A DNA stretch of 32,466 bases from a virus. Under the pieces are notes generated by a model that saw only the letters and a program-made list of their open reading frames with translations, did not search any database and had not been told where the DNA came from. The position numbers and the translations under genes are program-made. The stretch lies in IMG/VR virus record IMGVR_UViG_3300008448_000366, positions 1-32,466 of that record. One strand, given 5' to 3'. How positions within the stretch are numbered: position 1 is the first letter of the stretch; every line of letters starts with the position of its first letter. This document shows positions 1-32,466 of this stretch, in pieces.

Positions 1-2
1 CA

Positions 3-209
3 GATGATGTAGTAGAACATGCTAGAGCAGTCAAGTCTCTAGACTTGTGTCTTGCACTTTGGGACATGGATCAGTATCTTAGAAGTCAGACTAAGTATGC
101 GCCTGATTCTATGTCAGACGAGGTGTATGATGCTTTAGATAAAGCAAGAGAAGAGTTCTATAGAATAATGAATGATCATAATATATCATTTGACGATTTA
201 TTGAGATAG
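3..209 (+). CDS. Small phage protein, C-terminal part (5' end outside window)
   Basis: An open frame enters from the left edge and stops at TAG 207-209, giving 68 visible residues. The chain is acidic and looks helical, with the pattern SLDLCLALWDMDQYLR, then SDEVYDALDKAREEFYRIM, and a C-terminal DLLR. This pattern resembles a small (about 80-residue) protein found in many phages of Firmicutes and Bacteroidota, which has a phenylalanine/aspartate-rich strand first and then two helices. Its function is unknown. The start lies upstream of the window. The family link is from memory of the pattern and is only moderately certain; the coding status is good because the next gene follows within 5 nt. 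Confidence 0.6.
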   Translation, partial: DDVVEHARAVKSLDLCLALWDMDQYLRSQTKYAPDSMSDEVYDALDKAREEFYRIMNDHNISFDDLLR

Positions 210-213
210 AATT

Positions 214-312
214 ATGAAAAAATACAATTGGCCTTTCTTAATAACGTGGTCAATTATGATCATACTTGGATTTTCTATTTGGGTTTTAGTAATTAAATGG
301 TTGTGCTCATAA
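214..312 (+). CDS. Tiny single-pass membrane protein (32 aa)
   Basis: ATG at 214 lies 4 nt after the preceding stop, and the frame ends at TAA 310-312. The product has a short charged N-terminus (MKKYNW) followed by one continuous hydrophobic stretch (about residues 7-29, with LITWSIMIILGF) and ends KWLCS. A single transmembrane helix with a positive-inside N-terminus is the only prediction I can make. Its tight position between two genes supports it being real. Function is unknown; small inner-membrane phage proteins of this kind are often host-takeover or lysis-timing factors, but nothing here shows that. Confidence 0.5.
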   Translation: MKKYNWPFLITWSIMIILGFSIWVLVIKWLCS

Positions 313-321
313 ATAAAAGTT

Positions 322-702
322 ATGAATATAAGAATTAACGATATCGAATGTAGACAAACTATCTACAAAACTAAAGAATATGAATTTATAAAATGGGAAA
401 AGAATACGTACCACGGTGCAGAAAAGGAGTTATTGGATAAAGGATATAAAAGAGTAGAGTACAAGGATGGAGACTGGGGAATGACACACGATAACCACAC
501 AATAAACAGCTCGTGCTTTAAAAATCCGTATTCTTGTTACGTTATTGCTTGGCTAGAACCAAATCCAAGAGAACCCGACATTAATCTGATCACTGTCGGC
601 AGTAGGTTATTGGATCTTAGCGATGAAGACAGAGAAACTTTCTTTAGAGTCTATAAGATATCTCAGGAGCTTATCATGGAAGAAATGTCTAAAGGAGAAT
701 AA
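322..702 (+). CDS. Hypothetical phage protein (126 aa)
   Basis: The start at 322 is fixed by the recurrent leader AATAAAAGTTATG, seen before at least six genes in this window. The protein is soluble and aromatic-rich, with HTINSSCFKNPYSCYVIAWL in the centre, probably a beta-rich core, and a helical acidic C-terminus (DEDRETFFRVYKISQELIMEE). I do not recognise the family. It sits 9 nt after the tiny membrane protein and 11 nt before the next gene, so it is part of the plus-strand run. No signal peptide or catalytic motif is visible. Confidence 0.65.
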   Translation: MNIRINDIECRQTIYKTKEYEFIKWEKNTYHGAEKELLDKGYKRVEYKDGDWGMTHDNHTINSSCFKNPYSCYVIAWLEPNPREPDINLITVGSRLLDLSDEDRETFFRVYKISQELIMEEMSKGE

Positions 703-713
703 ATAGAAAGATT

Positions 714-1322
714 ATGAGAAAACTTAAATACATATTAGAAGAGTTAAGATGGTTAAAGGTGCTAAATAGTCCCTTTAAACCATTTAAGATCAAATGGTAT
801 ATAGGTAAAACCCAAGTTGGTACTCCATACTTCTTACCAAGGAAGTGGGTTAAAGCAACTCCTGAAAGAGCCAAGCAAGCAGCATTAGAGGAAATCAAAA
901 GGCGTGAAGAGTACAATAAACGCAATCCAGATAATCAATACAAGGTGAGATCTTTTGAAGAACTATACCAAGAAAAATTAAAGTATAGATTTGCAGAACC
1001 AATCAAAGTCGGATTTGATTATTGTAGTCTAGGTTGGAAAACCAAGTGGAGAGATGATGACTATAGATTTGAGTGGAGTCCTATATTCACATTCGTATTC
1101 TTTGGTTACCAGATAGCAATGATCATAAGCCACGATCATCCTGATCAATACTGGTCATCTTGGTTATATTATGAATATCAAACTAAAGGAACCAAAAAAG
1201 AGAGGATAGAACAGTGTAGAAATAACTTCCAACAGACCCGGACTACATATTGGCAGGGACAGGATCCTGTGACTAGAGACTACTATGAAGTTATATTAAA
1301 ACCAAAGTATCTTAAATCTTGA
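714..1322 (+). CDS. Conserved hypothetical phage protein (202 aa)
   Basis: A 202-residue basic, aromatic-rich protein. Residues about 20-75 are lysine/arginine-rich (PFKIKWYIGKTQVGTPYFLP, then a KATPERAKQAALEE helix). A compact tryptophan-rich part follows (GFDYCSLGWKTKWRDDDYRF, then FTFVFFGYQIAMII). The GxxxxSLGWKTKWxDxDYRxEW pattern is reminiscent of uncharacterised proteins in T4-like phages of Bacteroidota. Function is unknown. The stop TGA (1320-1322) overlaps a TTG start of the next gene, suggesting translational coupling. The last hydrophobic segment is too broken by charges to call a membrane helix with confidence. Confidence 0.7.
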   Translation: MRKLKYILEELRWLKVLNSPFKPFKIKWYIGKTQVGTPYFLPRKWVKATPERAKQAALEEIKRREEYNKRNPDNQYKVRSFEELYQEKLKYRFAEPIKVGFDYCSLGWKTKWRDDDYRFEWSPIFTFVFFGYQIAMIISHDHPDQYWSSWLYYEYQTKGTKKERIEQCRNNFQQTRTTYWQGQDPVTRDYYEVILKPKYLKS

Positions 1323-1537
1323 AAGTACTATTAAAGATACTAGAGATATTAGGAATGATAGTGGCTTTGCCTATAGTATTACTATGGGGAGTTCATGGAT
1401 TGATAATTATAATAGGGATAGTTTGGATCCTAGTATCAGATCAAGAACCAGGAATAGAGGAGCTCAGTGCGATAGCGGCTATTGCCTTATTAATAAAGTT
1501 AGTGCAATTTATAATTAAAGAAATAAAAAATAAATGA
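1319..1537 (+). CDS. Small membrane protein with TTG start (72 aa)
   Basis: The reading frame opens with TTG at 1319, overlapping the upstream stop by 4 nt (TTGA). The first in-frame ATG comes only at codon 13, inside the first hydrophobic segment, so the TTG start is preferred. Two hydrophobic segments are visible (about residues 9-38, with ALPIVLLWGVHGLIIIIG, and about 48-65, with LSAIAAIALLIKLVQFII), and the tail is lysine-rich (KEIKNK). This suggests a two-helix inner-membrane protein. A small holin or pinholin is one possibility, but there is no lysin gene beside it, so function stays open. Confidence 0.6.
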   Translation: MKVLLKILEILGMIVALPIVLLWGVHGLIIIIGIVWILVSDQEPGIEELSAIAAIALLIKLVQFIIKEIKNK

Positions 1538-1538
1538 T

Positions 1539-1787
1539 ATGGCAGAAGTAGAACAACAAAAGATAATAGAATCACTTGATAGAATTATAAATAGATCTAA
1601 TGACATCAATGATAAACTCCAAAAGATATTAGACTTGATAGAAGAACGTAGAATACTCACAACTATCTATGATGGAGAAGTAATGTTCAGACATAAAAGA
1701 GAACAATTACAGTCTGATATTTATTCTAAAATTAAAAATGGCAAGGAACAAACCGGAGAACAAACGCCGTCCAATGAAAAGCATTAA
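1539..1787 (+). CDS. Small coiled-coil protein (82 aa)
   Basis: Starts 1 nt after the preceding stop. The first 35 residues form an amphipathic, coiled-coil-like helix (QQKIIESLDRIINRSND then INDKLQKILDLIEERR). The rest is charged and ends in a disordered tail rich in glutamate, glutamine and lysine (KEQTGEQTPSNEKH). No catalytic residues are visible. It probably oligomerises. It overlaps the start of a 32-codon basic frame at 1774. The family is not recognised. Confidence 0.6.
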   Translation: MAEVEQQKIIESLDRIINRSNDINDKLQKILDLIEERRILTTIYDGEVMFRHKREQLQSDIYSKIKNGKEQTGEQTPSNEKH

Positions 1788-1872
1788 GAACGGTAGAAAA
1801 CACCAAGAAAGGATTAACGAGAACATCAAAATAATAAAAAAAGTAGAAAAAAGTAGCCACTCTAAAGATTGA
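1774..1872 (+). CDS. Possible tiny basic peptide (32 aa)
   Basis: An ATG at 1774 overlaps the end of the previous gene by 14 nt and opens a 33-codon frame ending TGA 1870-1872. The peptide is strongly basic (MKSIKNGRKHQERINENIK, then IIKKVEKSSHSKD) with no hydrophobic core. It fills the gap before the promoter at 1881 exactly, which slightly favours it being real. It could be a chance frame; a DNA- or RNA-binding peptide would fit the charge, but nothing proves it. Confidence 0.3.
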   Translation: MKSIKNGRKHQERINENIKIIKKVEKSSHSKD

Positions 1873-1880
1873 TGTTAATA

Positions 1881-1906
1881 GGTTCAAAAATACGTCTTAT
1901 ATTTAC
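1881..1906 (+). promoter_or_regulatory. Motif-A promoter copy 1
   Basis: GGTTCA (1881-1886) is followed 11 nt later by TATATTTAC (1898-1906), then CTATATATC. The same arrangement, with identical 11-nt spacing, is found at four other plus-strand positions (2390, 6325, 6881, 32402). The TATATTTAC box is close to the Bacteroidota -7 element TAnnTTTG, but no -33 TTTG box is present. The gene start at 1943 is 36 nt downstream. Confidence 0.6.
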
Positions 1907-1942
1907 TATATATCAATTAACAAAAACAAAAAACAAGCAGTT

Positions 1943-2191
1943 ATGCAAAACAACACAAACCGCCCGTCTAGCTACACTAAGTTGAGCTACATTCAGAAAG
2001 TTAGCCGTATCAACCGTAAGCTCCGTACTGGAGATGTTACTAGAGTAGCTGAGACAACTGGCTTCAGTCCTAATTATACCTCAGAGGTTCTCTCAGGTAA
2101 GTATTTCAACGACCGTATCGTCAACGAAGCTTATGACGTAACTCGTGGTCGTATGTCCAATGCTGTGAAGCTTTCCACTTTGGAAGCTTAA
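1943..2191 (+). CDS. Putative helix-turn-helix DNA-binding protein (82 aa)
   Basis: A monocistronic gene bounded by its own promoter (1881-1906) and terminator (2216-2248). After a disordered N-terminus comes a basic helix (SYIQKVSRINRKLRTGD) and then VTRVAETTGFSPNYTSEVLS. The second reads as the two helices of an HTH (helix VTRVAETTG, turn FSPN, recognition helix YTSEVLSGKY), followed by a basic stretch (NDRIVNEAYDVTRGR). Similar short proteins occur in Bacteroidota and their phages. It may be a small regulator or nucleoid-type protein. Codon use is richer in C and G at third positions than in the flanking small genes, as expected for a strongly expressed gene. The HTH call is by pattern only. 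Confidence 0.7.
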   Translation: MQNNTNRPSSYTKLSYIQKVSRINRKLRTGDVTRVAETTGFSPNYTSEVLSGKYFNDRIVNEAYDVTRGRMSNAVKLSTLEA

Positions 2192-2215
2192 TCTAAGCAC
2201 ATATTGATTGTTACC

Positions 2216-2248
2216 GGCCTGGGATTTTTATCCTGGGCCTCTTTTTTA
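2216..2248 (+). terminator. Rho-independent terminator after the HTH gene
   Basis: A 10-bp stem (2216-2225 with 2230-2239, including two G-U pairs) closes a TTTT loop. It begins GGCCTGGGAT and is followed by TCTTTTTTAT. It lies 24 nt after the stop of the 1943-2191 gene. Together with the promoter at 1881 it defines a single-gene transcript. Confidence 0.85.
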
Positions 2249-2272
2249 TAACTGGTTGATAATCAATCACTT

Positions 2273-2347
2273 ATGAAATCACTAAAGAATCTTCAATACC
2301 GGCTAGAATCCACTAAAGAATCTTTAGAGAAACCTAGGTTTTACTAA
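2273..2347 (+). CDS. Possible tiny peptide (24 aa)
   Basis: ATG 2273 to TAA 2345-2347 encodes MKSLKNLQYRLESTKESLEK followed by PRFY, a lysine/glutamate-rich amphipathic peptide. It lies between a terminator and the next promoter (2390), so its own promoter is unclear. It may be a chance frame; I list it because the ATG is preceded by an A-rich stretch and the peptide has good helix propensity. Confidence 0.2.
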   Translation: MKSLKNLQYRLESTKESLEKPRFY

Positions 2348-2389
2348 ATAAAACAAAAAGTTTAAAAATAGTTTGAAAAAAAGTACACT

Positions 2390-2415
2390 GGTTCAAAAAT
2401 AGTTAGTATATTTAC
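2390..2415 (+). promoter_or_regulatory. Motif-A promoter copy 2
   Basis: GGTTCA (2390-2395), 11 nt, then TATATTTAC (2407-2415). It shares the 12-mer GGTTCAAAAATA with copy 1. Downstream, the stretch from TTTAC to the AATAA before the start is nearly the same as at copy 3 (6343-6365). The gene start at 2433 follows 17 nt after the box. Confidence 0.6.
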
Positions 2416-2432
2416 CATGTAACAAATCAATA

Positions 2433-2696
2433 ATGAATATGACTAAAGGGTACAAGAACGAGAAAATGGAATTGAAAGCGGTATGTGAGTGGTTAGAAGT
2501 ACGTGGAATGAAAGAGGTCGCCACTTCACTGTTCAAAGCATTTGAGCATCACACCTGGACTGATAACGGCCTGATCCGTAAAGACGTGATCAGTGATATC
2601 TTCAATGCCTCTTCTCCTTTCTTGATGAGAGAATTAGAATGCGATGTTACTACCTATGTGTCCTTTACTCCTGATACAGAAGCACACGTCGACTAA
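2433..2696 (+). CDS. Hypothetical early phage protein (87 aa)
   Basis: First gene behind promoter copy 2. Two in-frame ATGs lie close together (2433 and 2439); the first is used here but the choice is open. The N-terminal half is helical (KMELKAVCEWLEVRGMKEVA, then TSLFKAFEHHTW). The C-terminal half is mixed, with DVISDIFNASSPFLMREL and a beta-like VTTYVSFTPDTEAHVD. No known motif is seen. Codon use is relatively GC-rich at third positions, like the other genes that directly follow motif-A promoters. Probably an early, well-expressed accessory protein. Confidence 0.65.
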   Translation: MNMTKGYKNEKMELKAVCEWLEVRGMKEVATSLFKAFEHHTWTDNGLIRKDVISDIFNASSPFLMRELECDVTTYVSFTPDTEAHVD

Positions 2697-2731
2697 TTTA
2701 ACCTCTAACTCTAAATTAAAAAAATAAAGAT

Positions 2732-2965
2732 ATGGATTTTAAGTTTACATTTCAGACAGAAGACGAACAATTTGCAGCAGAGCGTACAGGATACATCGAG
2801 TCTTATGACTGCGTAAGAATGGAAGTGAGACATCCACAAGGTGGTTCAACTGACTTCCCAGTCAAGAACCGTGAGAGCTACGAGACACTGCTCAAACAGA
2901 ACGAAGGTTATATTGTAACCGTGTATCCAACTGTCCACAGCTACGACGTTTATGATTATCTTTAA
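2732..2965 (+). CDS. Hypothetical acidic phage protein (77 aa)
   Basis: A 77-residue acidic, tyrosine-rich protein beginning MDFKFTFQTEDEQFAAER. It appears to alternate short strands (CVRMEVRHP, GYIVTVYPTV) and is compatible with a small beta-sandwich or barrel. The gap of 35 nt after the previous stop is A-rich. No motif is recognised. It is part of the operon driven from 2390, with the same better-adapted codon use as its upstream neighbour. Confidence 0.65.
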   Translation: MDFKFTFQTEDEQFAAERTGYIESYDCVRMEVRHPQGGSTDFPVKNRESYETLLKQNEGYIVTVYPTVHSYDVYDYL

Positions 2966-2983
2966 CCAAAAAAAATATATACT

Positions 2984-3181
2984 ATGTGTAAGAATGAACT
3001 AGAAAAATTGGTAAGCATGAGCCAAGCAGAATACATGCAAGAGAATCCTACTTATGAACCTATGTTCCCAGATGGATGGGCCGATGATAAGAATTGGCCG
3101 GATCTTAAATATGACTACGACTCCTTTAGGAAGATCCAGATCGAGATCGATGACTATAATGAGCGTATGGTTGGTTGTTAA
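2984..3181 (+). CDS. Hypothetical acidic phage protein (65 aa)
   Basis: A short acidic protein with MSQAEYMQENP near the N-terminus, an aromatic/proline-rich middle (YEPMFPDGWADDKNWPDL) and a helical end (FRKIQIEIDDYNERMVGC). No family is recognised. The start is preceded by AAAAAAAATATATACT, an A/T-rich leader without Shine-Dalgarno. It sits between genes with clear leaders in the same operon, which supports expression. Confidence 0.6.
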   Translation: MCKNELEKLVSMSQAEYMQENPTYEPMFPDGWADDKNWPDLKYDYDSFRKIQIEIDDYNERMVGC

Positions 3182-3198
3182 TCTTAAAAATAAAAGTT

Positions 3199-3633
3199 AT
3201 GAGTAACTACAAAGACTTAATCAAAGCAAATGGCCCAGCAAGTACTATGAACGGTGACACTAACAACTGTGCGGTGCTTGCTTTATCTGCAGCATTTGAA
3301 ATTCCTTATGACGAAGCTAATGATTTTGCCTTAAAAAATTGGAGGCGAGTTAGAAGAAAGGGAATTTGTGTAGATGCACTTATAAAATCATTATGTCAAA
3401 AAGAATTATTTGGTAAGAAGATTATAGAGAAGAGTAACAAAAACAAATACATTTATAAAACCACTGGTAAAGTTGTCGAGTGTTCATTTCAACTTGGTAA
3501 CTTTGCAAAGAAGATGAATGAAGGTACTTATTATGTAGTAGTAAAGAACCATGCGACAGTAGTAAAGAATGGAGTCATCATGGATAACACAATACCTGGT
3601 AGGATTATTAAATATGTTTGGGAAATTAAATAA
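3199..3633 (+). CDS. Candidate papain-like cysteine peptidase (144 aa)
   Basis: The start was moved to 3199 because it carries the recurrent leader AATAAAAGTTATG; an upstream in-frame ATG at 3175 lies inside the previous gene. The order of possible catalytic residues fits a compact papain-like (C39/transglutaminase-like) fold. Cys24 lies in DTNNCAVLALSAAFEIPYDE at the start of a helix, His118 in GTYYVVVKNHATVVKNG, and Asp128-Asn129 in VIMDN. The NC-A-x-A-L-S helix and the H-A-T/V-V followed by D/N are typical of this superfamily. The middle is basic. It might process phage or host proteins, or be an inactive relative with a binding role. The assignment is by motif order only; the fold is unverified. 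Confidence 0.6.
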   Translation: MSNYKDLIKANGPASTMNGDTNNCAVLALSAAFEIPYDEANDFALKNWRRVRRKGICVDALIKSLCQKELFGKKIIEKSNKNKYIYKTTGKVVECSFQLGNFAKKMNEGTYYVVVKNHATVVKNGVIMDNTIPGRIIKYVWEIK

Positions 3634-3639
3634 AAATAT

Positions 3640-3915
3640 ATGAGTAGTATGAAATTGAAGAATTTAGAAGAATTGAAAGAAACGAATTTAAAGGGATATT
3701 GTTATTATGTCCCTGCTTGGGGAATGTCTATGACTAGTCGACATTCTTATAATCCTGAACTGTGGATAGTCTTAGAAGATGGCGGCAATGAATGCATAGT
3801 CGCAGAATATAAAAATCAATCTTGGACTAAAAAGTTTTCTAAAGAACGCACGGCGTTACTTATAGTAGACTATCCAGCAATTGACGGAACTACATTTACT
3901 AATTTAATTAAATAA
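3640..3915 (+). CDS. Hypothetical phage protein (91 aa)
   Basis: A mixed alpha/beta protein: a helical start (MKLKNLEELKETNLKG), then aromatic strands (CYYVPAWGMS, LWIVLEDGGNECIVAEYKNQ), then a basic turn (SWTKKFSKERTALLIVDYP). A second ATG at codon 4 (3649) is possible. It begins 6 nt after the peptidase-like gene. The family is not recognised and no catalytic pattern is seen. Confidence 0.6.
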   Translation: MSSMKLKNLEELKETNLKGYCYYVPAWGMSMTSRHSYNPELWIVLEDGGNECIVAEYKNQSWTKKFSKERTALLIVDYPAIDGTTFTNLIK

Positions 3916-3921
3916 AAAAAT

Positions 3922-4209
3922 ATGTTTAAGACTGTACAAAATAGAGGCTTTCAAATGACTTTTGAAAATGGTTGGACTATCTCTGTCCAATTTGGAACTG
4001 GAAACTACTGCGAGGCAAGATCAATTGCCCCAGGAGATTATGATGCTCCTATGAATACTCCTGATCGAGTATGGAAATCTTCAGATGCAGAAATCGCTAT
4101 TTGGGATGCTCAAGGCAATTGGCATAAGTTTAAGAATGGTGATACTGTTAAAGGATGGTGTACTCCAAATGAAGTCGCACAATGGATTGGTAAGGTATCA
4201 AAATGGTAA
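3922..4209 (+). CDS. Conserved phage protein of unknown function (95 aa)
   Basis: The sequence FQMTFENGWTISVQFGTGNY near the N-terminus, followed by CEAR and, later, AEIAIWDAQGNWHKF and a terminal GWCTPNEVAQWIGKV, matches a pattern I know from small uncharacterised proteins in many unrelated phages (F-x-N-G-W-x-x-S-V-Q-F-G-x-G-N-Y-C). The protein probably forms a small beta barrel with conserved tryptophans. The start is 6 nt after the previous stop. Function is unknown; wide distribution suggests a general takeover role rather than a structural one. Confidence 0.7.
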   Translation: MFKTVQNRGFQMTFENGWTISVQFGTGNYCEARSIAPGDYDAPMNTPDRVWKSSDAEIAIWDAQGNWHKFKNGDTVKGWCTPNEVAQWIGKVSKW

Positions 4210-4224
4210 AATAATAAAAAAATA

Positions 4225-4428
4225 ATGAATATGGAGTACAGAATTAAACTCAAAGACCTTAGAGAACAAGACGGAATGTATTACATTGGAGACATCGTGG
4301 ACGTAGATGGTTCTGGGTGGGTGGATAAGGAAATGGCACTTCAAACAATTGACATGATCAATGCAGAGGTGAATCAACCACTTTTCCCTAACTTCGAAGA
4401 TGATTTGTTTTATGACGACGAATTTTAG
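4225..4428 (+). CDS. Hypothetical acidic protein (67 aa)
   Basis: Two close ATGs (4225 and 4231) are possible starts, as in the gene at 2433. The body reads EYRIKLKDLREQDGMYYIGD, then VDVDGSGWVDKEMALQTIDM, and ends in a highly acidic, aromatic tail (NFEDDLFYDDEF). A DNA-mimic or adaptor role could be imagined from the acidic tail, but that is speculation. No known family. It lies in the middle of the operon with short spacers on both sides. Confidence 0.6.
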   Translation: MNMEYRIKLKDLREQDGMYYIGDIVDVDGSGWVDKEMALQTIDMINAEVNQPLFPNFEDDLFYDDEF

Positions 4429-4446
4429 TAATTTTAAATAAAGGTT

Positions 4447-4614
4447 ATGACAAAAGAATCTATAGAAGCAAAGGTAAAAGACTCCTATACTAAACTTTTA
4501 AAGAGCGGTATGTTCTTTGAATTGTATCCTCAATTGACAGGAGAGTGGGAAGAGGACAAGGACTTCTGGTATGAGGAATACCATGAACAAATGGAAAGAA
4601 TTAAAAACAAATAA
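4447..4614 (+). CDS. Small acidic helical protein (55 aa)
   Basis: ATG 4447 has the strong recurrent leader AATAAAGGTTATG, which makes this short gene convincing. The product is helical and acidic: MTKESIEAKVKDSYTKLLKS, then GMFFELYPQLTGEWEEDKDF and WYEEYHEQMERIKNK. The FFELYPxLTGxWExD pattern with conserved-looking aromatics suggests a real fold. Similar small proteins occur in T4-like phages of Bacteroidota to my recollection. Function is unknown. The next gene begins 1 nt after its stop. Confidence 0.65.
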   Translation: MTKESIEAKVKDSYTKLLKSGMFFELYPQLTGEWEEDKDFWYEEYHEQMERIKNK

Positions 4615-4615
4615 T

Positions 4616-4873
4616 ATGGATAAGAAAGAAAGAGCGAGACTACTCGCAGAAATCATGCGCCAAATGGAAGCAGACGTAAATGACGGACTGTACGAAAGGA
4701 TCCCAAAACCATTCACCGTGTCCAAAGTCAGAGAGATCACGGATCAATTTGAGATGGAACAGATAAGCTACTCAAGGATGGTAGAGATGCTAAACGAAAT
4801 AGCAATGGAATACGGATACCTCAGGTATGGAGAAGGCTACGACGAAGGATTGTACGACAGATTCAATAAATAA
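4616..4873 (+). CDS. Small helical phage protein (85 aa)
   Basis: The start at 4616 is chosen because it lies 1 nt after the stop of the preceding gene (TAATATGG). The upstream in-frame ATG at 4571 would overlap that gene by 44 nt. The protein is helical and charged (MDKKERARLLAEIMRQMEAD, then PFTVSKVREITDQFEMEQIS) and ends with a glycine/tyrosine-rich tail (YGYLRYGEGYDEGLYDRFNK). No family is recognised. Tight packing suggests co-translation with its neighbour. Confidence 0.6.
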   Translation: MDKKERARLLAEIMRQMEADVNDGLYERIPKPFTVSKVREITDQFEMEQISYSRMVEMLNEIAMEYGYLRYGEGYDEGLYDRFNK

Positions 4874-4875
4874 CT

Positions 4876-5229
4876 ATGGCAACAGCAGTAGAATGGTTGA
4901 TTGCAGAACTTCAAAGATTACCTCTTGAGCATAGATTAGAAAAAGCTCACTTGTTTTATCATGCCAAGCAAATGGAGAGAGAGCAACGTATAAAAGATTA
5001 TAATATGGGATATACTGATGCACAATGCAATCATATAAATGATGCAGAAAATTATGTTAGTGAACAGGAGTATTTAAATTGTGAGTATAGTGGACTTCCT
5101 TCCGTCAAATTCTATGAAGACATAGGACTTGAACTCCTGGAGAAAAGCAGTGAAGAATTAAAGAAAGATATAGAAAGGATAAGGGAAGAGATAAGGAACA
5201 TAGAAGATATAAGTAATAATCCAGAATAA
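4876..5229 (+). CDS. Conserved phage protein, TAVEWL family (117 aa)
   Basis: The N-terminal sequence MATAVEWLIAELQRLP is a signature I associate with a widespread group of uncharacterised phage proteins (TAVEWLxxxL). These carry a middle helix ending in GYTDAQCN-like glycine/aspartate residues, where a tail-like QGY/GY motif is common. The C-terminal third is a strongly charged coiled-coil-like helix (LLEKSSEELKKDIERIREEI). It starts 2 nt after the previous gene. No catalytic role is known for the group. The family match rests on the N-terminal signature only. Confidence 0.65.
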   Translation: MATAVEWLIAELQRLPLEHRLEKAHLFYHAKQMEREQRIKDYNMGYTDAQCNHINDAENYVSEQEYLNCEYSGLPSVKFYEDIGLELLEKSSEELKKDIERIREEIRNIEDISNNPE

Positions 5230-5236
5230 GAATCTA

Positions 5237-5395
5237 ATGCCAAAAGAAATAACTATAGAAGAAATAAAAAATATGGCAGAACAATCATGGGAAGGATGCC
5301 ACCACTGTGATGAGCATGATAAACAAATGTGGATCAATGGATTTATAACTGGATACCTTAATGGACAAGAGGATACAATAATAAGAAAACCCTAA
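5237..5395 (+). CDS. Small CxxC-type protein (52 aa)
   Basis: A 53-codon frame starting 7 nt after the previous stop and overlapping the next start by 1 nt (TAATG). It begins with a helix (MPKEITIEEIKNMAEQSW), then EGCHHCDEHDKQMW contains a CxxC pair flanked by histidines and acidic residues, which could bind a metal ion. The end reads INGFITGYLNGQEDTIIRKP. A treble-clef-like or iron-sulfur role is possible but not provable from one motif. The overlap on the 3' side argues for a real, coupled gene. Confidence 0.5.
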   Translation: MPKEITIEEIKNMAEQSWEGCHHCDEHDKQMWINGFITGYLNGQEDTIIRKP

Positions 5396-5574
5396 TGCAA
5401 AAACAAGAATTACAAGACTGCCTCTTCTCAATAAAGATAGCACACGACTATCTTAAGACTTATGGACTACAAGACCATGATAAAGACCATGTCCTAATGC
5501 ACCTTAAAAAGGCAATAGCAATGGTAGAAGAGAGTAAGATAGCTAAAGAAGAAGATACTCTAAAGAATGTATAG
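5395..5574 (+). CDS. Small helical protein (59 aa)
   Basis: ATG 5395 overlaps the previous stop (TAATG). The peptide is helical and charged: MQKQELQDCLFSIKIAHDYL, then KTYGLQDHDKDHVLMHLKKA and IAMVEESKIAKEEDTLKNV. It is the last gene of the run that precedes the GIY-YIG gene. No family is recognised. Its stop is 2 nt before a late-type motif (5577-5586), so transcription of the next gene can restart here. Confidence 0.5.
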   Translation: MQKQELQDCLFSIKIAHDYLKTYGLQDHDKDHVLMHLKKAIAMVEESKIAKEEDTLKNV

Positions 5575-5576
5575 GG

Positions 5577-5586
5577 AATATTTATA
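5577..5586 (+). promoter_or_regulatory. Motif-B (late-type) element before GIY-YIG gene
   Basis: AATATTTATA ends 5 nt before the ATG at 5592. The same element lies directly before several late genes on the minus strand (11675, 15004, 25953) and before the plus-strand gene at 10110. A transcript starting just downstream would be leaderless or nearly so. Confidence 0.45.
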
Positions 5587-5591
5587 TATAG

Positions 5592-6011
5592 ATGAGTTTA
5601 GTATACCAACATAGAAGGAAAGATACAGGACAGATCTTCTACATAGGAATAGGGGAATCAAAGTCAAGAGCCTACGACAAAACCGGTAGGAATGATATCT
5701 GGAATCGAATCACCCAAGAAACAGAATATACAGTAGAGATAATAAAGAATAATATAACCAGAGAAGAAGCAAAGAATATAGAAAGATCATTAATATCAGA
5801 ATATGGTAGGATAGATAAGAAGACAGGTATATTATCTAATAAGAGTATAGGTGGAGAAGGAGATAATATAGGAGGATCTGGTCCATTAGAAGGTTGGGAA
5901 GATAGACAAAACATATTAAAGGATATAGAAAGAATAATCCCGGAACAGTATAGATACTTAAGTGCAAGCCAATTTATGGCTATGATATATAGAAAGTCTA
6001 AGGCACTATAA
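5592..6011 (+). CDS. GIY-YIG family endonuclease
   Basis: The protein has the ordered elements of the GIY-YIG fold. VYQH (residues 4-7) and IFYIGIG (15-21) give the paired strands. Arg26 in SRAY is the conserved arginine on the first helix, and Glu64 in KNIERSLISEYGR is the metal-binding glutamate. NKSIGGEGDN (about 83-92) is typical of the YIGIG-xxx-RAY subgroup. The C-terminal 45 residues (DRQNILKDIERI, QYRYLSASQFMAMIYRKS) may be a short DNA-binding tail. Known members cut DNA as homing endonucleases or repair-type nucleases. Here it is a free-standing gene with its own late-type promoter element and not inside an intron. At 139 aa it is complete. Activity on host or rival phage DNA is inferred. 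Confidence 0.75.
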   Translation: MSLVYQHRRKDTGQIFYIGIGESKSRAYDKTGRNDIWNRITQETEYTVEIIKNNITREEAKNIERSLISEYGRIDKKTGILSNKSIGGEGDNIGGSGPLEGWEDRQNILKDIERIIPEQYRYLSASQFMAMIYRKSKAL

Positions 6012-6320
6012 AGAATATCTAAGATCTTAAAAGTATTATAAAAAATAATATCTATAGAGTATACATATATTTGTATCCTTTGTGTATTAATAACCAATGG
6101 AAAGAAATTCCTAGGTTCCAGACCATATCTCGCCGGCGCTGCACAACCAATTGATTTGCAATAAGTTAGGAATTATAAATAAGAATATACATAAAGGATT
6201 GATACCCAATGGTAGTTTGGCTAAAAGACATATTTATGTATATAAGTGTTTGGTTATAAACGACTTATAACTGATTGATTGCCAATAAAAACTTTCCATA
6301 AATACAAAAATAAATTTTTT
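6012..6320 (+). other. Intergenic region with inverted repeats, no gene
   Basis: About 310 nt before promoter copy 3 hold no convincing frame. Visible elements are a TATATTTG box (6066-6073, like a host -7 element but without a clear -33 box), an internal palindrome CGCCGGCG (6131-6138), a short TACC/GGTA hairpin (6203-6214), and a 7-bp inverted repeat (6253-6271). Two related 20-nt strings, AACCAATTGATTTGCAATAA (6145) and AACTGATTGATTGCCAATAA (6269), recall a third at 2250. It may be a regulatory region or a small RNA gene; nothing is decisive. Confidence 0.5.
6253..6271. repeat. Perfect 7-bp inverted repeat (operator or RNA hairpin candidate)
   Basis: GTTATAA (6253-6259) and TTATAAC (6265-6271) are perfect inverted copies separated by ACGAC. 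The site lies about 55 nt upstream of promoter copy 3 (6325-6347). It could be a dimeric-repressor operator or a weak hairpin in a transcript. It is very AT-rich, so chance occurrence is possible. Confidence 0.4.
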
Positions 6321-6324
6321 TATG

Positions 6325-6347
6325 TCACTGGATTGTCTTACTTTTAC
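6325..6347 (+). promoter_or_regulatory. Motif-A promoter copy 3
   Basis: TCA (6325-6327) in TATGTCA is followed after 11 nt by TACTTTTAC (6339-6347), a variant of the TATATTTAC box. It lies behind a T-tract (6315-6321). The next start, 6371, is preceded by CAATAAGGGTTATG. The downstream stretch from TTTAC to AATAA nearly repeats that at copy 2. Confidence 0.55.
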
Positions 6348-6370
6348 TATGTAACAAATCAATAAGGGTT

Positions 6371-6535
6371 ATGAAATTTAGAGTATTAGATAGAAATGAT
6401 GTTGGGATCTGGGGAAACGTTTATGATAGCAATGGTAAGTACGTAAAATCAATGAACATACCCTATAAAGAGTGGGCCTCAAAATATGGTGTCCTTTTTC
6501 ACGATGCATATCTCAGAACGTTTGACCTAAAATAA
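6371..6535 (+). CDS. Small hypothetical protein (54 aa)
   Basis: A 55-codon frame whose ATG is preceded by AATAAGGGTTATG, close to the common leader, 23 nt after promoter copy 3. The sequence (MKFRVLDRNDVGIWGNVYDS, then NGKYVKSMNIPYKEWASKYG) has the look of a small beta-rich domain followed by a helix and ends HDAYLRTFDLK. No family is known to me. Promoter and leader make expression likely even though the gene is short. Confidence 0.6.
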   Translation: MKFRVLDRNDVGIWGNVYDSNGKYVKSMNIPYKEWASKYGVLFHDAYLRTFDLK

Positions 6536-6560
6536 ATTTAATATATTAAAAATAAAAGTT

Positions 6561-6869
6561 ATGAATCCAACAACATTTATCCCAATAGAGATCGACCTTG
6601 ACCAGAAATGCTCTGTACTTATCGGAAGCTCTAGAGACCTTATCGAACTCCAAAGGATCGTAGTAACCTATAACGAATACATGTCAGAAAAAGATCGTGT
6701 TCAGATCGACATCTATGAGGACTCGGACTCTAAGGTCGTCAAAGGTATGCTCACAGGAACTGCCATGGGTATATTCCACATCGGTATCAGGCTTGGTGCT
6801 TCTGAAGAAAAGAAGTATCTCCAGGGTCTTGGTCCAGGCTTCTTGAGGGATCTGATACTTGGAAAATAA
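6561..6869 (+). CDS. Hypothetical phage protein (102 aa)
   Basis: The start is supported by the exact leader AATAAAAGTTATG. The protein is probably alpha/beta: FIPIEIDLDQKCSVLIGSSR suggests a strand and turn, then RDLIELQRIVVTYNEYM a helix, and VQIDIYEDSDSKVVKGML further strands. A GTAMGIFHIGIRLGASEEKK segment follows. The glycine-rich end (YLQGLGPGFLRDLIL) may be a small hydrophobic contact. I do not recognise the family. Codons are well adapted (C-rich third positions), as in the DUF932 gene after it. Confidence 0.65.
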   Translation: MNPTTFIPIEIDLDQKCSVLIGSSRDLIELQRIVVTYNEYMSEKDRVQIDIYEDSDSKVVKGMLTGTAMGIFHIGIRLGASEEKKYLQGLGPGFLRDLILGK

Positions 6870-6880
6870 ATTTTTTACTA

Positions 6881-6903
6881 TCAACTAAATGTCTTATATT
6901 TAC
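6881..6903 (+). promoter_or_regulatory. Motif-A promoter copy 4
   Basis: TCA (6881-6883), 11 nt, then TATATTTAC (6895-6903), behind the T-tract TTTTTTACTA (6871-6880). It shares GTCTTATATTTACTA with copy 1. The DUF932 gene starts at 6926 with the leader AATAAAGGTTATG. Confidence 0.6.
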
Positions 6904-6925
6904 TAAATAAAAACAAATAAAGGTT

Positions 6926-7738
6926 ATGTCAACAGCACAAAATTTTAAGAACAACGTTATCACTTCAATTTCAATGGACTCTGCAAAGACTCTGGCTCCG
7001 GCTATCTTTGCCACTTCACCTGCTCCAACCATTAAGAGTCCTAAGTATGAATTCACCCCGACCTTTGAGGTTATCAACCACATGCAGGATATGGGTTACT
7101 TGTTGACTGGCGTGAAGCAGTCAAAGTCAAACGTGGACCTACGTAAGAATTGGGGTATCCACATCACCCGCTTCCAACACCCTGACCTCTATATCAAGAA
7201 CCCACAGGGTGAGGTAGAAGCAAGGCCCGAGGTTGTACTGATCAACTCACATGACGGTACAAGGCCTATTCAATTTGAGATGGGCCTGTTCAGGCTTGTA
7301 TGTGAGAATGGTTTGGTGATCAAAGACCAAGACATGGGATCCTTCCGTGAAAGGCATACCAAGCTTAACTTCCAGGCTGTTAAAGATCTTATTGATCAAA
7401 AGGTATCTGGCCTCCAAGAAGTTGTTGGTAAGATCAGTCAATGGAATATGGTAGAGATGACTGACAAACAAAGGTTTAACTTTGCTGTAGAAGCCTTGGC
7501 ATTAAGGATGGGTACTGACCGTCAACCAGAACAGTATGAGATCATGGACATCTTGAACCCTAAACGTAAGGCTGATGAAGGTAATACTTTATGGCAGACC
7601 TATAACGTTCTACAGGAAAACCTGATCAAGGGTGGCTTCCAACTGAACAATAGGCAAGCCCGTGCCATTAAGAACCCTATAGAGGACTTCAACCTGAACC
7701 AAGACCTATGGCAGTTGGCCGATACCTACGTAAAGTAA
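6926..7738 (+). CDS. DUF932 (phage/plasmid-like) protein
   Basis: A 270-residue protein with the hallmarks of DUF932: a mid-protein strand-turn VVLINSHDGT, followed by a QFEMGLFRLVCENGLVI segment (in full-length members F-x-x-x-x-x-R-L-x-C-x-N-G-x) and a helical second half. This family is common on plasmids and phages near replication genes. Members look like DNA- or nucleotide-binding accessory proteins, but no biochemical role is settled. It has its own promoter (6881-6903) and strong leader, and codon use richer in C/G than the neighbours, suggesting high early expression. Length is in the normal range and no break is seen. Confidence 0.85.
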   Translation: MSTAQNFKNNVITSISMDSAKTLAPAIFATSPAPTIKSPKYEFTPTFEVINHMQDMGYLLTGVKQSKSNVDLRKNWGIHITRFQHPDLYIKNPQGEVEARPEVVLINSHDGTRPIQFEMGLFRLVCENGLVIKDQDMGSFRERHTKLNFQAVKDLIDQKVSGLQEVVGKISQWNMVEMTDKQRFNFAVEALALRMGTDRQPEQYEIMDILNPKRKADEGNTLWQTYNVLQENLIKGGFQLNNRQARAIKNPIEDFNLNQDLWQLADTYVK

Positions 7739-7935
7739 TTGGTTAGAGAGTCGGGGTGCTAGCACTATGCTGGTGCCCTGCTCCTAGTCATTAGCAACTT
7801 ACTAGCATCATGGCAAAGACCTAGTTATGGTAGATAGGGGGGCCCTAGCAGGGGGGCCCGCGTTGACCGGCCCTGCACACCGGGGAATTTTCCAAATCGG
7901 TATAAAAAATAAATACGTAAATAAAAATAAAGGTT
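7739..7935 (+). other. GC-rich hairpin cluster, no gene
   Basis: About 200 nt after the DUF932 stop contain no gene but unusual GC-rich structure for this genome. A 13-bp stem (7752-7764 with 7768-7780, loop CTA, several G-U pairs) is followed by two direct copies of GGGGGGCCC (7837-7845 and 7851-7859) and then CCGG pairs (7867-7884). The tetramer CTAG appears five times between 7759 and 7847. No U-tract follows, so it is not a plain terminator. A structured 3' end, an attenuator for the gene at 7936 or a replication element are all possible. Confidence 0.6.
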
Positions 7936-8232
7936 ATGATATCAAAAAGAATATTTGAAAAAGTTTATCCATTTGGATTTGAAGTTAATAAGTATGAAGG
8001 AGATAAGAATTACACTATCACAGGTAATCTTACAAGAGAGTATTGCTTTAAAAAGTATAGTAGTAACTATGATGTTGAGGAGCATATACAGGATCATATA
8101 AATTGTGATGGAATTAGTTTCGATTCAGAGTATAGTCAGTTCTTTGCCTATGCCGAAACCGAGGAGAGAGCCATAAAGTTCTGTTTAGATATCCAGGCTT
8201 GGTTTGATAAGATAAAAGAGTTAGTAGGTTAA
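7936..8232 (+). CDS. Conserved hypothetical phage protein (98 aa)
   Basis: The start is set by the exact leader AATAAAGGTTATG. The second half contains SFDSEYSQFFAYAETEERAI followed by KFCLDIQAWFDKIKELVG, a pattern (SE-x-SQFFAY-x-E-x-x-x-x-A) I associate with small phage proteins of unknown function. The first half is basic and aromatic (RIFEKVYPFGFEVNKYEGDK). The fold is probably two strands and a C-terminal helix. It opens the next run of small genes, downstream of the GC-rich hairpins. Confidence 0.65.
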   Translation: MISKRIFEKVYPFGFEVNKYEGDKNYTITGNLTREYCFKKYSSNYDVEEHIQDHINCDGISFDSEYSQFFAYAETEERAIKFCLDIQAWFDKIKELVG

Positions 8233-8257
8233 TCATTACATTCAAAATATAAATAAA

Positions 8258-8431
8258 ATGAATACTCTATTCCTAATTGACATTATAATGTGGATCTTTT
8301 TGGTCTGTTTTGGCTTCATAATATTTACCATTATAGGAGAAGCAATAGCCAACAAACTTCCAAATACTAACAAATTTAAAAAGTGGTGGAGAAAACATGT
8401 TATAGAAGACAAACCATACGATTCATACTAA
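8258..8431 (+). CDS. Single-pass membrane protein (57 aa)
   Basis: ATG 8258 follows AAATAAAATG spacing typical here. The first 30 residues are hydrophobic (LFLIDIIMWIFLVCFGFI, then IFTIIGEAIA), making one long or two short membrane segments. The rest is basic and probably cytoplasmic (NKFKKWWRKHVIEDKPYD). No known motif. Position between two well-formed genes with short gaps supports it. Confidence 0.5.
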   Translation: MNTLFLIDIIMWIFLVCFGFIIFTIIGEAIANKLPNTNKFKKWWRKHVIEDKPYDSY

Positions 8432-8441
8432 AAACAAATAT

Positions 8442-8699
8442 ATGTATATTTTAACTCTAGCCAAGTCAGTATCAAAAACAGAATTTAAAGAGGCCCTTGA
8501 TTGTATGAAGCAAATCAATGATGCAGGCCTAATGATAGAATTTATTGACCTTGTTAAGGAAATGGAATTAGAAGGTACAGACATCATGAGTTGTATCTAC
8601 AATGCCAACTATGATTTGTTGATAGATCGGGAAACCGGAAAATGGAAGAAAGAGTTGGAAAACCTAATGCCAACATCCGGGAAAAACATAACTTACTAA
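8442..8699 (+). CDS. Hypothetical helical protein (85 aa)
   Basis: A helical protein: LAKSVSKTEFKEALDCMKQI and GLMIEFIDLVKEMELEGTDI look like two amphipathic helices, and the end is charged (DRETGKWKKELENLMPTSGK). There is no catalytic signature. It is preceded by AAAACAAATATATG. The family is not recognised. Confidence 0.6.
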   Translation: MYILTLAKSVSKTEFKEALDCMKQINDAGLMIEFIDLVKEMELEGTDIMSCIYNANYDLLIDRETGKWKKELENLMPTSGKNITY

Positions 8700-8712
8700 A
8701 AATAGTAAATAC

Positions 8713-8805
8713 ATGTTTATAATAATCGGACTATTCAAATTGTTTATTACCTTTCTAATAGGATATAACATAGGATATTACACAGTCAAAAGCTTACAAA
8801 AATAA
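8713..8805 (+). CDS. Tiny membrane peptide (30 aa)
   Basis: ATG 8713 to TAA 8803-8805. Residues 2-22 are hydrophobic (FIIIGLFKLFITFLIGYNIG) and the tail is short and basic (YYTVKSLQK). It is a typical one-helix phage micro-protein that fits the gap between two larger genes exactly. Function is unknown. Confidence 0.45.
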   Translation: MFIIIGLFKLFITFLIGYNIGYYTVKSLQK

Positions 8806-8825
8806 ATTTACTTAAATATAAAATT

Positions 8826-9230
8826 ATGAAAAAAGGACTATTACTCAAAACTCCTGCGGGTTGGTGCGTGGCTACAAAAAAATCACTCTCCGAAGTTGAG
8901 TCTTACCCAGTCTCCTCAGAATTTGTAAGAACAAATAATCTAAAACATAATACCCCAGTATTATTTAAAGTTTCACTAAGTACAGTGGTAGACATGCAAA
9001 AATATACCCCAATCAAATCATATAGGAAACATTCTTTAACAGAAAAACCTGGTGGTTCTACTTTGAAATTCATATTTGCTGGTAAAGTGCAAACTCGAGA
9101 AAGGATTAAATATCCAACTGCCTATGTCAATAAGGTCCTGAAAGAGATTGAAAACGAACCTGATTTCCTTATGGAAATATATGAGAATGGGGAATTGATT
9201 TGGGAAGCGGGTGAATTCATATTTGCATGA
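8826..9230 (+). CDS. Hypothetical phage protein (134 aa)
   Basis: Begins MKKGLLLKTPAGWCVATKKS, a strand-rich opening with a conserved-looking GW, and continues with YPVSSEFVRTNNLKHNTPVL and FKVSLSTVVDM. The middle is basic (YRKHSLTEKPGGSTLKFIF), and the C-terminus is acidic (FLMEIYENGELIWEAGEF). The fold may be a small beta barrel. Its last codons overlap the next start by 4 nt (ATGA at 9227), so the two products are translated together. The partner is a GIY-YIG-type protein, which hints at a shared task, but no function is known. Confidence 0.6.
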   Translation: MKKGLLLKTPAGWCVATKKSLSEVESYPVSSEFVRTNNLKHNTPVLFKVSLSTVVDMQKYTPIKSYRKHSLTEKPGGSTLKFIFAGKVQTRERIKYPTAYVNKVLKEIENEPDFLMEIYENGELIWEAGEFIFA

Positions 9231-9733
9231 AACAGATAACCCTAGAAGAAGCCAAATACTACGTCAAGCTAGAGGAAGGTGATCCCTATAGAATCCGTAA
9301 GGCTGTGGCCTATACCCTAACTCCATGTGATGAACCTGGTTGGGAAGGTTGGGAAGAAGTTACATACTACGGTGAAGGGATCATTGATCCTACCTTGAGT
9401 GTCAAAAAGCCTGAGTGGGTCTACGTTTTGGTAAACAAGTCTATGCCCGGCATCTGTAAGATTGGTATGACTACTACTAGCGTCAATCAAAGAGTCAATG
9501 AAATTAACCAAGCAACCGGAGTAATAACCCCATGGTTTTCTGTCTATAAGTACAAGTGTATCAATAGTCGAATTCTAGAAAAGGCTGTCCATCAACATCT
9601 AGAGAAGCTTGGGTATAGAGTAAACCCTAAACGTGAAGGCTTCGAAATATCTTCTAAGGATGCCATTGCTGTCATAGAATTGTTAGGCGAGCAGTTGACG
9701 GTTACTCCAAAGGATTTTGATAGTCATGAATAG
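9227..9733 (+). CDS. T5orf172 / GIY-YIG-like nuclease
   Basis: The central part matches the T5orf172 (MUG113-type) branch of the GIY-YIG superfamily. WVYVLVNKSMPG (residues 64-75) gives the first strand, CKIGMTTTSVNQRVNEINQA (77-96) the second strand and the helix with its conserved arginine, and LEKAVHQHLEKLGYRVNPKR (117-136) contains the ALE/AVH-x-x-x-x helix with Glu118 as the likely metal ligand. GFEISSKDAI closes the domain. An N-terminal extension of about 60 residues (DEPGWEGWEEVTYYG) is extra and may bind a partner. Translation overlaps the upstream gene by 4 nt. Members are encoded by phages and act as nucleases in theory; the target is unknown. Confidence 0.75.
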   Translation: MKQITLEEAKYYVKLEEGDPYRIRKAVAYTLTPCDEPGWEGWEEVTYYGEGIIDPTLSVKKPEWVYVLVNKSMPGICKIGMTTTSVNQRVNEINQATGVITPWFSVYKYKCINSRILEKAVHQHLEKLGYRVNPKREGFEISSKDAIAVIELLGEQLTVTPKDFDSHE

Positions 9734-9750
9734 GATAAGTAATATATTTG
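9716..9750 (+). promoter_or_regulatory. Possible host-type promoter before the 9794 gene
   Basis: TATATTTG (9743-9750) equals the Bacteroidota -7 consensus TAnnTTTG, and TTTG at 9716-9719 lies 23 nt upstream as a possible -33 box. The spacing is at the long end for this promoter type. It would serve the membrane protein at 9794. AT-rich context makes a chance match possible. Confidence 0.35.
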
Positions 9751-9793
9751 TAAATACTATATTTTTAGGCCCCTTGCCGGAAACAAAACAGTT

Positions 9794-10078
9794 ATGACAT
9801 ACTTATTAATCATTCTAGCCTCTTTATTTATTTGCTTCTTAGTAGTTAAGCTATTTAGATTTGTGCTAGCATTCTGTCTATTGTGCCTGGGACTCATTGG
9901 GCTAGGCCTGGTCATGCTTCCATGGAATATGGATATTGGTATTCAACTAATGACAGTATGTATCTGTTTATTGTTTATTACAATCGTGGTAACTATGTTT
10001 GCAGGTATTGTATCAGCATTAATTGTTACTCCTTTGATTTTATTATGGCAAGGCATCAAGACTTTATTTATTAAGTAA
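9794..10078 (+). CDS. Membrane protein with about three hydrophobic segments (94 aa)
   Basis: Nearly the whole chain is hydrophobic: a first segment (LLIILASLFICFLVVKLF), a second (VLAFCLLCLGLIGLGLVMLP) and a third and fourth (LMTVCICLLFITIVVTMF, GIVSALIVTPLILLW), with a short basic end (GIKTLFIK). It is a polytopic inner-membrane protein. A holin role is conceivable by size and topology, but no endolysin lies next to it. The next gene is a late-type gene with motif B, so this one closes the early run. No specific family is recognised. Confidence 0.6.
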   Translation: MTYLLIILASLFICFLVVKLFRFVLAFCLLCLGLIGLGLVMLPWNMDIGIQLMTVCICLLFITIVVTMFAGIVSALIVTPLILLWQGIKTLFIK

Positions 10079-10082
10079 TTCG

Positions 10083-10093
10083 ATATTTATAAG
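10083..10093 (+). promoter_or_regulatory. Motif-B (late-type) element
   Basis: ATATTTATAAG lies 16 nt before the ATG at 10110. It is identical to the core of elements before late genes on the minus strand. This suggests that the two plus-strand genes at 10110-10855 are late genes even though they point against the structural block. Confidence 0.5.
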
Positions 10094-10109
10094 TAGTAAA
10101 ATTATTATA

Positions 10110-10547
10110 ATGAAAGATTTTAACATTGCAAAGTATTTAAAAGAAAACCACCTAGGTTCACATAGCATCCTTGGTAAATATGTAGACCTCCACGCTTTGA
10201 AAGAAGAAGAGGTTGGAAACAATAAGCCTGTAAGTAAAGTACCTTATGATGGTGCTGAAGAGAAGCTTGATGGATTTGGAGATGAATTTGATCAAGTTGC
10301 TCCAGTAGAAGAAGATTTTTCATACGATGATGACACAGATGATGTAAATCCTTTTCCTTCAATTATAGATGGTAATGATCAAGAAGAAACTGATGATACC
10401 AGAATGATGGATCTTGGTGGAGATCAGATTGAGCAAGGCATTATATCTTTATTAGATGACGGATTTGATGCAAAAGATATCGTAAATCTTGTTAAGTATT
10501 TACTTACCGCCCAACTTAGAGCAAAATCACAAGGAAAACAATTTTAA
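10110..10547 (+). CDS. Acidic late protein, possibly virion-associated (145 aa)
   Basis: Short basic N-terminus (MKDFNIAKYLKENHLGSHSI), then a very acidic, probably disordered middle (EEDFSYDDDTDDVNPFP and further DDTRMMDLGGDQ), then a helical end (EQGIISLLDDGFDAKDIVNL, then VKYLLTAQLR). The opening FNIxKYLxENxLxS recalls small proteins of aquatic T4-like phages. Preceded by motif B, so late expression is expected. The stop is 2 nt before the next gene. It may be a virion component or an assembly factor; no enzymatic motif is present. Confidence 0.55.
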   Translation: MKDFNIAKYLKENHLGSHSILGKYVDLHALKEEEVGNNKPVSKVPYDGAEEKLDGFGDEFDQVAPVEEDFSYDDDTDDVNPFPSIIDGNDQEETDDTRMMDLGGDQIEQGIISLLDDGFDAKDIVNLVKYLLTAQLRAKSQGKQF

Positions 10548-10549
10548 TC

Positions 10550-10855
10550 ATGCCATTTAATTTTAAGTCTTATACCTCAAATAATCCGCTTCTCAAAGAA
10601 GTAGACGAGGAAGTTACAGTTAGTTCCTCAGGTGTTGAAATGGGACAGAATTCTCAAGACATAGATATCTGGCAGATGGCTGGAGATCATCTTGAAGACT
10701 TTAGGTCTGAGTTAGCTAGTGCTCATGCAATGGCAAGTCAAAGTGGACAGAAAGAATGGGTTAGCGCCCTTAACAAAATTGCTTTGAGATTAGATGCTCT
10801 TGAAAGTGCTATGGCAGAAGCCAATGCTAAATTAGGAGTACTCCCTATGAAATAA
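10550..10855 (+). CDS. Small late protein (101 aa)
   Basis: Begins 2 nt after the previous stop and is the last plus-strand gene before the terminator at 10881. N-terminus FNFKSYTSNNPLLKEVDEEV is followed by a low-complexity SSSGVEMGQNSQDIDIWQM and then a long helix (DFRSELASAHAMASQSGQKE, then WVSALNKIALRLDALESAMA), which is likely a coiled coil. It shares its transcript with the acidic protein at 10110 and may be its partner. The family is not recognised. Confidence 0.55.
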   Translation: MPFNFKSYTSNNPLLKEVDEEVTVSSSGVEMGQNSQDIDIWQMAGDHLEDFRSELASAHAMASQSGQKEWVSALNKIALRLDALESAMAEANAKLGVLPMK

Positions 10856-10880
10856 CCTCTTGCATGCCCCATACATAGAT

Positions 10881-10909
10881 AGCCTTGGCAATAGCCAGGG
10901 CTTTTTTAT
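10881..10909 (+). terminator. Rho-independent terminator at the convergent junction
   Basis: AGCCTTGGC (10881-10889) pairs with GCCAGGGCT (10894-10902) over 9 bp with one G-U pair and an AATA loop, followed by TTTTTATT. It ends the plus-strand run. The T-tract overlaps the stop codon of the minus-strand gene (10906-10908). Read on the minus strand no U-tract follows, so it works in one direction only. Confidence 0.85.
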
Positions 10910-11361
10910 TGTACGTCTTTTCTGTAAAATCTACCTTGTATATTATCGTTATATGAATCTATATGTAGAACTCTATAGTGCATTTGCCAATATACTTCAT
11001 AGTAGGTTAACTGCTTCTTAGAAAAACAAAATTGAAGGATCTCTCTAGTGAATATATCATCACCCAATTCCTTCCTTTCTTGGTTCAAAAGCTTATTACT
11101 TCCATGGTAAGATAACCAATCAGACTCTTTAATTATCTTTCGTTTGCGTGGGACGCGCCCAGGTTTGTCCCATTCCGCGATCTCCTTCTTGGTTAATGTT
11201 TTACTAGTATTGTTAAAAAGGACCTTTCTACCTATATAGAATTTGTTATTGACAACGTTGGTTATCTTATAGATAAACCCTATGGCTTCAGGGGAAAAAT
11301 CTTCTATCTTATTAAACTCTCTAGTGATTCCTAAAGGATCAAAATATAACCATTTATTCAT
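10906..11361 (-). CDS. SegE-like GIY-YIG endonuclease
   Basis: GFIYKITNVVNNKFYIGRKV (residues 28-47) carries the two GIY-YIG strands with Y-x-I and F-Y-I-G and the nearby Arg45/Lys46. The linker is basic (PRKRKIIKES), then DWLSYHGSNKLL (81-92) is the W-x-x-Y-x-G-S-N signature of SegE-like phage endonucleases. FTREILQFC and LTYYEVYWQ (119-127) follow, Glu122 being the probable metal ligand. Such free-standing genes often move between phages by homing. It is the last gene of the late block. At 151 aa it is complete. Cleavage site and activity are unknown. Confidence 0.75.
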   Translation of the reverse strand: MNKWLYFDPLGITREFNKIEDFSPEAIGFIYKITNVVNNKFYIGRKVLFNNTSKTLTKKEIAEWDKPGRVPRKRKIIKESDWLSYHGSNKLLNQERKELGDDIFTREILQFCFSKKQLTYYEVYWQMHYRVLHIDSYNDNIQGRFYRKDVQ

Positions 11362-11370
11362 ACTATATTT

Positions 11371-11673
11371 TTAACTATCCCACCTTACTATAAAAGTCAT
11401 ATCTGTATTTGGAGGAATGGGGTATGGCCTTGCTAATTTTCCTACAACTAATAGTTCATCACTATCATTATACAGGCCTACCATGGTAGTATATGGATGG
11501 AAGTCTGATCCTGTCACAGCATCTATATATGAACCTGTACCTGTAGATTTAGTAGCACTTGGATTTTGTGTATAATTAAAGTCATTTTCATTTATTCGGC
11601 ATCTTACTTCATTTTGATAAATGGTAGTCTCTGCACTTAAAGACATCGAGTATGGTGAGTAGGCTATCGGCAT
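11371..11673 (-). CDS. Stand-alone copy of a fibre C-terminal domain (100 aa)
   Basis: This protein aligns by eye with the last 80 or so residues of the 343-aa structural protein at 15842-16873. Both show NYT-x-NPS, then a glycine/serine/threonine-rich loop, then P-x-T-x-x-VGLYNDxxELLxVxKLxxP and a final VR/VK-x-D/W strand. The stretch VGLYNDSDELLVVGKLARPY is the clearest part. A virion (tail or capsid decoration) domain that has been duplicated or split off is the likely meaning. Motif B (11675-11686) sits 1 nt before the ATG, so it has its own late promoter element inside the end of the upstream gene. Confidence 0.65.
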   Translation of the reverse strand: MPIAYSPYSMSLSAETTIYQNEVRCRINENDFNYTQNPSATKSTGTGSYIDAVTGSDFHPYTTMVGLYNDSDELLVVGKLARPYPIPPNTDMTFIVRWDS

Positions 11674-11674
11674 A

Positions 11675-11686
11675 CTTATAAATATT
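11675..11686 (-). promoter_or_regulatory. Motif-B element 1 nt before the ATG
   Basis: On the minus strand AATATTTATAAG is followed by T and the ATG (11673-11671). It lies within the last codons of the GT25-like gene. If the element is a -10 box, the message begins at or after the start codon. Confidence 0.5.
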
Positions 11687-12299
11687 TCGCTAAATAAGAA
11701 TCCTTAACATCATTCCATAAGAATCTTGTTATCGGTTCATTGTAATTATTCTGATAGAAATATGGACCGTCTTTTGGGGTTAAGTATAATTTTTCCTTAG
11801 ATCTTAATGCTAAATCTACATCTAAAAACTCATGGGTATTTAATGACTCTTGTATAGACTCTAGTAAGAAGTTTGCTGTATTGATACTAGATACAACCAT
11901 AGTATGCATAGACAACATATAGTAGATTCTATAATACTCTTCATTATACTCCTCTAAATACATATTAGGTTTGTATCCACCTGTTTCATACAAGCTTCCT
12001 CCTAATAATATGAGGCTTTCGGTATCATGTATAGTTATGAATTCAGGCAAATCTTTTATAGGTTCTATATCATCATCCATCATTATAAAAGGATATTTAC
12101 CTATTTCTATTGCTGTATGTAATAGTTTAATTACTCCAAAAGCAATTCTGTCTTGTCTTAAATCTGCTTGGTGTGAATTAGAAATTCTTAAAGCATTTAT
12201 ATTAAGAGATTCTGCTAACTTTTCCATATTAGCTTTCCTTTCTGTATATCCTTCAAAATTAAGATAATAAAAAGGAATGTCTTTTAATTTTATTAACAT
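11676..12299 (-). CDS. GT-A type glycosyltransferase, GT25-like (207 aa)
   Basis: IPFYYLNFEGYTERKANMEK (residues 8-27) matches the opening of GT25-type sugar transferases, where a strand Y-x-I/L-N-L/F is followed by E/D-R-x-x-x-x. YPFIMMDDDIEPIKDLPEF contains the acidic DDD (75-77), the expected metal and nucleotide-sugar site. The remaining chain is alpha/beta with a late acidic/aromatic part. It would transfer a sugar, acceptor unknown. Its start overlaps the GT6-like gene by 7 nt, and an AGGAGG sequence lies a few bases upstream of the ATG, rare in this window. With the two genes before it, it forms a glycosyltransferase trio beside threonine-rich fibre genes. Confidence 0.65.
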   Translation of the reverse strand: MLIKLKDIPFYYLNFEGYTERKANMEKLAESLNINALRISNSHQADLRQDRIAFGVIKLLHTAIEIGKYPFIMMDDDIEPIKDLPEFITIHDTESLILLGGSLYETGGYKPNMYLEEYNEEYYRIYYMLSMHTMVVSSINTANFLLESIQESLNTHEFLDVDLALRSKEKLYLTPKDGPYFYQNNYNEPITRFLWNDVKDSYLAKYL

Positions 12300-13042
12300 A
12301 TAACTCCTCCTCTTATATCAAATGTGTCTTCTTTCATATTAATAAGCTGGGATTTGTACATTTCTATTTCTAATTTAGGGTTTCTTGTTTCTCCTATACC
12401 ACCTTTGTCACTTATATCAAACATGAACTGTTCACATGGAACCGTATATGGCGGATTAAAATGAAAGTACGTATTTATATAACTTTCATCATTACAACCT
12501 GGTTCATAGGGTATTTTTTTATCTTCTATTTGCCAGTTTTGTAAAGTCTTACAAAAGTCTATAACTCTATTTTTTAATCCTCCAAAGAAAGCACCATAGT
12601 GATATGTGTATGGTAGTGGACTATTTATAGGAACATAAGCCTTTGATTGTGGATTCCTATCAAACCCAGCTCCATCTTTTAACCAGCCTTTATTACCATA
12701 ATGTTCACCACCAACTAAATCTCCTAAAAACCACTCTTCTGTAAAATATCTACTGACATTTGTATCAGCATCAAAGTAATATAAGTAATCGCTTTTACAA
12801 TTCTTAAGATTTATTATACTATTGAATTTATCATTTGTACCTTCAACCCAATTACTGTGGTGAGTCTCAAAAAATTCTATATCAATATCGTCTTTTACAA
12901 ATGATCGTGGATCTGTATCTGAAAAGAAATAAAAAGTTATATCTTTATTTCCTTCATAATAATGCATAAACTTTTTTATAAAACGAACACCTAAGACAAA
13001 ATATGCATTTGTTGCTAGTATAACTATTCCTATATTAGGCAT
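12293..13042 (-). CDS. GT6 (ABO-like) glycosyltransferase
   Basis: The order and spacing of motifs match family GT6. The N-terminal strand IGIVILATNAYFVLG comes first, then FYFFSDTDP, and YLYYFDADTNV (DAD at residues 91-93, the DxD metal site). FTEEWFLGDLVGGEHYG, QSKAYVPINSPLPY with YHYGAFFGG (compare QSQAYIP and GGFFGG of the human A/B enzymes) and CNDESYINTYFHFNPPYTV (compare HDESHLNKY) complete it. The end has FDISDKGGIGETRNPK. Bacterial GT6 enzymes often have NxN instead of DxD; this one keeps DxD, as reported for a cyanophage relative. Likely activity: transfer of a galactose-type sugar to an acceptor with alpha linkage. Overlaps both neighbours (13 and 7 nt). Confidence 0.85.
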   Translation of the reverse strand: MPNIGIVILATNAYFVLGVRFIKKFMHYYEGNKDITFYFFSDTDPRSFVKDDIDIEFFETHHSNWVEGTNDKFNSIINLKNCKSDYLYYFDADTNVSRYFTEEWFLGDLVGGEHYGNKGWLKDGAGFDRNPQSKAYVPINSPLPYTYHYGAFFGGLKNRVIDFCKTLQNWQIEDKKIPYEPGCNDESYINTYFHFNPPYTVPCEQFMFDISDKGGIGETRNPKLEIEMYKSQLINMKEDTFDIRGGVIC

Positions 13043-13986
13043 GATTTTACTTCTATTTCTTTTATTTCTTGATAATATAAATGACTACAGTTATTATCTT
13101 TTGTTCTTAGGTCTAAATTATAAGGTAGTGTTGTTATATAATTGGCTTTATAAAACTTTCCTCCACAACTACAAGTTACCCCAGCATTATGATATATAGT
13201 TGTTTCTTCCCATCTATTAATATCATCAGTTCCCCAACAAAAATCCATTTCAGGAATTACTTTAGTTTCATTTCCTAATAACCATCCGTTCCAAAGAACA
13301 GACCACATATCAGCACACCATATTTGGAGTTCATGATAGTCTGGATTTTCTAATTTTTTTTGTACGTTTATTTCTGTTATATCTTTGAATAGTTTTTCAC
13401 AATCCCTCTCTACTTTTTCCCAATAGGTATCAGTTACATTTTTCATAAGATATTGTGCACCACCTGAATTGGAATTCATAAGTTGGGGTATGATTGGATT
13501 CATTCCTATTATCTCACACATTTTATCATAAATGTCTTGCCCTTTAGATACAATATAGTCATAATTAATATACGAATTAGTATTACTTAAATACCATATA
13601 TCATCATTTATGAAATTAGACCAATTAGGACTTTTAGTAAATACTATATCACAATCATGATAGAATATAGCCTCGTCTTTTAATTCTGGATAAGCTTTGA
13701 AGTGTTGCTTCAGAATATTTGGTCTAATAGAAGATATATAGTTGATAGGTAGTTCTCTTGTATCTTGATAAAAAAAGAAACGAACAGAATTATAATATGA
13801 AGCTAGTTTATCCCAAAGTTCTATATTCTCTGGTCTACTAGTATCGTCATTAGGATTTGAAGCAACTAGAATATCAATATTATTAGGATTGATACCGTGC
13901 TTAATAAAGTTATTAATCATAACTTCTACTTGCCAAGCATAGTATAATAGTCTAGGTTGGACACAAACATAACGTAAATTTTTCAT
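13030..13986 (-). CDS. GT-A fold glycosyltransferase-like protein (318 aa)
   Basis: N-terminal strand-helix RYVCVQPRLLYYAWQVEVMI and NNIDILVASNPND resemble the nucleotide-binding half of GT-A enzymes. AIFYHDCDIVFTKSP places a DxD-type DCD at residues 111-113. NSGGAQYLMKNV and the later ADMWSVLWNGWL are also typical of such enzymes (an acceptor-side NSGG and a W-rich helix), and TTIYHNAGVTCSCGGKFYK supplies a histidine-aglycone motif and a cysteine pair. No membrane anchor is visible, so it acts in the cytoplasm. It follows the Thr-rich gene by 19 nt and overlaps the GT6 gene by 13 nt. Family within GT-A is not fixed. Confidence 0.65.
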   Translation of the reverse strand: MKNLRYVCVQPRLLYYAWQVEVMINNFIKHGINPNNIDILVASNPNDDTSRPENIELWDKLASYYNSVRFFFYQDTRELPINYISSIRPNILKQHFKAYPELKDEAIFYHDCDIVFTKSPNWSNFINDDIWYLSNTNSYINYDYIVSKGQDIYDKMCEIIGMNPIIPQLMNSNSGGAQYLMKNVTDTYWEKVERDCEKLFKDITEINVQKKLENPDYHELQIWCADMWSVLWNGWLLGNETKVIPEMDFCWGTDDINRWEETTIYHNAGVTCSCGGKFYKANYITTLPYNLDLRTKDNNCSHLYYQEIKEIEVKSCLI

Positions 13987-14005
13987 AACAATTTTATTTT
14001 ATATA

Positions 14006-15001
14006 TTAACAAATTCCCTGATTGTCTCCATTTACGGTGAAATAGTAAGTCCTATTAATATTAGTTAATGAAGACCAACTACACTGTTGACCAGTGAAAG
14101 AAGGACATGTAGAAGTATCTCTAGCAGATTCCCACACGTTATTTACATTACCAGCTTCAGTAATTCTAATACTTAATGTAGATCCCTGTTGAACAGTTAT
14201 AACACCTCTTTGGCTACAAGTAGTATCAGTAAATGAAGATCCTACACCCGTCCAGTTACTACCCCCATCAGTAGAATACGCAAATTGAAGCGATGGGAAA
14301 GTAGACGATCCAGCATCATGAGCACCAAAAAGGGTTATATTAACATCTGGAATAGTTGTAGTAGTTGTAGTTGTACTTGTTGTTGTAGTTGTACTAGTCG
14401 TACTAGTTGTACTAGTTGTACTAGTTGTACTTGTTGTTGTAGTAGTACAAGAGGTTTGACCACTTAATACTCCTGATGTAGCTAACCAATAATTTGTTCC
14501 ATCTGAATAATATCCATCGGTTACTGTTACAGATAATGAAGTATTTGTATATAATGTAGTTCCATTAGTTAATGTAGATCCAGCAGAAGCAAAATAAGTA
14601 TTAGGATCTATACTATAATCAGAGCATGCGCCGGCTCCAGTAGATCCATCATATCCTAAAAGGAATGACTCGTATCCTAAAGTTGTGGTTGTAGTAGTTG
14701 TACTAGTTGTAGTTGTCGTAGTTGGCGCGGCAGTTGTTGTAGTACTTGTGGTACTTGTAGTAGTAGTTGTAGTCGTTGCAACTATAGTTAAATCAATATA
14801 GTTTGTGCAAGCACCAGTAGACTTTACCCTTATAATAGTGGCAGAATCAGGAACTGTAACTGAGGTATATCCAGATATAAGAGATGATTTACTAACACCA
14901 CTTTCAAATGGAGAAGTATAAGAATCTGAATCTGAATAAAGATCAAATGGCCCTGTATCTGATCCTGCTGTAGTTAGAGTTATTAATACTGATTTTGCCA
15001 T
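14006..15001 (-). CDS. Modular Thr-rich adhesin/fibre protein (331 aa)
   Basis: Three compact domains are joined by two threonine/serine tracts: domain 1 about residues 1-75 (beta-rich, with GYTSVTVPDSATIIRVKSTG), linker 1 at 76-107 (with one AAP), domain 2 about 108-185 (two Cys), linker 2 at 186-216, and domain 3 about 217-331 (FAYSTDGGSNWTGVGSSF, four Cys, ending in Cys). Threonine-rich spacers of this type are known in viral and bacterial surface proteins and are candidates for O-glycosylation. No signal peptide is seen, as expected for a virion protein. It is preceded by motif B and sits just upstream of three glycosyltransferase genes. The exact virion location is inferred (fibre or head decoration). 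Confidence 0.7.
   Translation of the reverse strand: MAKSVLITLTTAGSDTGPFDLYSDSDSYTSPFESGVSKSSLISGYTSVTVPDSATIIRVKSTGACTNYIDLTIVATTTTTTTSTTSTTTTAAPTTTTTTSTTTTTTTLGYESFLLGYDGSTGAGACSDYSIDPNTYFASAGSTLTNGTTLYTNTSLSVTVTDGYYSDGTNYWLATSGVLSGQTSCTTTTTSTTSTTSTTSTTSTTTTTSTTTTTTTIPDVNITLFGAHDAGSSTFPSLQFAYSTDGGSNWTGVGSSFTDTTCSQRGVITVQQGSTLSIRITEAGNVNNVWESARDTSTCPSFTGQQCSWSSLTNINRTYYFTVNGDNQGIC
14391..14435. repeat. 9-bp tandem repeat in linker 2
   Basis: Five units of the GTACTAGTT type (14391-14399, 14400-14408, 14409-14417, 14418-14426, 14427-14435; the first and last with one change each) encode TST-like units on the minus strand. Because the unit is a multiple of three, gain or loss of copies changes linker length without breaking the frame. 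Confidence 0.75.
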
Positions 15002-15003
15002 AT

Positions 15004-15031
15004 CTTATAAATATAGTATTTTATAAATATT
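15004..15031 (-). promoter_or_regulatory. Two tandem motif-B elements before the Thr-rich gene
   Basis: On the minus strand AATATTTATAA (15031-15021) is followed by ATATTTATAAG (15014-15004), then AT and the ATG (15001-14999). The second copy has the same 2-nt spacer as the one before the 681-aa structural gene (25953). Confidence 0.5.
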
Positions 15032-15817
15032 CTACACCTGTTGAGCTGTTCCTCCTAGTGTACAATCCGGTGCTATAGTAGTTGTTGTACTAGTTGTGCT
15101 TGTTGTTGTTGTAGTTGGTGCAACTGTAGTGGTACTAGTTGTTGTTGTAGTTGGAGCTGCTGTTGTTGTTGTACTAGTTGTGCTAGTTGTTGTTGTAGTT
15201 GGAGCTGCTGTTGTTGTTGTACTAGTTGTGCTAGTTGTTGTTGGATTTATACCTTCTAATATAGCAGTTCCTGAAAGATCACATACAGTATTAATTAAAG
15301 CGTATTCATAATCAAGATTGGTAATAATTACTACGCCCTGATGATAAAGAACATTACCTACATGAACATTATTATTATTACTATCTAATACATTACCATT
15401 TCCATCATCAATTAATCTATAAGTACTTCCTGATATAACTAATGTTTTTCTTCCCACGTTTTCTCCAAATACAGATCTTGGCATTGCGAGGACTGTAATT
15501 TTTGCATTAGACTCTGTAGGGAAATATCTAAAGTCATTATCAAATGTGCCGGAAGCAGCCGTTGATTGCAAAGTTGGATCCCAATAACTAGCAGTATTTA
15601 ATAATGAACCCGTAATATATTCTTGATAGTATAATTGTCTTACTAAAGCGTAGTTAAGAAATGTAATTCCGTTACTATTAAATGAGGTATTGATACCTCT
15701 ATTAACTGTAATACCGTAATCATATGCAGACGCACTAAGATATGTTGCCGAGTATTTAAGTTTAATAGGATATGTAGAAATATCTGATCTGTCCAGCGTA
15801 TTTTTTGACAATCCCAT
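15032..15817 (-). CDS. Structural protein with C-terminal Thr-rich tail (261 aa)
   Basis: Residues 1-190 form a conserved-looking module with LKYSATYLSASAYDYGITVN and LVRQLYYQEYITGSLLN, ending in VGNVLYHQGVVIITNLDYEY. I recall related modules in uncultured aquatic T4-like phages as tail or baseplate-associated proteins. Residues 193-247 are a Thr/Ser/Ala/Pro tract made of a 16-residue unit (TTTTTSTTSTTTTAAP) in tandem, followed by a short APDCTLGGTAQQV end. The tail could be glycosylated or act as a stalk. The same low-complexity units occur in the next gene, which points to recombination between the two. Confidence 0.65.
   Translation of the reverse strand: MGLSKNTLDRSDISTYPIKLKYSATYLSASAYDYGITVNRGINTSFNSNGITFLNYALVRQLYYQEYITGSLLNTASYWDPTLQSTAASGTFDNDFRYFPTESNAKITVLAMPRSVFGENVGRKTLVISGSTYRLIDDGNGNVLDSNNNNVHVGNVLYHQGVVIITNLDYEYALINTVCDLSGTAILEGINPTTTSTTSTTTTAAPTTTTTSTTSTTTTAAPTTTTTSTTTVAPTTTTTSTTSTTTTIAPDCTLGGTAQQV
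15135..15243. repeat. 48-bp tandem repeat coding a 16-aa unit
   Basis: The sequence from about 15135 to 15243 is periodic at 48 bp with perfect identity between copies (for example GGAGCTGCTG at 15153 and at 15201). It encodes TTTTTSTTSTTTTAAP on the minus strand and gives about 2.25 copies. Copy-number change would alter the Thr tail by 16 residues in frame. Confidence 0.85.
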
Positions 15818-15841
15818 TTATAAACTATTATAGTAGTTTTA

Positions 15842-16873
15842 CTACCAATCTAATTTAACTCTAATTAATGCTTCTTTTGTAAAATCTTTTACTAAAGGTT
15901 TAGATAATTTAGCAACTGCCAACAATTCATTATTATCATTATATAAACCTACAGCAGTAGGATACGTTTGAGGACTATTGATAAAATTAGAATAGATCAA
16001 AGTTCCTGAACCAGATATGAATGATGGGTTAGTTGTATAGTTATATTCAGCATTCTTAATCCTTACAAAAATGTAATCAGAAGATATAGTCTCTTGAGAA
16101 TTCAATTGGAAACTACCACCTCTATTAATTAATTGGAAGATAGTTTCTTTATTTGCTGATGATGCTATATTTGTACTTCCTGTTACAAAAGTAACTCCAA
16201 GTCCACCACCCGCAAAATTGTTAGATAAGGCTTTAGGATTAAGAATAATCAATCCCATATCAGGTAAATAAAGACCATAACTTCCTGAAGGAGTATATCC
16301 TTTTGCAGGAGCTCCTGAAACTAATGAAGTATTAGCAGCTGTTCCATTAGATCCTGATATGATATCAAATACTCTACCTCCATCTACATATGTTATAGTA
16401 GTAACATCATTAGAATTATCAGTTAGATTTATTTTACCTATTGATGAGCTAAGAGCTAAGTTAAATGTGCCTGGAAATAATCCTTCTTTATATCTATTTC
16501 TATCTATTGGGATTGCAATTAAATCTACTGATGACGTATTTCCTATTCCAAAATTTACAGCACTTTCAGCATCTCCATAAATTAAATTCCTATACTCACC
16601 AAAAGTAATTCTAGTAGGAGTATTTCCAGGAACTAATGAATTTAATGGAGCAGATCCTAATCCAGAAATATGTCCATATGCAATTGAAAATTGTATAGAT
16701 GAAGTAGCTGTAGTTACTGCTGCATTATAAACATCTATATAATAACTTCCTGTAGTTGATGCAGAAGAAGTAAAAAATGCAGTTAGTATAGTTGCACCAT
16801 TACTCCATGCAGGAGCTACAACTGAGTCTGATGATATTACAAAATCTGTCGGGTCTAATCTCGTAAATGACAT
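15842..16873 (-). CDS. Virion structural protein with VGLYND C-terminal domain (343 aa)
   Basis: A serine/threonine/glycine-rich beta protein with early residues LDPTDFVISSDSVVAPAWSN and a middle with GSYGLYLPDMGLIILNPKAL. Its last 80 or so residues (from about 262: SSDYIFVRIKNAEYNYTTNP, then YPTAVGLYNDNNELLAVAKL) are the same domain that occurs alone at 11371-11673. The protein resembles structural proteins of aquatic T4-like phages annotated from virion context. Probably part of the baseplate edge or fibre. It starts 12 nt after the upstream gene in the late block. Confidence 0.65.
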   Translation of the reverse strand: MSFTRLDPTDFVISSDSVVAPAWSNGATILTAFFTSSASTTGSYYIDVYNAAVTTATSSIQFSIAYGHISGLGSAPLNSLVPGNTPTRITFGEYRNLIYGDAESAVNFGIGNTSSVDLIAIPIDRNRYKEGLFPGTFNLALSSSIGKINLTDNSNDVTTITYVDGGRVFDIISGSNGTAANTSLVSGAPAKGYTPSGSYGLYLPDMGLIILNPKALSNNFAGGGLGVTFVTGSTNIASSANKETIFQLINRGGSFQLNSQETISSDYIFVRIKNAEYNYTTNPSFISGSGTLIYSNFINSPQTYPTAVGLYNDNNELLAVAKLSKPLVKDFTKEALIRVKLDW

Positions 16874-16884
16874 ATATTAGATTA

Positions 16885-17544
16885 TTATGAGTTTACTTTT
16901 ACAATAGTTACTGGTATATTAATTCTAGCTCCAGAATCACGACCAATAACAGTTAACGTAGTATATAAAGAAGTATTACTTCCAAATAGTGTATTAACCG
17001 TGGTAGCTGTTATATTAATTGTGGTTCCAATTACTGTCTTACTTACATTAGTACCAATAGTTGTAGTAGAATTAAGAGAGGTTGCTTCTGGGGTATTAAC
17101 TCCAACACCATTAAATGAACTTGCTACTCTAACATCTCCAATTGTGGCTGTATAACCAGACTGTTCAAATGTAGACGTAGCGCCTAGATAATTCAAAGTT
17201 TGAGGAGTTATAGAAAGTGAAGCACCTTGTTTAAGAGTAATAGCAGTATATCCAAGATCAAGTACTGGGATTTTAGCAGTTCCTCTAGGAAGGGTGATTA
17301 GCTTATACTTCATAATCTCCATATCATTAGGAAATGCCTGAAGAATAGGCATTGCTTCAATTGCTTCACCGTAAAAAGCAGATCCTGAGGGATGGGTTGG
17401 ATTATAAAGGGTATAGTCAATTTCATCATCAGCCAAACTAAATTGGGTGATTCTGAAAGAACCGTCGTTTCTAGCTAGAAGTTCTCTTCCTTTCTTGGTA
17501 AGAATAGCATCTACTACTACCGATGTGCTACTTAAATATGACAT
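16885..17544 (-). CDS. Virion structural protein (219 aa)
   Basis: The N-terminus contains VDAILTKKGRELLARNDGSF, then RITQFSLADDEIDYTLYNPT, a signature I know from structural proteins of T4-like aquatic phages (a strand-turn with TKKGRELLA and a DDEIDYxLY segment). The C-terminal half is a Thr/Ile-rich beta region (TVIGTTINITATTVNTL, then SLYTTLTVIGRDSGARINIP) like an Ig-type or beta-sandwich domain. It lies between the 1397-aa protein and the 343-aa protein. A motif-B-like TATATTTATTT lies 16 nt upstream (17570-17560 on the minus strand). Confidence 0.65.
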   Translation of the reverse strand: MSYLSSTSVVVDAILTKKGRELLARNDGSFRITQFSLADDEIDYTLYNPTHPSGSAFYGEAIEAMPILQAFPNDMEIMKYKLITLPRGTAKIPVLDLGYTAITLKQGASLSITPQTLNYLGATSTFEQSGYTATIGDVRVASSFNGVGVNTPEATSLNSTTTIGTNVSKTVIGTTINITATTVNTLFGSNTSLYTTLTVIGRDSGARINIPVTIVKVNS

Positions 17545-17591
17545 ATAAAATGGGCTTTTAAATAAATATAATGAATTTCTATTTTTCTACG

Positions 17592-20500
17592 TTACTGGAA
17601 AATTAGAGTGTTTGTATCAGGATCTATTAACTTTTGTTGTTTAAGAGCCTTAACTACATTACCTGCATTTTCCTTTACTGGTTTTTCTATATATTGTGGA
17701 AATAATAATCCTGTTTCTACTATGTAGTTATCTTTTGGATCATACCTTAATATAACATTAGTTTCATCCGGTATGTGTTTCCAAATAACATATCTACATC
17801 CTCTCCAAGGAGCATTTGTTAAAGAATCTGAGAAGCTTCCAGTTGATAATAAAGCTAAATTTACAGGCCTATCTACTTCAACTAATAGCCTAGATCCAGT
17901 TAAACCGGATCCTGTAGGTACTACGCTTTTAACTGTATATTCAAATCTTTCATCCCATCCAAGTAGTGAAGCAGAATCATATAAAGATATTCTATCTCCT
18001 GTCTCAAGAGTAAAAGGAAGCACTACCCTACTTAAAATAGGATTAGACCAGAAAGGATCACTAGTAGAATCAAAAGTTAATCCAAAGCTATTGTAATAAT
18101 AAGCTATTGTACTATTAAGCACAAATTGATTAGATTCTGATATATAATATAAGCACGGTTGAGAACTTGTAACAGCAGTTACATAAAAAGTAGAAGTCGA
18201 AGATCCACCAGGACTACCACCGCCAAATTGAGTAATATTATTTACAAAATCTATAGGAAAGCAAGAAGCAAATCCAGGAGCATATCCTGTACCCGATCCT
18301 CCACCTGTATAAGGTCCTATACCGGTTCCTATATTTACAGATCCAACTGTTTGTGACGTATAAACTACTGCTGATATAGATCTTATACTTCCACAGCTTA
18401 AATCTGTTTGCATATAAGTACTTATATTAACTGTTACATCATAAGGAGAAGGTCCTCCAGAATATGTCGCATTTACTACTTGTGTATAGTAAGAGGTATT
18501 TTCATCAATTTGAGTTTCTATCCAACTATAAGAAAGAGACCAATTAGTAGGATTAAATACAGGATTATTAGGATCCGAGCCTCCACCACCAGCAGTAGTA
18601 ATCACAGTTCTAGTATCAGGAGAATCTAAGTTAAAACTTTGTACTACATTAGGCGATCCACTTACATTATGTAAAATAGGAAGATATCTAAAACCGCCTT
18701 CAAAAATTTCAAGCGTAGGATTATTAGCCAGTAATTGAGAATATGGATTTAATTCATCATATTGAAATAGTGATATATCTGTAGTTTCACCTGACTTAAA
18801 TACATTTTGAACCGTAAATATATTATTATTTGCTTTTGTAAGATTTAAAACATTCTCATTATTATCAAAAAGATATTTTATCTGGGCATTTGATCTTTTA
18901 GGAAAGAATATAGAAGACGTATAAATATCTAAAAGATAAGCGTATTGATACTTTCCTTTATCTATAGCAGCAGTTTTACCATATGATTGGTCTCCTTGAG
19001 TATACGTATTATAAGTAGCACTTATTGTTTGTGAACCCGAGTATCTTGGTAATATTGACCTTTGTAAGAAATAGTTATAGTCTTGAACATAAGCATAGGG
19101 ACTATTTGGATTAGTATAATCAGCGTAGTTATTTATTTGATAGTCATTTATAGACTTAGTTACTACTCCGTAGTTAACAGGTTTTGTTTGGTCTGAACTA
19201 TAGTCAATATCCCAAAGATACACAGATCTTACAGAAGAAGTTATATTTTGATATAAAGCTTGTAAAGGTACTTCAACATATAAAGAGCTTGAAGGTAGGT
19301 TTGATACTTCTATTTGAGGAAATGCATCTCCATTAGTCACTTCTATTCTAGAACCGCTTAATTCTCCTGTGTACTTTTCTATTCCATTAGTACTAGATAT
19401 AGCAACGGCTCCTGAAATAGATGTAGTATATCCTGACCAACTAGTTGATCCTTCAATAGAACCTCCATCAGAACCTGAAATAAATGCAGTATCTATAGAC
19501 TGTGAATAGTCATTAAATGTCATTACAGGTTCATTTCTAGCATACTTATTTCTCTCTAACATATGAGACTTAACTATAATACCAGTAGAGAGATTAGCTC
19601 TAGCAGGTACATAATCTTTAATCATCTTGAACAAAGAGTTATTATAAAACTTGATAAGTCTTATATATTCCCAAATACTATTAGGTTGGGTATATGTAGA
19701 GAAGTACGAATTTGATGCGCTAACTAAAGTTTGGTATGAAGAAGAATATTGATTGCCTGGGGCTCCTATTAATTGGTCTATACTAAAATATCCTAATGAA
19801 GATGTTATATTAGAATTAATAGTATCTGCGGGAGAGAATCCTACTTCTATATTAGTATTATTGAGCCTATTAATATTTTGATAATATTGCAAACTTGTTT
19901 CTGGATGAAGTAAGGAAGAAGATAAAGTTAAACTACTAGTAACATTTCCATTACTTCCTGTTACAATTGCAATTTTATATTCTGATGAATCAAGATCAAA
20001 GAAGCCATCTACAGAATTAATAGGAGTACCTCCAAATTCTCTAACAGTTAATATACTATCAGGAATACCAAATGTGCTAATTAAGGCTTTAACACCTCTT
20101 TCCGTACCTTTTGTTTTTAGTAAGTATGGAAGGTTATGATACAGCCTCTTATAAATTTCTTGCTGTATATTTTTTGCAGATAAAGTAGTTAAACTTGAAG
20201 TAACATATTTTCCACCTATGGTAGTAATTTTTTCTGAACCAGTTGGAGGTAATAACGATCCATCCTCATTGATTCCAAACAGTGTATAATAGAGGTTATC
20301 AGATACGTTTGAGTTTGTATATAACTGAACGCCAAAGCCGCGTAATGCGTCTGAAACCACGTCTAATGATATTCCTGTATCAGGATTATTCGTATTGTTA
20401 TACCTATTAGAAAGATCTTTGTAATATAACCAAATATTATCAAAGTGCTGTCCTATCATATCTAAGAAAGTGATATAAGGAGCATTTGATGGATCGTCTA

Positions 20501-21785
20501 ATAAATACTGAGGAGTAGAACCATGGAGTATATCTTTATTAGTTAAATCATAATATGAAGCACTAAATAATAAAGATTGGGTAGTTGCTGTAGGAATAGT
20601 ATTCGTAGTTCCTAAAAAGTTAGATACCTGTGATGATGTTGCAGAGTATAAAGCATACGGCTGTGTACTGGTACTCTTTGGCCATGCCCAACTTGAAGAT
20701 TCAAAATATAAAAAGTATTCATACGGATCAAACTTCTCTATAATATTATTGATATATTGTTGAGCAGCAGTTATTGTATTACTTATAATAGTAGCATTAG
20801 AAGTACCTCCAGCAATTATTTGTTGTTCAGATATTTCAGCACTCTTAGACTCTATTAATTGTATCTTATATACAAAATTACTAACTCTTTCTACCGCACT
20901 AGAAAAATGTATAAAGTTATCAAAGTTACTATAATCTACATTAATAGCAACAGACTTATCTTGATAATAGCTAAGTAATTTTTGATATGATGAACTTACA
21001 CTACTGGCTAATAAATTGTTATAATTATAATATGGTGTTGTTTTACCGTTTTTATTATTTATTGATACGTTAAAATTAGGCCCTCTAAGTCTATTTACTT
21101 GATCAATATTTTCAGCCTCTATTTGGATACTTATATCAAAGCTTACAGATTCAGCAACTCTATCTACTATCCAAAGTTGGCTTTTTATATCAAACTCGGC
21201 AGGTAGTGCTTCATAAAGTTTAACTATTAAATATCCTCCTTCCTCATCTTCTGTGTATACTACATTATTAGCAACTACTAGTTGGTTATTTCCAAAATTC
21301 AAATAGAATATAGGATAGTAGTTTTTAGTACTAGTATAACCTTGGTATTGAGTAAAACCGCCTCTTATATCAAGATCACTAATTGTTTGTGAAGATAATT
21401 TTATCTCGGTTCTTGAAGTTGATATTTCTTTGATCCAATAAAACTTACCAAACTGAGAATTGAATAATCTTTTATAAAAGTTATATTGAATATTTAAATT
21501 ACCTCTATTATACCCTCTATTTTTTACATCTTTTTCTGGATCTAAAACTAAACTTGAATAAGTATTATTTTGAGGATTAGTAGTTAAATACGGATAATAA
21601 TCAAATGCATCATAATCTACAGTTAATAGATTATTATTTTCATCATATATATATAACTCTAAGTAGTCATTAGCCTCTCCAAATTTACTGTTTATAAAAT
21701 TAGAAGTTACTAATGGCCTATCTATTATATTTAAATCTTGTGGTTGTGCACCTTCACCTGCGTATGTTATATTAACTAACTCCAT
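17592..21785 (-). CDS. Large baseplate/tail protein with P2 gpI-like segment (1397 aa)
   Basis: The largest gene of the window. A central segment (about residues 545-575) reads LPYLLKTKGTERGVKALIST, followed by FGIPDSILTVREFGG, the pattern of phage tail protein I / wedge proteins. Before it stands YITFLDMIGQHFDNIWLYYK, a helix commonly seen ahead of that segment. The flanks are beta-rich repeats with many Ser/Thr/Gly/Tyr. It begins by overlapping the 112-aa gene by 1 nt and is followed by fibre genes, so it may play the role of T4 gp7 or link the wedge to the fibres. Exact homology is uncertain; the size and position argue for baseplate periphery. Confidence 0.7.
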   Translation of the reverse strand: MELVNITYAGEGAQPQDLNIIDRPLVTSNFINSKFGEANDYLELYIYDENNNLLTVDYDAFDYYPYLTTNPQNNTYSSLVLDPEKDVKNRGYNRGNLNIQYNFYKRLFNSQFGKFYWIKEISTSRTEIKLSSQTISDLDIRGGFTQYQGYTSTKNYYPIFYLNFGNNQLVVANNVVYTEDEEGGYLIVKLYEALPAEFDIKSQLWIVDRVAESVSFDISIQIEAENIDQVNRLRGPNFNVSINNKNGKTTPYYNYNNLLASSVSSSYQKLLSYYQDKSVAINVDYSNFDNFIHFSSAVERVSNFVYKIQLIESKSAEISEQQIIAGGTSNATIISNTITAAQQYINNIIEKFDPYEYFLYFESSSWAWPKSTSTQPYALYSATSSQVSNFLGTTNTIPTATTQSLLFSASYYDLTNKDILHGSTPQYLLDDPSNAPYITFLDMIGQHFDNIWLYYKDLSNRYNNTNNPDTGISLDVVSDALRGFGVQLYTNSNVSDNLYYTLFGINEDGSLLPPTGSEKITTIGGKYVTSSLTTLSAKNIQQEIYKRLYHNLPYLLKTKGTERGVKALISTFGIPDSILTVREFGGTPINSVDGFFDLDSSEYKIAIVTGSNGNVTSSLTLSSSLLHPETSLQYYQNINRLNNTNIEVGFSPADTINSNITSSLGYFSIDQLIGAPGNQYSSSYQTLVSASNSYFSTYTQPNSIWEYIRLIKFYNNSLFKMIKDYVPARANLSTGIIVKSHMLERNKYARNEPVMTFNDYSQSIDTAFISGSDGGSIEGSTSWSGYTTSISGAVAISSTNGIEKYTGELSGSRIEVTNGDAFPQIEVSNLPSSSLYVEVPLQALYQNITSSVRSVYLWDIDYSSDQTKPVNYGVVTKSINDYQINNYADYTNPNSPYAYVQDYNYFLQRSILPRYSGSQTISATYNTYTQGDQSYGKTAAIDKGKYQYAYLLDIYTSSIFFPKRSNAQIKYLFDNNENVLNLTKANNNIFTVQNVFKSGETTDISLFQYDELNPYSQLLANNPTLEIFEGGFRYLPILHNVSGSPNVVQSFNLDSPDTRTVITTAGGGGSDPNNPVFNPTNWSLSYSWIETQIDENTSYYTQVVNATYSGGPSPYDVTVNISTYMQTDLSCGSIRSISAVVYTSQTVGSVNIGTGIGPYTGGGSGTGYAPGFASCFPIDFVNNITQFGGGSPGGSSTSTFYVTAVTSSQPCLYYISESNQFVLNSTIAYYYNSFGLTFDSTSDPFWSNPILSRVVLPFTLETGDRISLYDSASLLGWDERFEYTVKSVVPTGSGLTGSRLLVEVDRPVNLALLSTGSFSDSLTNAPWRGCRYVIWKHIPDETNVILRYDPKDNYIVETGLLFPQYIEKPVKENAGNVVKALKQQKLIDPDTNTLIFQ

Positions 21786-22123
21786 TATATTATATCGTTA
21801 ATGCTTGTAAACGATTGATTTAAATCTAATAATTGTTGGCGAAGAGAATTAATCTCTTCAATAAGTGCCTGTTTTTCAGCATCTATTACAGAACCTCCAA
21901 TATACTGTTGACTTCTTTCTACTAGATAGGTATGAGAGTTAATTGTTCCATCTACTGGTATATTAAAGAATAGTTGATCATAATACTGAAAAAAATCATC
22001 TACTGTAATAACACTACCTGTATCAGGAACTGTAGGAGTTATTAATTCTGAAAAGCTAATATTAATAGCTTTAGAGTATGTATTAATTCCATAAATCTCT
22101 TTAACCAAATCTACATTTGCCAT
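21785..22123 (-). CDS. Small structural protein with C-terminal coiled coil (112 aa)
   Basis: It overlaps both neighbours by 1 nt (TAATG-type junctions), so translation is coupled. Residues 1-80 look beta/alpha mixed (VDLVKEIYGINTYSKAINIS, VDDFFQYYDQLFFNIPVDGT). Residues 83-106 are a helix with heptad-like spacing (EKQALIEEINSLRQQLLDL). Small coiled-coil proteins of this kind lie between wedge and fibre genes in T4-like phages. A trimeric connector role is possible. No known family is recognised. Confidence 0.6.
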   Translation of the reverse strand: MANVDLVKEIYGINTYSKAINISFSELITPTVPDTGSVITVDDFFQYYDQLFFNIPVDGTINSHTYLVERSQQYIGGSVIDAEKQALIEEINSLRQQLLDLNQSFTSINDII

Positions 22124-23229
22124 TATCTAGTAACTTTAAATATTAAGTTATTGTCAATATCATAGGATTCTCCATTTGATAAAACAGTCCTTACTAGAAC
22201 TTTGTAATATCTTTCAGGCTCTAATCCATTCATATAAAGAGTAAAATAGCTATTTGTTCCATCACAACTTATTTTTGTATAAGTAGTATCAAAGTCTACT
22301 ACTATATCATTTGTTTTAGCATCTTGTAAAGCCCAATATGATGTTTGAGGAAGCGCTTTATTTGTAGTATACCAAGATGAAGTAGTAAATGTTCTAGTAG
22401 GATATTTATCTCTTGCATTTATTTTAAACCTATATTTTGATGTTCCATACTTATATAAATCTATATTATTTGCAAGAGTTATAACTGAATCTGAATTATT
22501 TATAACACTAAGGCTTCCCGTAATATAGGAACTATCATCCCACTTTATTTCTAAACAAGGAGTATATATTGTGTGACTATCTACTGAAAAGAAACTTAAA
22601 CCAATATAACTACCTGAATTTTGTTCAATATTGTCTGGATGCTTTACTAAAAATCCATAATTAGAGGCTGATCCGCTAAACCAACTATTAACTATAGAAG
22701 TAACATCTGCATTTACATCTTTATTATCAGTATATCCAAAAGATTGGGTAGTATATAAATTAGTCCATGAGCCACCTCCAGGAGTTAAGTAGTATGCTCC
22801 ACTTCCCCAAGAATTAGCTGTAGTAGTAAATTGATTGGGACTATACCAGCAAGCTCCGTTTCTTGTTTCAGGAGAATCTCCAAACTTACCTGTGCCCATT
22901 TCCCACTGATTAGCTACTTGCTTAAATTCAAGACTATATGTAGTATTTAAATTTTCTGCTGCGGCAAGATAAAGTTTTAAACTACTTTTCCAAGATCCAG
23001 TTGCATATGATTTTAAAGTAGCAAGATCAGTATTAGAAAATATTATTAAAGGCCTTCTTAAATTATCTTGAATAATAGGTTCAGAAGGCACTGGGTCTAC
23101 AAAATAATTAGATGGATTGTCAGAATTTTTTACAGATACTTCTAATATTTCATCTAATCCTGTATTCGCAGCAGGACTACTTGAATATAAAGTTGCATCA
23201 GCAGAAGGAAATATTTTATATACAGCCAT
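22123..23229 (-). CDS. DNRLRE-like fibre/baseplate protein (368 aa)
   Basis: The N-terminus VYKIFPSADATLYSSSPAAN, then TGLDEILEVS, follows the DNRLRE-type pattern (strand with P-x-x-D-A-x-L, then N-T-G-x-D-x-x-L). VNADVTSIVNSWFSGSASNY and LVKHPDNIEQNSGSYIGLSF later in the chain match the V-T-x-x-V-x-x-W and G-F-L-x-K motifs of that beta-sandwich. The C-terminal third is a second beta domain (FTLYMNGLEPERYYKVLVRT) resembling a fibronectin-like fold. Such domains occur in cell-surface and phage adhesion proteins. It overlaps the next gene by 1 nt. Function as a carbohydrate- or receptor-binding fibre is inferred. Confidence 0.65.
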   Translation of the reverse strand: MAVYKIFPSADATLYSSSPAANTGLDEILEVSVKNSDNPSNYFVDPVPSEPIIQDNLRRPLIIFSNTDLATLKSYATGSWKSSLKLYLAAAENLNTTYSLEFKQVANQWEMGTGKFGDSPETRNGACWYSPNQFTTTANSWGSGAYYLTPGGGSWTNLYTTQSFGYTDNKDVNADVTSIVNSWFSGSASNYGFLVKHPDNIEQNSGSYIGLSFFSVDSHTIYTPCLEIKWDDSSYITGSLSVINNSDSVITLANNIDLYKYGTSKYRFKINARDKYPTRTFTTSSWYTTNKALPQTSYWALQDAKTNDIVVDFDTTYTKISCDGTNSYFTLYMNGLEPERYYKVLVRTVLSNGESYDIDNNLIFKVTR

Positions 23230-23240
23230 TTTTAGTCTTT

Positions 23241-25094
23241 TTACATTGTTACTACACGACCTTGAATATCTGTGTTAGGATATTTTATTTCAAATATTGA
23301 AGGATCCAAAGAAGGATATATAACACCATTTAAAGTACCAGCAGATATATCATAAGAATATTTAGAGTATCCATCTACCTCTCCTGATTTATTTACAATT
23401 CTAATATCTTTAACTGTTTGTACGCCTTCTACGGTGTCTAACAATGAATATATATCTCCTAACAAAATAGGCTGGTTAATCTGCCAATTAGTAATTTTAA
23501 AGAAGTCTTGCAAAACTAAAATACATCTTGCTATAACATCTTGACTTGTATAGTTAGGGCGAATAACAATATCAAAGTTACAACCTATATTAATAATATA
23601 TGCAGGTTTAAGATTAACTGCATCGGTCATCATTCTATATTCAGAAAGGTATGTTTGTAAATTTTGAAGTAAAGCTGGTGAAGGATCTGCTAATTGATTA
23701 GAGCTATTTAATCCTAATACATACATACTAACCAACACTTGATCTTTTTGACTTATATCTCTCATGTAGTTATTAAAAGTAGCATCATCTTTTGTTACAT
23801 ACGCCTTACTTATTTTACCATATTCAGCTGGCATACTTAATGCTCTTGCAAGATAGTCTTCTTGTGTTACAGCTCTTAACTGTGTTGGAAACTCATTAGC
23901 TATATTAAATCTTAATTCATCTACTGTATCACCATCGCCGCCGCCAGATGCTGGATCTGAATTATTTACCACTATTGTATTTTGATATGTAGTATTTCCA
24001 GATACGGTATAAGATGCTAATTGAGTAAGTTGATTTGATAATACATTTGCAGAAGCTCCTCCACCTACAAGATATTGAAAAGTAATAGTTGTATTTTTTG
24101 GCGCAATACCGTATGTTTGAGTTGTTACAAAGTTAGTAGGATCAAAAGAACTAGATAAGGTACTAAGTCCACCGCCAGTTAAACCGACACTAACATTGTT
24201 AGGATCAGGTAAAATAGTGCTATCAGCTGCTGAATTTATTCCAGAACCAAATTCTATTTCTAATGTACCATCAGTTCTGAATCTAGATACAAATCTTCTC
24301 GGAACTTGTAACTTTTGAATCATGTATGGAACTTGATTCTGATATTGATATAAGCTAGGATAATTAGCTGCTGTATTTTGTACTGGCTTTAATATATAAT
24401 CTTGAGCAAGATAAGGTACTTCGTACCAAGTATTACCAGAAGAATCCTTAGCTTCTAATATTGTTATTATAGAAGCATCTTGTATATTAATTGTTGTAAA
24501 TCTTTGAGGAGCTGAGAATGTGAATGCTGCGTTTTTAACCTGTCCAGATATTGCTTGTACTGTTTTCTTAAATAAGTATGATGTAGGAACATTACTTCCA
24601 TTAACTGTATAGACTTCTATATTTGTAGGATCATATGAAGATGATGTAGTAAAGTCTACTTTTTGAGGCACATAAAATAGTACTGATGTATTTATATTAG
24701 ACCTCACTTGCATTCCTTGACCTATAGTCATAGCATAAGTAAAATCAGGAATTACATCTGGTCCTACAGTAACAGAAGGAACTTGTTGATAGACATCTAA
24801 ATTAACAATAGCTGCAGAAGTAACTTTTGGTCTATAACCTAACATGTAGGCTAAAGTATATAAGTTATTCTTTTGTTTTGCATATTGTAAGAATGTTTCT
24901 TGAAGTTGATTATCAAGGTAAAATGAAAGTACGTCTCCTACATAAGAAGCCATATCAATGAACATACTACCAGGACTAGGCTGAGTAAAGTCATTATAGA
25001 CGGTTGGATAATAAGCTCTTGCATACTCAATCAAATCTGTTTTGAACGAGCTAAAGTCTTTATTTAGATATTTTATATCAACTTGGTTAGGCAT
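23241..25094 (-). CDS. Baseplate wedge protein, gp6 / baseplate-J-like
   Basis: 617 residues (T4 gp6 has 660). The N-terminus shows the typical KYLNKDFSSFKTDLIEYARA, then PSPGSMFIDMASYVGDVLSF and YLDNQLQETFLQYAKQKNNL, the helices that pack at the dimer interface of gp6. The middle carries DELRFNIANEFPTQLRAVTQ followed by EDYLARALSMPAEYGKISKA, the conserved baseplate-J segment, and the C-terminus has the NWQINQPILLGDIYSLLDTV core. In T4, gp6 forms the inner ring of the wedge iris that holds the hub. It lies directly upstream of fibre genes and downstream of gp25, the usual T4-like order. Confidence 0.9.
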   Translation of the reverse strand: MPNQVDIKYLNKDFSSFKTDLIEYARAYYPTVYNDFTQPSPGSMFIDMASYVGDVLSFYLDNQLQETFLQYAKQKNNLYTLAYMLGYRPKVTSAAIVNLDVYQQVPSVTVGPDVIPDFTYAMTIGQGMQVRSNINTSVLFYVPQKVDFTTSSSYDPTNIEVYTVNGSNVPTSYLFKKTVQAISGQVKNAAFTFSAPQRFTTINIQDASIITILEAKDSSGNTWYEVPYLAQDYILKPVQNTAANYPSLYQYQNQVPYMIQKLQVPRRFVSRFRTDGTLEIEFGSGINSAADSTILPDPNNVSVGLTGGGLSTLSSSFDPTNFVTTQTYGIAPKNTTITFQYLVGGGASANVLSNQLTQLASYTVSGNTTYQNTIVVNNSDPASGGGDGDTVDELRFNIANEFPTQLRAVTQEDYLARALSMPAEYGKISKAYVTKDDATFNNYMRDISQKDQVLVSMYVLGLNSSNQLADPSPALLQNLQTYLSEYRMMTDAVNLKPAYIINIGCNFDIVIRPNYTSQDVIARCILVLQDFFKITNWQINQPILLGDIYSLLDTVEGVQTVKDIRIVNKSGEVDGYSKYSYDISAGTLNGVIYPSLDPSIFEIKYPNTDIQGRVVTM

Positions 25095-25096
25095 CT

Positions 25097-25510
25097 TTAC
25101 ATATTTTGTATTGTCAATGTGACATTATCATTTTCATTTGATCTTAAAAGCCTATAACTAAATTTTATATTTATAGAGTTATAATTAGGGTCTCCTATTA
25201 TTTCTAAAGTAGTAATTTCAATCTGAGGGAAATATGATTCCATTTGAGTCCTTATAGATTGTTTCATATTATCAAAAGTATCTTGATCAATCTGTTCAAA
25301 TAATCTAGCTCTAAGTCCAGCACCAAAAGTTGGATTAAAAACCCTTTCTCTTGGATCTGTTAAAAGATAGTTTATGATATTATATTTGATCTGATCCTTT
25401 GTAGTATATACAGATTGAAATACGTTCTCTGCTGAGAATGGAATTTTAACTCCAATTGCTGTTGAAGGCTTGAGGTCTAATGGTGATATTTTCTTTAGTC
25501 CGTATGCCAT
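25097..25510 (-). CDS. Baseplate wedge protein gp25-like (GPW/gp25 family)
   Basis: A 137-residue protein with the family core TKDQIKYNIINYLLTDPRER followed by VFNPTFGAGLRARLFEQID. The EPR/PRER-type motif and the FGAGL turn are the diagnostic part of the lysozyme-like gp25 fold. The end gives the expected strands (IEITTLEIIGDPNYNSINIK). The basic arginine-glutamate pair helps anchor the sheath-wedge junction in known systems. It starts by overlapping the 146-aa gene by 1 nt and ends 2 nt before gp6. Together these two genes fix the baseplate identity of the block. Confidence 0.92.
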   Translation of the reverse strand: MAYGLKKISPLDLKPSTAIGVKIPFSAENVFQSVYTTKDQIKYNIINYLLTDPRERVFNPTFGAGLRARLFEQIDQDTFDNMKQSIRTQMESYFPQIEITTLEIIGDPNYNSINIKFSYRLLRSNENDNVTLTIQNM

Positions 25511-25950
25511 TAAATTTGTCCTTGCTCTTTAAGTTTGGCCATAAGTCCTGAAAAGTCTGGAACCTCATTTATCTGAACAGCATCTATATTAGAACTGGGT
25601 CTAGCAGATCCAAGCATACCTTGAACTGATCCTACCTGAACTTCTTTAGGTTGGAAAGCTAATCCAGGATGAACATCACCAGAAGTCATACTAAAGTCTT
25701 CATTTAACATACTCTGAGCGGTATCATTTAAGAAAGCCGCCATTGGATTGTTATTAGTAAACTTGATAGGTTTAGGAGTAGAGGTATTTAATGTTCCAGG
25801 TATCTTTGACTTAACCTGTTCTTGAAGGTTTTTCTTTTGGTCTATCATAACAGGGGCTTTTACTTCCTTTAATATTTTTGGAAGCTCTTCCTTTAGAACC
25901 GCCCTAAGTTCTTCTCTTATTAATTTTCTAAGTGCATCTATTTGTGCCAT
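25510..25950 (-). CDS. Baseplate-associated protein with N-terminal coiled coil (146 aa)
   Basis: Residues 1-30 are a strongly amphipathic helix (LRKLIREELRAVLKEELPKI). The rest is low in order, with proline/asparagine-rich turns (TPKPIKFTNNNPMAAFLND) and an end with VPDFSGLMAKLKEQGQI. There is no enzymatic motif. It lies between the 681-aa structural gene and gp25 and overlaps gp25 by 1 nt. It is probably a connector or assembly helper in the baseplate. Motif B lies 2 nt before its ATG (25953-25964). Confidence 0.6.
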   Translation of the reverse strand: MAQIDALRKLIREELRAVLKEELPKILKEVKAPVMIDQKKNLQEQVKSKIPGTLNTSTPKPIKFTNNNPMAAFLNDTAQSMLNEDFSMTSGDVHPGLAFQPKEVQVGSVQGMLGSARPSSNIDAVQINEVPDFSGLMAKLKEQGQI

Positions 25951-25952
25951 AT

Positions 25953-25964
25953 CTTATAAATATT
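25953..25964 (-). promoter_or_regulatory. Motif-B element 2 nt before the ATG of the 146-aa gene
   Basis: On the minus strand AATATTTATAAG (25964-25953) is followed by AT and the ATG (25950-25948). The arrangement ATATTTATAAG-AT-ATG is identical to that at 15014-14999. Confidence 0.5.
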
Positions 25965-25968
25965 ATTT

Positions 25969-28014
25969 TTAACCATTTTTAAGCTGTTTAATTTTATTGT
26001 CTACTTCCTTTATTTTCTTAATAGTAATAGCTAATAAAATTGGATTAGAAGCAGCAACTGGTAAAGTAGCTTGAAGTCTTGATTTTTCCTTTTGGAGCTT
26101 ATCTATTTCTAATTGATTAGGATCTGGTCCTGAGCCTACTATTCCTGAGGTTACATCCGTTACTCCAGATATAGAGTTAGAATATTTACCTTCAGGATCA
26201 GTACTAGAAAGATTTGATTTTAATTTTTGCGATTGTTTGGATAATAAAGACCTAACTTTTTTACGAAGGCTAGTTCCACCAGGAAGATTATTTATAAATG
26301 ATGATAGTCCCAATTCGTCATCTTGATCTTTATAATTTTGAATATCTTGTTCAGATACATTTATATTATCTATAGTAATATTATCGTCTTCCAAATAGCT
26401 TAAGGATTCTATCACTGTTACTTCTTCTTCAGATGATAAACCTTCTAAATTAGCTTTTACTAATCCTTTTGATACTAATAAAACTTTTACTTCATTTATT
26501 ATAATTAAGTCTAAAGATGCGAATGTAGGAGTGGATTCTACAACTATATAACCGCTATTATTTCTAGCAATTCCATATCTTCTCCTAATACTTATTCCTT
26601 CATCAACTAATTCTTCCGTTACTATTTCTATTGTATATTCACCAAATATTTTATTTTTATTATCGTCTGTCTGATTGGTTTTATCCAAAAAGTCTTGAAG
26701 AGCGTTTGCTGTGATAGTAAGACTAGTTATTGTATTAGTCAAATCTTGTTTAATTTCTGCATCTATAAGATCAGAATTTTCAATATTACAATTTTCTATA
26801 TTAAGTAGTACAGCATTTAGTTTTCCTATAATTTCACCCATTATAGCTACTAAACTTGTAACAAATATAGTCATCAAGTTTAATACAGCATTTATTTGAT
26901 TTAATCTTTTCACTAACTTTTTTTGGCCTAACTCTGTTAACTTTTGTTGAAATATGTCATTTAATTTTATGTCTGTTCCTTTAGTTCCAAATAAGCTTGG
27001 TATGGGTATAGCTACTATAAATGTTTTAACTATAGTAAATGCTTTTAAGATAAAAATAACAAGTCTTATAATAGTTCTTGCTGTATTAATATATTTTAAT
27101 GCATTTTGTGCTACTGAATTTATATTATTAGCTAATCTTAATATTGATTTTATTACTTTTGAAATATCTTTAAGAGGTACTAATTTATTTATTTTTGCTA
27201 TTTCTTGTTGAACTTTACTATCTAAAATTGTATCTACAAAGTTAACTGCAGATGCTACTGAGTTAAGTCCTTGAATAGCTATGCAATAATATCTTACTTT
27301 ATCTATAGTATTTACTATCTTTTTAACGTCTGTATTTGGAATATTACTAACATTTGTATAACTATTAAATATTCCTGACGAATTTGACAAAAAATTACCG
27401 GCTACAGATAATTGAGGAAAAGCTTGTATTAATTCTGGATCATTAACACCAGTATTTGGAGAAAGAATTGTTGAGAATATTTCATTAATATCTCTAATTA
27501 AATTAGATAATCCTAATTTACTTTCTGGATTAGATGCATCGCCATAACTAGTATAATATTTATCTATTTTTTTTTGAACTTCAAAGGCCTTATTTTGTAA
27601 ATTCCATTTAGCTCTTGATATTTTATCTGTTGGTATTGGTCCTCTAGGATTAAAAGATTGGCCTTTAGGTACTTGAGTTATAGTATAATTTAATAAATTA
27701 CAAAAATCTACACCAGCAAAATTAGTAAGTAAATTATCTATGCCCTTATCTAAAGCCCTTTGAATAGCTGTTCCTTGGTTTTGTTTTAATTTAAACTCAC
27801 CATAAAATATCTTATTTGTTTTACCTTGAGCTTTTATAATAAATTTAGCAATAACACCAATTACTTTTTCTAAACCTTTAGCAGTAGTAGTATTTGCATT
27901 AAGTTTATTATTAGTTATATTAACATTAAACTTCTTTTCAAATTGAGATCCAAAAGGATTATTCTTTACTTGATTAGTTGTTTTGGCAATATTTGGATTT
28001 AAAGCTGGTATCAT
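25969..28014 (-). CDS. Large baseplate/hub-side structural protein (681 aa)
   Basis: A long helical protein, lysine- and asparagine-rich at both ends. Between about residues 310 and 410 it has several hydrophobic helices (TIIRLVIFILKAFTIVKTFI, VLNLMTIFVTSLVAIMGEII). A beta module around residues 455-520 (FGEYTIEIVTEELVDEGISI, then RRRYGIARNNSGYIVVESTP) recalls a conserved stretch in structural proteins of aquatic T4-like phages. The end is a helix of charged residues (LEIDKLQKEKSRLQATLPVA). Position between spike and gp25 suggests the baseplate hub or a tail-tube-proximal piece. The hydrophobic helices could touch the host membrane during infection. Function is inferred from context. Confidence 0.6.
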   Translation of the reverse strand: MIPALNPNIAKTTNQVKNNPFGSQFEKKFNVNITNNKLNANTTTAKGLEKVIGVIAKFIIKAQGKTNKIFYGEFKLKQNQGTAIQRALDKGIDNLLTNFAGVDFCNLLNYTITQVPKGQSFNPRGPIPTDKISRAKWNLQNKAFEVQKKIDKYYTSYGDASNPESKLGLSNLIRDINEIFSTILSPNTGVNDPELIQAFPQLSVAGNFLSNSSGIFNSYTNVSNIPNTDVKKIVNTIDKVRYYCIAIQGLNSVASAVNFVDTILDSKVQQEIAKINKLVPLKDISKVIKSILRLANNINSVAQNALKYINTARTIIRLVIFILKAFTIVKTFIVAIPIPSLFGTKGTDIKLNDIFQQKLTELGQKKLVKRLNQINAVLNLMTIFVTSLVAIMGEIIGKLNAVLLNIENCNIENSDLIDAEIKQDLTNTITSLTITANALQDFLDKTNQTDDNKNKIFGEYTIEIVTEELVDEGISIRRRYGIARNNSGYIVVESTPTFASLDLIIINEVKVLLVSKGLVKANLEGLSSEEEVTVIESLSYLEDDNITIDNINVSEQDIQNYKDQDDELGLSSFINNLPGGTSLRKKVRSLLSKQSQKLKSNLSSTDPEGKYSNSISGVTDVTSGIVGSGPDPNQLEIDKLQKEKSRLQATLPVAASNPILLAITIKKIKEVDNKIKQLKNG

Positions 28015-28015
28015 A

Positions 28016-28456
28016 CTATCTTGTAAATGTATTTTTAGATAATATTATAGAATCAGGATTTCTTACAAGATCTCCTAATCTTGTTGCTTCATCATTTATT
28101 TTTTGTCCGGCCATAGCTATGTATTGCATACTAGCACCTAAATTTGTTTCTGATACATTGGCTAATAAAGTTCCAGCAGCCGCAATTCTATCAAGAAATA
28201 CAGCCATTTGTATAGCAAAAGTTTTTCCTAATATTAAAGGCTCTCCTAGAGTTTGCGCTTTAGATCCTAATTCAATTATCTTACAATCTATTAATACTTT
28301 ATCAAAAGCATCTAAGTTAATAGTCTTTGTAGAAGATAAAGAAACAGCTTGTTTACCAAAAAGAAAAATTGCGTCAGACTTGGAATGGAGTATTACCCTA
28401 TCTGATGATAATATTAATTGGTTACCTTTATATGGAAATTTAGGTTCAAATATCAT
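28016..28456 (-). CDS. Tail spike / gp5-type beta-helix (146 aa)
   Basis: Residues about 10-80 repeat a short strand pattern with I/V at every second position and turns with S/G/D: LILSSDRVILHSKSDAIFLF, then GKQAVSLSSTKTINLDAFDK and VLIDCKIIELGSKAQTLGEP. This is the signature of triple-stranded beta-helix needles of gp5/VgrG type. The second half is a helix (FAIQMAVFLDRIAAAGTLLA, then MQYIAMAGQKINDEATRLGD). There is no lysozyme domain in the same chain, so enzyme and needle are separate here or the enzyme is absent. It overlaps the 299-aa gene by 4 nt. Likely the puncturing tip. Confidence 0.65.
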   Translation of the reverse strand: MIFEPKFPYKGNQLILSSDRVILHSKSDAIFLFGKQAVSLSSTKTINLDAFDKVLIDCKIIELGSKAQTLGEPLILGKTFAIQMAVFLDRIAAAGTLLANVSETNLGASMQYIAMAGQKINDEATRLGDLVRNPDSIILSKNTFTR

Positions 28457-29352
28457 CCTATACTATTTTTATCTTGTAGTTCTGCAGAAGTAATTTCATT
28501 TGATACAGGAGGTCTTTGTACTTCTAAAACATCTTGTATTTGTGGTTTTATGCTTACTCCAAAAGAGTTCAAAGGAAAACTATTTATGTCCTCTAAAAAT
28601 ATTTCTTGAGTAGATGTCATCCATATAGCAGAACCATCTTTATTTATATCTTCAACTATATTCTCAAATTTACCAAGACCTGGTCTATTACCCTGACTAT
28701 TTGTTATAATAGTAATAGGATCGCCGGTTTCTCCAGATGTAGACCAAGTATTAAACTTCTTCATTACAGGAACAGTACTGCCAAATCTTATAGACTGGCC
28801 AAATCTAGATTGTATAATGCTATCTCCTTCAAAAGGTTGAAGATTTCTAATATACTTTTCTGTAAATGTGGCCCCTAAGGGAAGTTTAGGAATGGCAGTA
28901 GCATTACCTTGATAATTAGGTTTATTTGAATAATCTGCTAAAAAGTCTTGCCATTCATACATGTTTGGAAAAGCTCCATGATTAGAATTATTCCATAAAG
29001 AGTATGGAGGAAAATAGAAAAACTGTTGATTTTGTGAACTATCATTAAGTCTTTCTGTAGGGCCTCCTAATATTAATACTATTTCATTTACTACTGGATA
29101 TTGCTTAATAAAAGAAAATATAGGAAATGCAGGATCGGATACTTCATTAGCTTTTGAAGTAGCTAATGGTGAATAAAGCAGCTCATACTTAATTTTACCG
29201 ATATCACCAGGGTTAGTATAATCAGGATCTGGTGTTTTAGTATTTCCTATGAATGGACCCATTACAATTTTCTTAACTCTACCAATAGTAAAATACTGGC
29301 CATGGGTTTGGCCAGCACCTGCATTAATAGGAAATATTAACTGATATGCCAT
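28453..29352 (-). CDS. Baseplate hub-like protein (299 aa)
   Basis: A beta-rich protein with LQPFEGDSIIQSRFGQSIRF followed by GSTVPVMKKFNTWSTSGETG, DPITIITNSQG and AIWMTSTQEIFLEDINSFPL. The segment EGDxIIQxRFGxSIRFGST is a conserved block I associate with hub-side structural proteins of T4-like aquatic phages, perhaps an OB-like domain comparable to that of gp5. The C-terminal 30 residues are disordered. It overlaps the spike gene by 4 nt and the 120-aa gene by 1 nt. It probably holds the spike in the hub; this is inferred from order and motif. Confidence 0.6.
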   Translation of the reverse strand: MAYQLIFPINAGAGQTHGQYFTIGRVKKIVMGPFIGNTKTPDPDYTNPGDIGKIKYELLYSPLATSKANEVSDPAFPIFSFIKQYPVVNEIVLILGGPTERLNDSSQNQQFFYFPPYSLWNNSNHGAFPNMYEWQDFLADYSNKPNYQGNATAIPKLPLGATFTEKYIRNLQPFEGDSIIQSRFGQSIRFGSTVPVMKKFNTWSTSGETGDPITIITNSQGNRPGLGKFENIVEDINKDGSAIWMTSTQEIFLEDINSFPLNSFGVSIKPQIQDVLEVQRPPVSNEITSAELQDKNSIG

Positions 29353-29714
29353 TATGCACTAGGGAGTTGTTTTGTATCCTTAACTTTAATATTTGTAACG
29401 TCAGCAAATAACTGTTCAATATCCTTTTCAGTAAGAACACCAGAATCTTCAGAGTCTCCTTTCTTTGCTTCGGCTGACGCCTTTTGAAATAAGGCAAGAA
29501 GTTTCATTAATACCTCGTCATTCTTGAGACTAGAGTCCATGAAGCCTTTTAAAAGAGGTACAATTACAATAGCATCACCAGGAGTTTCTATCATATCGGC
29601 AAGCCTCATGATCTCCTGTTTTATAGTACTGTCTTGGTTCTTGTGTTTATTATATACCTCCTCAACTAGATTAGCGACAGTCTTTCCTTTGAATATTTCC
29701 TTATCAAGTTCCAT
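29352..29714 (-). CDS. Conserved protein ahead of baseplate genes (120 aa)
   Basis: A helical acidic protein with IFKGKTVANLVEEVYNKHKN, then ETPGDAIVIVPLLKGFMDSS, LKNDEVLMKLLALFQKASAE and EDIEQLFADVTNIK at the end. The pattern KGKT-x-x-x-L-x-E-x-Y, then GDA-x-x-V-P-L-x-K and KND-E is known to me from T4-like phages of aquatic bacteria, always near baseplate or late-gene clusters. Function is not known; a baseplate chaperone or late-gene partner is possible. The motif-B-like element 29725-29734 lies 10 nt upstream of its ATG. Confidence 0.6.
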   Translation of the reverse strand: MELDKEIFKGKTVANLVEEVYNKHKNQDSTIKQEIMRLADMIETPGDAIVIVPLLKGFMDSSLKNDEVLMKLLALFQKASAEAKKGDSEDSGVLTEKDIEQLFADVTNIKVKDTKQLPSA

Positions 29715-29724
29715 GACTTTTTAG

Positions 29725-29734
29725 AATAAATATT
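29725..29734 (-). promoter_or_regulatory. Motif-B-like element
   Basis: On the minus strand AATATTTATT (29734-29725) precedes the ATG at 29714 by 10 nt. It deviates from the full motif in the last positions (TT instead of TAAG). It may separate the baseplate genes from the sigma gene. Confidence 0.4.
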
Positions 29735-30485
29735 AATAGTCATTGTTTTCAAGATAGTTATCAAGGATTGTTTTATATATAGTTTTTAGCTTTTTTATTA
29801 CTTTTGTAATAGTATTTGACTGAGTATCAGTCATCTCTTTTACGTATATAAAGACAGCCTTTTTATTAAAAATGTCTATATTTTCTCTTCTCTTGAATAT
29901 TTCCAGAATAGCATCAGCAACCTTCATTTCATCTGTTTTGTCAAAAAGCTCTAGGAGATTGTCATCTACATATTTGATAAAAAGCTCGACCACATCTAGC
30001 TTATCTAGCTCTGGTTCTGGTTCCTTGACTATGATGCTATTTACTAAAGCATTATCATCTTGTTGCTCTCCAATCTCTGTCTTAGATACAAGCTTCTTGT
30101 AATTCTTTTGATTGTAGATGATTAAATAACGCTTAGCAATTGTACCAAAATATGAGTAAGCCTTTCCTTTAGATTGATCATAAAGGTCTAGTTTTTGAAG
30201 GAGGAACGAGATCACTTCATACTTAAGATCTTCAATATTATCTACCTCTGTATAGTAAAACTTAAAGGTGTGGATAATATTCTCTACTAGCTTATAAAAT
30301 CCGTAATGAATATCTTGGTTGTATATTCTATTCCTTTCTGCTTGACTATAAGAGTTTCTATATCTCAAAATAGCATCCTCTGTCTCAGTGGTAAAATAAT
30401 TGTTTTTTACCTTTGGCTTTCTTTTTCTAGGTTCACCTTTTTTAGTCAGTAATACCTCGTCTTCATTTCCTAAAACATCCTGCAT
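29733..30485 (-). CDS. Late-transcription sigma factor, gp55-type
   Basis: Basic, charged N-terminal tail (EPRKRKPKVKNNYFTTETED) followed by a helical core. EVDNIEDLKYEVISFLLQKL, then DLYDQSKGKAYSYFGTIAKR and YLIIYNQKNYKKLVSK match the sigma-2-like helices of phage late sigma factors (aromatic-rich YxYF/GTIAK, with Y-L-I-I-Y-N). The later helices (VELFIKYVDDNLLELFDKTD and FNKKAVFIYVKEMTDTQSNT) fit region-4-like parts with an HTH look. At 250 aa it is longer than T4 gp55 (185 aa), mainly by the tail. It would redirect host RNA polymerase to late promoters, possibly motif B. It lies 1 nt after the small membrane-anchored gene. Confidence 0.75.
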   Translation of the reverse strand: MQDVLGNEDEVLLTKKGEPRKRKPKVKNNYFTTETEDAILRYRNSYSQAERNRIYNQDIHYGFYKLVENIIHTFKFYYTEVDNIEDLKYEVISFLLQKLDLYDQSKGKAYSYFGTIAKRYLIIYNQKNYKKLVSKTEIGEQQDDNALVNSIIVKEPEPELDKLDVVELFIKYVDDNLLELFDKTDEMKVADAILEIFKRRENIDIFNKKAVFIYVKEMTDTQSNTITKVIKKLKTIYKTILDNYLENNDY

Positions 30486-30486
30486 A

Positions 30487-30759
30487 TTAACTTTCTATAT
30501 ATTGATTCATCTTACCTTGCATTTCCTTAACTGATTCCATTAACAATAAGAATTCTGGATCTGATTGTACCCAAATCTTTGAATCTATTTGTTCTGCTGT
30601 CTTGTTAATGTCTTTCATACATTCTTTTACCCCATTGATAAAATATTGTTGAGATAAAACCATTTGTTCTAATTTTTTATTCTTCTGGAAAAGATTCCAG
30701 ATAACATATCCTAGTATGGTAAATACCCATAATGATACTGAAATAATTGCTATTGTCAT
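30487..30759 (-). CDS. Small membrane-anchored coiled-coil protein (90 aa)
   Basis: A hydrophobic N-terminal helix (TIAIISVSLWVFTILGYVIW) suggests one membrane anchor with the remaining 65 residues in the cytoplasm or periplasm. That part is coiled-coil-like (KNKKLEQMVLSQQYFINGVK, then MKDINKTAEQIDSK). It is encoded between the sigma gene and the HD gene, with 1- and 2-nt gaps. Similar small anchored proteins occur beside these genes in other T4-like aquatic phages to my recollection. Function is unknown. Confidence 0.55.
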   Translation of the reverse strand: MTIAIISVSLWVFTILGYVIWNLFQKNKKLEQMVLSQQYFINGVKECMKDINKTAEQIDSKIWVQSDPEFLLLMESVKEMQGKMNQYIES

Positions 30760-30761
30760 AA

Positions 30762-31397
30762 TTATTTAATTTGATTTTCTACTTTACTAGCCATCAAATC
30801 AGCTTGATGTAGAATATATACTATATTAGACTTTAATTCTGTATCTTTATTATAAGTCATAAAGTAAGATTTATTTGCCTCTTCATATAATCCATCATGT
30901 AGCTTAATGGCTAAAAATTCATTCTCTGAAACCTCTATACCAGCTTTTTGTAAATAAAACAAGCTTCTATCTGATACCCTCATATGAGTTATATTTGGGT
31001 TATACTTATAGATCATTCCTTGTTTCTCAACATGCCATTGTGAATCATTTGGTAAGTACATAGGTTGTTCGTTTGTTCCTAGTTTACCAAGATCATGATT
31101 AATGGCAGAGAATATCAATTCTTCGGTAGTATAGTTTTTAGTCTGGCCGAATCTATCCCAAACCTTTTCAAATACCAAAGCGGCTTCTATTACTCTAATA
31201 ACATGATCAATATAACCACCAGCAAAACAATTATGGTGATCAATACGAGTAGAGGCAGGAGACATAGCTAATGTTTCTTCTATTCCTTTATAGAAGTCAA
31301 TTAGTTTATCTTTTCTATCTCCAGTCACATACTTATCGATAATAGAATAGAACTTATTTAGATTCTCTAGAATCTGTTCAGGAGTTAGTTGTCTCAT
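30762..31397 (-). CDS. HD-domain phosphohydrolase (211 aa)
   Basis: The HD-type metal site is visible: His65 in HHNCFAGGYIDHVIRV, His101-Asp102 in SAINHDLGKLG, a later LHDGLYEE (about 166-173) and Asp near LHQADLMAS (about 195-203), the order of H...HD...H/D...D. The core is all-helical. HD enzymes of this type hydrolyse nucleotides, cyclic nucleotides or phosphomonoesters; phage members may clear alarmones or supply nucleotides. The substrate cannot be told from sequence. The ATG at 31397 has a leader AATAAATAGTTATG close to the common one. It lies 2 nt ahead of the anchored protein gene, so it is part of the same unit. Confidence 0.8.
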   Translation of the reverse strand: MRQLTPEQILENLNKFYSIIDKYVTGDRKDKLIDFYKGIEETLAMSPASTRIDHHNCFAGGYIDHVIRVIEAALVFEKVWDRFGQTKNYTTEELIFSAINHDLGKLGTNEQPMYLPNDSQWHVEKQGMIYKYNPNITHMRVSDRSLFYLQKAGIEVSENEFLAIKLHDGLYEEANKSYFMTYNKDTELKSNIVYILHQADLMASKVENQIK

Positions 31398-31406
31398 AAC
31401 TATTTA

Positions 31407-31589
31407 TTAATAATCTGTTTCTTGTTGACCATTTACCAAAACTTCAATTTCTTTCATTTTAGCTTCAATCTTTTCAAATTGTTGGTTGATTTCATCAAGA
31501 GATCTACCGGTTGAGATTAAAGCCCTTTGTCCATTTATGAAGTTTGATAATTCAAACATCTTTTTTAAAACTAATTGTTTGTATTTCAT
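31407..31589 (-). CDS. Small coiled-coil protein (60 aa)
   Basis: A short helical chain: MKYKQLVLKKMFELSNFING, then the turn STGRSLDE, then INQQFEKIEAKMKEIEVLVN. Two helices connected by GRSLDE probably form a hairpin or dimeric coiled coil. It lies 9 nt before the HD gene. Similar small proteins occur next to HD or late-sigma genes in T4-like phages by recollection. Function unknown. Confidence 0.55.
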   Translation of the reverse strand: MKYKQLVLKKMFELSNFINGQRALISTGRSLDEINQQFEKIEAKMKEIEVLVNGQQETDY

Positions 31590-31601
31590 TTATCTAATTT
31601 A

Positions 31602-31910
31602 CTAATTTATTATTGAATTAATCAATTGATCTATAGAGTATACAGGTAAAAGCATAACTCCATTATCTAATCTTATTTTTTTACCAACATCATCATAATT
31701 GTCGGTTATATAAACTACCTTATGTATTTTATTACTCTCAATTAATAATGCAATAGGATAATTACTACAATCTATCATATCTTCTATAGTATCACAAATA
31801 GCAGTATTAGATTTGCATATTTCGTATTGAAAATAAATCTCTCTTTTATTTAACTCTTTTTTGAGCCCTTCACAACGTTTACAACCGTCTAATACTAACA
31901 ATTTAATCAT
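31602..31910 (-). CDS. Glutaredoxin-like protein (102 aa)
   Basis: LLVLDGCKRCEGLKKELNKR places a CxxC (Cys10, Cys13) at the end of the first strand, as in glutaredoxins and thioredoxins. SNYPIALLIESNKIHKVVYI then gives the cis-proline strand (Pro at the N-P/Y-P position) and the last strands. The middle has extra cysteines (ICDTIEDMIDCSN). Phage glutaredoxins supply electrons to ribonucleotide reductase in T4. None is in this window, so the partner may be elsewhere or a host enzyme. Its start overlaps the end of the 55-aa gene by 8 nt. Confidence 0.7.
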   Translation of the reverse strand: MIKLLVLDGCKRCEGLKKELNKREIYFQYEICKSNTAICDTIEDMIDCSNYPIALLIESNKIHKVVYITDNYDDVGKKIRLDNGVMLLPVYSIDQLINSIIN

Positions 31911-32070
31911 AATCTTGAAATTCGGAGTCTATTTTTTTCATAATATAATACCACGCCTGTTTTTCATCATCTGTCATTGTATCGTATGTCATAGACAAAT
32001 AAACATATAGTGATTCTAATTGCTCTTCTGTTATTTTACTTTGATCTATTTCAATATCTTCTAGGTTCAT
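31903..32070 (-). CDS. Small acidic protein (55 aa), first clear gene of the late block
   Basis: ATG at 32070 on the minus strand, TAA at 31905-31903, giving MNLEDIEIDQSKITEEQLES, then LYVYLSMTYDTMTDDEKQAW and YYIMKKIDSEFQDYD. It is acidic and helical. The stop overlaps the next start by 8 nt, which argues for real, coupled translation. No family is recognised. The ATG is preceded by CCTATTAT, without Shine-Dalgarno. Confidence 0.55.
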   Translation of the reverse strand: MNLEDIEIDQSKITEEQLESLYVYLSMTYDTMTDDEKQAWYYIMKKIDSEFQDYD

Positions 32071-32120
32071 ATAATAGGCTAGTTTAAAGGTATTTCGCCT
32101 TTGTTTAGAGTGAGATCGAC

Positions 32121-32148
32121 TTTGTTTTTCATTAACAACTTATATTTA
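32121..32148 (+). promoter_or_regulatory. Possible rightward promoter in the divergent gap
   Basis: TTTG (32121-32124) and TATATTTA (32141-32148), 16 nt apart, roughly resemble the Bacteroidota -33/-7 pair. The spacing is shorter than usual. TCA at 32129-32131 is 9 nt from the box, not 11 as in motif A. It would transcribe the hairpin-rich stretch to its right. Confidence 0.3.
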
Positions 32149-32333
32149 GGATCCTTTAGCGGACTAAACCGTCGGATATGGCCGATATTACCCTAAAACT
32201 TATCTGTCAATTATATTTATATACCTGAAGCATTGTGCTTAGTCTTAGCTCCTGGTAGTCGTATTACTTACTCATTCTAAAACTCACTCATGGAATTTAA
32301 CCAAGCTATGGTATAGAGCCTGAGTATACGACA
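32149..32333 (+). ncRNA. Hairpin-rich region, candidate non-coding RNA
   Basis: About 185 nt with no reading frame but several short stems on the plus strand: TTTAG/CTAAA (32155-32168, loop CGGA), TCGG/CCGA (32172-32185), AAGCA/TGCTT (32228-32240, loop TTG) inside TACC/GGTA (32222-32257), ACCA/TGGT (32300-32312), and a long-range 7-bp stem GTCGTAT/ATACGAC (32258-32264 and 32326-32332) enclosing 61 nt. A motif-B core ATATTTATA lies at 32213-32221, just before the second half. Each stem alone could be chance, but the density is striking in an AT-rich gap. The 75-nt size of the last element suggests a tRNA, yet no T-loop is present. Confidence 0.4.
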
Positions 32334-32401
32334 TTAATCAGAACTAATATACAACAAATATTTGAAACAGAAAAATTTTTTTTAATAAATATTTTTTTAT
32401 G

Positions 32402-32424
32402 TCATTTTTTTATCTTATATTAGT
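32402..32424 (+). promoter_or_regulatory. Motif-A promoter copy 5
   Basis: TCA (32402-32404) in TATGTCA, 11 nt, then TATATTAGT (32416-32424). The upstream T-tract and TATGTCA equal copy 3 (6321-6327). Only 3 nt separate the box from the ATG at 32428, so the message would start at or after this ATG. Confidence 0.5.
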
Positions 32425-32427
32425 ATA

Positions 32428-32466
32428 ATGGATAAAGAATTATTAGTTTTAGGCTTATTAGAAACA
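32428..32466 (+). CDS. Start of a further plus-strand gene (cut by window end)
   Basis: ATG 32428 opens a frame (MDKELLVLGLLET) that continues to the edge. It directly follows motif-A copy 5. The first residues resemble a helical N-terminus; the family cannot be judged from 13 residues. If motif A is a true promoter, this ATG would give a leaderless message or the real start is farther on. Confidence 0.4.
   Translation, partial: MDKELLVLGLLET

Follow-up and report, generated by a model that had tools for sequence, protein, structure and literature searches.

T4-type late promoters are activated by the sliding clamp gp45 acting with gp33, and their late sigma factor, gp55, combines a region-2 fold with the lack of region 4. 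The promoters are read by gp55 through a box, TATAAATA, at −13 to −6 (PMC2988020, PMC1524935), and the late promoters of Aeromonas phage Aeh1 carry CTAAATA from −12 (PMC1524935). Bacteroidota promoters have a −7 element, TAHHTTTG, and in the host-group member studied the messages mostly carry leaders, 87% of them longer than 10 nt (PMC6847099). Messages that lack a leader occur in bacteria and archaea (PMC4633059, PMC3160421).

We analysed a 32,466-base fragment of a myophage (hereafter the window), in which an element called motif B in the initial annotation stands before several start codons. Comparison with related phages suggests that this element is probably the late promoter of the group, that a subset of the messages made from it would be near-leaderless, and that it is probably read by the sigma-like product of gene 29733-30485. 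No earlier description of the box, and no published late promoter for these phages, was found in the papers searched; it is likely to be a variant of the T4-type late promoter that is new for this group as far as those papers show.

Relatives were fetched with ORF 29733-30485, which matched 286 viral contigs (80 of these kept), and in a second search via the isolate Flavobacterium phage immuto, a phage of Flavobacterium sp. LMO8, which gave at least 600 further sigma-gene matches (80 kept); a search for relatives with the sigma of Microcystis phage Mel-JY01 as query returned none. By these match counts this group of Flavobacterium-type phages is very common in public viral contigs. Immuto shares 45.6% identity with the window in the baseplate protein and 47.1% in the sigma, and the same two proteins also tie the window to Mel-JY01 and to jumbo phage LR756508. 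Start codons were taken as the first ATG of each ORF or, for immuto, as annotated.

Box sites and their enrichment before start codons

All copies of the element named in the initial annotation are present, before the ATGs at 11673, 15001 (doubled), 25950, 5592, 29714 and 10110, and a further copy not listed there, TATATTTATTTAAAAG, precedes ATG 17544. The conserved core of the element, in gene direction, is ATATTTAT, and its usual form is RATATTTATW. The sites and two of the genes behind them are given below, where the gap is the distance from the end of ATATTTAT to the ATG and leader lengths are predictions from the start position discussed in the next section.

5578..5585, plus strand: putative late box, gap 6 to ATG 5592; predicted leader ~2 nt
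10083..10090, plus strand: putative late box GATATTTATAAG, gap 19 to ATG 10110; predicted leader ~15 nt
11678..11685, minus strand: putative late box AATATTTATAAG, gap 4 to ATG 11673; predicted +1 is the A of ATG, leader 0
15007..15014, minus strand: putative late box, gap 5 to ATG 15001; predicted leader 0-2 nt
15023..15030, minus strand: second putative late box of the same gene, gap 21 to ATG 15001; predicted leader ~17 nt
17562..17569, minus strand: putative late box TATATTTATTTAAAAG, gap 17 to ATG 17544; present in 12/12 orthologs, at gaps 16-18
25956..25963, minus strand: putative late box, reading AATATTTATAAGAT|ATG through to the start codon at 25950, gap 5; spacing fixed in 34/34 close relatives
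29726..29733, minus strand: putative late box that shares one position with the sigma-like gene, the final base of that gene; gap 11 (ATG 29714), giving a predicted leader of ~7 nt
25510..25950, minus strand: gene, 146 aa, KLIREE family, behind the fixed-spacing promoter predicted to be near-leaderless
29352..29714, minus strand: gene, 120 aa, behind a putative promoter of drifting spacing; internal control

Two of these loci have further peculiarities. At 15007-15030 the boxes are arranged in tandem before one gene, with predicted leaders of 0-2 nt and 17 nt, and gene 5592-6011 (plus strand) sits among early-side genes and has a putative late box and a predicted 2-nt leader.

The full 12-mer originally proposed as the element did not hold up, as 26 matches with up to 2 mismatches were found over the whole window against 24.7 expected. 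The conserved core is shorter, and the signal lies in this core and its position. Within −30 to −1 of start codons in the window, ATATTTAT occurs in gene direction at 7 of 46 starts and reversed at none, while in 2000 shufflings of these upstream pieces that kept dinucleotides the core stood before 0.45 starts on average and before 4 at most. Across 13 contigs and in the same interval, the forward core precedes 114 of 763 starts (counted as distinct upstream pieces), against 6.4 expected from shuffles, and the reversed core precedes 16. Many of these copies are orthologs and so are not independent; by gene family, the fairer measure, the forward box is found in 31 of 275 families and the reversed box in 5. 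An unbiased ranking of 8-mers put ATATTTAT in second place (126 against 22), and the box was kept in 69/69 and 54/54 orthologs. Most genes, those that overlap or abut in operons, lack it. The positional enrichment of the box before starts is thus real.

The genome is about 67% AT, and this composition, with the lack of over-representation of the 12-mer in the window, could make the pattern a by-product of AT-rich intergenic DNA. We reject this explanation as scarcely credible, since it is contradicted by the strand asymmetry of the box, by its enrichment over shuffles that keep dinucleotides and by its conservation in orthologs.

Late genes in relatives and the register of the box

In the complete, annotated genome of immuto, 24 of the 30 forward copies of TATTTATA are intergenic, and intergenic DNA makes up 5.3% of that genome. 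TATTTATA precedes the genes for terminase, portal, sheath, tube, hub and tape measure and the gene after the major capsid gene; overall, the box stands before 18 of 102 late-side genes versus 5 of 131 early-side genes. Boxes of the immuto-like phages read CTATTTAT, with C at −12. Mel-JY01 has the same box before portal, tube and neighbouring genes, mostly at gaps of 13-41 nt that usually hold a separate Shine-Dalgarno-like sequence. In LR756508, whose sigma is 36% identical, the box was not found in the 100 kb examined, and it is therefore not universal among relatives of the sigma. Counting motif B with its orientation, a check suggested alongside the initial annotation, gave a gene-direction bias over the window and the 13 contigs and a late-side enrichment in immuto, and the box offers a ready rule for marking late genes in these phages.

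A second conserved position lies downstream of the box. At sites with gaps of 10-30, A predominates at the fifth position behind the box in 17 of 19 families, and neighbouring offsets reach at most 14; when the same sites are aligned on the ATG, the A peak vanishes. Where the box has R in front, the fifth base is A in 98%, and in the immuto-like set the A peak falls one base further downstream. Taking the conserved A as +1, a position uncertain by about 1 nt, places RATATTTAT at −13 to −5, the register of the T4 late box. A family-weighted logo showed no partner at −33/−35. From the orientation, position and spacing of the box and the A that follows it we infer a promoter composed of a single −10-like box, R(−13)ATATTTAT(−5), an AT-rich stretch and then A at +1, and lacking any −33/−35 partner, that would be read in gene direction by host RNA polymerase carrying a phage sigma factor.

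Such a promoter would resemble those of T4: each has a single −10-like box, positioned alike with respect to the inferred start, lacks a −35 element, is AT-rich downstream and stands before virion genes. The two boxes share A(−12), T(−11), A(−10), T(−7) and A(−6); they differ at −9/−8, where T4 has AA and the box here TT, and R occupies −13 here. In gene direction the box reads RATATTTAT or CTATTTAT rather than the T4-type TATAAATA, NATAAATA or CTAAATA, and TATAAATA is found only on the opposite strand of these elements, as the initial annotation had observed. Aeh1 late promoters and immuto-like boxes both have C at −12, but Aeh1, which belongs to another phage group, has AA in mid-box in place of TT.

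The second reading offered initially was a conserved translation signal. The box would then work in translation initiation, as a Kozak-like, AT-rich context within the mRNA, and not as a promoter. Translation in Flavobacterium is tuned by bases just 5′ of the AUG, including A at −3 (PMC6847099), and several copies of the box abut the ATG. However, the box can lie anywhere between 4 and 25 nt from the ATG, the conserved A keeps its distance to the box and not to the ATG, most genes are unboxed (only 31 of the 275 families have it), and in Mel-JY01 the box lies far upstream and is accompanied by Shine-Dalgarno sequences. These observations leave a translation signal very improbable. Because the distance to the ATG varies while the conserved A tracks the box, the box likely acts as a promoter. 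Neither the window's group nor immuto showed an enrichment of Shine-Dalgarno sequences, whereas in Mel-JY01 they usually accompany the box; the box thus travels independently of the mode of translation initiation. To our knowledge, Bacteroidota do without Shine-Dalgarno sequences.

Short spacings and predicted leaders

The gaps are bimodal in both groups, at 4-7 nt and then 10-25 nt, with 8 and 9 almost empty and gaps of 0-3 present at only 2 sites. A gap of 4 would place +1 on the A of the ATG, and gaps of 5-7 predict leaders of 1-3 nt; where the gap is 5, the predicted +1 falls on a T, and the start would need to move by one position. For the short-gap genes at 11673, 15001, 25950 and 5592, the first transcribed base would be the A of the AUG or lie 1-3 nt ahead of it, and for 29714, 17544 and 10110 the leader would be about 7-15 nt. 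We strongly predict that messages of the short-gap genes are leaderless or near-leaderless, with leaders of 0-3 nt, and their leaderless translation is plausible. As a positive control we took T4, where 15 of 60 starts have TATAAATA upstream, never at a gap below the 14 nt of the closest; the subset with very short predicted leaders here thus has no counterpart in that control.

Across the group, the leaders predicted for most families with a box are longer, about 5-20 nt, and a near-leaderless message is therefore not the general rule. The initial proposal, an altered late −10 box from which almost leaderless messages arise, accordingly stands in its first half, the promoter being well supported, and is narrowed in its second to the subset for which leaders of 0-3 nt are predicted.

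Conservation of the spacing bears on whether this subset matters. Gene 25510-25950 has a gap of 5 in 34/34 close relatives, and its immuto-like orthologs, among them gp114 (81525) of immuto, have a gap of 4 in 51/54 loci. The spacing before orthologs of 29352-29714 drifts, over 10-14 in close relatives and over 10-18 in immuto-like phages. That spacing is constrained at the first gene while it drifts at the second argues that the short spacing at 25510-25950 is functional.

Promoters of this type could also make RNAs that start at or just inside the first codons of short-gap genes and serve the genes downstream, the first gene being expressed from read-through transcripts. Short-gap genes can sit in packed operons (only 18 nt separate 25950 from the gene before it), the start position is known only to about 1 nt, and the leaders of over 10 nt on most host messages (87%; PMC6847099) would fit such an arrangement. 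Against it, the short spacing is constant in two divergent clades (34/34 and 51/54) while that of the other promoter drifts, and gaps of 0-3, which would put the start inside the gene, are nearly absent. We judge this explanation rather unlikely, though it carries more weight than the other alternatives considered here. The opposite possibility, which we advance tentatively and with less than even confidence, is that the sigma box is set so that messages of certain virion genes begin exactly at the AUG, with the spacing selected across divergent phages and the proteins made by a leaderless route late in infection, in a host that mostly uses leaders.

The predicted transcription start at the AUG would liken these messages to the leaderless ones of bacteria and archaea (PMC4633059, PMC3160421). 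The present case is distinct in that only a subset of genes would be affected, and in that leaders predominate in the studied member of the group to which the hosts of these phages belong. A gene with a fixed, near-zero predicted leader beside one with a drifting leader, behind the same promoter type, would provide natural test cases for leaderless translation in Bacteroidota.

The sigma-like protein and other promoter-like elements

The window encodes a candidate reader of the box.

29733..30485, minus strand: divergent phage RNA polymerase sigma factor, 250 aa; region-2 fold at residues 28-135, helical C-terminal domain at 158-250

Sequence profiles match this family weakly: of its 46 members, 29 hit Pfam Sigma70_r2 and 13 the late sigma family of PHROG (best E 0.026 for the latter). 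Sequence comparison with solved structures gave no usable match, and fold comparison alone gave one. The matches to the structure model (mean pLDDT 72.7) are almost all sigma factors, and residues 28-135 superpose on sigma region 2 with an rmsd of 2.6-3.2 over 82-99 residues. The C-terminal domain, residues 158-250, is modelled as helical and HTH-like (pLDDT 86.4), and a search for its structural relatives gave no clear match. The label gp55-type given at first thus holds as far as a sigma factor with a region-2 fold; with a best PHROG match of E 0.026, descent from gp55 itself would go beyond it. A T4-type clamp (PF02916) was not found in 7 records, including complete immuto, a search in which remote clamps could be missed; activation by a clamp in the T4 style is therefore not supported. 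Going by gene content, we infer that the product of 29733-30485 is the best candidate for, and most likely, the sigma that reads the box, which would give the unannotated proteins of this family a probable function.

Recognition could alternatively fall to the main sigma factor of the host, with the box serving as its −7 element and no phage sigma involved. The box partly matches TAHHTTTG, with a T-rich middle at nearly the same distance to the start, and the early-type promoters of the phage, TATATTTAC, resemble TAHHTTTG as well. The box nevertheless fails in either register at the near-invariant G(−5) and at one or more further near-invariant bases, is enriched at late and not early genes, and differs from the early-type element at its first and last bases; the phage, moreover, encodes a sigma-fold protein of its own. 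We consider recognition by the host sigma unlikely and favour reading of the box by the phage sigma.

Several other elements were noted. No Rfam-type RNA families or tRNAs were found across the window. At the contig end, 32071-32466, about 400 nt hold no gene-strand ORF that reaches 30 aa and no Rfam match. Box cores lie there at 32213 (plus strand) and 32385 (minus strand) with no start close behind either; the former, a core copy already recorded in the initial annotation, is present as described but is probably a chance occurrence. The early-type element TATATTTAC has 45 sites in the 13 contigs and in the window lies upstream of 1943, 6926 and others. In the immuto-like contigs (L125-L204), the strong upstream words TTTAGGTA, ATATTTAG and AATAAAGG mark a further promoter class.

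Follow-up and report, generated by a model that had tools for sequence, protein, structure and literature searches.

Known Systems of Virion Glycosylation

Phage particles are as a rule regarded as free of glycans, and the exceptions named in the literature that we found are mainly mycobacteriophages. One of them is phage Che8, the virion glycosylation of which was reportedly described by Freeman et al. in 2023. According to two reports, mycobacteriophages glycosylate their capsid and tail-tube proteins with glycosyltransferases (GTs) of their own, and the glycans of Che8 are reported at the C-termini of both proteins (PMC12363180; PMC12619734). In view of these reports, the kind of system considered here is already known. 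Among eukaryotic viruses, the capsid or fibre glycosylation of the chlorovirus PBCV-1 and of mimivirus also relies upon glycan assembly in the cytoplasm by several virus-encoded GTs. The locus described below associates three predicted GTs with two Thr-rich proteins.

Gene Organization of the Locus

The window, i.e., the whole stretch of DNA analysed, corresponds to an entire IMG/VR virus record of 32,466 bases, and a nucleotide search of phage records for near relatives of it returned no match. Its right part encodes baseplate wedge proteins, in the same order as in Flavobacterium phage immuto and Microcystis phage Mel-JY01. By reference to its relative immuto, the cassette genes have large baseplate-type genes on one side and the tail-fibre region on the other. 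The features of the locus are as follows:

15032-15817, minus strand: T1, 261 residues, an ancestral baseplate/fibre N-terminal half followed by a Thr tract; predicted glycan acceptor
15305-15817, minus strand: ancestral part of T1, about residues 1-171, with 61% identity to the N-terminal part of the fused gene of relative L089
15059-15253, minus strand: Thr tract of T1, 65 residues (40 Thr, 7 Ser, 6 Ala, 5 Pro)
14006-15001, minus strand: T2, 331 residues, small Cys-bearing domains with two Thr tracts as connectors; also a predicted acceptor
14672-14791, minus strand: first Thr tract of T2, 40 residues
14342-14464, minus strand: second Thr tract of T2, 41 residues
13030-13986, minus strand: GT1, 318 residues, phrog_4417, GT-A fold; predicted priming poly-Thr O-glycosyltransferase
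12293-13042, minus strand: GT2, 249 residues, Glyco_transf_6 / phrog_3317; predicted glycan-extending enzyme
11676-12299, minus strand: GT3, 207 residues, phrog_24091, probable GT-A fold with GT25-like nearest structures; predicted extending enzyme
11371-11673, minus strand: C-terminal half of the ancestral T1 gene, displaced and starting with an ATG of its own
10906-11361, minus strand: SegE-like GIY-YIG endonuclease gene

An earlier reading of this DNA, made from its letters (the sequence-only reading), had placed the cassette open reading frames (ORFs) correctly on the minus strand, with T1 and T2 followed almost without gaps by GT1, GT2, and GT3; the overlaps of 13 nt (13030-13042) and 7 nt (12293-12299) that it gave are exact. 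Its span began at 11371 and left the ORF 11371-11673 unnamed. The long Thr/Ser tracts that it reported in two proteins are real, with 65 residues in T1 (40 Thr) and 81 residues in total in the two tracts of T2 (53 Thr), and a comparable tract is found in only ~1% of the other ORFs of related contigs (21/1732). Thr codons are mixed in T1 (ACA 27, ACT 12, ACC 1) as well as in T2 (ACT 24, ACA 23, ACG 3, ACC 3); the tracts are therefore not a pure nucleotide repeat, and an origin by pure repeat expansion is disfavoured. In the close relative L010, the C-terminal part of T2 is fused to T1. The label "fibre" given to these proteins is a tentative one, their genes being placed as stated above relative to immuto.

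The Three Predicted Glycosyltransferases

The assignment to the GT-A type holds for GT1, through a confident structural model, and for GT2, through a Pfam match, and is probable for GT3, through a medium-confidence model. GT1 matches the profile of phrog_4417 over its full length (E 3e-62, residues 5-312), a family to which PHROGs assigns no function and for which it records no association with poly-Thr. No family of Pfam (up to E 1) or NCBIfam was matched by GT1, the GT8-family Pfam profile matched neither GT1 nor any of 47 relatives, and a sequence search of solved structures gave nothing meaningful. The AlphaFold2 model of GT1 (47 relatives) has a pLDDT of 96.3. Its best structural matches are glycogenin (Z 15.6), LgtC (Z 14.8), and UGGT (Z 14.2), and the top-ranked chains, with Z values of 13-15.6, are GT-A enzymes. 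Residues D110 and D112, forming a DxD motif, and the stretch H265-N-A-G268 are invariant in the 47 relatives, and nearly so family-wide. On the basis of this model, GT1 can be confidently described as a GT8-like GT-A enzyme by fold. Membership of CAZy family GT8 by sequence profile was rejected, the likeness being one of fold only. Glycogenin and LgtC (GT8), and UGGT (GT24), which are the closest solved folds, share with GT1 the DxD motif and a C-terminal His-x-x-Gly, but they display only 7-11% identity with it and differ in their acceptors.

GT2 matches the Pfam family Glyco_transf_6 (E 4.5e-12, 45.8 bits for a gathering cut-off of 25), its score falling under the cut-off of NCBIfam NF041524. 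The GT3 model, derived from 7 sequences only, is of medium confidence (pLDDT 73), and its best Foldseek matches are GT25-like GT-A enzymes (probability 1.00, TM about 0.5). Its nearest folds include LgtB-type enzymes, COLGALT1, mimivirus R655 (PDB ID: 9crz), and the PBCV-1 capsid glycosyltransferase (PDB ID: 2p6w). Inspection of the GT1, GT2, and GT3 translations revealed no evident membrane segment, and no flippase or polyprenyl-GT partner is evident in the cassette.

A Cassette within a Split Virion Gene

The locus is not the simple fibre operon suggested by the sequence-only reading. In many cassette-less relatives, a single gene of about 270-340 residues occupies this place. Residues 1-171 of T1 align with residues 1-171 of the fused gene of L089 at the identity listed above, and residues 5-100 of the ORF 11371-11673 align with its last 96 residues (174-269) at 74% identity. 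Comparisons with L087 (43% identity to T1 residues 1-181), L094, and immuto_165, the end of which shares 45% identity with the ORF 11371-11673, are consistent with this alignment. Judging from these sequence matches, T1 is the N-terminal half and the ORF 11371-11673 the C-terminal half of one ancestral gene split by the cassette.

Among the 82 region-complete loci of the lineage, the split form is found in all 32 with GT1, whereas the fused form is found in 42 of the 50 without it. Seven further loci are split yet devoid of GT1, mostly holding other, non-Thr domains, and inserts without a GT are observed at the same split point in L097, L099, L101, and L103. This comparison indicates that the Thr tract and the enzymes are lodged where a virion gene is interrupted, a site that also takes other inserts. 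The SegE-like GIY-YIG gene follows the locus at filled and empty sites alike; it may conceivably play a part in the exchange of cassettes.

Between GT1 and the C-terminal half, zero to six genes are present, varying among phages. They encode enzymes of the GT2, GT6, Gly_transf_sug, GT61-like, Fringe-like, and TOD1-like types, as well as methyltransferases, FkbM among them, and an NAD-dependent epimerase; one group also has a radical-SAM/SPASM enzyme. The trio as a conserved module was rejected, since GT1 is the sole constant member and the genes downstream of it are swapped. In nearly every cassette of the lineage, GT1 occupies the first position, and in L085 it stands alone, which suggests that it starts the glycan and that the other enzymes vary it. 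Because different enzymes are located behind the same GT1 in related phages, the glycan probably differs from phage to phage, in a serotype-like manner.

Association of GT1 with Poly-Thr Tracts

Within the lineage of the window, the 82 region-complete loci comprise 26 with GT1 and a tract, 6 with GT1 only, 1 with a tract only, and 49 with neither. After dereplication at 90%, these figures become 9, 1, 1, and 28, respectively (Fisher p 5e-7); as the loci were collected partly via GT1 and partly via the neighbouring gene, this test measures an association given the GT1 state and not a frequency. Whole-record searches found GT1 absent from 26 of the 27 cassette-less relatives and from immuto, and Thr runs are present in 2 of these 27 records, with one match each. 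On the tree of the neighbouring gene, the GT1 state needs seven changes; the supported independent contrasts, four in number and not significant alone, never display the tract opposite to GT1.

A Thr-rich gene occurs in every GT1-GT2-GT3 locus with the upstream gene in view, and hence the co-occurrence proposed by the sequence-only reading is observed for the trio. It is not strict for GT1 alone, however: an intact GT1 is found beside a T1 ending before the tract in five near relatives (L030, L035, L037, L085, and L086). Of this group, L037 is the longest contig (54.8 kb) and has no Thr run anywhere, and L053 has none in 142 kb. The tract-less GT1 contigs may be fragments or may carry other acceptors.

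The search was extended beyond the lineage: viral contigs gave 299 GT1 relatives, 80 of which were kept. Over all loci together, the gene directly upstream of GT1 possesses a Thr tract in 54 of 81, while the same holds for 21 of 1732 other genes; the median gap between GT1 and its upstream gene is 19 nt. The isolate Chryseobacterium phage MA9V-3, which belongs to another lineage, harbors two Thr-rich genes followed by a GT1 homologue. In the Bacillota phages phiFL1A, VPE25, bIL285, SA2, Semele, and iLp84, a GT1 homologue is located near a poly-Thr-tailed protein, which is a tail-tube, Ig-like, or other structural protein, and phage 521B has a looser Thr/Pro tail near its homologue.

A scan of bacterial genomes for GT1 yielded 74 loci. 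All 34 Bacillota prophage loci contain at least one protein with a C-terminal poly-Thr tail, 28 of them at least two, and 11 at least three. In the two sets checked (L351 and L354), the tailed proteins are a capsid protein (Phage_capsid), a tail tube (Phage_TTP_1), and a small protein of the same cluster, and in one prophage the capsid and tail-tube endings are near-identical. Tail-tube homologues from 9 phages without GT1 are all devoid of a Thr run of 4 or more, whereas the tail tubes of the GT1-bearing phages phiFL1A and R3.3 have one, the latter ending in VTTTTTTSHA. Chromosomal GT1 relatives from Bacteroidota are longer and are found in peptide-export-type clusters.

The objection that the link is refuted by GT1 loci of other lineages lacking a tract was rejected in part, since 9 of 22 such records have Thr runs elsewhere in the contig, compared with 2 of the 27 cassette-less relatives; many of the remaining 13, which have no Thr run, are short. 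That tracts always come with GT1 was rejected as well: of the 41 poly-Thr loci in unselected viral contigs for which sequence is available downstream, only 8 have GT1, indicating that tracts also have other roles or enzymes.

Proposed Mechanism and Alternatives

We consider it quite probable that the locus makes glycosylated virion proteins, GT1 priming the Thr tracts and GT2 and GT3 extending the glycan, from a cassette lodged inside a former baseplate/fibre gene. GT1, as a cytoplasmic GT8-like GT-A enzyme, would put the first sugar on Thr/Ser residues of the T1 and T2 tracts before virion assembly; its donor would probably be a UDP-sugar, and the transfer would probably proceed with retention. 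GT2 (GT6) and GT3 (GT25-like) would then lengthen the glycan. Of the sequence-only reading, the central idea that phage enzymes glycosylate the phage's own Thr tracts has thus received strong comparative support, from two phyla and unrelated acceptors, but the trio has not stood as a unit.

Other roles may be envisaged for these enzymes. They could decorate the phage DNA, at hypermodified bases, as do well-known phage GTs (PMC12619734), and lie beside Thr-rich genes by accident. Such an accident is very improbable given GT1 directly behind a tract gene in 54/81 loci and near capsid and tail-tube poly-Thr tails, inside structural operons, in 34/34 Bacillota loci; methyltransferases and epimerases, moreover, suit a glycan locus. 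The location of the cassette within a structural gene argues in turn against enzymes altering the host surface, by receptor masking or superinfection exclusion, in the way of seroconversion genes. Although comparable GTs with LgtC and LgtB-type folds act on cell surface glycans, neither a membrane segment nor a flippase or polyprenyl-GT partner is evident here, and such a role would leave unexplained why GT1 is repeatedly found with poly-Thr on virion proteins unrelated to each other; it is just as improbable as that on DNA.

An unlikely, albeit less remote, alternative is that GT1 acts on virion proteins mainly outside the tracts, the latter being flexible linkers that travel with exchangeable adhesin domains. 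The loci possessing GT1 without a tract (L030, L035, L085, L086, and L141), the tracts without GT1 that are common elsewhere, and the GT-free domain inserts at the same split point would all fit linkers of this type. In Bacillota, however, GT1 goes with short C-terminal poly-Thr tails and not with interdomain linkers, these endings are shared almost identically by the capsid and tail tube of one prophage, and they are absent from homologues without GT1.

Glycosylation of the Thr tracts, the reading that we favor, may be extended beyond this locus with somewhat less assurance. We find it likely that phrog_4417 is a dedicated poly-Thr O-glycosyltransferase family that modifies Thr tags on mutually unrelated virion proteins, from the capsid and tail tube to the baseplate/fibre, in phages of several phyla. 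As the first gene of an exchangeable glycan locus set into a split virion gene, it would likewise give the particles of Bacteroidota-type myophages variable types of surface glycan.

Significance and Comparison with Known Systems

The GT1 family neighbors poly-Thr in phages from two bacterial phyla or more, and particles bearing sugars may therefore be far commoner among phages than known. With the pair formed by phrog_4417 and poly-Thr, glycosylated virions would become predictable from the sequences of many phages of Bacillota and Bacteroidota, some of them cultured. Virion glycans could influence adsorption, protease resistance, and antibody recognition, and the exchange of enzymes would make the locus a phage counterpart of the glycan-type loci of bacteria. 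Furthermore, phrog_4417 is a source of a candidate cytoplasmic enzyme whose acceptor would be a simple Thr repeat. No description of a poly-Thr tract paired with a phage glycosyltransferase was found in the searchable literature, outside of which most subscription papers lie; relative to that literature, what appears new is the family to which the enzyme belongs, the Thr tract as an acceptor, the site in a split gene, and the exchangeable nature of the partner enzymes.

The PBCV-1 capsid GT and mimivirus R655 are near the predicted fold of GT3, in a medium-confidence model, but these enzymes belong to eukaryotic viruses and use other acceptors, and their resemblance to GT3 is one of predicted fold. 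Phage Che8, as depicted in the reports cited above, resembles the present locus in its use of phage-encoded GTs on its own virion proteins and in its three adjacent GT genes. No significant match was found between Che8 gp108-110 and GT1-GT3 (HMM, BLASTP), the A4 profile search of Che8 gave no match, and the C-termini of the Che8 capsid and tail-tube proteins are devoid of a Thr tract. According to the same reports, the Che8 glycans are carried by the capsid and the tail tube, the same two proteins that are poly-Thr-tailed in Bacillota prophages. Finally, a long distance separates gp108-110 from the capsid and tail genes of Che8, whereas the enzymes of the present locus adjoin their predicted Thr-tract acceptor.

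Related loci and neighbouring genes

The place where the cassette interrupts the ancestral T1 baseplate/fibre gene is also occupied in four related loci (L097, L099, L101, and L103), where non-Thr domains lengthen T1 to about 1000 residues, the C half forms a separate gene, and the locus is devoid of glycosyltransferase; the site therefore accepts other inserts. A SegE-like endonuclease gene immediately follows the locus in both filled and empty sites. In L035, L037, and L086, near relatives whose T1 is tract-less, a radical-SAM/SPASM enzyme replaces the extra glycosyltransferases.

Window 10906-11361, - strand: SegE-like GIY-YIG endonuclease gene
Window 6926-7738, + strand: gene for a 270-residue protein with a hit at E 3e-40 to phrog_12094, a family of no known function
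L086, 12238-13269: radical-SAM/SPASM enzyme gene
L168, 2617-3430: tail-tube gene region, Staphylococcus phage SA2
L313, 247-492; L320, 5630-5866; L328, 5609-5857; and neighbours: sites in clusters with chromosomal Bacteroidota relatives of GT1

The chromosomal relatives of GT1, the predicted priming glycosyltransferase, are 500-580 residues long, and the single one scanned displays a weak Glyco_transf_7C match. Close to them lie double-glycine-leader precursor peptides, some harboring a TTTTTT stretch, and one cluster includes a C39 ABC exporter. These clusters possibly represent a glycosylated-peptide pathway.

In phage SA2, the tail-tube gene reaches a stop codon shortly past a Thr run, and an overlapping frame runs on for some 50 Thr-rich residues. 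This arrangement looks as if a frameshift provided part of the subunits with a long Thr tail.
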